Shown piece by piece: positions 1 through 61,126 of a DNA stretch of 61,126 nt; position 1 is the stretch's first letter, and each line of letters begins with the position of its first letter. The DNA is taken from positions 1 through 61,126 of the forward strand of contig MNYZ01000071.1 in the NCBI GenBank assembly GCA_001873365.1, given 5' to 3'. A model generated the notes under the pieces. The model worked only from the letters and a program-made list of their open reading frames with translations, had not been told where the DNA came from and made no database searches. The position numbers were made by a program, and so were the translations under genes. This DNA comes from Oscillatoriales cyanobacterium CG2_30_40_61. Its GTDB lineage: Bacteria > Cyanobacteriota > Cyanobacteriia > Cyanobacteriales > Microcoleaceae.

Positions 1-50
1 CCTGCTCCCCCTGCCTCCCCTGCCCCCTACTCCCCCTGCTCCGCTTCTGA
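1..50. repeat. C-rich low-complexity tract
   Basis: The first 50 bases are imperfect short tandem repeats of the CCCCTGCTC type. Such short repeats are common between genes in filamentous cyanobacteria. No gene is visible in 1-122. Confidence 0.6.
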
Positions 51-122
51 GTAATCAGCGACAGATCAGACAAACTCTAATATAATTTGAAATTAGGACA
101 CTATAGGAATCATCAATCGTTA

Positions 123-821
123 ATGTTAGATCTTGATAACGTTCTTGAATATTCTCGAAATATCGAGTTAAATCTTCTCGTATTACTGCCGATTTTAATT
201 GCCTTAGAAGCAGTATTGTCGGCTGATAATGCCATTGCCTTAGCATCTATTACCTGTGGTTTGGCAGATCCAAAACTTCAAAATAAAGCCCTAAATATTG
301 GTTTATTTTTAGCCTTTATTTTACGAATTATTTTAATTATTACTGCAACTTGGGTAATCAAATATTGGCAGTTTGAATTATTAGGAGCTTTATATTTACT
401 CTGGTTAGTATTTCGATACTTTTTTAATAAAAGTCAGGAAGATAAAACAGAATCAGCCATACGCTACAAGTCTTTTTGGCAAGTTCTGCCCCTGATTGCT
501 GTAACGGATCTGGCTTTTTCTCTTGATAGTGTGACCGCCGCGATCGCAATTTCAGATAGAGCTTGGCTGGTAATTACTGGAGCTACTATCGGAATTATTA
601 TTCTGAGATTTATGGCAACTTTATTTATTCAGTGGCTAAAGGATTATGTCTATTTAGAAACCGCCGGATATTTAACCGTGGGTTTAGTCGGATTAAGATT
701 ATTAATGCGGGTGATTGATCAGGCTTTAGTTCCCCCCGAATGGTTAATGGTTGTCCTCACCCTAAGTTTATTTGCTTGGGGATTTTCCCAACGGGTTGAA
801 GATGCCCATAACAATAGTTAA
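123..821 (+). CDS. TerC-family integral membrane protein
   Basis: A membrane protein of about 232 residues with roughly seven hydrophobic segments. The TerC hallmarks are two acidic intramembrane motifs: EAVLSADNAIALA near the N-terminus and TDLAFSLDSVTAA in the middle. Family members are linked to tellurite resistance, metal (Mn) export and, in plants, thylakoid biogenesis; the substrate here cannot be read from sequence. An in-frame start also exists at 87, but the ATG at 123 gives the usual TerC N-terminus and is preferred. The gene is convergent with ndk, and a long hairpin separates the two. Confidence 0.85.
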   Translation: MLDLDNVLEYSRNIELNLLVLLPILIALEAVLSADNAIALASITCGLADPKLQNKALNIGLFLAFILRIILIITATWVIKYWQFELLGALYLLWLVFRYFFNKSQEDKTESAIRYKSFWQVLPLIAVTDLAFSLDSVTAAIAISDRAWLVITGATIGIIILRFMATLFIQWLKDYVYLETAGYLTVGLVGLRLLMRVIDQALVPPEWLMVVLTLSLFAWGFSQRVEDAHNNS

Positions 822-823
822 TC

Positions 824-857
824 GTTAGCGGTTAACCGATAATTGTTAACCGCTAAC
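824..857. terminator. Hairpin between convergent genes
   Basis: Perfect 13-bp arms GTTAGCGGTTAAC (824-836) and GTTAACCGCTAAC (845-857) with an 8-base loop lie 3 bases after the TerC stop and 11 before the ndk stop. There is no T-run. The position between convergent genes suggests a bidirectional transcript-end structure. Confidence 0.6.
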
Positions 858-867
858 TGGATGAAAA

Positions 868-1317
868 CTACTCGACTAACCAGGGTTTCATCGTCGATTC
901 CCAATTAGCCAATTCAGCATCCGTAAACCAGAGGCCAATTTCCCGTTGTGCGGTTTCAATCGCATCCGAACCATGGATAATATTACGGCCAATACTAACC
1001 GCAAAATCTCCTCGAATTGTACCGGGTTCGGCGGTTAAGGGGTTGGTGGCTCCAATAATTCTACGGGCAGAGGCCACAACGCCATCCCCTTCCCAGACCA
1101 TAGCCACTAAGGGGCCAGAGGTAATAAAAGACACTAAATCCTTGAAAAAGGGTCTTTCTTTGTGGATATCATAGTGTTGTTCGGCTAACTCGTGACTGGC
1201 AATTAACAACTTTAAACCAATCAGGGTAAAGCCTTTGGCTTCAAAGCGCCCAATAATTTCCCCTACGAGTCCGCGCTGAACGCCATCGGGTTTAATCGCA
1301 ATAAATGTCCGTTCCAA
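868..1317 (-). CDS. ndk: Nucleoside diphosphate kinase
   Basis: A 149-residue NDK, the normal length for the family. It transfers the gamma phosphate from ATP to NDPs through a phosphohistidine and balances cytosolic nucleotide pools. The active-site motif NIIHGSD is present with the catalytic histidine at residue 115, and the N-terminal [15 protein letters not shown] is canonical. A purine-rich segment (GGAGATTCC) lies just upstream of the ATG. It is monocistronic and convergent with the TerC gene. Confidence 0.97.
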
Positions 1318-1447
1318 GGGAATCTCCTTAACTGTGATTCAAGTTCACAATTTAGATTACCGTATACTTGGTAACAGAGGGCTAGTCAATTTTAACTTAA
1401 AACCGCTACACTGTCTGATGGTTGCTCAACGGCAAGGATAGAAACAA

Positions 1448-3439
1448 ATGGATGTCAATGCACTCGCCCCTAAACCCCAGACACCGGAGGTAACAACGGA
1501 GTCCCCCCAGGTCATGGTTCAACAAACCTGGACAATTGAAGATAGCGAAAAACTCTATCGGATTCAAGGATGGGGTGATCCTTATTTTTCGATTAATGCC
1601 ATGGGTAATATTACGGTTTCCCCGAAAGCTAACCGAGGGGGATCTTTGGATTTATTAAAATTAGTGGAATCCCTGAAAAGTCGCAATATTGAGTTACCTT
1701 TATTAATCCGTTTTCCTGATATTCTTGAAGATAGAATTGAACGATTAAATGCTTGTTTTGCTAAAGCGATCGCCCGCTATAGTTATCCGGGGGTTTATCG
1801 GGGGGTTTATCCGGTTAAATGTAATCAAGAACGGCATTTACTGGAAGATTTAGTCCGGTTTGGTCAACCCTATAATTTTGGCTTAGAAGCGGGTTCAAAG
1901 CCTGAATTATTAATTGCTTTGGCTTTATTAAAAAATTCTGACTCCCTATTAATTTGTAATGGTTATAAAGATCAAGAATATATTGATACTGCCCTATTAG
2001 CTCAACGATTAGGACAGACGGCAATTATTGTTTTAGAACAAATTGAAGAAGTCAATTTAGTCATTGCTGCGAGTCAACAATTAGGGATTCGTCCGATTGT
2101 GGGAGTCCGGGCTAAATTAAGTACAAAGGGAATGGGACGTTGGGGCAGTTCAACGGGCGATCGCGCTAAATTTGGCTTAACGATTCCTGAAATTATGGAA
2201 GTAGTTGAAAAGCTAAAAAAAGCCGAAATGTTAGAGAGTTTGCAACTGTTACATTTTCATATTGGCTCTCAAATTTCCTCGATTAGTGTGCTTAAAGATG
2301 CCCTACAAGAAGCCAGTCAAATTTATGTAGAATTGGCAAAATTAGGGGCAAATATGAAATATTTGGATGTGGGGGGCGGTTTAGCCGTTGATTATGATGG
2401 GTCTAAAACCAATTTCCACGCTTCTAAAAACTACAATATGCAGAATTATGCTAATGATGTTGTAGCCGAGGTTAAAGAAGCCTGTGAGGAGCGAAAATTA
2501 CCGGTTCCGACGTTAATTAGTGAAAGTGGACGGGCGCTCGCTTCCCATCAATCTGTCTTAGTATTTGATGTGTTAGGAAGTAGTGATATTCCGATGGATG
2601 AACCTCCAGTTATTACGGAAAAGGATCATCTGATTTTAAGGAATTTGGATGACACTTATCAATCTATTAATGAAGATAACTACCAAGAAGCTTATCACGA
2701 TGCTACCCAATTTAAAGGGGAAGCAATTAGTTTGTTTGGGTTTGGTTATTTGAGTTTAAGCGATCGCGCTAAAGCCGAAAAAATTCATTGGGCTTGTTGT
2801 CGAAAAATCCTAGAAATTGTCAAAAATTCCGATTATATTCCCGATGAATTAGAAGACTTAGAAAAGATCATGGCTTCGATTTATTATGTCAATCTTTCGG
2901 TGTTTAAATCTGCCCCGGATACCTGGGCAATTGATCAATTATTCCCCATAATGCCGATTCATCGATTAGATGAAGAACCGACAAAACGGGCAACTTTAGC
3001 GGATTTAACCTGTGATAGTGATGGTAAAATTGATCAGTTTATTGATTTACGAGATGTAAAATATGTTTTAGAATTACATTCTTTAGAACAGAGTTCGGAT
3101 TTATCTCAAAATCCCAATCAAAAACAACCCTATTATTTGGGAATGTTTTTAGCGGGGGCGTATCAAGAAATTATGGGAAACCTGCATAATTTATTTGGGG
3201 ATACGAATGTTGTTCATATTAAACTGACGCCCCAGGGATATCAAATTGCATCGGTGATTAAAGGGGATACCATGAACGAAGTATTGGGTTATGTTCAGTA
3301 TGATACGGAGGATTTAATTGAAAGTATTCGTCGCCAAACCGAACAGGCGTTAGAACACCATCGCATTAGTTTAGAAGAATCTCAACTGCTATTACAAAAC
3401 TATGAACGCAGTTTGCGGCGTTATACTTATTTGCATTAA
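1448..3439 (+). CDS. speA: Biosynthetic arginine decarboxylase
   Basis: A 663-residue fold-III PLP enzyme that converts arginine to agmatine, the first step of the ADC polyamine route. The PLP lysine lies in YPVKCNQ (K124). The family motifs HFHIGSQ and DVGGGLAVDYDGS are intact, and the C-terminal region carries the SpeA motif with conserved Cys/Asp. Length matches cyanobacterial SpeA. Several HIP1 sites lie inside the gene. It starts about 130 bases from the divergent ndk start. Confidence 0.96.
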   Translation: MDVNALAPKPQTPEVTTESPQVMVQQTWTIEDSEKLYRIQGWGDPYFSINAMGNITVSPKANRGGSLDLLKLVESLKSRNIELPLLIRFPDILEDRIERLNACFAKAIARYSYPGVYRGVYPVKCNQERHLLEDLVRFGQPYNFGLEAGSKPELLIALALLKNSDSLLICNGYKDQEYIDTALLAQRLGQTAIIVLEQIEEVNLVIAASQQLGIRPIVGVRAKLSTKGMGRWGSSTGDRAKFGLTIPEIMEVVEKLKKAEMLESLQLLHFHIGSQISSISVLKDALQEASQIYVELAKLGANMKYLDVGGGLAVDYDGSKTNFHASKNYNMQNYANDVVAEVKEACEERKLPVPTLISESGRALASHQSVLVFDVLGSSDIPMDEPPVITEKDHLILRNLDDTYQSINEDNYQEAYHDATQFKGEAISLFGFGYLSLSDRAKAEKIHWACCRKILEIVKNSDYIPDELEDLEKIMASIYYVNLSVFKSAPDTWAIDQLFPIMPIHRLDEEPTKRATLADLTCDSDGKIDQFIDLRDVKYVLELHSLEQSSDLSQNPNQKQPYYLGMFLAGAYQEIMGNLHNLFGDTNVVHIKLTPQGYQIASVIKGDTMNEVLGYVQYDTEDLIESIRRQTEQALEHHRISLEESQLLLQNYERSLRRYTYLH

Positions 3440-3741
3440 TTCGGTTTTGATTTTAAAACATTTTCCATCGGACACCCATTTAATATTCCCTAACCCGACT
3501 TTCAACTGCTTTTAACAAATTCTCCGGCGACGCCATAAAAGAACGTTGCGGGGGTGGTAACGGGAGGGGGTCAGGAGTTATCCAACCCAGGTGTAAGAAG
3601 TCCGTTCTTCCATACCTTAGAATTGTCGTGCTTCTGGGAACCGTTTCAAAAGGTTTAGCTTTTTAGACGGTTACTAGCTTTTTGCCTGGGGAATCGATTA
3701 AGCTGTTGTTAAATTAGACTGTCCGATTTATCGGTTTGCTC
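3440..3741. other. Intergenic stretch with a coding-like minus frame
   Basis: About 300 bases lie between speA and the carboxypeptidase. The only structure I can support is the open minus-strand frame at 3480-3662, listed separately. I see no tRNA or clear terminator. Confidence 0.5.
3480..3662 (-). CDS. Possible small or decayed protein, no clear start
   Basis: A minus-strand frame of 60 codons is open between two stops. Its translation looks like real protein: it contains TTILRYGRTDFLHLGW, then WITPDPLPLPPPQRSF, and ends LLKAVESRVREY. There is no upstream ATG, GTG or TTG in frame; the only ATG is internal (FMASPENL). It may be a short conserved cyanobacterial protein with a non-standard start or the 3' end of a gene whose 5' part is lost. 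I do not recognise a family. Confidence 0.4.
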   Translation of the reverse strand, partial: KAKPFETVPRSTTILRYGRTDFLHLGWITPDPLPLPPPQRSFMASPENLLKAVESRVREY

Positions 3742-5313
3742 ATGTCCGTTTCTTCCTCCCCCAACCCCAAATACACAGAACTGCTTAATCGCCTCACGGA
3801 AATTAACGATATTAAAGCGGCTATTTCCCTCTTGTACTGGGATCAAGCCACCTATATGCCCCCCGGGGGTGCTCAGGCTAGAGGGCGACAAATGGCCACC
3901 TTACGTCGCCTTAGCCATGAAAAATTCACTGATCCGGTTTTGGGTCAACTGTTGGAAGACTTGCGGACGGAGGAGGCAAACCTTCCCTATCCCTCCCTAG
4001 AGGCCAGTTTAATTCGGGTCGCTCGTCGAGATTATGAGCGGGCGGTGCGGGTTCCCTCAACCCTGATGGCAAGGATATCCCAGCATCAGTCCGCCTGTTA
4101 TAATGCCTGGGCTAAGGCCCGGGAAGCCCAAAGTTTTGCCCTGGTTCAGCCCTATTTACAAACCACCTTAGAATTGAGTCAGGAGTATGCCGGGTGTTTT
4201 CCTGGTTATGAACACATCGCCGATCCCTTAATAGATCAACAGGATCAGGGGATGACGGTGGCCAAGGTGCGATCGCTGTTTGAACCTCTGCGTCAAGAAT
4301 TAGTAGCGATCGTGGCAACCCTCAGCCATTGTTTTCAGCTAAATGACTCTTGTTTACATCAAAATTTCTTCTCTAAAGAACAACTAAAGTTCAGTCTTGG
4401 GGTAATTCAATCTTTAGGTTATGACTTAAAGCGAGGACGTCAAGACAAAACCTTGCATCCGTTTATGACTAAATTCTCCATTGATGATGTGAGAATTACC
4501 ACCCGTGTCTATGAACACCACCTCGAACAAGCGTTATTTAGTACCATCCATGAAGCGGGTCACGCCCTCTATGAACAGGGAATGGCACCGGAGTTAGAAG
4601 GAACTCCCTTAGCGGGAGGAGCTTCCTCGGGTTTACACGAAAGTCAAGCTCGTTTATGGGAGAATATCGTTGGTCGCAGTCGCGGGTTTTGGGAATGGTT
4701 TTATCCTCGGTTACAGGGGGTATTTATGCGACAGTTAGGACAGGTGACAACGAATCAGTTTTATCAAGCTATTAATAAGGTTAATCCTTCTTTAATTCGT
4801 ACCGATGCCGATGAAGTTACCTATAATTTACATATTATGATTCGGTTTGATTTGGAGTTAGCGATGTTGGAAGGAAAATTAGCTATTTCCGATTTACCTG
4901 AAGCCTGGAATCAACGTTATAAAAATGATTTAGGGGTGATGCCCACAACTGATTCTGAAGGCGTTTTACAAGATGTTCATTGGTATATTGGATTGATTGG
5001 TGGAATGTTCCAAAGTTATACATTAGGGAATTTAATGGCGGCTCAAATTTATCATACTATCGTTAGTTTTGATCCTGAAATTCCCTTTGAAATTGAACGG
5101 GGAAGTGTGAAGCGGCTGTTAGAATGGTTGCAACAAAATATTTATCAACATGGTCGAAAATTTACTACTCAAGAGTTAATTGAACAGGTCACGGGTTCAC
5201 CATTAAAAATTGATCCATTTATTCATTATTTGCGTCATAAATATGAATATATCTACAATTGTAAGTTAGGGAACACCGGAACAGGGAACACCGGAACAGG
5301 GAATAGGGAATAG
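3742..5313 (+). CDS. M32 metallocarboxypeptidase (Taq type)
   Basis: A zinc carboxypeptidase of about 523 residues that removes C-terminal amino acids. The HEXXH zinc motif is HEAGH at residues 270-274. The family motifs LYWDQATYMP, HESQARLWEN and IRTDADEVTYNLHIM are all present. The ATG at 3742 is preferred over a TTG two codons earlier. The last ~15 codons run into a short-sequence repeat (GNTGTGNTGTGNRE), so the natural C-terminus has been extended or replaced by repeat-encoded residues. Confidence 0.93.
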   Translation: MSVSSSPNPKYTELLNRLTEINDIKAAISLLYWDQATYMPPGGAQARGRQMATLRRLSHEKFTDPVLGQLLEDLRTEEANLPYPSLEASLIRVARRDYERAVRVPSTLMARISQHQSACYNAWAKAREAQSFALVQPYLQTTLELSQEYAGCFPGYEHIADPLIDQQDQGMTVAKVRSLFEPLRQELVAIVATLSHCFQLNDSCLHQNFFSKEQLKFSLGVIQSLGYDLKRGRQDKTLHPFMTKFSIDDVRITTRVYEHHLEQALFSTIHEAGHALYEQGMAPELEGTPLAGGASSGLHESQARLWENIVGRSRGFWEWFYPRLQGVFMRQLGQVTTNQFYQAINKVNPSLIRTDADEVTYNLHIMIRFDLELAMLEGKLAISDLPEAWNQRYKNDLGVMPTTDSEGVLQDVHWYIGLIGGMFQSYTLGNLMAAQIYHTIVSFDPEIPFEIERGSVKRLLEWLQQNIYQHGRKFTTQELIEQVTGSPLKIDPFIHYLRHKYEYIYNCKLGNTGTGNTGTGNRE

Positions 5314-5320
5314 GGAATAG
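5269..5320 (+). repeat. Short tandem repeats at the end of the carboxypeptidase gene
   Basis: Two copies of GGGAACACCGGAACA (5269-5298) are followed by three of GGGAATA (5299-5319). The stop codon of the carboxypeptidase lies inside the second array. Confidence 0.85.
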
Positions 5321-5336
5321 AAAAAAGTGATGCAAT

Positions 5337-5801
5337 TTATTCCCCGGGTAAGAAATCTTTTTCTAAGATTTGTTCCAAGCTGTAGGGGCATTCTTGGGGA
5401 AAAACACTTATCTTTAAGGAAGTTTCTCGCCGAGCTAAATCCAGCCCATCACTATAACTTTCTGCTATAGCATGGCGTAGGTAAGATTTTAAGCTAGGAC
5501 TTTCTTTAATCAATTCTTTAATTTGATAGCGTTGTTCATAAATAGTATTTGACCAACTCCGAGAACGTTTCCCGGGTTGATATTCCCATTTTAGTAAATG
5601 ACCGATTAATACCCTTAAACAATTCCTCAACTCCCTACGGTCTTGTTTACCCAAAGATTCAATCTCCTCGACTAAATTCGGCACATCTAAACTATCCCAC
5701 GCCCCATCTCGCAATAACTCTACTTGCTCCACAGTCCAAGCATAGAAATCCGTTTCATACAAATCAGAAGATTTAGAGAGATTTAATTCTATTGAGTTCA
5801 T
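5337..5801 (-). CDS. DUF29 domain protein
   Basis: A 154-residue DUF29 protein, a family greatly expanded in cyanobacteria and without an established function. Recognisable features are LYETDFYAWTVEQVELLR, the acidic segment NLVEEIESLGK, the HLLKWEYQP block and the C-terminal FLPGE. It is convergent with the carboxypeptidase gene. A paralogue lies at 49812-50300. Confidence 0.85.
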   Translation of the reverse strand: MNSIELNLSKSSDLYETDFYAWTVEQVELLRDGAWDSLDVPNLVEEIESLGKQDRRELRNCLRVLIGHLLKWEYQPGKRSRSWSNTIYEQRYQIKELIKESPSLKSYLRHAIAESYSDGLDLARRETSLKISVFPQECPYSLEQILEKDFLPGE

Positions 5802-5858
5802 GGCTGATCAGATTTGATTGAGCCGTTTTTGGGTAAGGTTAATATATTTATTATTATA

Positions 5859-5983
5859 TACAGGACTTACGCACCAAACCGGGTTTGGTGAACGAGAAAT
5901 CACCGATTTCATCCGCAAAATCACCGGCCAGAAACCCGGTTTCTTGGGTCTTGTGCGTAAGTCCTGTTTGCGTAAGTCCTGTA
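5859..5983. mobile_element. MITE copy A with CAGGACTTACGCA ends
   Basis: A 106-bp element (5861-5966) with terminal inverted repeats CAGGACTTACGCAC / GTGCGTAAGTCCTG. A second right-end fragment follows in tandem (5969-5983). TA dinucleotides flank the outer ends, as expected for IS630/Tc1-type TA insertion. Internal palindromes (AAACCGGGTTT-like) make it highly foldable. No protein is encoded. It lies downstream of the grrM gene. Confidence 0.75.
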
Positions 5984-6041
5984 CTGATAGAAACAGTCAG
6001 AAGTATTACCCTATTACCTATTACCTGCTATCTTTAACAGC

Positions 6042-7229
6042 TTAACAGTTTTCAACTAACCCTAAAGAATTTTCTAATTTATCTAAAATAATATCGGTGA
6101 CAACTTTAATCCGATAACGACAAGCCATGGTTTCACTACAGGCAAAAGTGCCATTTTCCCAATATTTATTACTTCCCGCACCACCGCCACAGACTCCAAA
6201 ATATTCGCAGGTTTCACGACATAATTTAATCCCTTCCTGCATATCAGTATAAATTTTCTGGAATTTTTCCGTATCACAAACGGACTCAAAACTATCTGTT
6301 AAAACATTTCCTAAAATAAAATTGCCATAGGGTTTAATATTCACCGATAATAATTCGGGGTCAAAGGTAGAAAAATTCCCTTGATAATCAATATTAATTA
6401 AAACAAAAGGGTTATTCATATCCGTTTGTGTCAAACGGGTATTAGAATAAATTAAACCACAAATAGCTTCAAACTCTCTAAGGTTAAATTCTCCCTGTAC
6501 TTCTGAGGTTAATTCCCAAAAACGCTGCATAAATGCACGATATTTTTCCGATGTGCCAACTGCTTCTAAAGTTGATGATTGATTTACTCCTTCAATTTCT
6601 TCTAAGTTAAATCCCACGTCATAAATCCCATTTTCCCTGAAAAAATTAAAGATTTCATCAGCATAATTCAAAGAATCTTGAGTAACGACGGAAATCACAT
6701 AAAAAGGAATATTGTTTTTTTGCAAGAAAGAAATTCCTCGCATCGTTTGGGCGTGACTTCCTGTTCCCTTACGGGTTTGGCGATGGGCGTCATGGATAAA
6801 TTCCGGCCCATCTAAACTCACCCCGACACAAATATTATGTTCTTGAATAAAATCACACCATTTCTGATTAATATAAGTGGCATTTGTTTGAACTGAATGC
6901 CAGATTTTTGCTTGTTTTTGATTGTATTTTTGATCGGCTGCTTGAATTAGTTGAAATGCCGATTCATAAAAAGAAATCGGAACCGCTAAGGGTTCCCCCG
7001 CGTGCCAACAAATAGTAAACTCATCTCCAACAAAAGGAGAATTAAAGATATTTTTGAAAATAGGTTCTATTAAATCTAAGGATAGAGTATTTTTTAAGTC
7101 TCGGTTCGGTAAATAACAATAATCACAATTAAGATTACAAAAAGATGTGGCTTGAATGACTACTAAATTAATCGGGCCGAATTTGCTAATATCAATTTTT
7201 TCTGGGTTTAATAAGGTTGGATTTATCAT
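6042..7229 (-). CDS. grrM: GrrM-type radical SAM/SPASM RiPP maturase
   Basis: A 395-residue radical SAM enzyme. The [4Fe-4S]-SAM motif is CNLNCDYC (C31, C35, C38), and a C-terminal SPASM region with several cysteines (CRETCEYFGVCGGG and later Cys) binds auxiliary clusters. The GRRM family is known to modify glycine-rich repeat precursors, and related enzymes (GrrM, OscB, XncB, FxsB) form cyclophane crosslinks between an aromatic residue and a nearby side chain. Two such precursors lie immediately upstream on the same strand, and the partner periplasmic protein is divergent. A terminator separates it from the nearest precursor, so it is probably expressed by read-through. Confidence 0.9.
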   Translation of the reverse strand: MINPTLLNPEKIDISKFGPINLVVIQATSFCNLNCDYCYLPNRDLKNTLSLDLIEPIFKNIFNSPFVGDEFTICWHAGEPLAVPISFYESAFQLIQAADQKYNQKQAKIWHSVQTNATYINQKWCDFIQEHNICVGVSLDGPEFIHDAHRQTRKGTGSHAQTMRGISFLQKNNIPFYVISVVTQDSLNYADEIFNFFRENGIYDVGFNLEEIEGVNQSSTLEAVGTSEKYRAFMQRFWELTSEVQGEFNLREFEAICGLIYSNTRLTQTDMNNPFVLINIDYQGNFSTFDPELLSVNIKPYGNFILGNVLTDSFESVCDTEKFQKIYTDMQEGIKLCRETCEYFGVCGGGAGSNKYWENGTFACSETMACRYRIKVVTDIILDKLENSLGLVENC

Positions 7230-7252
7230 TGATTTTAATAGATTTAAAAGGG

Positions 7253-7288
7253 TTAAAAAATTAGCGTTGCCCGAAATTGCAACGCCTT
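7253..7288 (-). terminator. Terminator between precursor 1 and the maturase
   Basis: Arms GCGTTGC (7264-7270) and GCAACGC (7279-7285). On the minus strand the stem is followed by CTAATTTTTTAA, a good Rho-independent signal. It should limit transcription from the precursor genes into grrM. Confidence 0.7.
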
Positions 7289-7309
7289 TATAATAACATT
7301 TAAACAGAA

Positions 7310-7660
7310 CTAACGGGAATTAATAAACCGACCCCCATCACCCCAACCATTGCGCCAGCCACCGCCATTGCGCCAACTCCCTCCATTTCCCCAGGAGCCA
7401 CCGCCACCACGATTAATCCAGCCTCCCCGTCCCCCACCATTTCCCCAAGCTCCCCTGGCGATTTGTTCACCAGGTTGTGGTACTTCTGGTTTTACTTGTA
7501 ATTGGTTTTCTCGCTCTTTTATAGTCTCTGTAATTCTGGATAAACGGGACTCAATAGTTGTAGATTCTGGGGTTTTAATTGTAGCATTTGCCGCCGGAAT
7601 ATTTAAAGCACTTAGGGCTAAGAAAAAGCCAACTAATCCTATTTTTGTGCTAATTTCCAA
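7310..7660 (-). CDS. grrA: GrrA-type Gly-rich RiPP precursor 1
   Basis: A 116-residue precursor. Residues 1-26 form a signal-peptide-like hydrophobic leader ending in ANA. A conserved leader (ESRLSRITETIKERENQLQ, PEVPQPGEQIA) follows, then a Gly-rich core with seven aromatic-x-N/D triads: WGN, WIN, WGN, WRN, WRN, WGD and FIN. These are the expected crosslinking sites for a three-residue cyclophane-forming maturase. It lies just upstream of grrM. The leader is nearly identical to precursor 2, showing recent duplication with core divergence. Confidence 0.9.
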   Translation of the reverse strand: MEISTKIGLVGFFLALSALNIPAANATIKTPESTTIESRLSRITETIKERENQLQVKPEVPQPGEQIARGAWGNGGGRGGWINRGGGGSWGNGGSWRNGGGWRNGWGDGGRFINSR

Positions 7661-7735
7661 AATTGTTACTCCTGTTATTAATAAATTTCATGGCACTATA
7701 GCATAAATTTTGAGATCAATTGATTTAAAAAGGGT

Positions 7736-7768
7736 AAAAAAATTAGCGTTGGTCACCATCGCAACGCC
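7736..7768 (-). terminator. Terminator after precursor 2
   Basis: Arms GCGTTG (7746-7751) and CAACGC (7762-7767). On the minus strand they are followed by CTAATTTTTTT. It has the same layout as the terminator after precursor 1, consistent with duplication of the gene together with its terminator. Confidence 0.65.
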
Positions 7769-7791
7769 TTTTTCAAGATAGGGATAAGAAA

Positions 7792-8097
7792 CTAACGGGA
7801 ATTGATAAAACGACCCCCATCGCCCCAACCATTGCGCCAGTTTCCGCCGCCACCACGATTGACGAACCCACCACCACCATTTCCCCAGGCTCCGGCGATT
7901 TTTTCTCCCGGTTGTGGTACTTCTGGTTTTACTTGTAATTGGTTTTCTCGCTCTTTTATAGTCTCTGTAATTCTGGATAAACGGGACTCAATAGTTGTAG
8001 AGACTGGGGTTTTAACTGTAGCATTCGCCGTAGGAATATTTAAGGCACTAAGAGCCAAGAAAAAGCCCACTAATCCAGTTTTTGTACTAATTTTCAA
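7792..8097 (-). CDS. grrA: GrrA-type Gly-rich RiPP precursor 2
   Basis: A 101-residue paralogue of precursor 1 with the same signal-like N-terminus and leader. Its shorter core carries five aromatic-x-N/D triads: WGN, FVN, WRN, WGD and FIN. The C-terminal block WGDGGRFINSR is identical in both precursors. It is the first gene of the minus-strand precursor/maturase unit and is divergent from the binding-protein gene across about 107 bases. Confidence 0.9.
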   Translation of the reverse strand: MKISTKTGLVGFFLALSALNIPTANATVKTPVSTTIESRLSRITETIKERENQLQVKPEVPQPGEKIAGAWGNGGGGFVNRGGGGNWRNGWGDGGRFINSR

Positions 8098-8204
8098 AAT
8101 AGTTACTCCTTTTTTTGATAATTTTCATGGCACTGTAACATAAATTTTGATATAATGGGGGGGCTTGCTTAAGAAAACTTGATTAAATTTGTGTGAGGAA
8201 CAAA

Positions 8205-9101
8205 ATGATTTTATCTAAAAAAATTGCGATCGCTGCTTTGAGTGCTGTTTTTTCCCTGGGTCTATCGAGTGCTGCATTTGCAGAAACGGTGATGGAAAAA
8301 GTTGCCCGGACGGGGGTATTAACCGCCGGAGTTCAGACGGATTTTATTCCCCTTTCCTATGTTAATGATCAGGAGGAATTAGTGGGGTATTCTATTGATA
8401 TCCTGAATCAAATTAAAGCTCAAATTTCTAAGGACTTAGGACGGGAAATCAGTTTAGAACTGGTTCCGATTAGCATTGGTGAACGGATTCCTAAAGTATT
8501 ATCCGGGGACGTTGATATTGTCTGTGAGGATGTAACTTTTACTTGGAATCGCGATCGCTATGTTGATTTTTCCGTTAGTTATGGTGTTACGGGAACTCGT
8601 TTATTAGTCAAAAAAGGAAGCAATTTAGGCACACCGGAATCCTTAGCAAATCGACAAATTGGTGTATTAGAAAATGGCAGCAGTGAATCAACTACCAGAG
8701 TCGTACAACCCCAAGCTAAAATAGTTAAATTTAAGACGATTAGCGAGGGAATTGCCGCCCTAGAACAGGGTAAAATTGATGCTTTTGGTTCCGATGGAGT
8801 TTTGCTAGAAGGAACTCGACAAACCCTCCCTAACCGCGATGCTTTAGAAGTAGTTCCTAATCTACCCTATGCCCGGGAAGGCATTGCTTGTATGGTACCA
8901 GAAAATAATTCTGCTTTTTTAGATCGGGTAAATTTTGCGATCATAAAATTGATGCAAGGTTATGTCCTAGGAGAGCAAGAATCCGTGGCTATTATTGATC
9001 AATGGTTTGGAAAAGATGGTGTGATCACAATAGATAATGATTTAATCAAAAATTATTTTCAAGGTGTAATTAACTCCAGGGAGCAAATCAAACTTAACTA
9101 A
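8205..9101 (+). CDS. grrP: GRRM-associated periplasmic solute-binding protein
   Basis: A family 3 extracellular binding protein of about 298 residues. The signal peptide is MILSKKIAIAALSAVF followed by a typical AFA cleavage site. The SBP motif GYSIDILNQIK and a DVDIVCEDVTFTWNRDRYVDFS segment identify the amino-acid-binding fold. It has no transporter subunits nearby, as is usual for the 'orphan periplasmic' component of GRRM loci. The ATG at 8205 with a GTGAGGAAC ribosome site is preferred over a GTG at 8193. It may bind the modified peptide, but this is unproven. Confidence 0.85.
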   Translation: MILSKKIAIAALSAVFSLGLSSAAFAETVMEKVARTGVLTAGVQTDFIPLSYVNDQEELVGYSIDILNQIKAQISKDLGREISLELVPISIGERIPKVLSGDVDIVCEDVTFTWNRDRYVDFSVSYGVTGTRLLVKKGSNLGTPESLANRQIGVLENGSSESTTRVVQPQAKIVKFKTISEGIAALEQGKIDAFGSDGVLLEGTRQTLPNRDALEVVPNLPYAREGIACMVPENNSAFLDRVNFAIIKLMQGYVLGEQESVAIIDQWFGKDGVITIDNDLIKNYFQGVINSREQIKLN

Positions 9102-9179
9102 TAATCTAATAAATCCTATAGGATTTGTCAAAAAATAGGATCGGGAAGAACTTGCCCCTAGGGGGTTATACTGATAAAA

Positions 9180-9279
9180 CAGGACTTACGCACAAGACCA
9201 AAGAAACCGGGTTTCTGATCCTGATTTTGCGGATGAAATCGGTGATTTCTCGTTTACCAAACCCGGTTTGGTGCGTAAT
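9180..9279. mobile_element. MITE copy B, inverted relative to copy A
   Basis: Begins CAGGACTTACGCACAAGACC and ends GGTTTGGTGCGTAA. The interior matches the reverse complement of copy A (e.g. TTTTGCGGATGAAATCGGTG). The right terminal repeat is truncated after GTGCGTAA. Copies A and B bracket the grr locus. Confidence 0.75.
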
Positions 9280-9309
9280 TTCTATAAAATAAAAATCAAT
9301 CCATTATCT

Positions 9310-9594
9310 ATGATTACTTCTTTTTCCTGTAAGGAAACGGAAAAAATATGGAATGGAAAATTATCACGAAAGTTTCCACCAGACATCCAAGAAAGAGCTT
9401 TGCGTAAGTTACGACAAATCAATGCTTCAGCCCTATTAGATGACCTACGAATTCCACCAGGAAATCGCTTAGAAGCTCTATCGGGTGATAGAATAGGAAA
9501 ATACAGTATCAGAATCAATCAACAATGGCGAATTTGTTTTATTTGGCATAATGGAGAGGCTTCAGGGATCGAGATTGTTGATTATCACGATTAA
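9310..9594 (+). CDS. higB: HigB-type toxin of a toxin-antitoxin pair
   Basis: A RelE/HigB-superfamily mRNA interferase of about 95 residues. The motifs ALRKLRQI, LRIPPGNRLEALSGDR and YSIRINQQWRICF are characteristic of HigB. The ATG at 9310 is used; a longer frame would start inside the MITE. It is encoded 5 bases before higA, in the toxin-first order typical of HigBA. The MITE copy directly upstream occupies the normal promoter position. Confidence 0.9.
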   Translation: MITSFSCKETEKIWNGKLSRKFPPDIQERALRKLRQINASALLDDLRIPPGNRLEALSGDRIGKYSIRINQQWRICFIWHNGEASGIEIVDYHD

Positions 9595-9599
9595 AAATC

Positions 9600-9902
9600 A
9601 TGAATGAAATTTTACTCTATAATCCCCATGCTGGAGATATCTTAAAACATGAATTTTTAGAAGAATTAGGAATTCATCAAAACACTTTGGCATCGGCAAT
9701 TGATGTTGATTCTAATAAAATTCATGCTATTATTAAGGGAAAATATCCGGTTACGGCTGAGATAGATTTATGCTTGTGTCGTTATTTTGGACTTTCAGAA
9801 GGATATTTTTTAAGATTACAAAATACCTATGAAATTATGGAAGCCAAAAGAAAATTAGGAGAAAAATTAAATCAGATTAACCCTTATTCCTATAGCCAGT
9901 AA
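9600..9902 (+). CDS. higA: HigA-type antitoxin
   Basis: A 100-residue XRE-family helix-turn-helix protein. It contains GDILKHEFLEELGIHQNTLASAIDV and the HigA signature around GKYPVTAEIDLCLCRYFGLSEGYFLRLQ. It should neutralise HigB and repress the operon. The start lies 5 bases after the higB stop. Confidence 0.9.
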   Translation: MNEILLYNPHAGDILKHEFLEELGIHQNTLASAIDVDSNKIHAIIKGKYPVTAEIDLCLCRYFGLSEGYFLRLQNTYEIMEAKRKLGEKLNQINPYSYSQ

Positions 9903-10005
9903 ATTCTTGATTGTATATATAAAAATGGGGTTATGGGGTATCTATTGGGTAACAAATAGCGGTATTATAGAAGCTGTCACAAATGAATTATGAGTTGATC
10001 AGAAT

Positions 10006-10212
10006 ATGACTGAACCTAAAAGCGAAAAGTTAACTCGTGCTTTAAATCAATTAATTGAGGAACATGGGATTAAAAATGTTGTCCAGTCTTTAGCCAATCA
10101 TTGTTTCAAAGAAGCAAAATTTTTGCGACAAGATCGCAGTACAGATCTGGCTCAAAACTGGCAAGATATTGCTGAGAAATTGCAACAGGTTACGGAAAAT
10201 CAGGAATCCTAA
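10006..10212 (+). CDS. Small hypothetical protein, 68 aa
   Basis: A charged, probably helical protein with no membrane segment and no family I recognise. It contains KLTRALNQLIEEHG and FLRQDRS. It has its own strong terminator downstream, which supports it being an expressed unit. Confidence 0.55.
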   Translation: MTEPKSEKLTRALNQLIEEHGIKNVVQSLANHCFKEAKFLRQDRSTDLAQNWQDIAEKLQQVTENQES

Positions 10213-10271
10213 TTTTCACAGGTTAGGAAGTTATAAAATAGCAATCCGCGCTGAGATTGTAACATTTTGTC

Positions 10272-10306
10272 GTAGGGGTTTGGAGACCAAACCCCTACAG
10301 TTTTTT
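10272..10306 (+). terminator. Rho-independent terminator
   Basis: A perfect 12-bp stem GTAGGGGTTTGG (10272-10283) / CCAAACCCCTAC (10287-10298) with a 3-base loop is followed by AGTTTTTT. It ends transcription from the 68-aa gene. Confidence 0.8.
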
Positions 10307-10375
10307 GCACTCAATTAGAATTGCTATATACTAATATGAAATCCAATTATAGATGCTACAGATTATCTCCCTAAC

Positions 10376-10415
10376 CACCCGGTAGAGACTAAGCATGGCT
10401 AGTCTCTACCGGGTG
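10376..10415. repeat. Long perfect inverted repeat
   Basis: 16-bp perfect arms CACCCGGTAGAGACTA (10376-10391) and TAGTCTCTACCGGGTG (10400-10415) with an 8-base loop lie about 70 bases upstream of the SLH gene. It is likely a mobile palindromic repeat rather than a terminator, because no T-run follows. Confidence 0.7.
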
Positions 10416-10483
10416 GGGGGAATGTGTAGCAAACATTTCATGATGGAATATCAATTAATCCCTTTCACTCCTACCTTAATAAT

Positions 10484-12790
10484 ATGACCAGTTCACAAAC
10501 TTTGTTTTCAGATATTAGCCAACATTGGGCGCGTCCGTTTATTCAACGTTTGCAAGCTCAGGGTTTAATTAGTGGATTTAAGGATAATACATTCCGCCCG
10601 GATCAAAATCTAACTCGTGCGGAATTTGCTACTATTTTACAAGCAGCTTTTCCCACTGCTGTTAAACGTGAATATGTTCAATTTAGTGATGTTTCTAAGG
10701 ATTTTTGGGCGGTAAAAGCGATTGAAATTGCCTATAAATCCGGCTTTATTTCGGGGTTTCCCGATGGCCGATTTCTTCCCCAAAGTCCGGTGACTCGTTT
10801 ACAGGTTTTATTAGCATTGGTATCTGGTTTAAACTTACCTCAAGGAGACAGTTTAAACTTAAAAGATATTTATGATGACGAGGATAAAATTCCCGACTAT
10901 GGGACTCAAGCAATCATCACAGCAACTCGTTCCCAATTAATTGCTAATTATCCCCATCCCCAATCTTTAAATCCTAATTTAACAGCAACCAGGGGAGAAG
11001 TTGCTGCAATTATATATCAAGCTTTAGTGCTACTAAAAAAAGCCAATCCGATTATTTGTCAATATATTGTATCCTTGGCTAAACCGGGAATTATTAGAAC
11101 TGGAACCCATGTTTCTGTAAATTGGAGAAAATGGAAATTACCCTGGAGTCAATGGAGTTCGGGAATTGCTACAAATACGGGAATTAGTGATAAGGGAATT
11201 ATCCAAGTTTTAGGAATCAATCCCTTAAATACAACCGAATTCAATCTTCAACCTGTGAGTTGGTTTTCTACTAATTTAACTTCTGGGACTTTTTTTGATG
11301 CCGAATATCGCTATTTAAAAATTGATCAATTAGGGGAATTATCAGCCTGGGATTTAGAAATTCAAGATAATACTCTCAATATTACTTCTAAAATTGGAAC
11401 TGTTCCAACCCTAAACTTCGAGGAAAGTTCTAATATTTCTCAAATGATAGTAACATTAAATCAACCGACCCCCTGGGAACTCTATCAACAAAATACTCAA
11501 TGGGAAGTGGTTGTAGATGCGATCACAAATCCGACTATTGCTAAACCCTTTCAAGAACAATCTCAACCCACACCTAACCCAGTTAATTCTGAACAACAAA
11601 ACGAAGGAGAAACCGCAGTAACAACTAAAAAACCCTCCCGTCCTCTGGTGAAAATTGCTAATAATCAAACAGTGATTCAAGGAACTTTACCCGATGGTTA
11701 TGGGGTAAAAGTTTCTACATTGAATAATCCCAATCGCATTGTAGTTGAATTACGCCAAGATCCCTTAATAGAACGGGATATTACCTGGGCAAAAGGATTA
11801 CGATGGCGACAACAATATATTACTTTAAATAATAGCCGTTTTCCGGTAGTTTGGTTAATGGTAAATCCCGCTTCTGGCTTGAATTTACGACCGATTTGGG
11901 CAAGTCAAACGGGGATGAAAGGCATTGACAGTTTAGCCAAAACCGTTGATAATAGTCAATGTGTAGGGGCAATTAATGCCGGATATTTTAACCGAAATAA
12001 TCTTTTACCTTTAGGAGCAATTCGGCGGGAAAACCAATGGTTTTCAGGGCCAATTTTAAACCGAGCTGCGATCGCTTGGAATGATAGAGGACAGTTCAAA
12101 ATTGCTCGTTTAAGTTTAAAAGAAACCTTAATTCCCTCATCGGGACAGACTTTAGATTGTGAATTACTTAATACCGGATATGTGAAAGCTGGAATTGCTC
12201 GTTATACTCCTGAATGGGGCGAAAGTTATACCCCCTTAACCGCCAATGAAATTATAATTGTGGTAGAAAATAATATTGTCAAACAACAACTCGAACAAAC
12301 AAATACGACCGCCACTATTCCTATTCCTAAAACCGGTTATTTATTAACCTTACGTTCATTTCGGAGCGCTTTAAATTCCTTTTCTGTGGGTACATCTATT
12401 CAAATTCAATCCCAAACTACCCCATCGGATTTTAATTTATTTCCCCATATTTTAGGCGGCGGGCCATTATTATTACAAAACGGGCAAGTGGTGGTAGATG
12501 CGATCGCGGAAGGGTTTAGTCCCGCCTTTGCGGATCAGTCTGCAATTCGTAGCAGCGTCGGGATCACCGCCAAGGGAGAATGGTTGATTGCCACCGTCCA
12601 TAACCGCGTCGGGGGGGTGGGAGCCAAATTAACGGAAATGGCGCTCTTAATGGGGCAGTTAGGGGCAACTGAGGCGATAAATTTAGACGGGGGAAGTTCG
12701 ACAAATTTAGTCTTAGGGGGTCAACTTTTAAACCGTATCCCCGATACCGCCGCCCCAGTTCACAATGGTTTAGGGGTATTTTGGCGCTAA
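10484..12790 (+). CDS. SLH-domain and phosphodiester glycosidase protein
   Basis: A 768-residue protein. The N-terminus has two clear S-layer-homology repeats (FSDISQHWARPFIQRL..., FSDVSKDFWAVKAIEI...) and a weaker third one, about residues 8-185. The C-terminal ~300 residues are a NAGPA/DUF2233 phosphodiester glycosidase domain with GAINAGYFNRNN, GGGPLLL and the signature INLDGGSSTN. SLH modules bind cell-wall polymers, and the catalytic domain cleaves sugar phosphodiesters. No signal peptide is visible: SLH repeat 1 begins almost at the ATG and no upstream in-frame ATG encodes one. The 3' end overlaps the convergent HU-like gene by 4 bases. Confidence 0.88.
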   Translation: MTSSQTLFSDISQHWARPFIQRLQAQGLISGFKDNTFRPDQNLTRAEFATILQAAFPTAVKREYVQFSDVSKDFWAVKAIEIAYKSGFISGFPDGRFLPQSPVTRLQVLLALVSGLNLPQGDSLNLKDIYDDEDKIPDYGTQAIITATRSQLIANYPHPQSLNPNLTATRGEVAAIIYQALVLLKKANPIICQYIVSLAKPGIIRTGTHVSVNWRKWKLPWSQWSSGIATNTGISDKGIIQVLGINPLNTTEFNLQPVSWFSTNLTSGTFFDAEYRYLKIDQLGELSAWDLEIQDNTLNITSKIGTVPTLNFEESSNISQMIVTLNQPTPWELYQQNTQWEVVVDAITNPTIAKPFQEQSQPTPNPVNSEQQNEGETAVTTKKPSRPLVKIANNQTVIQGTLPDGYGVKVSTLNNPNRIVVELRQDPLIERDITWAKGLRWRQQYITLNNSRFPVVWLMVNPASGLNLRPIWASQTGMKGIDSLAKTVDNSQCVGAINAGYFNRNNLLPLGAIRRENQWFSGPILNRAAIAWNDRGQFKIARLSLKETLIPSSGQTLDCELLNTGYVKAGIARYTPEWGESYTPLTANEIIIVVENNIVKQQLEQTNTTATIPIPKTGYLLTLRSFRSALNSFSVGTSIQIQSQTTPSDFNLFPHILGGGPLLLQNGQVVVDAIAEGFSPAFADQSAIRSSVGITAKGEWLIATVHNRVGGVGAKLTEMALLMGQLGATEAINLDGGSSTNLVLGGQLLNRIPDTAAPVHNGLGVFWR

Positions 12791-13023
12791 AAAAGGATTT
12801 TAGGTTTGGTTACGGGTTTAACCGTGATAGTTTCTCCGATGCCGAGATTGCGAGATTTCCGTTCACCTAATTCTTTAGGGTAAAAAACTCCAAAGTCCCT
12901 GATTTTGACTTCATTACCTGCTCGTAATTCCATCTCGATAAAGTCAATTAATCCTTGAACTACTAATTTTATTGTGGTTTCAGAAAACCCAGTTGTTTTT
13001 TCAATGTAACTTGTATCTAGCAT
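12787..13023 (-). CDS. HU/IHF-like DNA-binding protein
   Basis: A 78-residue small HU-superfamily protein. The N-terminal dimerisation helices (TGFSETTIKLVVQGLIDFIEM) are followed by VKIRDFGVFYPKELGERKSRN and the beta-arm tail GETITVKPVTKPKILF. The canonical RNP of the arm tip is replaced by RNLG. It is the last gene of the minus-strand cassette, 62 bases after the polymerase-like gene, and more typical of mobile elements than of the chromosomal HU. Confidence 0.75.
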   Translation of the reverse strand: MLDTSYIEKTTGFSETTIKLVVQGLIDFIEMELRAGNEVKIRDFGVFYPKELGERKSRNLGIGETITVKPVTKPKILF

Positions 13024-13085
13024 ATAATTTGGTTTGTAATTTGTAATTTGATTGTAATTGGTTTTTCAAAATTGGTCAATAAGAA

Positions 13086-15752
13086 TCAAGGATTAAATCG
13101 CTTGTTGGTTTGCCAATGGTCGGTCATAAAATCATCAATATCTTCTTGAAGCATATCGACGGAGAACAAATAAAGACTTGAACAAACATCGTTAGGAGAC
13201 ATCTTTCGGGGATATTTATCATTCTCATAAGTTTTAGCAAAGATTTTAAACCTCCCTGTCCAACCATTAGGAATTATATCTTTATATTTGTCCCCGGTCA
13301 GTCCCATCTTAATAAAGCCCGGTTTACCATCAAATTTACCTTCAATGGCAACCTTTTCCTTCCCGTTGAGGGTTATGAAACTACTCCTGATCGTCAGTTC
13401 CTCACCGTTCCAAGCTGAATGTTGGGGACGGGCAAATTCAGTATGTTGAACGCCGTAAACAGTTAAAAGCCAAATCTTGGTGCTATCTTTGGCTTTTAAT
13501 TCCTGAATGATTTCATCACAAAATAACAGAAATACTAAACTAGCTGTTCCGCTTTGTGCTAAATGATTGCTTCTCCAATAAGCAGCTGCCCAAGTTCGCG
13601 GAGGGTAGGGTTTTCTGAAAGAATTGAGAGTTTCATTCATAATAACTTCAGTCGAAGCTCTAAATTTAGCGGTAACTTCTTTAATTAATCTATCATCTTC
13701 AGTTTGCTCTTTATAAGCTAAAGCTTCTCCCATTTCGATTCGATAAGCATCTCGTTCTCTTGTTGCAATCATCTCTTGAACTTGATCTGTATAAACATTA
13801 GAAAATAAAGTAAATCTATAGTCTTTTGGTATTGTATCTTCCTGAAGATTTGGTTGTCGGTAGTAGGAATTAACCAACTGGACTATTCGAGTAACAGTAT
13901 CAGTTAAATTATTATTCACCAAACAGGGACGAGTAGAATAACAATCATCAGATTTAAGGTCTTTTAACCATCGAACATCAGCATTAGATTTATCAAGAAA
14001 CTCCCTAACAACAGCAAGCCCTTCTTGATTATTAGGATAAGCTGATTTTAGGGAGTCTACAGCTATCTGTAATTCTTGGGAAAGAAAATCAATTATCCTC
14101 ATTTCTCCTTCCTTTGGGATATCTAAAACAATCAATTCCGCCCCAATAGCTCTAGCTCGTCCTAATAAACTAGCGACAACACCAGTAAGATCATTCATAG
14201 AATTAATGGCAATTTGTTGAAGACTTCCAGTTAGTGGAACCTTGGGAAATTTCTTAACTTTTGGAGATTTATCCATATCATATATAGCTTCAGTAATAGC
14301 CGGATATCGCTTACTATTTATTAATTGTATATAATCGCCGTCGGTATCGCGACCGAGACTCAATAATAATTCACGAGTGGCGGCTAAAACTCCCCTAGTA
14401 TTCCTGAATCTTCCCTCAATAGAGTTATTCCATAATTGAACATCACCCCAATGTCGCATTGGGTTACAAAAAACAATATATAGCCCTGGATTAAAACTTG
14501 GTGAACAGAAAGTTTTGGGAGTAAAAACATAATTATTGCCATAGGCTTTCTGATATTTTTCGAGGATTGTATCAGGAGTACACATAACCGAATAAAACCG
14601 GACTCCGGCTGATTTAGCTAGATTTTTCCACATCTCTCTAAGACGCATTTTAACTTTCTTAAGAACATAAGGATGTAGCAATAAAACCCCTTTTTTATCA
14701 GCTTTAATAATCTTGAGAACAACATCAACATAAGCAACTTCTGAATCAGGATTATCGTCAAGGTTGGCTAATTCTTGTTCAGATTCATCAAGCTCGATCC
14801 GGAGAACATCAGCTAATTTATGAATATCATCTAATGCTGAACTTAGTTTTTGACATTTCTCATGGAGTTTACTAATTATTCCGTCTTGTTCAAGAGTCTC
14901 AAACTTGAACCATTGCCACAACATCCAACCGGGTTTAGCACGGCGTTCCTCGGCTTCATGAACAACACCAATTAGAATTTTACCAGTATAATTCCCAGGT
15001 TTGGGTTTATTGCCTTTAAAACAAGAGAGGGGAATAACTAAATCATAATCAGCAAAACGTTTATCTAATTCAAATTTAGGATGGTAGGAAGCGGTTCCTT
15101 TTGCCACCCATTCTTTAAATATTGCAGCACAGAATTGAACTGTTATTGGATGATCAGGATTATTTGGATCAATATCAATTGGATTCCCAGGGTCAGTCTC
15201 AATAGCTTCTAACAGGTATACAAGACTTTTAGACATTTTGGCATGACAATCTCCAGAGTTCCAATGAACATCATTTACTCCATCATCTTGGGCATTCCCA
15301 TCCCGATCTTGACGTTTATCATCAACAACAATGTATTTCATCTCCCGATAAAACATTCGATTGCATTCGGTATGTAATATCGAACCATAAATAATTCTTT
15401 TCCAATCATCTTTTTTCGGAAAATAATCTCTACCAATTGTTCTTTTGGGAGTAAATAAAAATCTTCCATGTGTTCTTGAATTAGATGCTAAATCCAGAAA
15501 GTAGGGGTCACTAACATCGGGAATTACAAAAGGGTCTAATAAACTTGGGTTAGTTGATGTTTTAGGAATTTCCCCAATAATAAATTCTTTCTTAGGATAT
15601 AAAGCCCCTAATAAAGTATTTCGCAAAACTACTGGAGGTTTTGCTGAAAACCTCTGGTTTTTACAATCCCAAACAGGTAAAGTTGTGATTGTTTTTATTT
15701 GACCTTCGCTTCCGTCTTCTTTTATAAGGATGTTATCGAATTCTGTAGGCAT
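13086..15752 (-). CDS. Putative YonO/RDR-type single-subunit RNA polymerase
   Basis: An 888-residue protein with no household annotation that I recognise. Four motifs occur in the order seen in two-barrel RNA polymerases of the eukaryotic RDR/QDE-1 and phage YonO superfamily. They are KKGVLLLHP (K353-K354, like the KGV lysine of the first barrel), NPMRHWGDV (430-437, like RNP..HPGD), DTDGD (469-473, the metal-binding DxDGD triad) and AVDSLK (564-569, like AVD..K). The 35-residue gap from the HxGD histidine to DxDGD fits the RDR spacing as I know it. It is second to last in a tight operon. The assignment rests on motifs, not an alignment. Confidence 0.6.
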   Translation of the reverse strand: MPTEFDNILIKEDGSEGQIKTITTLPVWDCKNQRFSAKPPVVLRNTLLGALYPKKEFIIGEIPKTSTNPSLLDPFVIPDVSDPYFLDLASNSRTHGRFLFTPKRTIGRDYFPKKDDWKRIIYGSILHTECNRMFYREMKYIVVDDKRQDRDGNAQDDGVNDVHWNSGDCHAKMSKSLVYLLEAIETDPGNPIDIDPNNPDHPITVQFCAAIFKEWVAKGTASYHPKFELDKRFADYDLVIPLSCFKGNKPKPGNYTGKILIGVVHEAEERRAKPGWMLWQWFKFETLEQDGIISKLHEKCQKLSSALDDIHKLADVLRIELDESEQELANLDDNPDSEVAYVDVVLKIIKADKKGVLLLHPYVLKKVKMRLREMWKNLAKSAGVRFYSVMCTPDTILEKYQKAYGNNYVFTPKTFCSPSFNPGLYIVFCNPMRHWGDVQLWNNSIEGRFRNTRGVLAATRELLLSLGRDTDGDYIQLINSKRYPAITEAIYDMDKSPKVKKFPKVPLTGSLQQIAINSMNDLTGVVASLLGRARAIGAELIVLDIPKEGEMRIIDFLSQELQIAVDSLKSAYPNNQEGLAVVREFLDKSNADVRWLKDLKSDDCYSTRPCLVNNNLTDTVTRIVQLVNSYYRQPNLQEDTIPKDYRFTLFSNVYTDQVQEMIATRERDAYRIEMGEALAYKEQTEDDRLIKEVTAKFRASTEVIMNETLNSFRKPYPPRTWAAAYWRSNHLAQSGTASLVFLLFCDEIIQELKAKDSTKIWLLTVYGVQHTEFARPQHSAWNGEELTIRSSFITLNGKEKVAIEGKFDGKPGFIKMGLTGDKYKDIIPNGWTGRFKIFAKTYENDKYPRKMSPNDVCSSLYLFSVDMLQEDIDDFMTDHWQTNKRFNP

Positions 15753-15774
15753 ATTTTTATCTCCTATGATAATA

Positions 15775-16092
15775 TTATAAAGTTTTTAAAGGGTCATCTT
15801 CATCAGGTTTAACTAATTCCCATGTAGATTTTTGAATGGTTTCATCATTTATTTCTATTGGGTTATTAAGGTTTGTCAAATCAAACATTAAAGCAATTTC
15901 CCCTTTATTGTTTAAGTTAAATCCGTAGAAATGCTCGTAATGTACACCGGATTCTCTTGAAATTTCAATAGCGAAATCTAAAATGTATTTTCTAATTTCC
16001 ATTTCAGTCATGTCGTAGACGGCGGCGAACCCTCTGGCAAGTCTAGCCCCTGGGTTATAGGCGACAATGTGAATGTCTGTTCCCAATTTCAT
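15775..16092 (-). CDS. Hypothetical protein, 105 aa
   Basis: A soluble protein of unknown family. It has a central mixed segment (MTEMEIRKYILDFAIEISRE) and an acidic C-terminus ending KPDEDDPLKTL. It lies 22 bases upstream of the polymerase-like gene and 12 bases downstream of the small membrane protein, so it is almost certainly co-transcribed with them. Confidence 0.55.
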   Translation of the reverse strand: MKLGTDIHIVAYNPGARLARGFAAVYDMTEMEIRKYILDFAIEISRESGVHYEHFYGFNLNNKGEIALMFDLTNLNNPIEINDETIQKSTWELVKPDEDDPLKTL

Positions 16093-16104
16093 CTTTTTAT
16101 CACT

Positions 16105-16305
16105 TCATTTAAGTGCAATTAAAATTAATCCAGCAACTAAAGCGATCCAGGGAGCATAAGCTATCAGAGTTGCCCAAGCTCCACCAAATAAAGTTCCGGT
16201 TGCTAACCCAACTGTCGGCAGAAGTTGAGGTAAGGTTTTTAGAACTCCTGCTACTAAATATGGACTAGCACTGGCCCAGGCTGAACCAATAGCTTTACAG
16301 ACCAC
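16105..16305 (-). CDS. Small membrane protein, 66 aa
   Basis: It starts with GTG; no in-frame ATG is available. Two hydrophobic helices (about residues 17-40 and 44-65) are rich in Gly/Ala, with small-xxx-small spacing. Size and composition resemble holin- or TA-type small membrane proteins, but no family is recognised. It is the first gene of the minus-strand cassette with the polymerase-like protein. Confidence 0.5.
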   Translation of the reverse strand: MVCKAIGSAWASASPYLVAGVLKTLPQLLPTVGLATGTLFGGAWATLIAYAPWIALVAGLILIALK

Positions 16306-16605
16306 TGATGTTATTGTATAGGTTAGCTCGGTGTTGTCGAAAATGGTAGCATCACTCAGGCGTCAATAGACAACCTAATATGAAGCCGATCTTCAAAGCA
16401 CGGGGTTTTAAACCCATTTCGCCGATAAAAAACCCCAAGATAGAGATGACTATGTTAAGCTGTAGCACTAATATAGATTGCCAGTTTCTATCTCTCCCAG
16501 ATCCGGTGTTGATTTAAAAACTAGGATCAAAATTAAGAATTGAGAAATTTTTTCTTTTTTTATTCTTAATTATCAATGCTAAATTCCTAATTGCGGACTC
16601 CTACC
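16306..16605. other. Intergenic region between divergent genes
   Basis: This holds the divergent upstream regions of the polymerase-like cassette (minus) and the J-domain gene (plus). A GGGGTTTTAAACCC-like palindrome near 16400 is visible. I can assign no promoter with confidence. Confidence 0.4.
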
Positions 16606-17433
16606 ATGATGACTCCCAGTGAGTTAAATTACTATTATAAAGTGTTAGATCTCAAGCCTGGAGCTTCCTTAGAATTGGTGGATCAGGCCTATAAAGACTT
16701 AGCATTTATTTGGCATCCCGATCGCATTCCCGAAGAAAATCAACGATTAAGAAAAATCGCTGAGGAAAAACTCAAGGAAATTAATCAAGCTCGGGAAAAA
16801 TTGCGTTCTTTATTGCGTAAATCAAGTCCAAATTCAACTCAACATTCCTCAACTGTTTCCCGTTCAGAATCCAACTCCAGAGCCTCCTCAAATAGTACAG
16901 GAAATTCCTATACCTATCAAAAACCCTATTCTAACTATCAATCTTCTACCTATCAAAGCCGAGTAAAAACCTCGGAAAATAATAATTTTCAGCGTCCCCC
17001 AGCCAGTCAACCTCCGGTTACGCCAAAACCGCCAACTCCCCCCGCACCAACGCCTCCCCCCGCTAGACCGACGGAATTAAGTGGATTAAGTTTTAAAGGT
17101 GCGGACTTAAAAGAAAGGGATTTTTCTAGTCGCAATTTAAGCGGCGCGGACTTAACTGAAGCCGATTTAAGTGATGGGTTTCTGCATAAAGTTAATTTAA
17201 GTGCCGCCTGTTTATATAAGGCGAATTTGTTTAGGGCGAATTTTTTACAGGCTAATTTAACCTATGCTAATTTAAAAGAAGCTAATTTAATTGGAGCTGA
17301 TTTAAGTGGCGCTGATTTAAGATGTGCAGATTTAACCGGGGCCAAGGTAGGAATTGGGGATAAAATTATGGTGAAACTAACTGGAGCTAAATTAGAAGGT
17401 GCTATTTTACCCGATGGCAGTGTTCATATATGA
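16606..17433 (+). CDS. J-domain and pentapeptide-repeat protein
   Basis: A protein of about 275 residues starting at ATG 16606 (a TTG at 16591 is less likely). Residues ~8-70 are a DnaJ-like domain with an intact HPD motif (37-39, WHPDR). A Ser/Thr/Pro-rich linker follows, ending in PPTPPAPTPPP. The C-terminal ~110 residues are pentapeptide repeats (GADL, ANLK, ANLI, GADLSGADLRCADL) forming a right-handed beta-helix. Such fusions occur in cyanobacteria; the partner Hsp70 and target are unknown. Confidence 0.85.
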   Translation: MMTPSELNYYYKVLDLKPGASLELVDQAYKDLAFIWHPDRIPEENQRLRKIAEEKLKEINQAREKLRSLLRKSSPNSTQHSSTVSRSESNSRASSNSTGNSYTYQKPYSNYQSSTYQSRVKTSENNNFQRPPASQPPVTPKPPTPPAPTPPPARPTELSGLSFKGADLKERDFSSRNLSGADLTEADLSDGFLHKVNLSAACLYKANLFRANFLQANLTYANLKEANLIGADLSGADLRCADLTGAKVGIGDKIMVKLTGAKLEGAILPDGSVHI

Positions 17434-17550
17434 TTTTGGATATACCTAAAGAAATAACAATCACTTGAGGGGTGATTTCAGCTAATAGGTTTCTATAAAA
17501 GATTTTATAAAAAGTAATATGAAATCCCTAAATGTATGCTACATATTCTA

Positions 17551-17590
17551 CAAATTCCCCCCTTTTTAATGGGGGTTAGGGGGGATCATC
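17551..17590. repeat. Interspersed CCCCCC..GGGGGG palindromic repeat
   Basis: CCCCCCTTTTTAATGGGGGTTAGGGGGG-type sequence, related to copies near 40425-40545 and 55380-55430. It lies at the 3' end of livF and is probably a non-coding dispersed repeat. Confidence 0.6.
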
Positions 17591-17637
17591 TATAGCGTTA
17601 ATAACTAGATTTAATATAAGAGTCATTTTTCCACTTT

Positions 17638-18339
17638 TTAACCTAAATAGGCTTGTTTAACTCGTTCATCTATTAATAAATCAGAGGCTTTCCCGGTTAA
17701 GGTTAAATATCCAGCTTCTAAAACATAACCTCGATCCGCAATTTCTAAGGCTAAATGGGCATTTTGTTCTACTAATAAAATAGTAACACCGGATTGATTT
17801 AATTGACGAATTACCGAGAAGATTTCTCTAACAATTTGAGGGGCTAAACCTAAACTGGGTTCGTCTAATAATAATAACTGAGGACGACTCATCACCGCCC
17901 GGGCGATCGCTAACATCTGCTGCTCTCCACCGCTTAAAGTTCCTGCTAATTGATGTTTTCGTTCTGCTAATCGAGGAAAAATAATAAATTGTTTTTCAAT
18001 ATCTGCTTTAATTCCTAAGCGATCGCTGCGAGTATAAGCCCCTAATTCTAAATTAGTTAATATGGTTTGTTGAGCTAAAATTCGGCGCCCTTCTGGACTT
18101 TGGGCGATTCCCATTTTAACAACTTGATCGGGACGCAAATTGGTGATATCCTTTCCTTGATAAATAATTTTCCCTCGGCGGGGATTAATTAATCGAGAAA
18201 TGGTTTTTAAGGTGGTACTTTTTCCGGCTCCATTCGCTCCAATTAGAGTAACAATTTCCCCTTGATTAACAATAATATTAATCTCTTTTAATGCTTGAAT
18301 TGAACCATAATTAACCGATACTGTGACTAATTCTAACAT
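17638..18339 (-). CDS. livF: Branched-chain/neutral amino acid ABC ATPase, LivF type
   Basis: A 233-residue ATPase with Walker A GANGAGKST (34-42), signature LSGGEQQ, Walker B LLLLDEPSLGL and switch histidine region (VEQNAH). It has the LivF/NatE length and the C-terminal motif VKQAYLG. It is the last gene of the livHMGF operon, 3 bases after livG. Confidence 0.93.
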   Translation of the reverse strand: MLELVTVSVNYGSIQALKEINIIVNQGEIVTLIGANGAGKSTTLKTISRLINPRRGKIIYQGKDITNLRPDQVVKMGIAQSPEGRRILAQQTILTNLELGAYTRSDRLGIKADIEKQFIIFPRLAERKHQLAGTLSGGEQQMLAIARAVMSRPQLLLLDEPSLGLAPQIVREIFSVIRQLNQSGVTILLVEQNAHLALEIADRGYVLEAGYLTLTGKASDLLIDERVKQAYLG

Positions 18340-18342
18340 AAT

Positions 18343-19122
18343 TTATTCATCTCCTAAATAGGCTTCAATTACCGCCGGATTATTTCTCACAATTTCCGGT
18401 TCTCCTAAAGCAATTAGTTTTCCAAAGTCTAACACCGCAATGCGATCGCATAACCCCATCACTAACGGAACATGATGTTCAATTAAAATTACTGTTAATT
18501 GAAATTGATCTCGAATTTTTCTAATTAAATCACTGAGTTCTTTTTTCTCACTGGGGTTCATTCCCGCCGCGGGTTCATCTAATAGTAACAATTTCGGTTC
18601 TAAGGCTAAAGATCGAGCAATTTCTAAGCGTCGTTGGTCGCCATAGGCAAAATTACAAGCTTTTTGTTCCGCCCGTTCTAATAATCCAAATATATCTAAT
18701 AATTCCCTGGCTTTTTGATAGTTTTCCTGTTCAATTTGTACCCCTTTAGGTAAGCCTAAAACCCCTGAAATTAGATTAGATTGATTATGGATATGACGAG
18801 CAATAACAACGTTTTCCAACGCCGATAAATTGCCAAATAATCGGAGATTTTGGAAGGTTCTGGCGATGCCTTTTTCAGCAATTTGATAGGGTTTTAATTG
18901 AGTAATAGAATTTTTTTGATAAATCAATGATCCTTGAGAGGGAGGAATTAACCCGGTAATTAAATTAAATAAGGTGGTTTTTCCCGCCCCATTAGGGCCA
19001 ATTAAACCAAATATTTCTTGATCTTGAACTGAAAAGGAAACCCGATCAACGGCTAATAATCCTCCAAAATATCGGGTTAAACCTTGGACTTCTAAAATGG
19101 GTTTTAATATTAATGAACTCAT
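18343..19122 (-). CDS. livG: Branched-chain/neutral amino acid ABC ATPase, LivG type
   Basis: A 259-residue ATPase with Walker A GPNGAGKTT (42-50), the LivG-specific signature YGDQRRLEIARSLA and Walker B LLLLDEPAAGMNP. This corresponds to NatA of the cyanobacterial N-I system. It lies 3 bases after livM and 3 bases before livF. Confidence 0.93.
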   Translation of the reverse strand: MSSLILKPILEVQGLTRYFGGLLAVDRVSFSVQDQEIFGLIGPNGAGKTTLFNLITGLIPPSQGSLIYQKNSITQLKPYQIAEKGIARTFQNLRLFGNLSALENVVIARHIHNQSNLISGVLGLPKGVQIEQENYQKARELLDIFGLLERAEQKACNFAYGDQRRLEIARSLALEPKLLLLDEPAAGMNPSEKKELSDLIRKIRDQFQLTVILIEHHVPLVMGLCDRIAVLDFGKLIALGEPEIVRNNPAVIEAYLGDE

Positions 19123-19125
19123 TGG

Positions 19126-20088
19126 TTAACCCTTAACTGATTGTTTTTTTGAGAGTCCCCGCAAAGGATTTTTTCGAGCGATTTTGTTTAATAATTCGGG
19201 AGTAATTAAACCTTGAGGATAAAAAATTGAACCCAAAACCAATAATACCCCAAAAATAATTAAACGTCCTTCCCGTAGGAATTGGGCTAACCAAAAGGGT
19301 AAACCACTAATTTCTCCGATTCCCCGTAAAACTTCCGGTAAAGCGGTGAGAATAATTCCCCCTAAAACTGGCCCCCAAAAGGTTCTTGACCCGCCAATTA
19401 AAACAAAAGCTAAATAAATAATACTACTATCAAAAGTGCCTTGACGAGCATTCCAAGTATTGAGAAAATGGGCGCTAATAGTTCCCACTAATCCCGCTAA
19501 AATTGCTCCCATGGTAAAGGATAACACCTTATAATAGGTCGGATTAACCCCCATAGAATCGGCGGCTAATTCATCTTCTCGAATCGCACTAAAAGCGCGT
19601 CCGGCTTTGATTTTTTCTAATCGGTATAAAAATACCATACTCAGAATTAATAGGGGAATTGCTACCCATAAATATTCCAGGGGCGTTGTAAAGGGTTGGG
19701 GAATCCCAAAGATACCAACCGCTCCCCCGGTAATCTCTAAATTCAAAGCTAAAACCCGTAAAATCTCGACTAAAGCAATAGTTGAAATAGCCAGGTAAAT
19801 TCCCCGTAATCGAAGTACCGGGATTCCTAATCCCACTGCTAAAATAGCAGAAATTAGGGCGGTAATCAAGAGTTCTAAGCATAAAAAATGTAAAGGAAAA
19901 ATAGTTCCTGTGAATTTAAAAACCTGAGTTGATAAAATCGCGGCAATATAACCCCCTAACGCATAAAATCCAGGGGTGGCTAAGGAGAGTTGACCCGCCA
20001 TTAAGGGTAAATAAACGGATAACCCTAAAATCGCTCCAAATAACATCGAAACCAGTAAAAAACCATAGGTGTTGAAAAAATTAATCAT
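19126..20088 (-). CDS. livM: Branched-chain/neutral amino acid ABC permease, LivM type
   Basis: A 320-residue permease with about nine hydrophobic segments and the LivM EAA-like loop (GRAFSAIREDELAADSMGVNP), plus LAFVLIGGSRTFWGPVLGG. It is too short for UrtC, which favours an amino-acid rather than a urea transporter. It lies 8 bases after livH. Confidence 0.92.
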   Translation of the reverse strand: MINFFNTYGFLLVSMLFGAILGLSVYLPLMAGQLSLATPGFYALGGYIAAILSTQVFKFTGTIFPLHFLCLELLITALISAILAVGLGIPVLRLRGIYLAISTIALVEILRVLALNLEITGGAVGIFGIPQPFTTPLEYLWVAIPLLILSMVFLYRLEKIKAGRAFSAIREDELAADSMGVNPTYYKVLSFTMGAILAGLVGTISAHFLNTWNARQGTFDSSIIYLAFVLIGGSRTFWGPVLGGIILTALPEVLRGIGEISGLPFWLAQFLREGRLIIFGVLLVLGSIFYPQGLITPELLNKIARKNPLRGLSKKQSVKG

Positions 20089-20096
20089 GGAATTAA

Positions 20097-21047
20097 TTAT
20101 ACCTTTTGAATGCGTTTACGTCCTAATAATCCTTGGGGTCGAATTAATAGCATTATTAATAGAATTGCAAAGGAAATCGCATCTCGATAACCGGAAAAAT
20201 CGGCTGGGACAAAGGCTTCTGCTAATCCTAATAATAACCCCCCAATTACGGCCCCCGGAATACTTCCTAACCCCCCTAAAACAATCACGCCCAAACCTTT
20301 TAACCCGAAACTAATCCCAAAATAGGGCCCCGCAATACTCACACTAGACCCGACCAAAGTTCCGGCGAGTCCGGCTAAAAATCCACTAACAAAAAACGTT
20401 AATATAATAAACTGTTCCGGGTTAATTCCTAATAAGCTGGCGGTAATTTCATCCTCAGCCACCGCTTGTAAGGCTTTACCAATTTTAGTTCTATTGACTA
20501 AATAGGTTAATAAAGCTACGATTACCATAGAAACTGTAAAAATAATCACTTGAACACTTCTAATCATAATTGGTTTTGTGGCCGTACCAAAATTAATTGC
20601 TGCGGGAATATTACCATAAATATTATCAGCAAAGGTGTAAATTTCTGCCCCGACTAAATATTGAATTGTATTGACAATTACCACCGCAGCACCTAAACTG
20701 GAAACTAAGGTTAATAGGGGATCTGCTCCTCTAATTCTCAAGGGTTTAAAAGCTAATCTTTCTAAGACAATTGAGGCTAACCCGGCTAAAATACTCCCAA
20801 GAATTAAGGCGATAAAAAATGGGAATTGAAAGGGTAATTGTCCCTTGGCTAATAGGCCATTAAATCCAAATACGCCCCCGGATAAGATATAGGTAAAATA
20901 AGCCCCCAAGGTAAAAATAGCACCATGGGCAAAATTAATCACCCCTAAAATCGAAAAAACCAGGGTATAACCCAAGGCGAAAATAGCATAAACACTCCCA
21001 ATGGATAAACCATTTAAAAAGGACTGTAGGAAGAAATTAAAATCCAT
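20097..21047 (-). CDS. livH: Branched-chain/neutral amino acid ABC permease, LivH type
   Basis: A 316-residue permease with the LivH features NGLSIGSVYAIFALGYTLVFSILGVINFAHG, the loop KALQAVAEDEITASLLGINP and GLKGLGVIVLGGLGSIPGAV. It is the first gene of the minus-strand operon. No periplasmic binding protein is encoded upstream; a MITE copy and a restriction gene lie there instead, so the binding protein must be elsewhere. Confidence 0.92.
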   Translation of the reverse strand: MDFNFFLQSFLNGLSIGSVYAIFALGYTLVFSILGVINFAHGAIFTLGAYFTYILSGGVFGFNGLLAKGQLPFQFPFFIALILGSILAGLASIVLERLAFKPLRIRGADPLLTLVSSLGAAVVIVNTIQYLVGAEIYTFADNIYGNIPAAINFGTATKPIMIRSVQVIIFTVSMVIVALLTYLVNRTKIGKALQAVAEDEITASLLGINPEQFIILTFFVSGFLAGLAGTLVGSSVSIAGPYFGISFGLKGLGVIVLGGLGSIPGAVIGGLLLGLAEAFVPADFSGYRDAISFAILLIMLLIRPQGLLGRKRIQKV

Positions 21048-21069
21048 AATTGAATAATTATTAAATTAA

Positions 21070-21183
21070 CAGGACTTACGCACCCAACCCAAGAAACAGG
21101 GTTTTTGAGAGAATATTTGGGTTACAACGAAGTATTTTCACAAAAAAAACCCGTTTTCTCGATCATTATGCGTAAATGCTCCT
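21070..21183. mobile_element. MITE copy C, diverged
   Basis: The left end CAGGACTTACGCACCCAACC matches copies A and B. The right end is degraded (ATGCGTAAATGCTCCT). The interior keeps the AAGAAACAGGGTTTTT and AACCCGTTTTCTCG arms. It lies between livH and the restriction gene. Confidence 0.6.
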
Positions 21184-21242
21184 ATAATATACCTAAAGAT
21201 CATTCTATTTTGATCAATAGGTTTTGAGGCTAGGGGCGATTT

Positions 21243-24200
21243 ATGTCTAAACTTTTGATTAGTCAATATTATAATAACGTTGAACAAATTATTCAATATG
21301 GGGGAAGTCGCAAGGAAACTTCTATCCGCGTGGAGTTTCAAAACCTGTTAAATAACTATTGTAGAAGCAAGGATTTTATCTTAATTCCTGAGTTATAATA
21401 TAAGACAAAAAAGGGTAAAACAGTTATTCCTGATGGGACGATTAAAGATGCTCTCAGATTGGATTATGGTTATTGGGAAAGTAAGGATCAATATGATAAT
21501 TTAGATTTAGAAATTGAGAAAAAACTGGCGAAAGGTTATCCCGATGATAATATTTTATTTGAAGATTCCCAAACCGCCGTTTTAATTCAAGGAGGAGGGG
21601 AAATTCTGCGGGTATCGATGGGAGATGCGGAAGCATTGGATACCGCTATTAATGCTTTTATTAACTATTTACGTCCAGAAGTTCAGGATTTTCGGGACGC
21701 TATTAGCCATTTTCAAGAAGATTTACCAACTATTTTAACAACTTTGCGATCGCTAATTGATCAACAGTCTACTACTAATAAACCTTTTCAACAAGCAAGG
21801 GATAAATTTTGGCAAATTTGTCAAAAGTCTATTCACCCAGAAATTAGTTTAGAAGATATCCGAGAAATGATGATTCAGCATATCTTAACTGAAGATATCT
21901 TTATTAATATTTTCAATGAGTCCCAATTTCACCGAGAAAATAATATTGCTAGTCAGTTACAAGCGGTGATTGAAACCTTTTTCACCGGGGCGACCAAACG
22001 CAATACTTTAAGCACTATTGAGCGTTATTATGCAGTTATTCGACGCATCGCAGCTAATATTTATAACCATCACGAAAAGCAAAAATTCCTTAAAGCAGTT
22101 TATGAGAATTTCTATAAAGCGTATAACCCAAAAGCGGCGGATAAGTTAGGAATTGTTTATACTCCTAATGAAATTGTCCGGTTTATGATTGAGAGTACGG
22201 ATTATTTATTGCATAAACATTTTGGTAAAATTTTAGCAGATAAAGATGTAGAAATTTTAGATCCCGCCACGGGGACAGGAACATTTATTACCGAATTAAT
22301 TGAATATTTACCTAAAGCTCAATTACCCTATAAATACGAGCATGAAATCCATTGTAATGAAGTGGCGATTTTACCCTATTATATCGCTAACTTAAATATT
22401 GAGTTCACCTATCAGCAAAAAATGGGGAATTATGGAGAGTTTCATAATATTTGTTTAATGGATACTTTAGATCATACGGTTTTTGCGGATAAACAGTTAG
22501 ATTTATTCTCGATGACGGTGGAAAATACCGCTAGAATTAAACGACAAAATGATCGTAAGATTTCGGTTATTATGGGAAATCCTCCTTATAACGCTAAACA
22601 GGAAAATTTTAATCAAAATAATGCAAATCGTTATTATCAAGAAGTTGATAAACGAATTAAGGATACCTATATTAAATATGGGAAAGCTCAAAATCAAATT
22701 GTTATTTATGATATGTATACCCGTTTTATTCGGTGGGCGTCAGATCGATTAAGTCACAATGGTATTATTGCTTTTGTTTCCAATAATTCTTTTATTGATG
22801 CTTTAGCTTATGACGGTTTTAGGAAAGTTATTGCAGAAGAATTTAATGAAATTTGGATTATTGATACAAAAGGAAATGCTCGTAACAGTGGCGAAAGAAG
22901 AAGACAGGAAGGAGGTAATGTATTTAGTGATCAAATTAGAGTTGGTGTTGCGATTTATTTCTTGATTCGCAATAAAGATTTACAAGGATTCAAGATTTTT
23001 TATCATGCTTTTAATGATTATGGTAAAGCAGAGGAGAAAAAAGAATTTTTAGCTAAAAATAAATTGCAAAATATTGATTTTATTCACTATCAAGGAGATA
23101 AAAATAATAACTGGATTAATCAAACTGATAATAATTTTGATAGTTTATTACCGTTAATTGATAAAGAAGTTAAAAGCGGTAAAGCAGAAACCGCAGTGTT
23201 TAAAATATTTTCCAGAGGAGTTGTGACTCAACGGGATGAATGGGTTTATGATTTATCTTTAGAAAATTTAACCCAAAAAATAAAATATTTGATTAGTGTT
23301 TATCAAGAAACCTTAAAAGATAATGATTACAAAGATAAGTTTAGTGTTAAATGGGATCGAGAATTAACTAAGTATTTAGATAGAAAGATAAATAAATCTT
23401 TTCATCTTGAGCAAATAGTTGATAGTTTATACAGACCTTACTTTAAACAGTATTTTTATTTTGATAAAAATTTTATTGGAATGACTTATCAATGGTTTAA
23501 TATCTATAATAAAAAACATTTAGACAATAAATATATTACATTTAAAAGTTTTGGAAGTAATCGTCCCTTTAACTGTTTAGCAACGAATTGTATTGCTGAA
23601 CTTCATGTTACAGGTGCTAATCAATGTTTACCCTTATACTCTTATGATCAAGAAGGAAATCCCATTGATAATATTACCGAATGGGGTTTAACGCAATTTC
23701 AAACCCATTACAACGATAAAGATATTAAAAAAATTGATATCTTTCATTATACCTACGCTGTTTTACATAATCCCATCTATCAGCAAAAATACGAACAAAA
23801 CCTAAAACGGGATTTTCCCCGTATTCCCTTTTATGATAATTTTCAACAATGGGTAACTTGGGGAAAACAACTGATGGAACTTCATATTAACTATGAAACC
23901 ATTAACCCCTATCCCCTAACCCGGGTTAATAGTTCGGAAACCGAAATCACCAACCCCAAACCCAAATTAAAAGCCGATAAAATCAAAAATGAAATTATCC
24001 TTGATACCGTCACCACCTTAACGGATATTCCTAAAACCGCCTGGGAATATCGCTTAGGAAATCGTTCGGCGTTAGAATGGATATTAGACCAATATAAAGA
24101 GAAAAAACCCAAAGATGAAACTATTGCCAAACAATTCAATAATTATCGATTTGCGGACTATAAAGAACAGGTGATTAATCTATTAATGCGGGTTTGTACT

Positions 24201-24254
24201 GTTAGTATAGAAACGGTTAAGATTATTCAAGCTATGGAAATCGAGCAACATTAA
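21243..24254 (+). pseudogene. Type ISP/IIG-like restriction-modification gene with a nonsense codon
   Basis: Read through one stop, this is a 1003-codon gene. The N-terminus MSKLLISQYYNNVEQII is followed by a PD-(D/E)xK nuclease with PDG (63-65) and E79-x-K81 (YWESKD). A TAA at 21396-21398 (codon 52) interrupts it between PEL and YKTKKG. Downstream are adenine-N6 methylase motif I (LDPATGTGTF, about 340), motif IV NPPY (about 446) and a type ISP-like C-terminal specificity region (QEGNPIDNITEWGL, FHYTYAVLHNP). No helicase domain is present, unlike classic type ISP enzymes. Reinitiation at TTG 21459 would give a 931-aa product with the methylase but a partial nuclease. Confidence 0.85.
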
Positions 24255-24380
24255 TATATAGCAATTCTAAATAGGTTGTAACATTTTAATACTGATATGA
24301 AACAGTCAGAAGTATTATCCCTATTCCCCATTCCCAGATCCTTTAATTAATGTTACCTTACAAGGAACAGAGTCAAAAAA

Positions 24381-24400
24381 TGATAGTATATATGCTATCA
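24381..24400. promoter_or_regulatory. Palindromic operator before the PIN/RHH genes
   Basis: TGATAG-TATATATG-CTATCA: 6-bp inverted arms whose AT-rich centre resembles a -10 element, 7 bases before the toxin ATG. It is well placed for autoregulation by the RHH antitoxin. Confidence 0.5.
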
Positions 24401-24407
24401 TTAGCTT

Positions 24408-24830
24408 ATGTCTAGCAAACTTGTAATTGACACCAACGTTTTCGTTAGTGCCTTGATTAGCCCTTCTGGAGCAAGTCGCGCCGTACTTCGTGCCTGCTTG
24501 CAAGGGAAGTATCAACCCCTGATGGGAACAGCACTATTGATGGAGTATGAGTCAATCCTAGGGCGCTCGGAGGTGATGGCACGCTGCCCAATATCGAAAG
24601 CTGATATTGAAGTATTGCTTGCTGCTTTGATGTCGGTAAGTCAATGGGTTCAGGTTTATTATTTATGGCGACCGAACTTGAAAGATGAAGCGGATAATCA
24701 TCTAATTGAATTAGCGATCGCGGGCAATGCAGAGGCAATTGTCACCCAGAATATTAAGGATTTCCAGAGGGCTGAACTTCTCTTTCCCCAGCTTTCTATT
24801 ATTTCCCCTGAAGCATTGATTACGGAGTAA
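24408..24830 (+). CDS. PIN-domain toxin
   Basis: A 140-residue PIN RNase of the cyanobacterial 'PIN family toxin' type. The acidic metal ligands are recognisable in VIDTNVFVSAL (D8), the LMEYESIL glutamate and LKDEADNHLIELA. It is followed 7 bases later by an RHH antitoxin. RNA cleavage is expected from the family. Confidence 0.88.
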   Translation: MSSKLVIDTNVFVSALISPSGASRAVLRACLQGKYQPLMGTALLMEYESILGRSEVMARCPISKADIEVLLAALMSVSQWVQVYYLWRPNLKDEADNHLIELAIAGNAEAIVTQNIKDFQRAELLFPQLSIISPEALITE

Positions 24831-24837
24831 TTAGAAT

Positions 24838-25056
24838 ATGGCAACTTTAACGATTCGTTTACCTGATGACAAACATTTTCGCCTGAAGGCTTTAGCTGAA
24901 TCTCGCGGCATTAGTATCAATAAGCTTATGGAAGAATTATCAACCTTAGCGATCGCTGAGTTTGATGCTCAGACACGATTTCAAGCTTGGGCAATGCGGG
25001 GCGATGTGGTACAGGGTTTAGAAGTTTTGGATCGCTTGGATGCCTTAAATCGCTAG
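24838..25056 (+). CDS. Ribbon-helix-helix antitoxin
   Basis: 72 residues with an N-terminal RHH fold (ATLTIRLPDD, FRLKALAESRGISINKLMEEL) and a C-terminal toxin-binding tail. It is the partner of the PIN toxin directly upstream. Confidence 0.82.
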   Translation: MATLTIRLPDDKHFRLKALAESRGISINKLMEELSTLAIAEFDAQTRFQAWAMRGDVVQGLEVLDRLDALNR

Positions 25057-25078
25057 AGAGTCTGGTGAATATTATTGT

Positions 25079-25215
25079 TTGACCTCTCCCCCAGCCCCTC
25101 TCCTGCGAGGAGAGGGGAGAATTTTTGTTACTCTTAAATCAGAAATGGTATTTAGTAATATTAATTGCTCCTCCTTCCCTAGTATGGAAGGGGGTTGGGG
25201 GGTTAGGTCACAAAG
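25079..25215. repeat. Palindromic repeats between convergent genes
   Basis: CCCCTCTCCT (25095-25104) / AGGAGAGGGG (25108-25117) forms a tight hairpin followed by AGAATTTTTG, which can act as a terminator for the antitoxin gene. A second G-rich palindromic segment (CCTTCC..GGAAGGGGG) follows. Both are typical dispersed cyanobacterial repeats. Confidence 0.6.
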
Positions 25216-25240
25216 GTTTTTGGGAGAAGTTTTCCCCTAC

Positions 25241-25720
25241 CTATCCGCCATAATTCCATCCGGTACTGGCGAGGTTGAGAATTTCCGCTTCTTGATGAAC
25301 ACCCGCGGCGATGACTTCCCCGACAAATACCGTATGGTCGCCGTGTTCAACACAACCAACGACCTGACATTCCACATAACCTAGGGCGAGGGAAATAATC
25401 GGACAACCCGTTTCTCCTAAATAAAATTCGATGTCTTCAAATTTATTTCCGACTCGATGTTGGGGTTTAAAAAATTTCTGGGCGATGTCTTTTTGGCCTT
25501 CGCCGAGGAAACTGAGGGAGTACACACCACTGGTTTTAATCATGGCATGGGATTTAGAATCATTTTTAACACAGTTGACCACTAAGGGCGGTTCAAAGGA
25601 GGCTTGAGTCACCCAACTGGCGGTAAAACCATTGACTTCCTCTCCGTCTTTGACTCCACAAATATAGAGGGCGTGGGGAATTTTACGCAGAATTGTTTTT
25701 TTAGCGGCTTCGTCTAACAC
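25241..25720 (-). CDS. Flavin reductase-like FMN-binding protein
   Basis: A 159-residue stand-alone flavin_reduct domain. Family features are NGFTASWVTQASFEPPLV (flavin-binding loop), KNDSKSHAMI and the GDHTVFVGEV strand near the C-terminus. Related domains occur at the C-terminus of cyanobacterial flavodiiron proteins. It probably reduces or binds FMN with NAD(P)H; the partner is unknown. Confidence 0.85.
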   Translation of the reverse strand: MLDEAAKKTILRKIPHALYICGVKDGEEVNGFTASWVTQASFEPPLVVNCVKNDSKSHAMIKTSGVYSLSFLGEGQKDIAQKFFKPQHRVGNKFEDIEFYLGETGCPIISLALGYVECQVVGCVEHGDHTVFVGEVIAAGVHQEAEILNLASTGWNYGG

Positions 25721-25777
25721 AATGTTAATGGGATATTTAGTGGTTTTACAGAAATTAGTTTAGCAAAAAACTAGGAT

Positions 25778-26911
25778 TTAAAACGGCATTACCCCTAAAA
25801 CATAATCCCATTGATTCACAGAATGATTTTTGGTGATATCAAAAATTAGTCCGTCCTCCTCAGCTAAAACCTCCCGAATTTGGGGTAATTCCCCAATTTT
25901 ATTATAACTTAAAATAGTATAGAGTTTCTGATTTTTATAGATGGTTTCTCCCAGTTTAACATCAAATTCTATCATGCCTCCGGCGGGGGAATGATAGCGT
26001 TGAATTTTGTTTTTAGGGGTAAGATGAATCCGATGATTTGGGGTGGAAGCTAAGGGAAAATCTTCTAGGGATAAAATTCCTTTAGTCGCTAGATAATTTT
26101 TAATTCCCCTAATTCCTTTCTGCACAGATTCGGGATTCATTTCTAACCCCGAACCCAGTTCTAATGTCCAAGATTCTATCTCAAATCTAATATTTTTTCC
26201 CAGTTTAGCTAATTCCCGTTCTAGGGCTAACCAAGGCTTCATAAAGGCTTCATCAAAGGCATCTCCATCATAATCATTCATTAATATTCCCCTATCTAAT
26301 AGAAAGGCATTAGCACTTTCTTCTCGACTGTGGAAACAATATAAATAGTCGAGGGCGTTATTAGTTGAACTGTGTAAATCAATCACATAGTCAGCATCCA
26401 GGGCTAGGTTTTGGAGTTGATAGCGATAATAATTATTGTAGGAAACTCCGGGGGAACTTCTGATAGATTTAGCTAGTTGATGGAATTGATTTAAAAGAGT
26501 TTGACGATATTTTTCTTGAATTTCATCTATTTCTAAATTCTGATAATCTTCGGCAAATTCGCTAATATCTGCTCCAGTTTTTTCATAATCCCAAAAAATT
26601 CGATTCCAGTCTTTGCCATCATAGAGATTATATCTACCGGAAGAAAAATAATGCGATCGCTGATTCACCCCCAAGGGATTACAAACAGGAACTAATAAAA
26701 TTTCTCCGGTTAATTGAGTTTTATCTAAACTTATTAAAAAGTTAATTAAATCCTGAATAACCGCATTCCCACTAATTTCAGCCCCGTGTAAATTAGATTG
26801 TAAATAAACTTTTTTCCCTGGATTCTCGCCAGTAAACTGATAACTTTGAATAAATAATTGATCACCAGAAGCGAGTTGAATCAAGGGAATAGTTGAAATA
26901 TTAGGAATCAT
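25778..26911 (-). CDS. Succinylglutamate desuccinylase/aspartoacylase-family hydrolase
   Basis: A 377-residue M14-like zinc hydrolase. The zinc ligands are visible in QSNLHGAEISGN (HxxE) and in DYVIDLHSSTN (H). The catalytic Glu probably lies in FEIESWTLELGSG. The C-terminal ~70 residues form the usual beta-barrel domain. The substrate is unknown; it resembles AstE/AspA proteins rather than true carboxypeptidases. Confidence 0.82.
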   Translation of the reverse strand: MIPNISTIPLIQLASGDQLFIQSYQFTGENPGKKVYLQSNLHGAEISGNAVIQDLINFLISLDKTQLTGEILLVPVCNPLGVNQRSHYFSSGRYNLYDGKDWNRIFWDYEKTGADISEFAEDYQNLEIDEIQEKYRQTLLNQFHQLAKSIRSSPGVSYNNYYRYQLQNLALDADYVIDLHSSTNNALDYLYCFHSREESANAFLLDRGILMNDYDGDAFDEAFMKPWLALERELAKLGKNIRFEIESWTLELGSGLEMNPESVQKGIRGIKNYLATKGILSLEDFPLASTPNHRIHLTPKNKIQRYHSPAGGMIEFDVKLGETIYKNQKLYTILSYNKIGELPQIREVLAEEDGLIFDITKNHSVNQWDYVLGVMPF

Positions 26912-26940
26912 AAATCAGTCATCAGTAATCAGTTAACAGT

Positions 26941-27177
26941 TATCAGTTGTAGGGGCGGGTTAATCAAGATTTAAGTAATTAATAAAGATCTAAATAATCC
27001 CGCCCGTACCAGTTTCAGTTATCAGTTGTAGGGGCGGGTTAATCAAGATTTAAGTAATTAACAAAGATCTAAATAAACCCGCCCGTAACAGTTTCAGTTA
27101 TCAGTTGTAGGGGCGGGTTAACCAAGATTTAAGTAATTAACAAAGATCTAAATAATCCCGCCCGTACCAGTTTCAGT
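26941..27177. repeat. Three tandem 79-bp repeats
   Basis: Units start at 26941, 27020 and 27099, exactly 79 bases apart, with a partial fourth start at 27178. Each carries inverted arms GGGGCGGGTTA and TAAxCCCGCCC around an AT-rich centre (AAGATTTAAGTAATTAA). The array is flanked by short CAGTTATCAGTTAA repeats and lies immediately upstream of the helicase gene. Confidence 0.9.
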
Positions 27178-27223
27178 TATCAGTTAACAGTTATCAGTTA
27201 ACAGTTAATAAGTTTACAGTTAA

Positions 27224-29998
27224 ATGGCAGGTCTCTACTCTTTTGAAAAAAATCCATGCTATAATGCAAATTTTAATGTTAAAATTAGCCTTATTATTTA
27301 TATTCCTGTGTCCTACTCTACCGAAAACAATCCCTGCCTGGATCTCAACGACCTATTTCCATTTCCCCTGGATGAGTTTCAATGCAATGCCATTACAGCC
27401 TTGGATGATGGAAAGTCCGTTGTGGTTTGTGCGCCAACGGGTTCGGGAAAAACCTTAGTAGGAGAATATGCGATCCATCGGGCCTTAGCAGGGAATAGGC
27501 GAGTATTCTATACTACACCCCTAAAGGCGCTATCCAATCAGAAATTTCGGGATTTTCGAGAGCAGTTTGGGGTGGACAAGGTAGGGTTATTAACGGGAGA
27601 TATTTCCGTTAACCGGGACGCGGCGGTGGTAGTGATGACGACGGAGATTTTCCGCAATATGCTCTATGGTACACCGATTGGAGAGGTGGGAACCTCCCTA
27701 GAGTCGGTGGAGGCGGTGGTTTTGGATGAATGCCATTATATGAATGACCGCCAACGGGGGACGGTGTGGGAAGAATCAATTATTTATTGTCCCCGGGAAA
27801 TTCAATTGGTGGCGTTATCGGCAACCGTGGCCAATAGTGCACAATTAACCCACTGGATTTCCCAAGTTCATGGCCCCACAGAATTAATTTATTCTGACTT
27901 TCGGCCCGTACCGCTACAATATCATTTTTGCAATATTAAAGGCTTCTTTCCCCTCTTAGATGACTCCCGCAAAAGAATTAATCCTCGCCTCAAAGAAAAA
28001 AAAGGGATTCCCCAACGGGGTAGACGGAATGATATTCCCAGTTTAGGCGCGATTATCTCCCATCTTCAAGAACGGGATATGCTACCTGCTATTTATTTTA
28101 TCTTTAGTCGGAAAGGATGCGATCGCTCCGTTGCAGAAGTGCGTAATTTATCCTTAGTTAATGAAGCCGAAACCGCCCGATTAAAAGAGCGCATTGATGC
28201 CTTTTTAGCTTCGAGTCCCGAAGGTATTCGTCCCGAGCAAGTCGAAATTTTATACCGAGGAATAGCCGCCCACCATGCCGGACTTTTACCCACTTGGAAA
28301 GGGTTAGTAGAAGAATTATTTCAACAGGGATTAATTAAGGTAGTATTTGCCACGGAAACCCTCGCCGCCGGGATTAATATGCCCGCGAGAACTACAGTAA
28401 TTTCCAGTTTATCAAAACGCACCGATGACGGTCATCGCCTGTTAAAACCCTCGGAATTTCTGCAAATGTCGGGACGGGCTGGGCGCCGTGGTATGGATAC
28501 GGAAGGCTATGTGGTGACGGTACAAACCCCCTTTGAAGGAGCCAAGGAAGCGGCCTATTTAGCAACTTCTAAAGCTGACCCCTTAGTAAGTCAATTTAGC
28601 CCCAGTTATGGCATGGTTTTGAACCTATTACAACGCCATAGTTTAGAAAAATCTAAGGAATTAGTCGAACGCAGTTTCGGACAATATTTATCTACAATTA
28701 ATTTAATTCCTGCCCAAGAAGAAATTGATATTATGCAGGCGGAATTGGCATTAGTTGAAGCCCAATTTGGCTTTCAGGGCGAACAAAATATGGCATTGTT
28801 GGAAGAAACCCTAGCCAGTTTTGAAAAAGTTTATGAGCGCCTACGGGAAGAACGCCGTTTATTAAAATTATTACAACAGCAAGCCGAAGATACCCGAATT
28901 CACCGGATGGCTAACTGGATGGACATGGCTCCAGTAGGTACAACGGTTGGGTTACGGGGAAAAAACGTTCCCACCGCCCGCAGCCTTGAGTCTGACCCCA
29001 TTCCCGCCGTATTAGTCGCCAAAACCCCCAGTTCGGGACAGGCCCCCTATTTCCTCTGTTTGGGACGGGATAATCGCTGGTATGTGGTGAGTGCGGCTAA
29101 TATTGTGATGCTGCAACCCGATTCTAAACGGTTAAATCTCGATTATCTGGAAATTCCTAATATTCCTTTTAAACTCGGTCAATGTCGCAAGGGAGACGAA
29201 TTAACCGTAGCCATTACCCAACAAATTCCCCAATTAACTGCACCTGAACCGCCCCCAGAAGTCATCGCTCAACAAAAACAAGTCGAACGGTTAGAGTTAG
29301 AATTAGACTCCCATCCTATTCAGGCATGGGGGAAACCGAATAAACTGTTAAAACGGTGGCAACGGTGGGCAGAATTAAATGAAATGATTGAAGAAATGCG
29401 AGCGGAATTAGAAGAAGATTTAGCCCGTCATTGGGATGAATTTATGGCTTTAATTTCAATTTTGCAATACTTCCAAGCCCTCGATGAATTGAAGCCCACG
29501 GACTTAGGACAGGCTACCGCAGCTTTACGCGGAGATAACGAATTGTGGTTAGGTTTAGCCTTGAAGTCAGGGATTTTTGACCAACTCGACCCCCACCATT
29601 TAGCGGCGGCCTGTGCAGCTTTGGTTACGGAGGTTTCCCGTCCCGATAGTTGGACGCGCTATGACTTATCGGAGGAGGTAGAAAACGCCCTGGGACAGTT
29701 GCGCCATCTGCGTCAGGAATTGTTTAAACAACAGCGACGGTATCGGGTGGCTTTACCCATCTGGTTAGAACGGGATTTGACGGGTTTAATTGAGCAGTGG
29801 GCCTTAGAAACCGATTGGTTAGAGTTAGTCTCTAATAGCAGTTTGGATGAGGGGGATATTGTCCGAATGTTCCGAAGAACTTTAGATTTTCTCTCTCAAA
29901 TCCCCCATGTTCCTTATTTAAGTGAATCATTAAAACAAAACGCCCTGCGCGCCCGTCAGTTGATAGACCGATACCCGATTAATGAAGCAGTGGATTAG
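27224..29998 (+). CDS. Ski2/Mtr4-like DExH RNA helicase
   Basis: Up to 924 residues. Motif I is APTGSGKT, motif II DECH, motif III SATVAN and motif VI QMSGRAGRRGMD, followed by a DSHCT-type C-terminal region. It matches the cyanobacterial/chloroplast (ISE2-like) RNA helicases thought to act in RNA processing or decay. The first 28 residues are atypical, and a GTG at 27308 (VSYSTENN) may be the true start, giving 896 residues. The region upstream consists only of tandem repeats. Confidence 0.9.
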   Translation: MAGLYSFEKNPCYNANFNVKISLIIYIPVSYSTENNPCLDLNDLFPFPLDEFQCNAITALDDGKSVVVCAPTGSGKTLVGEYAIHRALAGNRRVFYTTPLKALSNQKFRDFREQFGVDKVGLLTGDISVNRDAAVVVMTTEIFRNMLYGTPIGEVGTSLESVEAVVLDECHYMNDRQRGTVWEESIIYCPREIQLVALSATVANSAQLTHWISQVHGPTELIYSDFRPVPLQYHFCNIKGFFPLLDDSRKRINPRLKEKKGIPQRGRRNDIPSLGAIISHLQERDMLPAIYFIFSRKGCDRSVAEVRNLSLVNEAETARLKERIDAFLASSPEGIRPEQVEILYRGIAAHHAGLLPTWKGLVEELFQQGLIKVVFATETLAAGINMPARTTVISSLSKRTDDGHRLLKPSEFLQMSGRAGRRGMDTEGYVVTVQTPFEGAKEAAYLATSKADPLVSQFSPSYGMVLNLLQRHSLEKSKELVERSFGQYLSTINLIPAQEEIDIMQAELALVEAQFGFQGEQNMALLEETLASFEKVYERLREERRLLKLLQQQAEDTRIHRMANWMDMAPVGTTVGLRGKNVPTARSLESDPIPAVLVAKTPSSGQAPYFLCLGRDNRWYVVSAANIVMLQPDSKRLNLDYLEIPNIPFKLGQCRKGDELTVAITQQIPQLTAPEPPPEVIAQQKQVERLELELDSHPIQAWGKPNKLLKRWQRWAELNEMIEEMRAELEEDLARHWDEFMALISILQYFQALDELKPTDLGQATAALRGDNELWLGLALKSGIFDQLDPHHLAAACAALVTEVSRPDSWTRYDLSEEVENALGQLRHLRQELFKQQRRYRVALPIWLERDLTGLIEQWALETDWLELVSNSSLDEGDIVRMFRRTLDFLSQIPHVPYLSESLKQNALRARQLIDRYPINEAVD

Positions 29999-30063
29999 GG
30001 TTTTTGGGTTAATAATTGATGGTTGATAAATGTCAAACTATATTGGGTTAAGGAGAACATCTT

Positions 30064-30321
30064 TTGAAAACAGAAATTAGCATTAATCTAGCTGATCAAG
30101 AAATAATTAATTTTCTGGCTGGTGGCATGACATCTCAAAGTTTAATTGAATTTCAAGTATCAGAAGCAGTTAAAGAAAGAGTAGCTGATTTAATTTTTCT
30201 TGAAAAAAGTAATAATATTTCTCCAGAAGAAAAATTAGAATTAGATCATTATCTGATCTTAGAACATTTATTAAGATTAGCAAAAGCTCAGGCCTATGAA
30301 TTTATTAAAGAGGGAGCTTAA
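30064..30321 (+). CDS. Small hypothetical protein paired with an HNH remnant
   Basis: An 85-residue acidic helical protein starting at TTG, supported by AAGGAGAAC just upstream. It contains SPEEKLELDHYLILEHLLRLAKAQA. Similar small proteins commonly precede HNH-endonuclease genes in cyanobacteria. The next gene is such a nuclease in degraded form, 9 bases away. Confidence 0.65.
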   Translation: MKTEISINLADQEIINFLAGGMTSQSLIEFQVSEAVKERVADLIFLEKSNNISPEEKLELDHYLILEHLLRLAKAQAYEFIKEGA

Positions 30322-30330
30322 ATTTTAATT

Positions 30331-30576
30331 ATGGAGCGTCCTTATTTAACTCAAGAAATTCGTCTTTTAGTAGCACAAAGAGCCGATTATTTATGTGAAT
30401 ATTGCCTAATTTCTGAAAAAGATACAATTTTAGGCTGTGCGATTGATCATATTATTAGTAAAGTAACTGCTAAAATTTTGGGATTTAATGATCAACAACG
30501 GTTGTTAGAACGTCAATTATTAATTGAGAAAAAAATATACCCTTCCCCTTCTGCTATGAAAAGAATAAAAAGTTAG
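30331..30576 (+). pseudogene. HNH endonuclease with an internal in-frame deletion
   Basis: 81 residues. The N-terminus (RADYLCEYCLI, then CAIDHIISK) is the first part of a cyanobacterial HNH nuclease with one Cys pair and the DH motif. It jumps directly to the usual C-terminal segment (VTAKILGFNDQQRLLERQ). The central block with the second CxxC, the Asn and the final His of HNH is missing. It is therefore almost certainly inactive. Confidence 0.7.
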
Positions 30577-30770
30577 ATTTTAATTTTAAAATAGGTTATT
30601 TTTGCAATAGGTTTTAACTTATTGCTACACAAACAAAACCCTACTAAAAATTATCCTTAACTTGGGAAAAATTAAGCAAGGTCAGCTTCATAAGGAAAAA
30701 ATAACCTTTAACGCTTTACAAAATGTCTAAGTTGACCTCATGAAAAATTTATACCTAATTTGTGGATATC

Positions 30771-31262
30771 TTAAAAATATTGAATGATTAAAGGTTTTTC
30801 GGGAATAAATCGAGATTGAAAAGCTTCTTTTTTACCCACGGCTTTAAAATTAGAAATATTCAGAGGAATATCTAAGGGTTTGAGGTCAGTTACCTCCCAA
30901 AAAATAGCAAAATTTGGGGCATCATTAGCCGCCGTAGCGGGACGATATTTCATGCCTTGGGGATGGCGACCGCGGCGGGAGTCTACATGACCAATATATA
31001 AGGCTTGCCAGGTAACTTTAGGAATAAAGGAACGATTTTCTTGCAAAGTTGCATAGATAAAAACCTTAACGACCCGATCATTTCGGTCTTGGTCAAGTTT
31101 ACGAAAAACCTCAAATTCTTGACTTCCAAACGCTACTTTTCCTTCCTGTTCACAAACATCCTGACCAGAGAGTAAATGAATTTCAGGTACGGGCGCAAGC
31201 AGTGAAAAATTACGGGTGGTCGGTTTTACAGTAGAATCGTGCATCAGCATCCTTTTCAACAC
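30771..31262 (-). CDS. Hypothetical protein, 163 aa
   Basis: A soluble protein without a recognised domain. It contains SQEFEVFRKLDQDRNDRVVKVFIYATL and a basic HVDSRRGRHPQGMKYRP stretch. The start could be the first or a later Met of MLKRMLMHDS. It is followed by SulP on the same strand, upstream-to-downstream order reversed, so the two are not an obvious operon. Confidence 0.5.
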   Translation of the reverse strand: MLKRMLMHDSTVKPTTRNFSLLAPVPEIHLLSGQDVCEQEGKVAFGSQEFEVFRKLDQDRNDRVVKVFIYATLQENRSFIPKVTWQALYIGHVDSRRGRHPQGMKYRPATAANDAPNFAIFWEVTDLKPLDIPLNISNFKAVGKKEAFQSRFIPEKPLIIQYF

Positions 31263-31331
31263 AAGCTCAAGATAATTAAATTATCCCATCTTTGGGTCAC
31301 AAAGAACAGAAAACAGCACTATCCCATCAAT

Positions 31332-33059
31332 TCAGGGTGAAGGAGAAACCCGTTGAGATAATTCTTTTATTGCTTGGTCGGTGCTTAAAAAAATGCGATC
31401 GCGTCCTAATTTATCCACAAATCCCACCTTTTCTAATTGATCAAAAACCGGGCCTTTAACCTCGGAAAGATAAAACTCAATTCCCATCTGGTGTAAATCC
31501 TCGATCAGACGTTGTAGGGTTTCTAAAGCACTGCCATCAATTGAGTTAATCCCACTACAGACTAATAGTAAATATTCAACTTCTTTCTGTTCTGTGACTA
31601 ATTTTAATAAATAGTCTTCTAAATATTTAGTATTCACAAAATATAAACTTTCATCAATTCTTATCGCCAAAATATGGGGGCTAGTTGTTACCGGATGTCG
31701 TAAAATATTGCGAAAATGTTCTGTATTTCCTACCCGTCCCACAATGGCAATATGGGGTTTACTGGTGCGAGCTAAATGTAAAATTAGAGAAATCAATACC
31801 CCAAAAATAATTCCCTGTTCCGCACTCGTTAGCAACACCGCCACGAAGGTACTAACCCAAGTAATGCCATCGAGTTTATTATAATTCCATAACCGTTTTA
31901 GGGTAGGAAAGTCGAGTAAATTTCCCACGGCAACTAAAATAATTGCAGCTAAACTGGTTTGCGGTAAATAATAAAATAAGGGGGTAAAAAACAAAACCGT
32001 TAACATCAAAAATAACGCCGTAATAATTGAGGCTAAGGCCGTATTTGCCCCGGCAGAAAAGTTAACCACAGAACGACTTAATCCCCCGGTTATGGGATAA
32101 CCTCCGGTTAAGGAAGCGGTGATATTAGCGGCTCCTAGGGCGATTAATTCTTGATTCGCTTCAACTTTTTGGCGTTTTTTACTAGCTAGAAATTGACCCA
32201 CGGAAAAGGCTTCCATAAAGCCCACAAAACTAATCGCTAAGGCAGAAGTTCCTAATAATTGAATTTGGTTCAAATCAAAATTAGGTAAAGTTAATGGTGG
32301 AAATCCTTTGGGAATTTCTCCGATCACTTTAACTCCAAACAATTGATCCAAATGTAATAACCCCACTAATATTGAACTTCCAATCACTACTATTAAAGGC
32401 GCGATTTTCGTAATCGGGATAATCAGAGATTCCTGAATTCCTTTTTGTTTTAGATATTGTCCTAATCCTTGATTGAAATATAATAATAGTGCTAAACTAA
32501 TAATTCCTAAACCAAAAGTTACTACATTTAGATTAGGAGTTTCTTTGAAAATAGCAGTAACTGTGCTAAAAAATGATTCTGTTTGAGGGATTTTAATTCC
32601 CAAAAGATGTTTAACTTGACTAAATCCAATTAAAATTGCCGCCGCACTAATAAACCCAGAAATTACCGCTTGACTCAGGAAATTAGCGATAAATCCTAAC
32701 CGAAAAATTCCGATTAAAAGTTCAATAATTCCTACTAATAATGCTAAGGTTAAAGCATATCCCCAATATTCCGGTGTGTTTTCCGTGGCGATCGCACTAA
32801 CTGCTGCGGCTACCATTAAAGAATCCACCGCCACTGGAGCCACAGACAGCATGGAAGCTGTTCCTAAACAGGCATAAACTATCTGAGGAAAAATGCTGGC
32901 ATAGAGTCCCACCTGGGGCGGTAAACCTGCCAGCATTGCATAGGCCATTCCCTGGGGAATTAACAAGCTCGCCACAATAATTCCGGCGGTTAAATCTCCG
33001 GTTAAATCTTCCCGTTTGTAATTTAATCCCCAGTTTAAAATCGGAAAATATTCCCGCAT
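31332..33059 (-). CDS. SulP-family anion permease with STAS domain
   Basis: A permease of about 575 residues. The SulP signature (LTGDLTAGIIVASLLIPQGMAYA), 10-12 membrane helices and a C-terminal STAS domain (LLVCSGINSIDGSALETL) are present. A frame reaching 33167 exists but would overlap the YgaP-like gene; the ATG at 33059 leaves a 10-base gap and is preferred. In this sulfide-oxidation context it may move sulfate or sulfite, but related proteins also carry bicarbonate. Confidence 0.85.
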   Translation of the reverse strand: MREYFPILNWGLNYKREDLTGDLTAGIIVASLLIPQGMAYAMLAGLPPQVGLYASIFPQIVYACLGTASMLSVAPVAVDSLMVAAAVSAIATENTPEYWGYALTLALLVGIIELLIGIFRLGFIANFLSQAVISGFISAAAILIGFSQVKHLLGIKIPQTESFFSTVTAIFKETPNLNVVTFGLGIISLALLLYFNQGLGQYLKQKGIQESLIIPITKIAPLIVVIGSSILVGLLHLDQLFGVKVIGEIPKGFPPLTLPNFDLNQIQLLGTSALAISFVGFMEAFSVGQFLASKKRQKVEANQELIALGAANITASLTGGYPITGGLSRSVVNFSAGANTALASIITALFLMLTVLFFTPLFYYLPQTSLAAIILVAVGNLLDFPTLKRLWNYNKLDGITWVSTFVAVLLTSAEQGIIFGVLISLILHLARTSKPHIAIVGRVGNTEHFRNILRHPVTTSPHILAIRIDESLYFVNTKYLEDYLLKLVTEQKEVEYLLLVCSGINSIDGSALETLQRLIEDLHQMGIEFYLSEVKGPVFDQLEKVGFVDKLGRDRIFLSTDQAIKELSQRVSPSP

Positions 33060-33069
33060 TCTTCCTAAC

Positions 33070-33609
33070 TTAAACACGCTGATTATAAGGTAATTTTGCC
33101 AATAACATTGCCATTGCACAGGTATTACTAATTCCGGCAAATAGCAATCCGGCTCCGACAAACCCACTTAAAAACAGGAAGTTGGGAGAAACAAATGCCC
33201 CCAATAAAGTTCCGGTTAAAATTAATGATCCGGCAACAATTTGTACCTGCCGCATGATACTAATGGGAGCATTTTTATTGATAACTGTTGGATATCCCGC
33301 TTGTTTCCAAGTATTTAATCCGCCCTGTAGGTGGCTCACCTGTTCAAATCCCGCTACCAATAATTTTTGTGCTGCTTGTCCACTGCGGTTACTGGTTTGA
33401 CAATACAAAACCACGGGTTTAGAGACATCCGAGGGTACATTGGCGGGGTCAAAGGTGGATAAAGGAACTAGAATTGATCCCGCAATATATTCCCCAGCGT
33501 GTTCAGAAGGTTCTCGAACATCAATTAAAGTAATTTTGTCTTGATCTAGCCATTGTTTTAAGGTTTCAGCATCAATGGACTGTAAGCGATCGCTAAGAGA
33601 TTTAACCAT
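33070..33609 (-). CDS. YgaP-like membrane rhodanese
   Basis: 179 residues. An N-terminal rhodanese domain has active-site loop CQTSNRS with C70 and LIDVREPSEHAGEYIAGS. A C-terminal DUF2892 pair of membrane helices (IVAGSLILTGTLLGAF, FLSGFVGAGLLFAGI) tethers it to the membrane. It transfers sulfane sulfur in the cytoplasm. It is co-directional with SulP (10-base gap) and downstream of the persulfide dioxygenase. Confidence 0.9.
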   Translation of the reverse strand: MVKSLSDRLQSIDAETLKQWLDQDKITLIDVREPSEHAGEYIAGSILVPLSTFDPANVPSDVSKPVVLYCQTSNRSGQAAQKLLVAGFEQVSHLQGGLNTWKQAGYPTVINKNAPISIMRQVQIVAGSLILTGTLLGAFVSPNFLFLSGFVGAGLLFAGISNTCAMAMLLAKLPYNQRV

Positions 33610-33665
33610 ATTTTTAGAATTGACAAATTAAGTAATTAGGATTAACCCGACCTATTGTATTATAC

Positions 33666-33700
33666 AACATCCTGATAGGATGTTTAAAGTGAAGCACTTT
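33666..33700. promoter_or_regulatory. Two small hairpins after the dioxygenase gene
   Basis: AACATCCT-GAT-AGGATGTT (33666-33684) and AAAGTG-AAG-CACTTT (33686-33700) are stacked between the dioxygenase stop and the YgaP-like gene. They may slow or stabilise the transcript; no T-run makes a clear terminator on the minus strand. Confidence 0.4.
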
Positions 33701-34388
33701 AATTTTTATTTCCACACTGTTGATTGGCGGGAACGGCTTCAGCAATTTTTTTGGGGTCGGGTAAATTTAAGTTATTCATCATGTCAATAAAACTGTCTCG
33801 ATCTTGACCCACAAAACGGGGATTAAATTGTTTTTCTTCTTCAATAGTAGAAACCATTCGTCCTTTATAGTCGTGACCAGGATAGACGGCGGTTTGATCG
33901 GGAAGGGTAAATAATTTTTGGGTAATATTATCGTAAAGTAACCCAGCATTTCCACTTTGAAAATCCGTGCGTCCACAGCCGCGAATTAATAAGGAATCCC
34001 CGGTTAAAATCCGATCGCCATTAACTAAATAAGCCACATGACTATCGGTATGTCCCCAAGTCGCGATCGCTTGAATTTTAACATCTCCAACCTCTAAGAT
34101 TTCTCCATCTTTAATCAAGCGATCAGCACAATTAACAATAGCGTTTTCTGGAACAACTCCCAAACATTTAGTTAGTTCTCGCAGTTTCCCAGTTCCAGTG
34201 ATGTGATCGGCGTGAACATGGGTTTCCAAACAATAGCGCAAGGTCAGTCCCAATTCTTGCAACAGGGTGAAATCTCGTTCCACTTGTTCCAATACGGGAT
34301 CGACTAAAACCGCCTCTTTGCTGGTTTCATCCGCGATCAGATAGGTATAGGTACTGGTTTCCGGGTCGAACAGTTGCCGAAAGAGCAT
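33699..34388 (-). CDS. ETHE1-type persulfide dioxygenase
   Basis: A 229-residue metallo-beta-lactamase fold. The metal motif THVHADH (H57, H59, D61, H62), GHTDSHVAYL, TGDSLLIRGCGRTDFQ and YPGHDYKGR are diagnostic of persulfide dioxygenases, which oxidise glutathione persulfide to sulfite with Fe(II) and O2. It is divergent from the Rieske/SQR genes and near two rhodaneses, fitting a sulfide detoxification pathway. Confidence 0.9.
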   Translation of the reverse strand: MLFRQLFDPETSTYTYLIADETSKEAVLVDPVLEQVERDFTLLQELGLTLRYCLETHVHADHITGTGKLRELTKCLGVVPENAIVNCADRLIKDGEILEVGDVKIQAIATWGHTDSHVAYLVNGDRILTGDSLLIRGCGRTDFQSGNAGLLYDNITQKLFTLPDQTAVYPGHDYKGRMVSTIEEEKQFNPRFVGQDRDSFIDMMNNLNLPDPKKIAEAVPANQQCGNKN

Positions 34389-34480
34389 GGTTTTTTACTT
34401 TTTTAGGGATCAGATTAACACAATAATACTACCATATAGTTTTATAAAAGTATAGATTTATGAAAAAAACGTAAAATTAC

Positions 34481-34509
34481 TTGACAAACATATAACCACG
34501 CATTATATT
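34481..34509 (+). promoter_or_regulatory. Sigma70-type promoter with overlapping operator dyad
   Basis: TTGACA (34481-34486), a 17-base spacer and TATATT (34504-34509) form a near-consensus promoter for the plus-strand sulfur genes. The dyad ATATAA-N7-TTATAT (34490-34508) covers the spacer and the -10. Sulfide-responsive ArsR-type repressors (BigR/SqrR class) bind AT-rich dyads of this kind; no such regulator is encoded in the window. Confidence 0.65.
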
Positions 34510-34573
34510 AAAGATAATTACATATTGTTCTCTCGCCTTAACTTCTCGGTATTTCTTTTATAAATGAACCAAA

Positions 34574-35107
34574 ATGGAAAATAGTATTCCTCTGGAAAAT
34601 CCGTCTATGTCCCGTCGTCAACTGCTAAATTTTCTCACAGGTGCAGTGGTGGCAACAACGGCGGGCGCAACCCTTTATCCCCTTGGCAAATATTTTCTCC
34701 CCCCCGTAGAAACCACAGAATGGGGTGGAATTTTAGCCAAAGATATCTTAGGAAATCTGATTCCCGCAGGCCAAATTCTGGCAGAAATCCCTGGAACTCG
34801 CGCCTTGGTTGCTGGGTTAGCCGGAGAACCAACTTATTTAACTATTGAAGAAAATGGTAGTTTAAGTCCGATTGGAATTGTTGATAATTGCACCCATTTA
34901 GGTTGTACATTTCCCTGGAATGGAGTTGACCAACAGTTTCAATGTCCTTGCCATGGTTCTCGTTATGACAGCGATGGCTCTGTATTGCGAGGGCCAGCAC
35001 CTTTACCCTTGAGATTAGTTCATGTTGAGGTTAAAGAGAATCAGATTTTGATTTCTCCCTGGACAGAATTAGATCCTCGAACTCAAGAAAAACCTTGGTG
35101 GGTTTAA
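34574..35107 (+). CDS. petC: Rieske iron-sulfur protein, PetC paralogue
   Basis: 177 residues. An N-terminal membrane anchor/twin-arginine-like region (SRRQLLNFLTGAVV) is followed by a Rieske domain with CTHLGC (C106, H108, C111) and CPCHGSRYD (C124, H127). It is the cytochrome b6f Rieske type. No petA, petB or petD lies nearby, so it is probably an extra PetC isoform. It is first in the plus-strand sulfur cluster, which suggests an alternative b6f subunit for sulfide-derived electrons. Confidence 0.88.
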   Translation: MENSIPLENPSMSRRQLLNFLTGAVVATTAGATLYPLGKYFLPPVETTEWGGILAKDILGNLIPAGQILAEIPGTRALVAGLAGEPTYLTIEENGSLSPIGIVDNCTHLGCTFPWNGVDQQFQCPCHGSRYDSDGSVLRGPAPLPLRLVHVEVKENQILISPWTELDPRTQEKPWWV

Positions 35108-35131
35108 TAACAATAAAAATCGGATTAAACT

Positions 35132-35566
35132 ATGTTTCAAAAAGTTACGGAATCCTTAGCAATTGGCAATCTAATTACCTCTGAAGAACTGCAAGAAATT
35201 GCGAAACAAGGGTATAGTACAATCATTGATTTATGTACACCCGTAGAAACCAAACAAATGCAGGTTGAGGAGGTTAAACAACTGGGATTCAATTATATTA
35301 GTATTCCGGTTTCTCTCCAAAACCTCAACTCAGAACTGTTAAAAACGTTTAGTAAAACAGTAAATACAGCATCTCAACCCGTTTATATTCGTTGTGCGTC
35401 GGGTTTGCGTGCGGGAGTGTTCACCTTGCTAACCTTAGCCGATCAACAAAATTGGACAGAACAGGAATATTTAGAACATCACCAAAAGTTAGGATTACAA
35501 CATAAACCCAACTGTCCTATTAAAGCATTTTCTGAGGAATATTTAGCTGATTTAAAATCCCCATAA
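35132..35566 (+). CDS. DUF442 phosphatase-like (Blh N-terminal type) protein
   Basis: 144 residues of the DUF442/beta-lactamase-hydrolase-like family, related to protein tyrosine phosphatases. The loop IRCASGLRAG has C88 and R93 (CX5R). In other bacteria this domain is fused to persulfide dioxygenase (Blh) or sits beside SQR genes. The separate dioxygenase lies 0.7 kb away on the other strand, so here the pair is split. A persulfide-transfer role is likely but unproven. Confidence 0.82.
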   Translation: MFQKVTESLAIGNLITSEELQEIAKQGYSTIIDLCTPVETKQMQVEEVKQLGFNYISIPVSLQNLNSELLKTFSKTVNTASQPVYIRCASGLRAGVFTLLTLADQQNWTEQEYLEHHQKLGLQHKPNCPIKAFSEEYLADLKSP

Positions 35567-35578
35567 ACCCAGAAAAAA

Positions 35579-35609
35579 TAGAGGCAATTAATAGCAAAAT
35601 TTGCCTCTA
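35579..35609 (+). terminator. Hairpin after the DUF442 gene
   Basis: TAGAGGCAA (35579-35587) / TTGCCTCTA (35601-35609) is a perfect 9-bp stem starting 13 bases after the stop. The T-rich stretch follows only ~10 bases later, so the terminator is weak. It suggests that the rhodanese/SQR genes may have their own promoter. Confidence 0.5.
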
Positions 35610-35653
35610 GCTTGATTAATTTTAAAGTGTAAATAGCATCTTATCAAGATTAG

Positions 35654-35667
35654 ATTTTGATCAAAAT
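35654..35667. promoter_or_regulatory. Perfect palindrome upstream of the secreted rhodanese
   Basis: ATTTTGATCAAAAT is a 14-bp perfect palindrome 60 bases before the rhodanese ATG; TTGATCAATAATTGAT follows closely. It may be a regulator site, type unknown. Confidence 0.35.
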
Positions 35668-35727
35668 GCGTTTAAACTAAGTTGATCAATAATTGATATT
35701 TTCCCTTTCATACTTGAGGCAAAAATC

Positions 35728-36180
35728 ATGCGGAAAATTCTATTATTATTTGTTTTGATTTGGCTGCTAATTTCTCCTGTATTACTTTTCAACCCTTTGC
35801 CAGTATCAGCCGAGAATTTTAATTCAGAAATCACTCATTTTCTGGAAGAAATACCGCCGGGATATTATGCCGTAATCAAAACAGAGGATCTTCAAACTCT
35901 CAGACAACAGGGTAATTTGGTGATCATTGATGTTCGAGAACCTGCGGAATATGCCTCTGGTCATATTCCAGATGCTATCAATATTCCCTTGAGATTTTTA
36001 ACTAAAAATCTTGATAAAATTCCTAAAGATACCCCCGTAATTCTTTATTGTACAACCGGTTATCGGACAGCAATGGGAGTTATGGCTTTGGAGTTATTAG
36101 GATATGACAATATCAGTGGATTTCCTCCTAGTATTCAAGGATGGAAAGCCGCCGGGAACCCTGTAGAAATAGGGTTTTAA
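35728..36180 (+). CDS. Secreted rhodanese
   Basis: 150 residues. A hydrophobic signal peptide (about residues 1-28, ending PVSA) directs it out of the cytoplasm. The rhodanese domain has LVIIDVREPAEYASGHIP and active-site loop CTTGYRT (C108). It lies 42 bases upstream of SQR, so it is a candidate acceptor of SQR-derived persulfide on the lumenal or periplasmic side. Confidence 0.88.
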   Translation: MRKILLLFVLIWLLISPVLLFNPLPVSAENFNSEITHFLEEIPPGYYAVIKTEDLQTLRQQGNLVIIDVREPAEYASGHIPDAINIPLRFLTKNLDKIPKDTPVILYCTTGYRTAMGVMALELLGYDNISGFPPSIQGWKAAGNPVEIGF

Positions 36181-36222
36181 ACAGATTAACTCAAAAAAAT
36201 ATCTCAAAAAAAAATATTAACT

Positions 36223-37539
36223 ATGGTTAAATCAACTGTAAAACCTTCTGAAGTTACCAGCGAAACTACAAATTTTAAACCCAATAAAACCCAGCATCAT
36301 CAAATCGTGATTGTCGGAGGAGGAGCAGCCGGAATTACCACCGCTTCTCTGTTATTTAATCATAATCATTCCCTTGATATTGCTATTATTGAACCCTCGG
36401 ATAAACATTATTATCAATCCGGTTGGACATTAACTGGTGGCGGTGTATTTGATCTGCAAGATACCATCAGAAATCAACGGGATGTTCTTCCCCGAGAAGC
36501 GACTTGGATTCAAGATAAAGTGATTCAGTTTGACCCGGATCAAAATCGGGTTGTGACTCTAACTGGAATTGAAGTTACCTACGAATATTTAATAGTTTGT
36601 CCCGGGATTCAAATAGACTGGGATAAGATTAAAGGACTTAAAGAATCTCTAGGAAAAGATGGTGTAACCACCAATTATTCCCCCCGTTACGCCCCTTATA
36701 CTTGGGAACTAATTCGTAATTTCAAGGGTGGAAATGCTTTATTTACTTTTCCCAACACCCCGATTAAATGTGGTGGTGCTCCTCAAAAAATTATGTATAT
36801 GGCGGATGATGCTTTCCGAGAAAAAGTGGGAGTCCGTGAACGCACTAACGTGATGTTTTTAACCCCTGGAAATAGAATGTTTGCTGTGCCAGAATATGCA
36901 CGTTTGTTAGAAAATGTTATCCAAAAACGAGATATTAAAGTTGAATTTCGGCATAATTTAAGCGAAATTCAATCAGCAACTAAAACAGCTATTTTCGATC
37001 TTTTAGATGATAATTGTAACGTCATCGATCAGGTTAGCTATCCCTACGATATGATTCATGTTGGCCCACCACAAAGTGCACCGGACTTTATTAAAAATAG
37101 TCCCTTAGCTATGCAGAATAATCCCTATGGTTGGGTTGATGTTGATGCTTATACCCTCCAACATCATCGATATCCTAATGTTTTTAGTTTGGGAGATGCC
37201 TCATCCGCCCCGACCTCAAAAACCGCCGCCGCCGTTCGCAGACAAGCACCCGTGGTGGTTAAAAATTTACTTTCTTTAATGGGATTAAAACCTTTATTAA
37301 GTCAATATGATGGTTATACTTGTTGTCCATTAATTACAGGTTATAATCGTGTAATTATGGCAGAATTTGACGGTTATCATGGAACGCCCGTATCAAGTTT
37401 TCCCCTAAATCCGATTAAAGAACGTGCGATTATGTGGGCAATGGAAGTTACTGGGTTTCCTTGGATTTATTGGAATCGAATGCTCAAGGGAAAAAAATTT
37501 GAGGGCGAGTATATTAAATTGATTAAGTGGAAACCATAA
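36223..37539 (+). CDS. sqr: Sulfide:quinone oxidoreductase, type II
   Basis: A 438-residue flavoprotein. The FAD-binding GGGAAGITTASLL, the type II block TFPNTPIKCGGAPQK with its cysteine (about residue 183), the FAD motif VFSLGDASSAPTSKTAAAVRRQAP and the CCPLITGYNRVIMAEF segment are all present. It oxidises sulfide, passes electrons to quinone and releases persulfide. It belongs with the adjacent rhodaneses, Rieske protein and dioxygenase in a sulfide oxidation unit. Confidence 0.93.
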   Translation: MVKSTVKPSEVTSETTNFKPNKTQHHQIVIVGGGAAGITTASLLFNHNHSLDIAIIEPSDKHYYQSGWTLTGGGVFDLQDTIRNQRDVLPREATWIQDKVIQFDPDQNRVVTLTGIEVTYEYLIVCPGIQIDWDKIKGLKESLGKDGVTTNYSPRYAPYTWELIRNFKGGNALFTFPNTPIKCGGAPQKIMYMADDAFREKVGVRERTNVMFLTPGNRMFAVPEYARLLENVIQKRDIKVEFRHNLSEIQSATKTAIFDLLDDNCNVIDQVSYPYDMIHVGPPQSAPDFIKNSPLAMQNNPYGWVDVDAYTLQHHRYPNVFSLGDASSAPTSKTAAAVRRQAPVVVKNLLSLMGLKPLLSQYDGYTCCPLITGYNRVIMAEFDGYHGTPVSSFPLNPIKERAIMWAMEVTGFPWIYWNRMLKGKKFEGEYIKLIKWKP

Positions 37540-37643
37540 CTCTCCCCCATAGGGTGCGGGTATCCTGATTTTAGGCACTATTTATTGATATTAATAAGTC
37601 TACTTCTACCCGCTTCCACTTCTGAATTAAGTATATTTACCGA

Positions 37644-37683
37644 TTGACAAATCTTTGCTTTTATATAACTATATAATTATATA
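37644..37683 (+). promoter_or_regulatory. TTGACA element and AT-rich palindromes before hdrC1
   Basis: TTGACA at 37644-37649 is followed by ATATAA-N8-TTATAT (37663-37682), which contains the perfect palindrome TATATAATTATATA (37670-37683). The dyad resembles the one at 34490-34508. A well-spaced -10 is not obvious. It probably starts the hdr transcript under the same regulator. Confidence 0.45.
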
Positions 37684-37731
37684 AAAAGTCAACCATTAAT
37701 CAATATAGTTCCAAACCGGAGGGATTGACCA

Positions 37732-38439
37732 ATGGGCAAATTAGTTAACGAACTCAAAAGAGATATTCAATACCAACATGGGATGAATGCCTGCCTGAAC
37801 TGTGGCATCTGCACTGCGGTCTGTCCAGCAGCAGAAGTTTATGATTACTCTCCCAGAGAGGTGATGAACATTTGCCAAAATGAAGATGAGGAGTGGCTGG
37901 TGGAGTTACTTAAATCAGATAAAATCTGGTTTTGCGGACAATGTTATTCCTGTAAACCCAGATGTCCCAGAGGCAATAGCACCGCCGATGTGATTCTCGC
38001 TTTACGTCGCCTTTCCGTTCGTCATGGTTACTTTGCTGAGTCAGAAAAAGGTAGACAGCAATTATTTGCTAAACGGGTATTCGGAGAAAATATGCTCAAA
38101 CGAGGCTATACCTTAGTAGCAGAAAATATCACCCCTGAGCATTTCCCAGAACTCGGAGAAAATTGGGAATACTATTACGAACACATGGCCAAAATGCGGG
38201 AATGGTGGGGTGTCCCAATGGACTTAGAAAATAGCGCGGGTTCCCACCGAGTAATTCCCGAAAAAGACATGGATGAATTGCGGGCAATTTATCAAGCAAC
38301 TGGGGCTATCGAGTTAATGGATGCTGTGGAAAAAGGCATGGAAAAGAAACTCGGTAGCAAAAAAGAAGTTGAAAAGTTTTGGGATAATTGGGTAGAAACT
38401 GCTGATAGCAGAAACTACGAAATGGACGAAAATAAATAA
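37732..38439 (+). CDS. hdrC1: sHdr-type heterodisulfide reductase subunit C1
   Basis: 235 residues with two [4Fe-4S] motifs: CLNCGICTAVC (C21, C24, C27, C31) and CGQCYSCKPRC (C68, C71, C74, C78). A good GGAGGG ribosome site precedes ATG 37732. It is the electron-transfer subunit of an Hdr-like complex, and the downstream A, B, C2 and B2 genes show that this is the sulfur-oxidising (sHdr) layout rather than the methanogenic one. Confidence 0.88.
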   Translation: MGKLVNELKRDIQYQHGMNACLNCGICTAVCPAAEVYDYSPREVMNICQNEDEEWLVELLKSDKIWFCGQCYSCKPRCPRGNSTADVILALRRLSVRHGYFAESEKGRQQLFAKRVFGENMLKRGYTLVAENITPEHFPELGENWEYYYEHMAKMREWWGVPMDLENSAGSHRVIPEKDMDELRAIYQATGAIELMDAVEKGMEKKLGSKKEVEKFWDNWVETADSRNYEMDENK

Positions 38440-38450
38440 GGAGAAAAATT

Positions 38451-39296
38451 ATGCAGACCGTTAATAGTATCAGTAGTGTAAATAGTAGTCTGGATGCCAC
38501 CGAAACAGAAGGACTCATCTATATGCACGAAGAAGAAAAACTGGCGCATGATGTGTATGTTACCCTGTATGAACAGTGGGGATTGTCTATTTTTAATAAC
38601 ATCTCCAATAGCGAAGATAATCATGAAAATAAGATAGAAACCCTGCTCAATAACTATCAGATTGAAGATTCAGTTGGTGATAATCCCATCGGTGTTTTTG
38701 TCAATCCAGATTTACAACAATTGTACAATAATCTGATAGCGCAAGGAAGTCAATCCCTAACGGAAGCCTTAAAGGTAGGGGTTTTGATTGAGGAGACTGA
38801 CATTGCCGATTTACAAGAGCGAATTGCCCAAACAGATAACGCCGATATTCAACAAGTTTATCAACAACTTTTGAGTGGATCGAATAATCATCTAAGTGCA
38901 TTTACTTCTAACTTAACTGGCGAAACTGCTAATACTAACTCGTCTAATTATTCAAATAATCAGATTCAGGAAACAACAATAGATGACCCTCTGATTGGGG
39001 GAGGAAGTAATCAGAGCTTAGTTAGTAATGGCGGTGTTGCTAACTCAGGATATGCTGCAAATTTTCTCTTGGGTTCATTGGGTCAAATTAACAACGCTTG
39101 GTTATCGGGAATTGAGCCGATTTATCTGAATATTGATAACAGTTTTACAGCCCAAAACCAGCCGATTGATTTATCCGATATAGGAGGTATAATTAACTTA
39201 TCTACAAACAACTTAGAGACGGCTTTTTATTCCACTCAAGATCCGATGGTTGCTCTGAATACAATGCGGATAATAGCCAGAATGGGAGAGCGGTAA
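38451..39296 (+). CDS. DUF2202 ferritin-like protein inserted in the hdr operon
   Basis: 281 residues. The N-terminal ~150 residues are a DUF2202 ferritin-like domain (MHEEEKLAHDVYVTLYEQWG, NISNSEDNHENKIETLL) with metal-binding Glu/His. The C-terminal half is Ser/Asn-rich and of low complexity, with no recognised domain. It lies 11 bases after hdrC1 and 74 bases before hdrB1, splitting the usual hdrC1-hdrB1 pair. A second DUF2202 protein follows the hdr genes. Confidence 0.82.
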   Translation: MQTVNSISSVNSSLDATETEGLIYMHEEEKLAHDVYVTLYEQWGLSIFNNISNSEDNHENKIETLLNNYQIEDSVGDNPIGVFVNPDLQQLYNNLIAQGSQSLTEALKVGVLIEETDIADLQERIAQTDNADIQQVYQQLLSGSNNHLSAFTSNLTGETANTNSSNYSNNQIQETTIDDPLIGGGSNQSLVSNGGVANSGYAANFLLGSLGQINNAWLSGIEPIYLNIDNSFTAQNQPIDLSDIGGIINLSTNNLETAFYSTQDPMVALNTMRIIARMGER

Positions 39297-39370
39297 CTTT
39301 CGAGATTAATTCCTGAGTTAACATCAATCAAAACTCAAAAATTGACACCAACAAATTAGGAGAAAATACT

Positions 39371-40417
39371 ATGAGAGTGACAAGAGAAAATATAGTTTGG
39401 GAAAAACACCAAAAACAGGTTCCAACGGTGGATGATGAAGGCGGAAAATTGTGGGGATGTTTCCGTAGTTGTTTTCTACAAAGTGCCGCTCCTTATACCG
39501 AAGGTATTGCCTATAAAATCTTAAAAGACGATTTAGGAATGGACTTGCGGGAAGCCGCCGGACATACTTCTTGTGGGGCAATTGGCTATCACGGAGATGT
39601 CACAACTATCGAAACCCAAATGGTGGTAGCCGCGCGAAATTTTTCCATAGCCCATTACGAATCTGGTGTTGATAATCTGTTCTCATTCTGTGTGACTTCC
39701 TTTGCTAATTACACAGAAATGATTAAACTCTGGGAAGAAGAACCAGAGTTGCGAGAATATACCGAAAAAACATTAAAAGAAACTACCGGACGGGAGTTTT
39801 GGATTCCCCATGTTTCCGGTGGTAGACCTTCTGTAGTTCATGCTTCTGATGTTTTCTATGCCAACCGATATAAATTAGCAGAAAAAGCTAAATATAGCCT
39901 CAAGGGAATTAAGGCAGTTGATCATATTGGATGTCACTATGGAAAAATATTTCCTGGTGAAGCCATGGGTGGGGTGGAATTCCCACAAACTTTAGTGGGG
40001 TTACTAGAAGCTTTTGGTGCAGAAATTGTTGATTATCCAGAACGTCGGCATTGCTGCGGAATGGGTTTCCGTCAATGTGCTTTTCCAGAAAACCGAGACT
40101 ATACCGCCAGTAGCGTTTATAAGAAAATGAAAAGTCTGAAAGAAGCCCATCCCGATTGTAATTTAATCTTAACTAATTGTCCGGGTTGTACAGTATTTTT
40201 AGATGCTGAACAAGGAACAATTAAAGAAGTTTTAGAAGAAGAATTTAATGTTAGCGTTTTGGATTACGCACAATTGACCGGGTTGATGTTAGGTTATGAT
40301 CCATTTCAAGATTGCGGATTTAATGCCAAAGCGGTTGAGATTGAACCTTTGCTCGATAAAATTGGCATTCCCTACGATAAATCTAAGACTGCTGAACAAC
40401 GCAGAAGACCGTTTTAA
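39371..40417 (+). CDS. hdrB1: sHdr-type heterodisulfide reductase subunit B1
   Basis: A 348-residue CCG-domain protein. The second CCG site is intact (HCCGMGFRQC, LTNCPGC). The first has only one cysteine (HTSCGAIG) where CCG is expected, plus GCFRSC at the N-terminus. B1 subunits of sHdr are known to differ from B2 in cluster ligands. It is preceded by TAGGAGAAAA and lies upstream of hdrA across a repeat-rich gap. Confidence 0.85.
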   Translation: MRVTRENIVWEKHQKQVPTVDDEGGKLWGCFRSCFLQSAAPYTEGIAYKILKDDLGMDLREAAGHTSCGAIGYHGDVTTIETQMVVAARNFSIAHYESGVDNLFSFCVTSFANYTEMIKLWEEEPELREYTEKTLKETTGREFWIPHVSGGRPSVVHASDVFYANRYKLAEKAKYSLKGIKAVDHIGCHYGKIFPGEAMGGVEFPQTLVGLLEAFGAEIVDYPERRHCCGMGFRQCAFPENRDYTASSVYKKMKSLKEAHPDCNLILTNCPGCTVFLDAEQGTIKEVLEEEFNVSVLDYAQLTGLMLGYDPFQDCGFNAKAVEIEPLLDKIGIPYDKSKTAEQRRRPF

Positions 40418-40424
40418 ATTGAGA

Positions 40425-40545
40425 GGAAGATCCCCCCTAGCCCCCCTTAAAAAGGGGGGAAAGACACTCAAAGTTCTCCTTATTAAGGGGGGGGAAAGAC
40501 ACTCAAAGTCCCCCTTATTAAGGGGGATTTAGGGGGATCTCTTAA
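40425..40545. repeat. CCCCCTT..AAGGGGG repeats inside the hdr operon
   Basis: Three related segments (CCCCCCTTAAAAAGGGGGG, CTCCTTATTAAGGGGGGGG, CCCCCTTATTAAGGGGGATT) with a repeated GGAAAGACACTCAAAGT spacer. It is a dispersed palindromic repeat inserted between hdrB1 and hdrA, probably non-coding, and may affect transcript processing. Confidence 0.75.
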
Positions 40546-40593
40546 AACTTAGCTATAACGTTTGAAACGTAAAAAAATTAAAAGGTAAAAAAA

Positions 40594-41664
40594 ATGAACA
40601 AACAAGTATTAGTAATTGGTGGTGGGCCGGCGGGACTGGCGGCGGCGGGAAAATTGCAAGATTTTGGTTATCATGTGGTTTTAATTGAAAAACAAGCCGA
40701 AATTGGCGGGCATTTAAACAAGTGGTATAAGGTCTTTCCTGACTTTACCGAGGCTTCAGAAATCACCAAAAATCTCAAAGCGGGTTTGGGGAATACCACA
40801 ATTTTAAATAATACTACGGTGACAGAAATTAAAGGTTCCGCCCCTAATTTTCAAGTAACTATATCAACCGGAGAAGAAATTGAAGTGGCGGCGATTTTAG
40901 TTGCCACTGGATATCAGCATTTTGATGCAACTTTGAAAGAAGAATATGGGTACGGAATTTATGATAATTGCATCAATTCCGTAGAACTGGATGCCATGCT
41001 GAAGGCAAAAAATGTAAAAACCAGAGATGGAAAAGTGCCGAAAAAAGTAGCGATGATTCACTGTGTTGGTTCTCGGGATGAGAAGGTGAATAATAATTAT
41101 TGTTCGCGGGTTTGCTGCACCAATGCAATTAAAGTGGCAATTGAGGTGAAAGAACAAAATCCCGATTCTGAAATTTACTGCCTTTATATGGATATTCGGG
41201 TATTTGGTCGCGGTTATGAGGAACTATACCGAACTTCTCAAGAACAGTTTGGAGTGCAGTTTCTTCGAGGTCGGCTTTCTGAAGCCAGCGAGAAAAATGA
41301 TGGTAGTTTATTATTACGTTTAGAAGATACTTTAACCGCAAAACCGATGCGATTAACGGTTGATTTGTTAGTTTTAATGGTGGGAATGGAGGGTAATTCA
41401 GAGTTAGCAGAGGTAGCTGGTTTAACCTTGGGTTGCGATCGCTTTTATGCCACTGCTCATCTGCAATATTCTAACAATCATTCGGCTCGATCAGGTATTT
41501 TTCTAGCCGGGGCAGCAACCGGGCCAAAAGCAATTATGGAATCGATTACCGATGGCCGATCTGCGGCGGCAGAAATTGCTAGTTTTTTAGCAAGTAACCC
41601 AGCTAATTCGACAGCAAATATGAATGGGCAAGCAGTAACAAAAATGGCAACATCCCTAAAGTAA
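40594..41664 (+). CDS. hdrA: sHdr-type heterodisulfide reductase subunit A
   Basis: A 356-residue flavoprotein with the FAD motif GGGPAGLAAAGK (9-20), the HdrA cysteine motif (CVGSRDEK then CSRVCC) and a second nucleotide motif (IFLAGAATGPK). Its size fits the short sHdrA and lacks the ferredoxin domains of methanogen HdrA. It follows the repeat segment and is 14 bases upstream of hdrC2. Confidence 0.88.
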   Translation: MNKQVLVIGGGPAGLAAAGKLQDFGYHVVLIEKQAEIGGHLNKWYKVFPDFTEASEITKNLKAGLGNTTILNNTTVTEIKGSAPNFQVTISTGEEIEVAAILVATGYQHFDATLKEEYGYGIYDNCINSVELDAMLKAKNVKTRDGKVPKKVAMIHCVGSRDEKVNNNYCSRVCCTNAIKVAIEVKEQNPDSEIYCLYMDIRVFGRGYEELYRTSQEQFGVQFLRGRLSEASEKNDGSLLLRLEDTLTAKPMRLTVDLLVLMVGMEGNSELAEVAGLTLGCDRFYATAHLQYSNNHSARSGIFLAGAATGPKAIMESITDGRSAAAEIASFLASNPANSTANMNGQAVTKMATSLK

Positions 41665-41678
41665 ATGAGGTAAAAATA

Positions 41679-42275
41679 ATGGCAACAAAAGCAAAAAAAG
41701 GGAAAAAATTCGTCTTTGGTCTGAAAGCTGATCGCCAACTGGACGGCGATAAAATGAACTCCGATTTTATTAAGCAAGTTCTAGCTGAAGGCGGAAATGG
41801 TGCCGCGATCGCAGCCTGTATGCAGTGCGGTACTTGTAGCGGAGGTTGTACCAATATTGACCTGATGGATATGTCTCCTCGAACTCTGATTTTAATGGTA
41901 CAAAGAGGGGAATGGGAAAAGGTACTTAAAAGTAACGCTTTATGGATGTGTAGTTCCTGTTATATCTGTACCTCCCGATGTCCCCGTGGGGTGCGTCCTT
42001 CTGATGTAATTGAAGCGGTAAAAGCGATCGCAATTCGCCAAGGAATTGAAAATAATTCTACCCGCTTTAATCAGATATTTGTCGAATTAGTTCAGAAACG
42101 AGGCATCCTTTTTGAACCAGAATTAATGCAGAAATATGGCGGTTTACCAGCCATGATCGAACAGGCAGAATTAGGAATTAAATTAACCCTAAAAGGCAAA
42201 ATGTCGCCATTTCCAGAAAAAGTAAAAGACCCCCAAAAATTTAGTGAAGCATTAGAAAAGGCAAAAAAACCATGA
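41679..42275 (+). CDS. hdrC2: sHdr-type heterodisulfide reductase subunit C2
   Basis: 198 residues with CMQCGTCSGGC (C47, C50, C53, C57) and CSSCYICTSRC (C91, C94, C97, C101), two [4Fe-4S] clusters. The last four bases overlap the hdrB2 start (ATGA), indicating translational coupling. The usual 'hyp' gene between hdrA and hdrC2 is missing here. Confidence 0.88.
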   Translation: MATKAKKGKKFVFGLKADRQLDGDKMNSDFIKQVLAEGGNGAAIAACMQCGTCSGGCTNIDLMDMSPRTLILMVQRGEWEKVLKSNALWMCSSCYICTSRCPRGVRPSDVIEAVKAIAIRQGIENNSTRFNQIFVELVQKRGILFEPELMQKYGGLPAMIEQAELGIKLTLKGKMSPFPEKVKDPQKFSEALEKAKKP

Positions 42276-43141
42276 AGAAATATTCTTACTATCCCGGATG
42301 TAGTCTGCATACCACAGCCAAAGAGTTTGATATCTCAACAAGAGTGGTAATGCAGGAGTTAGGAATTGAACTAGAAGATCTCAAAGATTGGTCTTGTTGT
42401 GGTGGTTCCATAGCGGCGAGTGTTTCTCACGATGTTGGTATGGCAATGGCGGCGAGAAATGTCGCTTTAGCCCAAAAACAAGATCTCGATTTATTAGCAT
42501 CTTGTTCGGGGTGTTACAACAAGTCAGCAAGGGCACTTAAAGCATTAAAAGAACCCACCGAAAAAGATAGAATTATGGCGATTATGTCGGACATGGGAAT
42601 CGATGTTTCTGACTATAATATTCAGGTCAGAAATGTTGTAGATGTCCTAGTCAATGATATCGATCTTGCCCCTCGAATTAAAAAGCCGTTAACGGGTTTA
42701 AAAGTCGCCTGTTATTATGGTTGTCTGTTGACTCGACCCGCAGATATAACAGGTTGGGATTCGCCAATGTTCCCGACATCAATGGATAGATTATCGGAAA
42801 TTTGTGGGGCGGAAGTTGTTGATTTCCGGTCAAAAACTAAATGCTGTGGGGGCCCAATTTTAGTCTCTCAAAAAGATGTGGCTTTTGAATTGACTAAAAA
42901 ACTATTAGATGAGGCGCAATCTCTGGGTGCAGATTGTATTGTTTTGGCTTGTCCCCTGTGCGACACGAACCTAGAACTGCGCCAGTCGGATATTGAGAAA
43001 AAATACAATGTTTCTTACAATTTACCCATTCTCTATATCACTGAAATCATCGGATTAGCATTAGGAATTAAACCAGGAAAACTCGGTTTAGATAAACATA
43101 TTGTTTCAGCAAAACCCGTTCTCAAAAAATTGGGTTTATAA
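42272..43141 (+). CDS. hdrB2: sHdr-type heterodisulfide reductase subunit B2
   Basis: A 289-residue CCG-domain protein with both cluster sites intact: SCCGGS (42-46) with CSGC, and KCCGGP with CPLC. It forms the presumed catalytic noncubane clusters. It overlaps hdrC2 by 4 bases and ends the hdr set. The lipoate-binding and lipoate-assembly genes that normally follow are not present downstream. Confidence 0.9.
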   Translation: MKKYSYYPGCSLHTTAKEFDISTRVVMQELGIELEDLKDWSCCGGSIAASVSHDVGMAMAARNVALAQKQDLDLLASCSGCYNKSARALKALKEPTEKDRIMAIMSDMGIDVSDYNIQVRNVVDVLVNDIDLAPRIKKPLTGLKVACYYGCLLTRPADITGWDSPMFPTSMDRLSEICGAEVVDFRSKTKCCGGPILVSQKDVAFELTKKLLDEAQSLGADCIVLACPLCDTNLELRQSDIEKKYNVSYNLPILYITEIIGLALGIKPGKLGLDKHIVSAKPVLKKLGL

Positions 43142-43241
43142 ACCATAAAACTGGAGCAAAAACAGAAAATCAATTATCAAATTTTAGTTTGATATTGAAT
43201 TAGATTTAATACTTCTCTCACACTTCAATCTTGACACTTTT

Positions 43242-43796
43242 ATGGACAACTACAAACCACAGAAAAACAATCCTAGTAGATTTCTAAAATACATAATAAC
43301 CGGAATTACAATCATCAGTAATGGCATCATTTTTCCCGGCTTTTACCCTTTAAAAGCAATGTCTGAAACCTCTTTAGATTCTAAGACGCAACAAGCGATG
43401 ATTGATTCAATTAATGATGAGTATTACGCCAGAGCTTTTTATAACGCCGTCATGGAAAAATTTGGTTCAGTTCGCCCTTTTAGCAATATTGTTCAGTCAG
43501 AAAATAACCATGTTAATCTTTGGGTGAATATATTTGCTAAGTACGGAATAGCTGTGCCTATTGATAATTTTGCCGGAAATATTAAAGTTCCCGACACCTT
43601 AAAAGCAGCCTGTAAAATGGGAGTAGAAGCAGAAATTGCTAACGTGCAAATGTATGATAAATTTCTCAACTTTGTCACCGAACCCGACTTAAAAGCTGCT
43701 TTTACCCAACTGCGTCAAGTCTCTCAAGAAAGGCATTTACCCGCCTTTGAACGCTGTCAAACTCAGCCCATCAGAGGTCAAGGTAGATCTTCTTAA
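43242..43796 (+). CDS. Exported DUF2202 ferritin-like protein
   Basis: 184 residues. A signal-anchor/signal peptide (ITGITIISNGIIFPGFYP) precedes a DUF2202 ferritin-like domain with INDEYYARAFYNAVMEKFGS and NIVQSENNHVNLW metal-ligand helices. It is the paralogue, on the export side, of the cytoplasmic DUF2202 protein inside the hdr operon. Confidence 0.8.
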   Translation: MDNYKPQKNNPSRFLKYIITGITIISNGIIFPGFYPLKAMSETSLDSKTQQAMIDSINDEYYARAFYNAVMEKFGSVRPFSNIVQSENNHVNLWVNIFAKYGIAVPIDNFAGNIKVPDTLKAACKMGVEAEIANVQMYDKFLNFVTEPDLKAAFTQLRQVSQERHLPAFERCQTQPIRGQGRSS

Positions 43797-43882
43797 GAAT
43801 CACTTAATTATTAGGTCGTAATTTTGATGTTAGGATCAGAGTAATTAGGACAAAGTTTTTGTTAATCAAAAAGGAGTAAACT

Positions 43883-44092
43883 ATGTTTAGTAATGTTGGC
43901 AGCGTAGACCGAATTGTGCGTTTTTTGTTAGCAGCTTTTCTGCTATATGCAGGTTTGAGTGTTTACCAAGGAACTGGATTAGGAATTGGATTAGATATCG
44001 CCTCCGCTTTGTTGGCTTTTAGCGGATTAGTTGGCTTTTGTGGGATCTATAAATTACTGGGAATTAACACCAAAAGCTCTCAAAATTCCTAA
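43883..44092 (+). CDS. DUF2892 small membrane protein
   Basis: 69 residues, two hydrophobic helices with the DUF2892 start NVGSVDRIVRFLLAA and the conserved FCGIYKLLGI end. The same domain anchors the YgaP-like rhodanese at 33070-33609. It probably lies next to a sulfur-handling partner in the membrane. Confidence 0.8.
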   Translation: MFSNVGSVDRIVRFLLAAFLLYAGLSVYQGTGLGIGLDIASALLAFSGLVGFCGIYKLLGINTKSSQNS

Positions 44093-44158
44093 GTCTGATT
44101 TTCCCGCGAATTTCCACAACTTTTAAATTCAACTAAATTATAAATAGGAGAACTTTCG

Positions 44159-44539
44159 ATGAAAATTGCCGTAGCTAGTCAAAATAAAAAATCGATCACC
44201 GAACATACCGGACACTGCCTGAAGTTTTGGATTTATGAAACCAAAGATGGCGAAATTATTAGTAAGAATTTGCTAGAATTGTCTCCAAAACAATCTTTTC
44301 ATGATAGTTCCGAAGACGAACCCCATCCTTTAGACGATGTACAGATTTTGATTTCTGGAGGTATGGGAAAAGGTTTAGTGCGACGACTAGAAAGAAAAAG
44401 AATTGAAGCTATTATCACCAAAGAAACCGATTTAGATAAAGCGGTTAATGCTTATTTTGATGGTTCTTTGATCACAGAAGAACCCGAATGTAACGAACAT
44501 GAACATCAGCATCAACACAAACATCAACATCACCATTAA
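44159..44539 (+). CDS. NifX/NafY-superfamily protein with His-rich tail
   Basis: 126 residues of the dinitrogenase iron-molybdenum cofactor-binding fold (MKIAVASQNKKSITEHTGHC, LISGGMGKGLVRRL). The last 20 residues are a run of His with Glu/Gln, a likely metal-binding tail. No nif genes are nearby, so it probably handles a metal or FeS precursor for the sulfur enzymes. Confidence 0.78.
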   Translation: MKIAVASQNKKSITEHTGHCLKFWIYETKDGEIISKNLLELSPKQSFHDSSEDEPHPLDDVQILISGGMGKGLVRRLERKRIEAIITKETDLDKAVNAYFDGSLITEEPECNEHEHQHQHKHQHHH

Positions 44540-44610
44540 TATGAATTGACAATTGGGAATTAAAATGCTCAGTATCAAGGTCATGAATCAAATTAAACTC
44601 TAGGTTTTTT

Positions 44611-44991
44611 ATGGCATCTATATCTTCAGTTAAACCCGGTTTTGTTAACCTATCCCCCTTGGAATTTACTCAGTTATCTCATCCCCCCCTATTAATTGAT
44701 GTTCGCAGTCAATTCGAGTACGCAACGGGTCATGCTCCTGATGCAGTTAATCTGAGTTTACCTCGAATCTTGATGGCAAACATTTCTGGAATTAGTAACT
44801 GGATTTTACCCCAATGGTTTCGAGATTTATCCAAAGAGCAACCCATTGCTATTATTTGTTTAACATCTCACCGCAGTCCTATTGCTGCTGACTGTCTAGT
44901 TAAGTTAGGATTTGCCCAGATCTTTAATATTACTGGTGGCATGGTAGAATGGCAAAAATTGAAACTAGAAACCGTAAAAGGTAAAGATTAA
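44611..44991 (+). CDS. Cytoplasmic rhodanese
   Basis: 126 residues with LLIDVRSQFEYATGHAPDAVNLS and active loop CLTSHRS (C83). It has no signal peptide or membrane helix. It is the third stand-alone rhodanese domain of the island, with the YgaP-like and secreted forms covering the other compartments. Confidence 0.85.
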   Translation: MASISSVKPGFVNLSPLEFTQLSHPPLLIDVRSQFEYATGHAPDAVNLSLPRILMANISGISNWILPQWFRDLSKEQPIAIICLTSHRSPIAADCLVKLGFAQIFNITGGMVEWQKLKLETVKGKD

Positions 44992-45028
44992 AAGTCTATG
45001 GGGAGGTATTTTATCTCCCTGTATCCTT

Positions 45029-45553
45029 GTGGAGAAACCGCACCGAAAAGGACTCAATAACAATTCAGAATTTGTTAATCACACTCTTGATAAAACTATG
45101 TGGGCTAGTTCAATTACCGCTTACTTTCATTACTTAGGTTTTATGTTAGCTTTTGCGGCTCTCACCGTGGAGTTTTTTAACTTAAAAAAAGAAATGACCC
45201 TCGATGAAGCCAAAAAAGTTGCTTTTGCCGATGGCGCTTATGGTATAGCTGCGACGATAATTTTGATTACAGGAATATTAAGAGTGATCTACTTTGGGAA
45301 AGGTAGCGATTACTACCTAAATAATCCCTTCTTTCAGGCTAAAATGGCAGTATTTATCCTCGTTAGTTTGTTTTCATTGTATCCAACATTTACGTTTATT
45401 TTGTGGTTTAAAGACTTACAAAAAGGTCAAATTCCTAGCCTAGAGATTGCCAAATTCAATCAACTTGCTTGGCTGATTAAAGGGGAGTTAATCTGTTTTA
45501 CTGTCTTGCCACTATTAGCCGCCGTCATGGCGAGAATTAGCCAATGGAGTTAA
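45029..45553 (+). CDS. DUF2214 membrane protein
   Basis: Up to 174 residues. DUF2214 membrane helices (SSITAYFHYLGFMLAFAALTVEF, YGIAATIILITGILRVIYFGKG) with a conserved His. The ATG at 45098 (MWASSITAYFHY) gives the usual family N-terminus and may be the true start; the longer form starts at GTG 45029. It overlaps the methyltransferase gene by 10 bases. Confidence 0.75.
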   Translation: MEKPHRKGLNNNSEFVNHTLDKTMWASSITAYFHYLGFMLAFAALTVEFFNLKKEMTLDEAKKVAFADGAYGIAATIILITGILRVIYFGKGSDYYLNNPFFQAKMAVFILVSLFSLYPTFTFILWFKDLQKGQIPSLEIAKFNQLAWLIKGELICFTVLPLLAAVMARISQWS

Positions 45554-46245
45554 ATCAAAAAAGGATGAAATTTTCCAACTTATCTCAAATTCAAAAACGT
45601 CTATTTGCCTGGGGAATGTCAAAGGCAAATGCCACCGATGGTAGCGCCATAGAACTGATTGACTGCCCTGATTATTCCACCTTGGCAGAACTCAAACAAG
45701 GGCTGTTAGGATCTGTAGAAGGAAAAGTATTAGAAATTGGCCCGGGTGCTGGCTCGAACCTCTCCTATTACCCAAAAGATATTGATTGGATAGGGGTTGA
45801 ACCCAATCCTTTTATGCACCAGTATCTCGAACAAGAAGCAGATAGTCAAGGATTAAAAAAGATAAAATTATTCTCAGGAAGTGCTGAAAAATTACCCGTT
45901 GAAAATAATAGTATTGATATTGTAGTCAGTACCCATGTTCTCTGTTCCGTCAACAATATTGATCACAGTTTACAAGAAATTAAACGGATTCTCAAACCAG
46001 GCGGAAGTTTCATTTTTTTAGAACACGTTGCCGCCGAATGTTGTACTTGGACACGCCGAACTCAGGATGGTATTGAACCCTTATGGAAAGTTTTATTTGA
46101 TAACTGCCATCCTAACCGAAACACTTGGAATGCCTTAGAAAATGCTGGATTTGAGTCAGTCAATTATCAGCAATTCAGCCTATCAATTCCCATAGTTAGT
46201 CCTCATATTGCTGGAGTAGCTAAGAAGGAGAAAACCCTTGATTAA
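45544..46245 (+). CDS. METTL7-like SAM methyltransferase
   Basis: 233 residues. SAM-binding motif LEIGPGAGSNLSYYP, then VEPNPFMHQYL, and the post-motif STHVLCSVNNID and FLEHVAAE. The pattern resembles METTL7A/B (TMT1), which are thiol methyltransferases that act on hydrogen sulfide and alkyl thiols. In this island an H2S or thiol-methylating role is plausible, but small-molecule methyltransferases are easily misassigned. A second Met at 45565 is possible. Confidence 0.7.
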   Translation: MELNQKRMKFSNLSQIQKRLFAWGMSKANATDGSAIELIDCPDYSTLAELKQGLLGSVEGKVLEIGPGAGSNLSYYPKDIDWIGVEPNPFMHQYLEQEADSQGLKKIKLFSGSAEKLPVENNSIDIVVSTHVLCSVNNIDHSLQEIKRILKPGGSFIFLEHVAAECCTWTRRTQDGIEPLWKVLFDNCHPNRNTWNALENAGFESVNYQQFSLSIPIVSPHIAGVAKKEKTLD

Positions 46246-46271
46246 TCAACAATTTAAACGGAGTGAAAATT

Positions 46272-47273
46272 ATGCAGCTTTCCAAAAATAATCTCCAAGA
46301 TAAAGTAAATCAAGTCTACGATGTCATTGTTATTGGTGGCGGTGCCGGAGGACTTTCTGCTGGTATTTACTTACAACGCTATCGCCTTTCTAGCTTAATT
46401 ATTGATAAAGGCAAAGCTCGATCTTTTTGGATGCAAGAATTACACAATTATTTGGGCTTACCCACCGATACACCAGGACGAGTTTTATTGCAACGAGGAA
46501 AGGAACATTATGACAGTTTAAATGGTGATTTCCTTAATGGTTTTGTCGAAGACGTGACCGACGAGGGAGACACCTTTGCCATCCGCGTAAAAGTCGGTAG
46601 ACAAAATAGTATTGATGCTGTTTTTAGAGCTAAATATATCATTGCTGCAAGCGGAATCATTGACTATTTGCCGCCTTTAGATGACATGAGAAATGTTTAT
46701 GACTATGCGGGTTATAACCTGCACGTTTGTATGGTTTGTGATGGCTATGAAATGATTGATAAAAAATGCGGTTTCTTTGCTGGGAGTGAAGCAGCTATTG
46801 AAGAAATGGTATTTAATTTAAGTTGGTTTACACCCTATATTACTATTTTTACTCATGGAGTATTTACTATTAGCGAACCCCTAAAAACTAAACTGCGAGA
46901 ACACGGTTATCCGGTCATAGAAACACCCATTCAACAGTTTTTAGGAAAAAATCATCAAATGACAGGAGTTGAGTTAATAGATGGAACAATTATAGAGTTA
47001 GAAACAGGCTTAATTTCCATGGGTTCTCATTATCACAGTACCTATCTTAAAGAAATTAACCTAGAACTCCAAGGAAACAATTTACTTACTGATAAAATGT
47101 GCCGAACTTCTCACCCCAGAATTTTTGCAATCGGGGATTTAAAAGTAGGGTTAAATCAAGTTATAATAGCAGCAGGAGATGGCGCTTTAGCTTCTACGGC
47201 TATTTGGCGAGAAATTCGTCGAGAAGTAGGAGCCAGACCTTGGTTAGAAAATCTTTCTAATCCTATGGATTAG
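46272..47273 (+). CDS. Thioredoxin reductase-like flavoprotein
   Basis: 333 residues. FAD motif GGGAGGLSAGIYL, redox CxxC in HVCMVCDGYEM, and the C-terminal IFAIGDLKVGLNQVIIAAGDGALAS are TrxR-like. The central NAD(P)H motif is degenerate (FFAGSEAAIEE), so it may use ferredoxin or another donor. The ATG at 46272 fits the CGGAGTG ribosome site better than a GTG at 46263. Confidence 0.85.
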   Translation: MQLSKNNLQDKVNQVYDVIVIGGGAGGLSAGIYLQRYRLSSLIIDKGKARSFWMQELHNYLGLPTDTPGRVLLQRGKEHYDSLNGDFLNGFVEDVTDEGDTFAIRVKVGRQNSIDAVFRAKYIIAASGIIDYLPPLDDMRNVYDYAGYNLHVCMVCDGYEMIDKKCGFFAGSEAAIEEMVFNLSWFTPYITIFTHGVFTISEPLKTKLREHGYPVIETPIQQFLGKNHQMTGVELIDGTIIELETGLISMGSHYHSTYLKEINLELQGNNLLTDKMCRTSHPRIFAIGDLKVGLNQVIIAAGDGALASTAIWREIRREVGARPWLENLSNPMD

Positions 47274-47335
47274 GGCTGAAGATATTGGCGATCGCTAAAC
47301 CATTAAAAAACCCCAAATTATAACTAATATATCTG

Positions 47336-48163
47336 ATGAAAAATTCGTTTTTGATTACTATTTTAGTAGAAAATACCGCCACTGGTAGAGGGTTATTAGG
47401 CGAACATGGACTATCTTATCTTATAGAAACAGGTGAGTCCCGAATTTTATTCGATACCGGACAGGGATTAGTATTAAAACATAATGCTCAACAGTTGGGA
47501 ATTTCTTTACAAAATTTAGATGCTGTTGTTCTCAGTCATGGTCATTACGATCATGCCGGGGGTTTAATCCAAGTACTAGAAGAATGTAATTCTACCAAAT
47601 TATTCCTACATCCATCCGCACTACAACCAAAATTTAGTAATCGAGGAGAAATTGGTTCTCCAATTCAGGATAAAGAACTGCTAACCCAGAAATTTAGTCA
47701 GTTAATTTGGACAGATAAACCCACAGAAATTATCCCTGGAGTATCCGTAACTGGTACAATTCCTAGGGTTAATTCCTGGGAGGATACAGGAGGTAATTTT
47801 TGGCAAGATTCCCAACATGATCAAGTTGATTTAATCTTAGACGATCAAGCATTATTTATTGATACACCCGAAGGTTTAGTGGTAATTTTAGGTTGCGCTC
47901 ATGCTGGGGTTATTAACACCTTAAACTATATTACAAAACTGACTGGAAAAGAAAAAGTTTATGCTATAATTGGGGGAATGCACCTGTTAAATGCCAGTAG
48001 AGAGCGCCTGCAAGCAACGGTAGAAACCTTGAACCAATATCAAGTGCAAATCATCGGTGCTAACCACTGTACAGGAATGACAGCCCTAGCTTTTTTATGG
48101 CATCATTTATTAGGAAAATGTATCAGTTGCTCCGTTGGTACTCGCTTAAAATTTGGTTTTTAA
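47336..48163 (+). CDS. MBL-fold metallo-hydrolase
   Basis: 275 residues with the metal motif SHGHYDHAGG, a downstream LGCAHAG and GANHCTG. It resembles the archaeal MJ0301/dihydropterin-phosphate-synthase-like MBL group. The reaction is unknown. It closes the sulfur island; the next gene is on the opposite strand. Confidence 0.8.
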   Translation: MKNSFLITILVENTATGRGLLGEHGLSYLIETGESRILFDTGQGLVLKHNAQQLGISLQNLDAVVLSHGHYDHAGGLIQVLEECNSTKLFLHPSALQPKFSNRGEIGSPIQDKELLTQKFSQLIWTDKPTEIIPGVSVTGTIPRVNSWEDTGGNFWQDSQHDQVDLILDDQALFIDTPEGLVVILGCAHAGVINTLNYITKLTGKEKVYAIIGGMHLLNASRERLQATVETLNQYQVQIIGANHCTGMTALAFLWHHLLGKCISCSVGTRLKFGF

Positions 48164-48181
48164 CTAAAAAAAATAATTAAT

Positions 48182-49687
48182 TTAGTTGTTCAACTTTTGA
48201 TCTAGTTTAGGAAAACCTCCTTTTTGATAAATAGCAATTTGTTCAGGGGTTTGTAAATCCATAAAATCCGCCAACTCGCTATAAGTAATACATTGGACTT
48301 CTGGTTTGCCACAAACCGCCTCAGCAAAGCGAAATAGTGCATTCCAATAAGCCCCTTTATTCCAAGCTGAAAAGTGATGACCAATATGCACCGGAGCGCG
48401 GTTGCCAGAATAGTTACTTTGGAAATATTTTAAATAAGTTTGAAAAGTATCTTCTTCGTAGCGCTTGGCATGACTAGGGTTAGGTTTTGCCTGAGAATGG
48501 AGATAGTAAAAGTTATAATCCATTGATAGAACATTTTTGCGGGTAATTGCCGTAGTTAAAGAAGCCAGGGGAAAATTCCAAATCCCATTTTCTAGTTTCG
48601 GCCAGTAATTTGCTGATGCCACTTTGCTAGTATCATAGCGAAACCCTTCTTTCTTCAAGGTTTTGTATAAACCCGGACTCTGACCCAACTCAGGGGCGCG
48701 AAAGCCTTGAATGGCGCCGCGGTCAAAGGCAAAAGTACCCTTCAAACCATTGATTTTATAGGCATCAAAAATAAACTGATCAAAATATTCAAACTCCTTT
48801 GTCCAGTCCGCCTCACTCCAGCGACTACCATCAAAGTGACCCACCCCATGGGAACCAATTTCATGACCCTCTTGGTATGCTTGATTTAACTGTTCCAGGC
48901 GGAGATTAATCTCTTGCTTAGTGCCACCCCAACCAATGGCAGACCGTCCCTGACCCTTGCCCCCAGGGGGTTTATACAGGTTACGTTTCTCATTATTCAC
49001 AAAATAAACCCCGCTAATAAAATAGGTAAAGTGAACCGGGATATTTTTTTTCGCCAGACTTTGAGTAAAGTTGCGAGATTTTTTCCAAGATTCTAGGGAA
49101 TAGGAGCCATCAAAAGCCATTAGCACAAACTGAGGAGGACGACTTGCCACCGGGTTTTGCTCCTGAATTAATTTATACAGCAAGGCGGAACTCCAGCGAG
49201 TTGACCCGCAAGCATCACCCCCATCAGCATCCTTACAGGCGGCAACAAGTTCTTGGGAAAAAGGCCCTAACGCTTCCTTTCCCTCCACACAGTAACCCAA
49301 AATTCGATTCAGGCGACTTCCCCGGGGACAACGGCCCTCTCCATAGGCTTTGATAAATAAGGGTTCTGGCCATTCCTGGGTATTACAAACCTTGCCACCC
49401 TCTAAGTCGCGGCATTTTTGCAACATTCCCTGGGTAAACGGCCCCAAAGCGTTTTCGCCGTTAGAATAGAAATAACCTCCTAAACTATTAACGGGCTTTT
49501 CTAGGATGGGTTTTGGGGTTTCGGAGACTGCTGACTTGGACTGTTCAGTAGGTGAAACCAGCGAGGAGGGCTTGGCGCAACCCCAGAATATTAAGGATGA
49601 ACTGAGATAAATGCAGGTTCGATAAAACCATTTTGAAGTTTTTAACACAATGCTCCACTTCTTCAATAAACTACCAAATTCTACCAT
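48182..49687 (-). CDS. Lipoprotein with polysaccharide deacetylase-like domain
   Basis: 501 residues. A hydrophobic N-terminus with lipobox-like IFWGCAK suggests a lipoprotein. Two repeated Cys-containing segments (ENALGPFTQGMLQKCRD, KEALGPFSQELVAACKD) precede a polysaccharide-deacetylase-type fold (VLMAFDGSYSLESWKK, GHEIGSHGVGHFDGSRW, IGHHFSAWNKG). It probably acts on cell-envelope or extracellular polysaccharide. The GSHGVGH histidines support metal binding. Confidence 0.82.
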   Translation of the reverse strand: MVEFGSLLKKWSIVLKTSKWFYRTCIYLSSSLIFWGCAKPSSLVSPTEQSKSAVSETPKPILEKPVNSLGGYFYSNGENALGPFTQGMLQKCRDLEGGKVCNTQEWPEPLFIKAYGEGRCPRGSRLNRILGYCVEGKEALGPFSQELVAACKDADGGDACGSTRWSSALLYKLIQEQNPVASRPPQFVLMAFDGSYSLESWKKSRNFTQSLAKKNIPVHFTYFISGVYFVNNEKRNLYKPPGGKGQGRSAIGWGGTKQEINLRLEQLNQAYQEGHEIGSHGVGHFDGSRWSEADWTKEFEYFDQFIFDAYKINGLKGTFAFDRGAIQGFRAPELGQSPGLYKTLKKEGFRYDTSKVASANYWPKLENGIWNFPLASLTTAITRKNVLSMDYNFYYLHSQAKPNPSHAKRYEEDTFQTYLKYFQSNYSGNRAPVHIGHHFSAWNKGAYWNALFRFAEAVCGKPEVQCITYSELADFMDLQTPEQIAIYQKGGFPKLDQKLNN

Positions 49688-49811
49688 TCGTAGTAAGCCC
49701 GACCGGGCTTAGATTAGAGGCGTGATAGATACGGCATTTATTAACTCTATATAGCGATAAATTATGCAATTTGTTAGACTTATGTAGATAAGAGAAAGGG
49801 AGTCAAACAAA

Positions 49812-50300
49812 ATGACAACTATTCAATCAACGACAACTGCAATAACATCCCTTTATGACCAGGATTTTTATCTGTGGTTACAGACAACTATCAATGTATT
49901 AAAACAGGGAAAATTTGCCGAAGTAGATTTAGAGAACTTACTAGAGGAACTGGAAAGTATGGGGAGAAGTGAGAAAAATGCTTTAAAAAGTAATCTAAGA
50001 ATACTTGTCATGCACTTACTCAAGTATAAATATCAGCCGGAAAAACGAACAAATAGTTGGCGTTACACCATTACAGAACATCGTCAACGTCTCCAAGATA
50101 CCTTGAAAACCAGTCCGAGTTTATATCGTTTTTTTGAAGAGATTTTTAATGAATCTTATCAAAATGCAAGAAAATTAGCCTCCGATGAAACAGGTTTATC
50201 AATTAATGAATTTACCCCAGAGTCTCCCTTTACAGTAGAAGAAGTTCTTAATCCTGATTTTTTACCCCCCGATCATAATCCTTCCGAAAACATTGAATAG
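49812..50300 (+). CDS. DUF29 domain protein
   Basis: 162 residues; paralogue of the DUF29 protein at 5337-5801 with LYDQDFYLWLQTTINVLK, NLLEELESMGRSEKNALKS, HLLKYKYQPEKR and FLPPD. Function of the family is not established. An AGAAAGGGAG ribosome site precedes it. Confidence 0.85.
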   Translation: MTTIQSTTTAITSLYDQDFYLWLQTTINVLKQGKFAEVDLENLLEELESMGRSEKNALKSNLRILVMHLLKYKYQPEKRTNSWRYTITEHRQRLQDTLKTSPSLYRFFEEIFNESYQNARKLASDETGLSINEFTPESPFTVEEVLNPDFLPPDHNPSENIE

Positions 50301-50352
50301 ATTAGAAACTCGGTTTCTCCAATAAAGCGGTTTTCTAGGCTTCAGTTTCTCG

Positions 50353-50838
50353 TTAAACAACCTCAAAACTTTGATAAAATATTTGCCAATTGTCTTGCTG
50401 TTCCAATTGTTCAAATAACTCCTTAATTCGTTCAGCATTCCATTCGGGTAATGCTTCTTCTTGCTTTGGAATCAACCAAGGTAAATTCAAAGGTTTCTCT
50501 ACCGCAATGGCTAAAAATTCCTCCTTTCCCATTTCCTCAAATATAAACTTTTGCCCCGTCTGATCTGCAAAAGAATCCTTTTGAGGTAATAAAATCGGAG
50601 GTTTGTCGATCATTGAATTCCTGGCATAACCAAAAGACGGACAAAGTAAATATTTCCCCTGTTGGCTCCTATTAAATAATAGTAACTGATAATTAGAATA
50701 TTCTAAATCAATCCGCATCCAAAGCAACTGATTAGCAGGAATAGTTGGCGGAATTTCCGGTACAGAAGGCGGCGGAAGTCGTAAACTGGGGGCTTTAGTT
50801 CCCCCTGGAAATGAGAAACAGGGTTTCTGAAACCTCTA
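50353..50838 (-). pseudogene. 5'-truncated DUF4384-like gene remnant
   Basis: The last 124 codons have a DUF4384-like pattern (LLFNRSQQGKYLLCPSF, EEFLAIAVEKPL). The frame continues upstream without a start through a Pro-rich stretch (LRLPPPSVPEIPPTIPANQ) to a stop near 50838. A MITE-like AAACAGGGTTT palindrome lies at the break. It looks like the 3' end of a larger protein. Confidence 0.6.
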
Positions 50839-51355
50839 TTTTAAGATAACACATTCTTATAAATATACAACCCATAAAGTCTGCTAACTATTTCAACTAT
50901 TTCAGTTATTTCAACTATAAAAACTATATCTTAAACAAAATAACTATGTTACTCCTCTTGTCAACTTTATCAACTTTTTTACTATGAAGACATCAAGGAA
51001 TAAATCCTGATTAATTAACAAAAAGATAGAGCAACAATTATGGATACCTTCAAAAATTATCTGAACACCGACAAACACAGAACAATTTTAAGGGAAAATA
51101 ATCTTATTTCCCTTGTAGTAAGCCCTTCAGGGCTTTAGGGGTTTAGGTCTAACTCACCGAACCCCTACTTTAACCTAAAGGGTTTGAGTCATGAGGGACT
51201 CACTACGAGGTTTGAGTCCAGGGCTTTGAGTCCTGAAGGACTCACTACGAAATGTTAAATTATTATTAAATTTTCTGTTTAATCACTATATGGTTATACA
51301 ATCTACATTGCTTCGCAAGTCTGGAAACAAACAGAACGTTTCAGGAGGAAAGCAA
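50839..51355. other. Repeat-rich intergenic region
   Basis: No gene. It has short direct repeats (TTTCAACTAT, 50885-50925) and several small palindromes (GCCCTTCAGGGC near 51123) with repeated GAGTC..GACTCACTACGA units at 51195-51255. These look like dispersed repeats. Confidence 0.55.
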
Positions 51356-51792
51356 ATGCGGATCATGTTGATTCAGCCCAATTATCATTCCGGGGGCGCT
51401 GAAATTGCCGGAAATTGGCCCCCTAGTTGGGTTCCCTATGTCGGGGGTGCGTTGAAAACCGCCGGGTTTACCGATATTGAGTTTGTCGATGCCATGACTA
51501 ACTTTATTGAGGATGAAGAATTAGCCCAAATTATTCAAGATCGTCAACCGGATATTGTGCTGGCACCGGCCATTACTCCGATGATTTATAAGTCTCAAAA
51601 TACTCTCAAAATTGTTAAACAAATTTGCCCGAATGCTAAGGCAATTATGGGCGGGTTTCCCCCGACTTATCTGTATCGAGAAGTATTGAATGAGGCTCCT
51701 TGGGTTGATTATATTTTCGGGGGTAAAGAGAAGAAATTACGGTTAATTTATTAAATACGATCGCTAATAATGATCATACAATTGAAACATAA
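51356..51792 (+). pseudogene. bchE: Truncated, frameshifted BchE-type radical SAM gene
   Basis: Start ATG 51356 is supported by TCAGGAGGAAAGCAA. The translation MRIMLIQPNYHSGGAEIAGN and the block FVDAMTNFIEDEEL match the cobalamin-binding N-terminus of the anaerobic Mg-protoporphyrin IX ester cyclase BchE. Near 51725-51735 a one-base change shifts the frame; in the other frame EITVNLLNTIANNDHTIE continues the family pattern to 51789. The radical SAM domain and its CxxxCxxC are absent. It cannot be functional. Confidence 0.75.
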
Positions 51793-52333
51793 ACCCCCCG
51801 TAGAGATTGAGTTTTTTGATACAATTTCTGCCTGGGGTGTAACTCATGATTTATCCGAATGTGAAAGTTATCCTAAAATTCAACAAAAACATGATACAAT
51901 TCAGGTGGCTATTATTGAAGATAACGAGGAAACCCGCCTGAACCTAAGAAAAAATTTGCGATCGCCACCCGGAATCGAAGTCGCCAGCGAAGCTACCAAT
52001 GCCGAAACCGGCTTGGTGTTACTAGAATCGATTGATGTTGATGTGGCGGTTGTCGATAGCACCCTACCCAATATGAATTTGGTCAAGTTTATCCGCATGG
52101 TAACGAAGGTTCAGGCGGGTTCCTATGTGATTCCATCCAAGATTTTAGTTTTGGCGATGCCTGACCAAGAATCAATATTATCAGAGGCTTTATCGGTAGG
52201 AGCAAATGGGTTTTGCTTGAAGGATTCACCGATTTAAAAATTGGCAAATGCGGTGCAAATGATCCATAATCAAGGGAGTTATCAAGATCCGGCAATTGCC
52301 CCTTTAATCTTAACACCAATAACCCCAGGATAA
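51770..52333 (+). pseudogene. Response regulator remnant with a nonsense codon
   Basis: A receiver domain is recognisable (VAIIEDNEETRLNL, DVAVVDSTLPNMN, KILVLAMPDQESIL, GANGFCLKDSPI). A TAA at 52235-52237 interrupts it; in frame after it KLANAVQMIHNQGSYQDPAIAP continues the normal LuxR-type regulator sequence. The DNA-binding domain is missing. The N-terminal ~45 residues lie in the junction with the bchE remnant. Confidence 0.7.
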
Positions 52334-52528
52334 ATTTTGATTTTAATCTGAACTAAGGAAATAGATTAATTCATGGGATTTCTTTAGTAAAGGACAGCAA
52401 AATAGGTGAATATTTAATCTAAAATTTTCACAGGCAGGGTAGGGTTTACAAAAATTTATGTTATCCTACAATCAACCGAGATTACCCCGCATCGATTGAT
52501 CAAACATTATTAGATTGAGGAAATTTTC
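52334..52528. other. Upstream region of desC
   Basis: 195 bases with no gene between the response-regulator remnant and desC. A purine-rich GAGGAAATTTTC precedes the desC ATG. I see no other structure. Confidence 0.4.
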
Positions 52529-53377
52529 ATGACATCTCAAGTCGCAACTTCGCCGGAAAATGAACCCAAATTAAGTGGTTTAACAGTTGCGTTTTTCAGT
52601 ATTATCCATTTGCTGGCTTTATTAGCACCTTGGTTTTTTTCTTGGTCAGCGTTAGGAATTACGATATTTCTACACTGGTTTTTTGGCAGTATTGGAATTT
52701 GTTTAGGCTACCATCGTTTATTAAGTCATCGCAGTTTTAAAGTTCCTCAATGGTTAGAGTATGGGATTACTTTAATTGGTGTCTGTGCGTTACAAGGAGG
52801 GCCGATTTTTTGGATCGCCGGACATCGTTTGCACCATGCCCATACCGAACATGAAGATAAAGATCCCTACTCTGCAAAACGGGGATTTTGGTGGAGTCAC
52901 ATGATGTGGATTTTCTATCCCCGTGCATCCTTTTTTGATGCTGAACATTACAAACGATTTGCCCCAGATTTAGCGCGAGATCCCTTTTATTGTTGGTTAG
53001 ATCGCTATCATCTGTTAATGCAAATTCCCGTGGCTTTACTGCTTTATGCCATTGGGGGTTGGTCATGGGTGATTTATGGAGTCTTTGTCCGGGCTGTGGT
53101 GTTGTGGCATAGTACCTGGTTGATTAATTCTGTCACCCATATGTGGGGATACCGCACCTTTGACACCGATGATAATTCTCGGAATCTTTGGTGGGCGGCA
53201 ATTTTCACCTACGGGGAAGGCTGGCATAATAACCATCACGCCTATCCTAATGTAGCTAAAGCAGGTTGGAAATGGTGGGAACTCGATATGACTTGGTGGT
53301 CAATTTGGGTTCTCAAAACCTTGGGTCTGGCCCAGAAAGTGGTGATGCCCCCGACTCAACGGGCGACGCAAGCCTAA
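52529..53377 (+). CDS. desC: Acyl-lipid Delta-9 desaturase
   Basis: 282 residues with the three His boxes HRLLSH, HRLHHAH and HNNHHAYP, and four hydrophobic segments. It introduces the first double bond in membrane fatty acids. It has its own terminator (53424-53464). Confidence 0.93.
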   Translation: MTSQVATSPENEPKLSGLTVAFFSIIHLLALLAPWFFSWSALGITIFLHWFFGSIGICLGYHRLLSHRSFKVPQWLEYGITLIGVCALQGGPIFWIAGHRLHHAHTEHEDKDPYSAKRGFWWSHMMWIFYPRASFFDAEHYKRFAPDLARDPFYCWLDRYHLLMQIPVALLLYAIGGWSWVIYGVFVRAVVLWHSTWLINSVTHMWGYRTFDTDDNSRNLWWAAIFTYGEGWHNNHHAYPNVAKAGWKWWELDMTWWSIWVLKTLGLAQKVVMPPTQRATQA

Positions 53378-53423
53378 ATTAACTTTTAAGTATTTGGGGA
53401 TAATTCATCAATTACCCCTACAT

Positions 53424-53464
53424 AAACCCGCCCCCGAAAACAGTTATCGGATGGGCGGGTTTTT
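53424..53464 (+). terminator. Rho-independent terminator of desC
   Basis: Stem ACCCGCCC (53426-53433) / GGGCGGGT (53453-53460), extended by A/T pairs, followed by TTTT. It can work in both directions. Confidence 0.8.
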
Positions 53465-53494
53465 CATGGTTATCAGAAAACTGGAGGTTAGGGG

Positions 53495-54208
53495 TTAGGC
53501 TGCGATCGCTTCTTCATAAACCATAAAGCTCTTTTTAGTTACGCCACAAATCGGACAATGCCAATCTTCGGGAATGGCTTCAAAGGGTGTTCCGGGGGCA
53601 ATGCCAGAATCAGGATCACCCGCAACGGGATCGTAAATCATCGAACATTGGCGACAAATCCATTTTTGAGTTTGAGGATCGGAACTCGCGGATTTGGGGG
53701 TAGCAGCCTCGCCATGTAAGGTGTTCAGGGCTTCTGTATATTGGTTGGCGTGATGATGTTCAATCGGAACTAATAGGCCAAAGTTAGAGGCGGCTTTGCG
53801 GAAGATTCCGGCGTGTTCCCGGGACTCAGCCTCTTGTTCTTCAAATTCACTCACCGCCTGCTCATCCCGGTCTACTCGGGCTTGGGCCGCAAATTCGGGG
53901 TACATGGTGGTGTATTCGTAGGTTTCCCCTTCAATCGCCAACTCCAAACACCGGGCGGCGATTTTTTTCTTTTCTTCGTCGGATAGGGCTTCGGGCTCAG
54001 TGACGACTAATTCAGGATGCAGGAGGCGGAAATGGGCAAAGGCGTGTTCTGTTTCTTGATTGGCGGTTTCCCGAAACAGTTTGGACAAATCCCCCAGCCC
54101 AAGTTTTTTTGTGACTTCTGCGAAAAACAGATATTTGCGGTTAGCCATCGACTCTCCACCGAAGGCGGCTTCGATATTTTTGGCGGTTTCTGCGTTGGAT
54201 AAGTCCAT
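53495..54208 (-). CDS. rbr: Rubrerythrin
   Basis: 237 residues. The N-terminal ferritin-like diiron domain has FGGESMANRKYLFFAE and ANQETEHAFAHF; the C-terminal rubredoxin domain has ICRQCSMIYDP and WHCPICG. It reduces hydrogen peroxide. It is divergent from a perR/fur-family gene with an operator-like dyad between, fitting peroxide-responsive control. Confidence 0.93.
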   Translation of the reverse strand: MDLSNAETAKNIEAAFGGESMANRKYLFFAEVTKKLGLGDLSKLFRETANQETEHAFAHFRLLHPELVVTEPEALSDEEKKKIAARCLELAIEGETYEYTTMYPEFAAQARVDRDEQAVSEFEEQEAESREHAGIFRKAASNFGLLVPIEHHHANQYTEALNTLHGEAATPKSASSDPQTQKWICRQCSMIYDPVAGDPDSGIAPGTPFEAIPEDWHCPICGVTKKSFMVYEEAIAA

Positions 54209-54237
54209 TGTGTCTCCTCTTGTTGATCTCGTTATAT

Positions 54238-54254
54238 CTAAGAATAATTCTTAG
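54238..54254. promoter_or_regulatory. PerR/Fur-like operator dyad
   Basis: CTAAGAAT-A-ATTCTTAG, a perfect 17-bp dyad, sits 30 bases upstream of rbr. Its size and AT-rich centre resemble PerR/Fur boxes. It probably also controls the divergent regulator gene. Confidence 0.65.
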
Positions 54255-54351
54255 TTTTAAGTTTGTCAAGGGTAAGAATAAAATTAATATAAAGTTCAGT
54301 TACTTAAAATAAATGTTATGATCTGTAAAGGAAGATTCAATATAGCAAGCT

Positions 54352-54774
54352 ATGGAAGGCCAGAATAGAACCACCGAGATCAGCCGCATGATGAAACAGA
54401 AGGGGTTACGCATCACCCCCCAACGGTTTGCGGTTTATGCCAATCTCTTGTCTCGTTACGATCATCCGACGGTGGATGATATTCTCACCGAGATTAATCG
54501 GGAACTTCCGATCGCTTCTAAAGCCAGTGTTTATAGTGCTTTGACGGTTCTGCGATCGGTGGGATTAGTCCGAGAGGTGCTCCTAGATGAAGGGGTAACT
54601 CGTTATGATGCCAAGGTGGAACCCCATCACCATTTTGTCTGTGAGTGTTGTGGTCAAATTCAGGATTTAGAGTGGGATGTCTTGAGTCATTTACAGATCA
54701 ATCCCTTACCCCCGGGGTTTCGGGTAAATACCTATGAAATTACGGTTAAGGGCTGTTGCGATCGCTGTGATTGA
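54352..54774 (+). CDS. perR: Fur-family peroxide regulator
   Basis: 140 residues. Winged helix GLRITPQRFAVYANLL, metal region VEPHHHFVCECCGQIQDL, and CCDRC at the C-terminus (structural zinc). The divergent rubrerythrin makes PerR the most likely subtype; sequence alone does not separate it fully from Fur or Zur. Confidence 0.85.
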   Translation: MEGQNRTTEISRMMKQKGLRITPQRFAVYANLLSRYDHPTVDDILTEINRELPIASKASVYSALTVLRSVGLVREVLLDEGVTRYDAKVEPHHHFVCECCGQIQDLEWDVLSHLQINPLPPGFRVNTYEITVKGCCDRCD

Positions 54775-54900
54775 TGGGGAATGGGTAATGGGGGGGATGA
54801 ATCCTATCTACTAATCTTCTACGGAGTTATGAAATTGCCAAAACTGGCATTCTGATCGGAACACCTGTTAGAATAGGGGAAATGTTACGAAACGTAACTT

Positions 54901-55119
54901 ATGTTGATTCCTATTCTAATAATTGATGTGGCTCTGGTTGCTTGGTCATTACACCTAATGAAGCAAGCTGTCGAATATAAAGAATTCTCCTTCATGTTGG
55001 CCGGGATCTTGGTGGCCCTGTCCGCGGCTGCCATGGGGTTAGTTTACTTCCTGATGGGATCTTGTATTGATCACATCGCTCAAATGTCTCAACACGCTTA
55101 TTCTTATTCTTACTTTTAA
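54901..55119 (+). CDS. Small membrane protein, 72 aa
   Basis: Two predicted helices (LIPILIIDVALVAWSLHLM, FMLAGILVALSAAAMGLVYFL) followed by a Tyr-rich tail (HAYSYSYF). No family I recognise. It lies upstream of tRNA-Ala. Confidence 0.55.
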   Translation: MLIPILIIDVALVAWSLHLMKQAVEYKEFSFMLAGILVALSAAAMGLVYFLMGSCIDHIAQMSQHAYSYSYF

Positions 55120-55222
55120 TGGCCATCGGAGTGGCGGATACCTTTCTCCGACACTCCCAAAAAAAGTTTTCATTTACTACTTGACAAAACACTGGTTAAG
55201 GAATTATATTGAAATACTGCAA

Positions 55223-55295
55223 GGGGTTATAGCTCAGTTGGTAGAGCACCGCAATGGCATTGCGGGGGTCAGCGGTTCGAGCCCGCTTAGCTCCA
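55223..55295 (+). tRNA. trnA-GGC: tRNA-Ala (GGC)
   Basis: A 73-base cloverleaf. Acceptor pairs 1-7/66-72 include the alanine G3:U70 pair (base 55225 with 55292). D arm TAGCTCAGTTGGTAGAGC, anticodon arm CCGCA-ATGGCAT-TGCGG (anticodon GGC), T arm GCGGTTCGAGCCCGC. CCA is not encoded. Confidence 0.95.
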
Positions 55296-55379
55296 TTCTT
55301 GGTTAATACTAGAAGTTGAGGATGTGGAAGCAACCACAAAGACACGAAGACACAAAGAAAGGGATTAAAATTATAAATT

Positions 55380-55432
55380 ATATCCCCCTAAATTCCATTA
55401 AGAAGGGAACTTTGAATCGGGTTCCCTCCTAA
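55380..55432. repeat. CCCCCTAAA..GGG-type dispersed repeat
   Basis: TATCCCCCTAAATTCC and GGGAACTTTGAATCGGGTTCCC, related to other CCCCCTTA/AAGGGGG repeats in the window. It lies just after the 1.2-kb-codon gene's 3' end. Confidence 0.5.
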
Positions 55433-55437
55433 TAAAA

Positions 55438-58400
55438 TTAATCATATTCAAAGTTTTTCAGTTTAGGAACTCCAAACCAAAAATCCGTGGGAATTAGAGG
55501 TTTAAGGGTCGGATCATGACCACCGACTTGATTGGTGCGGAGAATCCAGAGATAGGCTCCTAATTGAAGGAAGATCATGGCAATTTTATCGTTAATTAAT
55601 CGCGGTAATAATGAGCGCCAACTAGAGCTTAATCGGGATAGGGTTTTTAAGGGAGTTTCTTGAGTAAACCGCCCTAAAGTTGGAGAACCATATCGCCAAT
55701 CTTTTCGAGCTTTACCTGTAGTGACTAAGATACTTTCTAAACTGGCAACTAAGGTTCTTAATTGAATGAATCGTTGGCTTTGTTCGTGGTGGGGATTTTC
55801 CCGCAACCATTTCATTAATAAAGGATTGAGTTCAAACTGAGCTAACATCCGTCTGAGGGATAAATATAACGCTTGACTCGAATCTTGAGAACAGGAATTA
55901 ATCGCACTCACAAAAGTAGTTCCGGTTCCATCTCCTACGCGATATCGAGCGGTCATAATATCTAGTTCATTGATGACAATATCCAAGGGAGAAAACTTAA
56001 ACCCATCAAAGTCATAATCTTGGGTGAGAGGATCAAATTTAATCAGAATATCGTTAAAGGGACGACATCCTAACCAACCGAATTGACGATCTCCACTATA
56101 GCGTGTCCAGTCTAAACTTCCTGGGATAATTGCATCACAATTATGGGTATAAATTTGGCGATATTCGATGTTAAATCGCAGGTTTTGGGTCAGGCGATCG
56201 CGCACCACCGTTGCAATTCCATAGGCAAAATGTCCGAAGTAAATTCCCAAGGGGGTATGGTCACCATTCGGCCCGCCAATACCGCCGTAAACGTGCATTA
56301 ATAAAGCCCGTTCTCCTTCTTTCCAAAGGGATTCTGGCACAATATAATAATCAGAATTATCCTGATTTGGATTGAGGAAAATTGTCTTAACTTGTCCTTG
56401 GGGTGTGACTGTATTTTTCCAGTATTCCCAATTAATATAATCTACGGTTTTTGGTTTTCCTGAAATTATTAAATCGGGAGTTAGGGAAAACAAACTATAG
56501 GGGGCGATCGCCTGTACTACAAACTGACCATCAATATTTTTTTGTCCGAAAATATACCATCCTGAAGCATTAACTGGAGAGGATTCTAAATCCTGATTAA
56601 TTGAAGGTAAAACCCCATCTCGGTTAGGGATAACAGAGGGTAAATAGACCTTTTCTTCTAGGCCATTAAATTGTTCAGAGGAGGGATGATAATGACGCAC
56701 TAAAAACAAGTCATTACCTAAATTTTCAATAAACCGAACTAGGGCATAAAATCGGCCAGTAATTTCAACGGGATCATGTTGAATATAAAGACTGGGACGC
56801 TCTAATCCGGTATCTTTAAAGACTACAGGTTCTTTTAGTACAACAATTACATCATCCTGGGGTCTGGCTCCAGCAATGGATTCTAAGGGGTCAACTTTTG
56901 ACCAGCCATTAATCCGGTCGGGGTGAATATTTCCTTGGGATTTACTGACTTTAACTTGATCAATAAAGTTAACATCCTGGGTGACTAATTTAACTCTTTC
57001 CCTGACATTATTTACCTGTAAATCCCATCTTAAATTAACAATTTGTCCAATTCGATGTTGATTAAAAGTGTCGGTATGATAAATCTCAAATAATACGCCT
57101 TTTACCTGTTCCCTTTCTGATACTTTGGGTAAAATTAATCGACCTATCCAAGTTCCGACAGGCTGATATAATTCGGGATTAGGGGTTTGTTTAACGGGAT
57201 AATATTCAACTTGATTAAAGGATGCTTTTTTGTAGAGTTCATAGTTACTAGATTTTTTAAAAATATCAGGATCTAGCCCGGTAATTTCCCAATTTTCTAA
57301 TAAAATTCCAGTTACAATATCAACGGTTTGTTGCAGGTGGGTTTTGCCATTGGGGAGTTGATGATCTCCCATGGGGCCGCCCATCATATTGTGTCCCACT
57401 GGCCCCAGGGAGATAAAACTAATTTTTCCCCGCCGTTTGGCAAAATTCCAGTTTGATAACAGAGAAATCGGCCAACGTCCAGGGAAAATAATCGCCCCGA
57501 CTTTTTCAACGCTATCCTTATCCCCAACCAGATGATAGAGATGTTCTGTTACCATTGTCCCCGTATTTCCACTGATCACACCTGCAATGGAAATTACCGT
57601 AATTGGGGCTTTAATGGTACGTTTGAGAAAGGTTACAGCCCCCATAGACATTTGACCGCCCCCGCTATAGCCCACCAATGTCACCGGAATTTCACTACCC
57701 ACGGGATAGCCATAGCTGAGTAAACTATTATACAAGACTTGTGCCAAGCCTTGATTTTGAATTGGGCCGTAGCGAGGATCGGCTGAAACCGCTACTGAGA
57801 CTACATTTCGGGCATTAATGATAAAGCCAATCGGGTTGGCGGGATTTTGAACCACCATGGAGTCAATCATCCGCCACAAAAAGGATAGGGGTCGATTTTC
57901 AGTTAAGGGTTTATTAGTAACAGAATAGGGCATAATCCCTTTAACAATTGCTACATTATCGGGAGTGGCAATAGCAATGGCATCTAAAAAACGTTCAACT
58001 TCTGGTAAATATTGATAGGAGCCTTGATTGATTCCATCTAAATACATGACATAGTGATTAAATGGGGTATCAATATTAGGATTTTCGACTAATTTTCCGG
58101 TATTTTCTAAGGGTCGAACTCCATACCATCCCGCCCACCAAGTTAAGGATTCTAGCGGTGTTAGGATAATAGAAATTAATAAGGCAATTAAACTAAAATG
58201 AACTAATTTTAATCCTAATCTAAAGCTATGATTGAGTAAACTAAAACCTATAGTTAAGGGGTTATTGGAATTAGGATATAAAATAAAAACTAATAGTAAA
58301 GCTAATAATGCTAGGGCGACAAATTTAACCGCAGAGGAAGTTTTTTGTTTAGGAAGATTTTCTTGTTGTTCGGCTTCTAACCAAATTTCCTTACCTACGG

Positions 58401-59049
58401 TCAGGATTTGAGGCTCATTCCCGTCGTACATGACCATTTGTTCTAGTTTTTTCGGGTCAGTAATTAATGGAGTTCCAGCCACTGAATTAGATAACCAACG
58501 ACTAAATGCTAAAATCGGACGACCAATTGTTCGTTGCACAATTTGCAGGATAACCCAGCCGATCAAAACACAAATAAACACTGACCAATCTTCAAATCCG
58601 GCAATGCTTTCTAATCCCACAAATTGGGCGAGTAAACTCCAAATTGAAAGCAATACCCCAATCGCAATTCCCATATAGGGTAAGGCTATTAAAAACCCTA
58701 ACATTTGGGGAGCATAACTGACTCCTAATGTTTTAAAAATCAGATTAAAACTTAGGGAAACATCAAAAAATAGGTTACTCGCAATCCAAATACTTACCGC
58801 CCATAATCCATAACTTAAAGCAAAAACAATTGCAGAAATTCCTAAGCTGAGGATAAACCGAATCGGTGTAACTTTATTAGCAAATAAAACAATACATTGT
58901 CCAATGGCTTGAGATAAACCGGCGATGAGAACAATAATTAAGGCTACGGTTAAGCCATCGGGTAAGGTATTAATTTGATCAAAAACTTCTGGGTTGAGGG
59001 CGAATGATCCTGAAACCAGATGCCAGAATTGGTTAAATGCGGTTTCCAT
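55438..59049 (-). CDS. Large membrane protein with a serine hydrolase-like domain
   Basis: About 1203 residues from ATG 59049 (MET in METAFNQFW); a start at 59112 would add 21 atypical residues. The N-terminal ~310 residues hold about eight hydrophobic helices. The middle has an alpha/beta-hydrolase nucleophile elbow GYSGGGQM (Ser about 462) with HNMMGGPMGDH downstream. The C-terminal half has no recognised domain. It may be an envelope or lipid hydrolase; the exact function is unknown. Confidence 0.65.
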   Translation of the reverse strand: METAFNQFWHLVSGSFALNPEVFDQINTLPDGLTVALIIVLIAGLSQAIGQCIVLFANKVTPIRFILSLGISAIVFALSYGLWAVSIWIASNLFFDVSLSFNLIFKTLGVSYAPQMLGFLIALPYMGIAIGVLLSIWSLLAQFVGLESIAGFEDWSVFICVLIGWVILQIVQRTIGRPILAFSRWLSNSVAGTPLITDPKKLEQMVMYDGNEPQILTVGKEIWLEAEQQENLPKQKTSSAVKFVALALLALLLVFILYPNSNNPLTIGFSLLNHSFRLGLKLVHFSLIALLISIILTPLESLTWWAGWYGVRPLENTGKLVENPNIDTPFNHYVMYLDGINQGSYQYLPEVERFLDAIAIATPDNVAIVKGIMPYSVTNKPLTENRPLSFLWRMIDSMVVQNPANPIGFIINARNVVSVAVSADPRYGPIQNQGLAQVLYNSLLSYGYPVGSEIPVTLVGYSGGGQMSMGAVTFLKRTIKAPITVISIAGVISGNTGTMVTEHLYHLVGDKDSVEKVGAIIFPGRWPISLLSNWNFAKRRGKISFISLGPVGHNMMGGPMGDHQLPNGKTHLQQTVDIVTGILLENWEITGLDPDIFKKSSNYELYKKASFNQVEYYPVKQTPNPELYQPVGTWIGRLILPKVSEREQVKGVLFEIYHTDTFNQHRIGQIVNLRWDLQVNNVRERVKLVTQDVNFIDQVKVSKSQGNIHPDRINGWSKVDPLESIAGARPQDDVIVVLKEPVVFKDTGLERPSLYIQHDPVEITGRFYALVRFIENLGNDLFLVRHYHPSSEQFNGLEEKVYLPSVIPNRDGVLPSINQDLESSPVNASGWYIFGQKNIDGQFVVQAIAPYSLFSLTPDLIISGKPKTVDYINWEYWKNTVTPQGQVKTIFLNPNQDNSDYYIVPESLWKEGERALLMHVYGGIGGPNGDHTPLGIYFGHFAYGIATVVRDRLTQNLRFNIEYRQIYTHNCDAIIPGSLDWTRYSGDRQFGWLGCRPFNDILIKFDPLTQDYDFDGFKFSPLDIVINELDIMTARYRVGDGTGTTFVSAINSCSQDSSQALYLSLRRMLAQFELNPLLMKWLRENPHHEQSQRFIQLRTLVASLESILVTTGKARKDWRYGSPTLGRFTQETPLKTLSRLSSSWRSLLPRLINDKIAMIFLQLGAYLWILRTNQVGGHDPTLKPLIPTDFWFGVPKLKNFEYD

Positions 59050-59188
59050 AAAATAAAAATTTACACAGATGCAATTAATGGTTTTAAGTGGTTTTAAGTT
59101 TAACCTGAACAACCATAAAAAGCAATATCTTAGTATGGATTATGGCTCAATCAATCTATGTTTCAATCGTTGTATAAATTGTAATCTC

Positions 59189-59647
59189 TTACTTACTGTG
59201 ATACACTCGAACAATTAAATAACTGATTGATAGGGCTAAAACCGCAACAGCTAGTCCAATCAAATCTTCACCCCCTTTTTTATCGAGATCAAAAATAATG
59301 ATTTTTCGTCCTACGGCAATTAAGGAGGTGATAATCACTAACTCCACTTGAATAACGTGTTTTTTTAAATACGCTGAGATATTTTCTAAAATTTCTAAGG
59401 CAATCAAAATATTTAAAAATAATCCAAAAATTTCAAACAAAGAATCTTTAAGTATTAAATTAGAATCCGTCAACAATTTGTGGGCTAAATATAAAATTAG
59501 CTGCCCACAGCAAACCATGATAATAATTACCATGGCAATTGATAAGGTTTTCGCGATCGCTACTTGAATTTCTTCTAATATCATTAAGAAATTTTCGTCG
59601 CTAAACCAATGGGTGAGGGATTCAAAAAAAGTTCTTTTGCGTGACAT
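59189..59647 (-). CDS. PsiE-family membrane protein
   Basis: 152 residues. Three to four hydrophobic helices and the PsiE pattern (QVAIAKTLSIAMVIIIMVCC, VIQVELVIITSLIAVGRKIIIFD) identify the phosphate-starvation-inducible E family. Its function is poorly defined. No Pho box is evident upstream. Confidence 0.75.
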   Translation of the reverse strand: MSRKRTFFESLTHWFSDENFLMILEEIQVAIAKTLSIAMVIIIMVCCGQLILYLAHKLLTDSNLILKDSLFEIFGLFLNILIALEILENISAYLKKHVIQVELVIITSLIAVGRKIIIFDLDKKGGEDLIGLAVAVLALSISYLIVRVYHSK

Positions 59648-59880
59648 AGTGACCCGTGAATTGAAGTTAGACTGAAAATACAGCAGGGATGGAGCAATTT
59701 AATATCAATATATAAGTTAAAACCCGTTAAGGCAAGATTATTCTTTAAAATTAATCTCATAAGTCCAGAAACTCAGTTTTTAAAGTGTCCAAACAGAACT
59801 TAACAATCATATCTATTGAAATTAATCTATATTAGTAGGTTGGGTTAACCGTCAGTAAAAATCAAGGTAATCAAACCCTA
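59648..59880. other. Intergenic region
   Basis: About 230 bases between psiE-like and the methyltransferase gene. AT-rich with no gene, terminator or repeat that I can support. Confidence 0.4.
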
Positions 59881-60807
59881 TTATCTTTGTTGGGCTAAAA
59901 TCATATAATCGTCAATAGTATAACTTGAATTATAGTTTAAATTAAAATAGTCCTTACACAGAGGACTAATATAACTTTGAAGAGGCAATTTTTCCCGTGC
60001 TAATTTACCAAATTCAGAGGGTGATAATTGTTCTCTAGTGCCTGTAGATGTCAAATATTTATACCAGACTAATTTTAAACCCATTTCTTCAATAAAAGAT
60101 CTAATGACACTGTATTCTAGGTGATAGTCTTGGCGATGTCGTAAATTATAAGCGCTAAACAATTTCTTGTCTTGAACAATGAATAACACATAACCGTCCG
60201 GTTGTAAACAGCGATTAAAAATATATTGAAAATTACTATTAGCTTTTTGTCTGAGTTGAGGTTGATAAAAAAAACAATGGGAAATGATAATAAAATCAAA
60301 AAAATGCTTAGGCATTTTGTCAAAATTAGACTTATCCCCTAATAAGTCACAGGTATCAAAGCGAAAATAAGCGTTAGTTGGTTGAAGTTGTTGCTCAACA
60401 TATCTGCGCCAGAATTGCAGTCCCCTATATTGAAATTTTGCTTGTTTTTCTAAAGAATAATAGGCAATTTGAAACTCCGAGGAATTCATCCCTTGATAAT
60501 TACTTCTAAGGAATAAATCTAAACCATAAATCATCGTCCCAGGGCCAGCCGCAATATCCAAAATATTAAGATGTTTGGGTAATAACCCGGTTTTGTAAAT
60601 CAAAAACCAGGCTAAATAAGCACCATAAACATTAGTTAAAAAATAGCGTAAAAAATATACATAAGGACTCAATTCAAAACTATATTCAGGATCTTCTCCA
60701 AATTTCAAGCCATTCAAATCTTCAATGGCTTCTTTTAAGGAATTTTCAAAATTTTTTCTTTGACTCATTTGTTGAAATTCATCTTCAATAAAACGGGCTA
60801 AATTCAA
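59881..60807 (-). CDS. SAM-dependent methyltransferase-like protein, 5' end unclear
   Basis: 308 residues from a TTG. SAM motif LDIAAGPGTMIYGLDLF, then acidic FRFDTCDLLG and FIIISHCFFYQPQL. The open frame continues upstream without any ATG to a stop at 60868-60870, through IQSTGIDPDIFNDFEL. Either an unusual start is used or the 5' end was lost when the neighbouring IS arrived. The substrate is unknown. Confidence 0.6.
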   Translation of the reverse strand: MNLARFIEDEFQQMSQRKNFENSLKEAIEDLNGLKFGEDPEYSFELSPYVYFLRYFLTNVYGAYLAWFLIYKTGLLPKHLNILDIAAGPGTMIYGLDLFLRSNYQGMNSSEFQIAYYSLEKQAKFQYRGLQFWRRYVEQQLQPTNAYFRFDTCDLLGDKSNFDKMPKHFFDFIIISHCFFYQPQLRQKANSNFQYIFNRCLQPDGYVLFIVQDKKLFSAYNLRHRQDYHLEYSVIRSFIEEMGLKLVWYKYLTSTGTREQLSPSEFGKLAREKLPLQSYISPLCKDYFNLNYNSSYTIDDYMILAQQR

Positions 60808-60879
60808 CTCAAAATCATTAAAAATATCAGGGTCAATTCCTGTGGATTGAATTAAATTATAGCAATCCTAAATGATTTT

Positions 60880-61126
60880 CTATATATAAGTATACTGATG
60901 AATTTTGGGAAAATCAAATTTATGTTCCTTAGTAAAAAACTCGAACAAAAATTTGATAATCTTAAACGACCTGCATAAATACCAATACTTCCTCAAAAAG
61001 TTTTTCGCTTGTAACCAAATATCTTCAACCGGATTTTGTTGCGGAGCATTAGGAGCAAATAAAATACAAGTAATTAAAAAATCATCAGGTTCTTTATCAC
61101 CATTTATTTCTGATAAAAATTCTCTA
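60880..61126 (-). mobile_element. IS630-family transposase, C-terminal part (continues beyond the window)
   Basis: A minus-strand frame enters at the right edge and ends at 60880. It contains LFAPNAPQQNPVEDIW, the DDE_3/IS630 motif with the last catalytic Glu, followed by QAKNFLRKYW. At least 81 codons are present. IS630 inserts at TA, the same target as the MITEs, so it is a possible source of mobilising transposase. Confidence 0.82.

Follow-up and report, generated by a model that had tools for sequence, protein, structure and literature searches.

The hdrC1-B1-A-C2-B2 cassette of Oscillatoriales cyanobacterium CG2_30_40_61, located in a window of 61,126 nucleotides (contig MNYZ01000071.1), is a sister variant of the sulfur-oxidising sHdr system. 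An earlier note on this DNA had identified the cassette as sHdr, and the gene order, the short HdrA and the kinship of HdrB1 and HdrC1 agree with that identification, but the cassette stands beside sHdr and falls outside its published definition because it has no room for the Hyp gene and no detectable LbpA. We see an even chance that its products form an sHdr-sister complex within a sulfide-responsive regulon and oxidise persulfide derived from sulfide:quinone reductase (SQR) independently of LbpA and O2. The "O2-independent sHdr" activity put forward in the earlier note is likewise a prediction.

The sulfide island and its occurrence in cyanobacteria

Every gene that the earlier note had named between positions 31332 and 48163 is an open reading frame of the family and at the place it gave (Table 1). 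The PDB 4ysb match of the ETHE1-type dioxygenase is a solved bacterial homologue; "type II", where applied to the island SQR, is a label of this analysis. Of the five loci of the host genus that were read whole, four have the DUF2202 gene inside the cassette, and its weak relative after hdrB2 also recurs within the genus. The tie of the downstream group to hdr is less constant across loci, and the TrxR-like, rhodanese and Rieske genes have relatives at unlinked SQR loci in other genomes as well. Contamination was rejected because the GC content at 32001-48000 (0.37-0.41) matches that of the remaining window and the relatives of the cassette come from the same order. A scan for promoters and terminators was no richer than shuffled sequences (16 vs 15.6 and 5 vs 5.6, respectively).

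Table 1 Features of the sulfide island, with positions in the window
Feature	Position	Strand	Evidence or remark
SulP anion transporter with STAS domain	31332..33167	-	Pfam Sulfate_transp 386 bits, STAS 65 bits
Rhodanese, YgaP-like membrane anchor (TM)	33070..33609	-	Pfam
ETHE1-type persulfide dioxygenase (MBL)	33699..34388	-	PDB 4ysb 285.8 bits, human ETHE1 222.7 bits
Weak palindrome copy, 3 mismatches, not significant alone	34426..34445	.	Between divergent ETHE1 and Rieske genes
PetC-like Rieske protein	34574..35107	+	Pfam TM_PetC 68 bits, Rieske 37 bits
DUF442 / BLH phosphatase-like	35132..35566	+	Pfam
Rhodanese	35728..36180	+	Pfam
SQR, SQOR-like	36223..37539	+	384 bits vs human SQOR
Putative operator ATATAAC-N6-GTTATAT, 1 mismatch	37663..37682	.	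Centred 59 bp before hdrC1
hdrC1	37732..38439	+	Fer4 dicluster domains; clade with sHdr HdrC1
DUF2202 gene between hdrC1 and hdrB1	38451..39296	+	Pfam 163 bits
hdrB1, N-terminal CCG site remodelled, C-terminal site intact	39371..40417	+	Motifs, trees, model fold
hdrA, short form (356 aa)	40594..41664	+	Alignment with 6TJR
hdrC2	41679..42275	+	Domain/family assignment
hdrB2, both CCG motifs complete	42272..43141	+	Motif reading
Weak DUF2202 relative after hdrB2	43242..43796	+	Pfam 19.9 bits, below cut-off of 22
Downstream group: NifX-like, rhodanese (44611-44991), DUF2214, methyltransferase, TrxR-like flavoprotein, MBL hydrolase	44159..48163	+	

The cassette was found in 19 genomes from 14 genera of a single cyanobacterial order, together with one cut-off copy; the hosts include Picosynechococcus PCC 7003, where plasmid NZ_CP016476 carries it together with an SQR. 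The syntenic C1-B1-A-C2-B2 order typical of sHdr is kept in 18 of the 19, and the cassette is therefore more than a chance arrangement. Seventeen copies look intact; hdrB1 and hdrA are broken in G093, and neither hdrC2 nor hdrB2 was found within the fetched stretch of G017. A scan of contigs for hdr loci returned at least 20 loci with no cyanobacteria among the matches listed, a result that has no bearing on absence.

Relationship to sHdr and other Hdr systems

Residues 3-335 of HdrA align to residues 2-343 of 6TJR with 34% identity, and the protein is collinear end to end with this 349-aa chain, as expected of the short (about 350 aa) HdrA of sHdr, and lacks the additional segments found in methanogen chains of 643-671 aa. 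Cassette HdrB1 and sHdrB1 have a remodelled N-terminal CCG motif in common, a feature derived in this analysis rather than a published criterion: Tyr73, His74, Thr109 and Ser110 occur in all 34 B1 rows (cyanobacteria, sHdr and two Desulfobacterota) and in 0 of the 39 other HdrB rows. The C-terminal CCG site of the cassette protein is complete and keeps Cys270, whereas sHdrB1, the catalytic subunit proposed in published sHdr work, has Asp in 12 of 12 rows. The model fold of HdrB1 resembles methanogen HdrB (Foldseek E 4.7e-18).

Cassette HdrB1 falls with sHdr in a clade supported at 100/99, and HdrC1 in one supported at 98/94. In both trees, whose sHdr sampling did not extend to type II or to archaea, Aquificota and Chloroflexota, the cassette branches as the sister of sHdr and adjoins the Desulfobacterota modules rather than being nested, suggesting a position outside the sHdr clades; in the HdrA, HdrC2 and HdrB2 trees it is likewise not placed within sHdr (unresolved or elsewhere). 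A position among methanogen or fermentative Hdr, which the earlier note had named as a refutation, was not observed for HdrB1 and HdrC1. The deep placement of HdrA is weak (76/45), and HdrC2 clusters with Firmicutes cassettes that are unassigned (98/88). In AU tests on the set that did not yet contain the Desulfobacterota rows, Firmicutes B1 could be joined to cyanobacterial B1 (p 0.28) or to sHdr B1 (p 0.096) without rejection. Rows shorter than 200 aa (HdrA, HdrB) or 70 aa (HdrC), including the broken G093 hdrB1 pieces, were removed before tree building, and the L166 HdrC1 row was trimmed of its first 100 residues; the later HdrA trees omit a spurious row (L048_12859, branch 9.3) as well as the G102 rows, and the final one omits the other long rows too. 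By raw similarity sHdr is not favoured: HdrB1 reaches 75-93 bits against named sHdrB1 and 99.5 against a methanogen HdrB, and HdrA scores 212-240 bits with sHdr and up to 269 with long HdrA.

Every case in the survey of Cao et al. (2018) had LbpA associated with sHdr. LbpA is reported to be indispensable to Hdr-type sulfur oxidation (passages of PMC6067878 and PMC10332631), and it is essential in the sHdr system that has been tested genetically. Its absence from the island, remarked on in the earlier note, holds genome-wide within reach of the GCV_H profile and extends to all 19 hosts: the source genome (4.82 Mb, 99% complete) has one match only, and each host has one match better than 1e-25 and none between 1e-25 and 4e-4. 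The same profile detects LbpA in all nine sHdr controls, eight of which have two or more matches, while the sole match of the ninth lies beside its hdr genes. Poor assembly was rejected as the cause, since completeness reaches 90% or more in 18 of the 19 hosts. The H (hyp) gene is also required by the published definitions of sHdr types I and II, but the 14-bp gap between hdrA and hdrC2 in the window leaves no room for it; this gap is at most 237 bp at the other loci, and sHdr controls have roughly 0.3-0.9 kb there. The genome search for dsrE and tusA that the earlier note had suggested found the DsrE profile silent in 15 of the 19 hosts and a single unlinked TusA copy in 18.

Type I sHdr (shdrC1B1A-hyp-C2B2 with LbpA; Hyphomicrobium, Thioalkalivibrio) resembles the cassette in gene order, in the short HdrA, in the remodelled N-terminus of HdrB1 and in the joint HdrB1 and HdrC1 clades; it differs in Hyp, LbpA, mostly DsrE and the Asp at position 270 of HdrB1, and the cassette stands as its sister. 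Type II sHdr (C1B1A-H-B3 with EtfAB), absent from our trees, has the C1-B1-A core in common but is organised differently: C2 and B2 are separate genes in the cassette, and neither a B3 fusion nor etfAB is among the island genes. The nearest non-cyanobacterial relatives found with the HdrB1 profile are HdrC1-B1-A modules in two Desulfobacterota genomes (the phylum that includes Desulfobacterales), L165 (G1361, 305 bits) and L166 (G1233, 280 bits), in which Cys270 is also intact. Unlike the cassette, the L165 module is followed by genes for a CCG membrane protein, a fused Fer4/NrfD protein and a molybdopterin oxidoreductase, whereas in L166 C2 and B2 are fused and the surroundings hold polysaccharide genes and no recognisable sulfur gene. 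Firmicutes hdrCBACB clusters (L151, L155, L156) have the same five-gene order, a short HdrA, no hyp and no GcvH-like gene within the fetched 16-17 kb, but the N-terminal CCG motif of their HdrB1 is still the classical one and their B1 and C1 belong to different clades. Methanogen-type HdrABC, which has a long HdrA and a single B and C subunit, was rejected on the HdrB trees, where it lies outside the B1 clade, and on the short HdrA; raw scores do not oppose it.

Association with sulfide genes and a shared palindrome

The linkage of hdr to sulfide genes proposed in the earlier note recurs across hosts, as an SQR lies in the fetched flanks of 14 of the 19 loci, SQOR-like in 10 and of a dissimilar type in 4 more. 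An accident of one genus was rejected because SQR nearness recurs in other genera with the dissimilar type. The remaining five have no SQR within the fetched flanks, the upstream side of G080 ending at a contig edge. An SQR gene is present somewhere in all 19 hdr-bearing genomes and in 10 of 19 hand-picked hdr-lacking relatives. Among 39 genomes, relatives of the island SQR at 65% identity or more occur in 11 genomes that bear hdr and additionally in G005, where the contig terminates inside hdrC1. The G162 locus carries TauE/SafE, a sulfite exporter family.

The palindrome of the putative operator, as in ATATAACTATATAGTTATAT, precedes hdrC1 with at most 2 mismatches in 15 of the 19 hosts and with 3 in one more (16), including all five loci without SQR in their flanks; PCC 7003 is among the three hosts that lack it. 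A stretch of 398,856 bp from other contigs of the source genome contains 2 sites with at most 2 mismatches and 34 with at most 3. It also precedes some ETHE1 and SQR genes. Copies in the ETHE1/Rieske gap have 1 mismatch in the congener G005 and 2 in G006, G002 and G008, and sulfide genes elsewhere are preceded by the palindrome in 6 of 14 examined stretches, including two that come from genomes without hdr. Two islands (L132, L051) have ArsR genes nearby; none of the ArsR operators in the relevant sections of PMC10509353 and PMC12423496 resembles the palindrome. Together, SQR proximity and the palindrome support a probable function in sulfide metabolism.

Proposed function and alternatives

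In the sulfide-oxidising reading, SQR would oxidise sulfide and pass the sulfane sulfur to a small thiol, an acceptor suggested by its SQOR type. With O2, ETHE1 would turn the persulfide into sulfite; without O2, a rhodanese or the persulfide itself may hand the sulfur straight to HdrB1, where the one complete cluster site would oxidise it to sulfite without LbpA. If the subunits assemble into one complex, electrons would flow via HdrC1, HdrC2 and HdrB2 to the HdrA flavin and from there reach NAD(P) or the quinone pool. Against this reading stand the missing LbpA, the raw similarity scores, the HdrA, HdrC2 and HdrB2 trees, the AU tests and the L166 relative with no sulfur gene around it.

A complex working in the reductive direction, in which photosynthetic electrons reduce persulfides, polysulfides or mixed disulfides under sulfide for thiol protection rather than electron harvest, seems unlikely but deserves serious weight. 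It would follow the same regulon logic, with the palindrome before both hdr and sulfide genes, and is consistent with the missing LbpA, with the C-terminal CCG site that distinguishes HdrB1 from all 12 sHdrB1 rows and with raw similarity to methanogen HdrB/HdrA at least as high as to sHdr; the derived N-terminal changes shared with sHdrB1 argue against it, and the ETHE1, TauE and SulP neighbours suit an oxidised product. Electron bifurcation at flavin as in methanogen HdrABC can hardly be expected of an HdrA collinear with 6TJR and devoid of the methanogen extra parts, even though its C-terminal half scores 205-214 bits with methanogen HdrA and 160-185 with sHdrA.

It is rather improbable that the cassette is an ordinary sHdr in which housekeeping GcvH, another lipoyl protein or a too-divergent LbpA fills the LbpA role. 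The one GcvH per host and the B1/C1 kinship would fit, but the profile that recovers LbpA in nine sHdr controls gives no second match better than E 4e-4 in the 19 cyanobacteria, Hyp has no room, DsrE is mostly missing and the cassette is sister to sHdr, not nested. We give little credence to a general electron-transfer module that lies in the island by chance, with sulfur uninvolved: the L166 relative among polysaccharide genes and the five loci without flanking SQR point that way, but all five carry the palindrome before hdrC1, and in G097 and G091 it also precedes the unlinked SQR loci.

Cyanobacterial SQR activity is usually written as sulfide to S0. With less than even confidence, we propose that the cassette may represent a lineage of LbpA-independent Hdr-type sulfur oxidation in oxygenic phototrophs, which would stand beside sHdr, keep a complete HdrB1 cluster site that sHdr lost, take persulfide directly from SQR chemistry, be induced by sulfide via the ATATAAC-N6-GTTATAT operator and, without O2, carry sulfide oxidation beyond elemental sulfur. 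In the relevant sections, a recent mat study credits cyanobacterial MAGs with SQR only (PMC13384644), and a paper on an Antarctic Phormidium lists hdrA2/B2/C2 under methane metabolism and considers electron bifurcation (PMC8002359). A conserved LbpA-less relative would separate the role of the core complex from the contribution of the lipoyl carrier, and PCC 7003 is a named strain for testing the cassette. Microcoleus reportedly oxidises sulfide to thiosulfate, and this oxidation might gain a testable candidate enzyme.

The cassette in the window and across cyanobacteria

The earlier note had described an island of sulfide genes around an hdrC1-B1-A-C2-B2 cassette, and all of the genes that it named were borne out by open reading frames and family assignments. 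The SQR aligns over its length to human SQOR (384 bits), both redox-active cysteines included, and the MBL protein of the island is an ETHE1-type persulfide dioxygenase. A DUF2202 gene sits between hdrC1 and hdrB1, 14 bp separate hdrA from hdrC2, and a C/G-rich repeated element precedes hdrA. The window makes up contig 42 of its genome, which measures 4.82 Mb and is 99% complete.

Searches with the window HdrA revealed close homologues (69–100% identity) in 14 of 98 relatives, its own genome included, with the match in G017 restricted to residues 1–239; the remaining matches were to short FAD domains. Phylum-wide, 14 of 386 genomes matched at E ≤ 1e-30, 13 with a short HdrA and one (G102) with a long fused HdrA of 34–35% identity. 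Combined, the two surveys place the cassette HdrA in 19 distinct genomes of 14 genera, all within the order of the window; Picosynechococcus PCC 7003 (G167) is one of these hosts and carries it on a plasmid. The five-gene order is conserved in 18 of these 19; hdrB1 and hdrA are broken in G093, and hdrC2-hdrB2 was not found in the fetched stretch of G017. A twentieth case, G005 (73% complete), has a 96% identical SQR and a contig that stops partway through an hdrC1 with matches in two frames. HdrB1 is strikingly constrained, with a mean column identity of 90% (12 rows, each from a different genome, with a G008 paralogue as one of them) compared to 71% for HdrA (11 rows, one being the solved chain 6TJR).

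Further genes accompany the cassette at some loci. Two congeners have a solitary second hdrB1 paralogue. A small membrane protein, not found in the window, is encoded in or just after the cassette at four loci and is a candidate membrane electron acceptor. A 907-aa protein downstream of the cassette in L044, with relatives at three congeneric loci, is a candidate regulator.

Features of the hdr loci (the five hdr genes of the window run in the same direction)
Feature	Locus	Position	Remarks
hdrC1	window	starts 37732	
hdrB1	window	starts 39371	
hdrA	window	starts 40594	356 aa
hdrC2	window	starts 41679	
hdrB2	window	starts 42272	
Repeated element (cccccttattaaggggg)	window	40430-40545	between hdrB1 and hdrA
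Second hdrB1 paralogue	L041	19054 onward	~6.5 kb from cassette
Second hdrB1 paralogue	L042	322-1392	~6.5 kb from cassette; 86% identical to window HdrB1
Small membrane protein	L041	12409-12717	DUF4405 by Pfam
Small membrane protein	L042	7513-7830	DUF4405 by similarity
Small membrane protein	L044	15411-15701	DUF4405 by similarity
Small membrane protein	L046	10316-10675	DUF4405 by similarity
907-aa protein	L044	16388-19111	cNMP-binding, sigma-54-activator-like AAA and Fer4_5 domains
Palindrome, ≤2 mismatches	L043	13847	no ETHE1/Rieske-type gene near
Palindrome, ≤2 mismatches	L052	9328	no ETHE1/Rieske-type gene near
hdrC1-B1-A-C2 operon	L165 (G1361)	1079-10843	CCG membrane protein, Fer4/NrfD fusion, Phs/Ttr/Dms-like molybdopterin oxidoreductase
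L165-like relative	L166 (G1233)	6447-11757	HdrC2-HdrB2 fused; amidohydrolase; polysaccharide biosynthesis region

Relationship of the cassette to sHdr

The window HdrA is collinear, at 34% identity, with 6TJR, the solved sHdrA of Hyphomicrobium, whereas methanogen HdrA chains are 643–671 aa long with extra parts that it lacks. The sHdr references were nine proteobacterial loci, seven of which have a GcvH-like gene downstream of hdrB2 while the other two end too early; L150, L153 and L154 were added on the strength of a GcvH-like gene in their neighbourhood. In the HdrB tree, cyanobacterial B1 form a clade (98/93) with a pair of B1 from the phylum to which a Desulfobacterales bacterium belongs, and this clade joins the 12 sHdr B1 (100/99). 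A methanogen HdrB, every B2 and four B1 of the Firmicutes phylum lie outside this larger group. The HdrC1 tree agrees (99/94 with the Desulfobacterales-phylum pair, 98/94 with sHdr). For HdrA, cyanobacteria group with two Desulfobacterales-phylum sequences (94/83), and the wider group including sHdr is supported at just 76/45. HdrC2 of the cassette groups with Firmicutes C2 (98/88), and HdrB2 falls outside the group of sHdr and Firmicutes B2. These placement trees have long branches and few references.

Some of the evidence counts against a placement beside sHdr. Without the Desulfobacterales-phylum rows, AU tests did not reject a grouping of Firmicutes B1 either with its cyanobacterial counterpart (p 0.28) or with that of sHdr (p 0.096). 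Most raw scores give sHdr no advantage: HdrB1 scores 75–93 bits with named sHdrB1 versus 99.5 with methanogen HdrB, the C-terminal half of HdrA 160–185 with sHdrA versus 205–214 with methanogen HdrA, and HdrB2 168–192 with full-length sHdr rows versus 201–256 with Firmicutes. HdrC1 does favour sHdr (119–132 bits versus ≤42 with the first HdrC of Firmicutes). An HdrB1 profile run on genome samples from three phyla gave top matches of 114 bits in that of Thioalkalivibrio (349 genomes), 116 bits in that of an uncultured Firmicutes bacterium (299 genomes; the sHdr locus L150), and 305 and 280 bits, with the next at 93, in that of the Desulfobacterales bacterium (297 genomes).

Outside cyanobacteria, the operon in L165 could possibly encode a sulfur-compound respiratory complex tied to an Hdr module, and L166 holds a second relative of this kind. 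Three Firmicutes-phylum loci (L151, L155 and L156) contain hdrCBACB clusters without hyp; no GcvH-like gene was found in their fetched stretches.

HdrB1 active site and partner proteins

The HdrB alignment comprised 73 rows, 34 of them in the B1 clade: 20 cyanobacterial (including the G006 and G008 paralogues and leaving out G093), 12 sHdr and two Desulfobacterales-phylum rows. In window HdrB1 numbering, Tyr73, His74, Thr109 and Ser110 occur in all 34 and in none of the 39 other HdrB rows, Ser110 standing in for the final cysteine of the N-terminal CxxC. At position 67, which would hold a cysteine of the N-terminal CC pair, all 20 cyanobacterial and all 12 sHdr rows have serine, and the two Desulfobacterales-phylum rows have T and C. 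The C-terminal motif (Cys188, Cys228, Cys229, Cys270 and Cys273) is complete in 20/20 cyanobacterial and 2/2 Desulfobacterales-phylum rows, whereas sHdr B1 has aspartate at 270 in 12/12. A model of HdrB1 (11-row alignment, pLDDT 76.6, pTM 0.82) has methanogen HdrB as its top Foldseek match (4.7e-18), with pLDDT <50 in residues 35–37, 69–77 and 190–205, which touch the cluster sites.

The GCV_H profile was run on 31 genomes: the 19 cyanobacterial hosts, the nine sHdr controls and three others. Each of the 19 hosts has exactly one match better than 1e-25, with all of its other matches at E ≥ 4e-4. In eight of the nine controls at least two matches pass the 1e-25 threshold, and in the ninth the only one that does adjoins its hdr genes. 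The DsrE profile found no match in 15 of the 19 hosts, the window genome among them. TusA is single-copy in 18 hosts, with two copies in G002, and lies on another contig in the window genome. Under the sHdr definitions given in PMC11582611, a cluster of either type must contain H, and one of type II must contain etfAB.

Sulfide genes, an upstream palindrome and the proposed mechanism

SQR lies within the fetched flanks of 14 of the 19 hdr loci; ten are SQOR-like and four are of another type, labelled type I in this analysis. The SQR of Picosynechococcus PCC 7003 matches a solved Aquifex-like SQR (333 bits), and those of G048, G017 and G162 match the PCC 7003 protein at 490–598 bits. The five loci lacking a flanking SQR include G080, which starts 351 bp from a contig end. 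Genome-wide, SQR is present in 19/19 hdr-bearing hosts versus 10/19 hand-picked hdr-lacking relatives (20 picked, with G005 removed as it holds the cassette start; Fisher p 0.001, uncorrected for kinship). An SQR at least 65% identical to that of the window occurs in 12 of the 39 genomes, namely 11 hdr-bearing ones and G005.

An AT-rich palindrome was spotted upstream of hdrC1 in the genus of the window (six genomes) and then tested elsewhere. In 15 of the 19 genomes its core, ATATAAC-N6-GTTATAT, is centred 35–214 bp before hdrC1 with ≤2 mismatches; the count includes G091 on the presumption that its hdrC1 begins 216 bp into the mechanical ORF. The core is present at 3 mismatches in G002 and missing before hdrC1 in G084, G279 and PCC 7003; outside the genus, it was found in 11 of 14 genomes. 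It also occurs at each of the five hdr loci that lack a flanking SQR. Other contigs of the window genome (398,856 bp) contain two sites with ≤2 mismatches and 34 with ≤3, a Markov model predicts 0.75 and 7.3 per 61 kb, respectively, and, for a fuller pattern, none of 200 shuffles of the 350-bp hdrC1 upstream region was as good in 13 of 19; single 3-mismatch copies therefore carry little weight.

Copies also precede ETHE1/Rieske within the island, with ≤2 mismatches in G006, G002, G008 and G005 and 3 in G000 and G003, and two further island sites are tabulated. Another 14 stretches surrounding SQR or ETHE1 genes were examined, and in six of them a copy with ≤2 mismatches lies no more than 300 bp before an SQR/ETHE1-type gene. 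These six are the SQR/Rieske loci of G091, G133 and G116 (the latter two hdr-lacking), the SQR of G097 (perfect core), the ETHE1 gene in G061 and a second SQR in G084, which is about 18 kb away from the hdr genes of that genome. No such copy was found in G009, G001, G070, G086, G060 (copies >1 kb away), G017, G048 or G090 (3-mismatch copies in place in the last two), nor does any copy accompany the window genome's second SQR, on contig 53. We read the palindrome as a putative operator of a sulfide regulon.

Among the matches listed from the open literature, the available text contains no description of the cassette as a cyanobacterial sulfur system (PMC8002359, PMC6067878, PMC10332631, PMC13209566, PMC12423496, PMC11582611, PMC12345210, PMC13384644, PMC10509353). 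The search covered the main text of openly available, published papers, so such genomes may already appear in the GTDB-wide sHdr tables on which PMC10332631 and PMC11582611 draw.

Reaction direction is the weakest step of the mechanism that we propose, since a persulfide/disulfide reductase would also keep the C-terminal site of HdrB1 intact. In the proposed mechanism, SQR would produce persulfide, which ETHE1 would consume with O2 and the Hdr complex would consume without O2 and without LbpA, the remaining cluster site of HdrB1 serving as the putative reaction centre.
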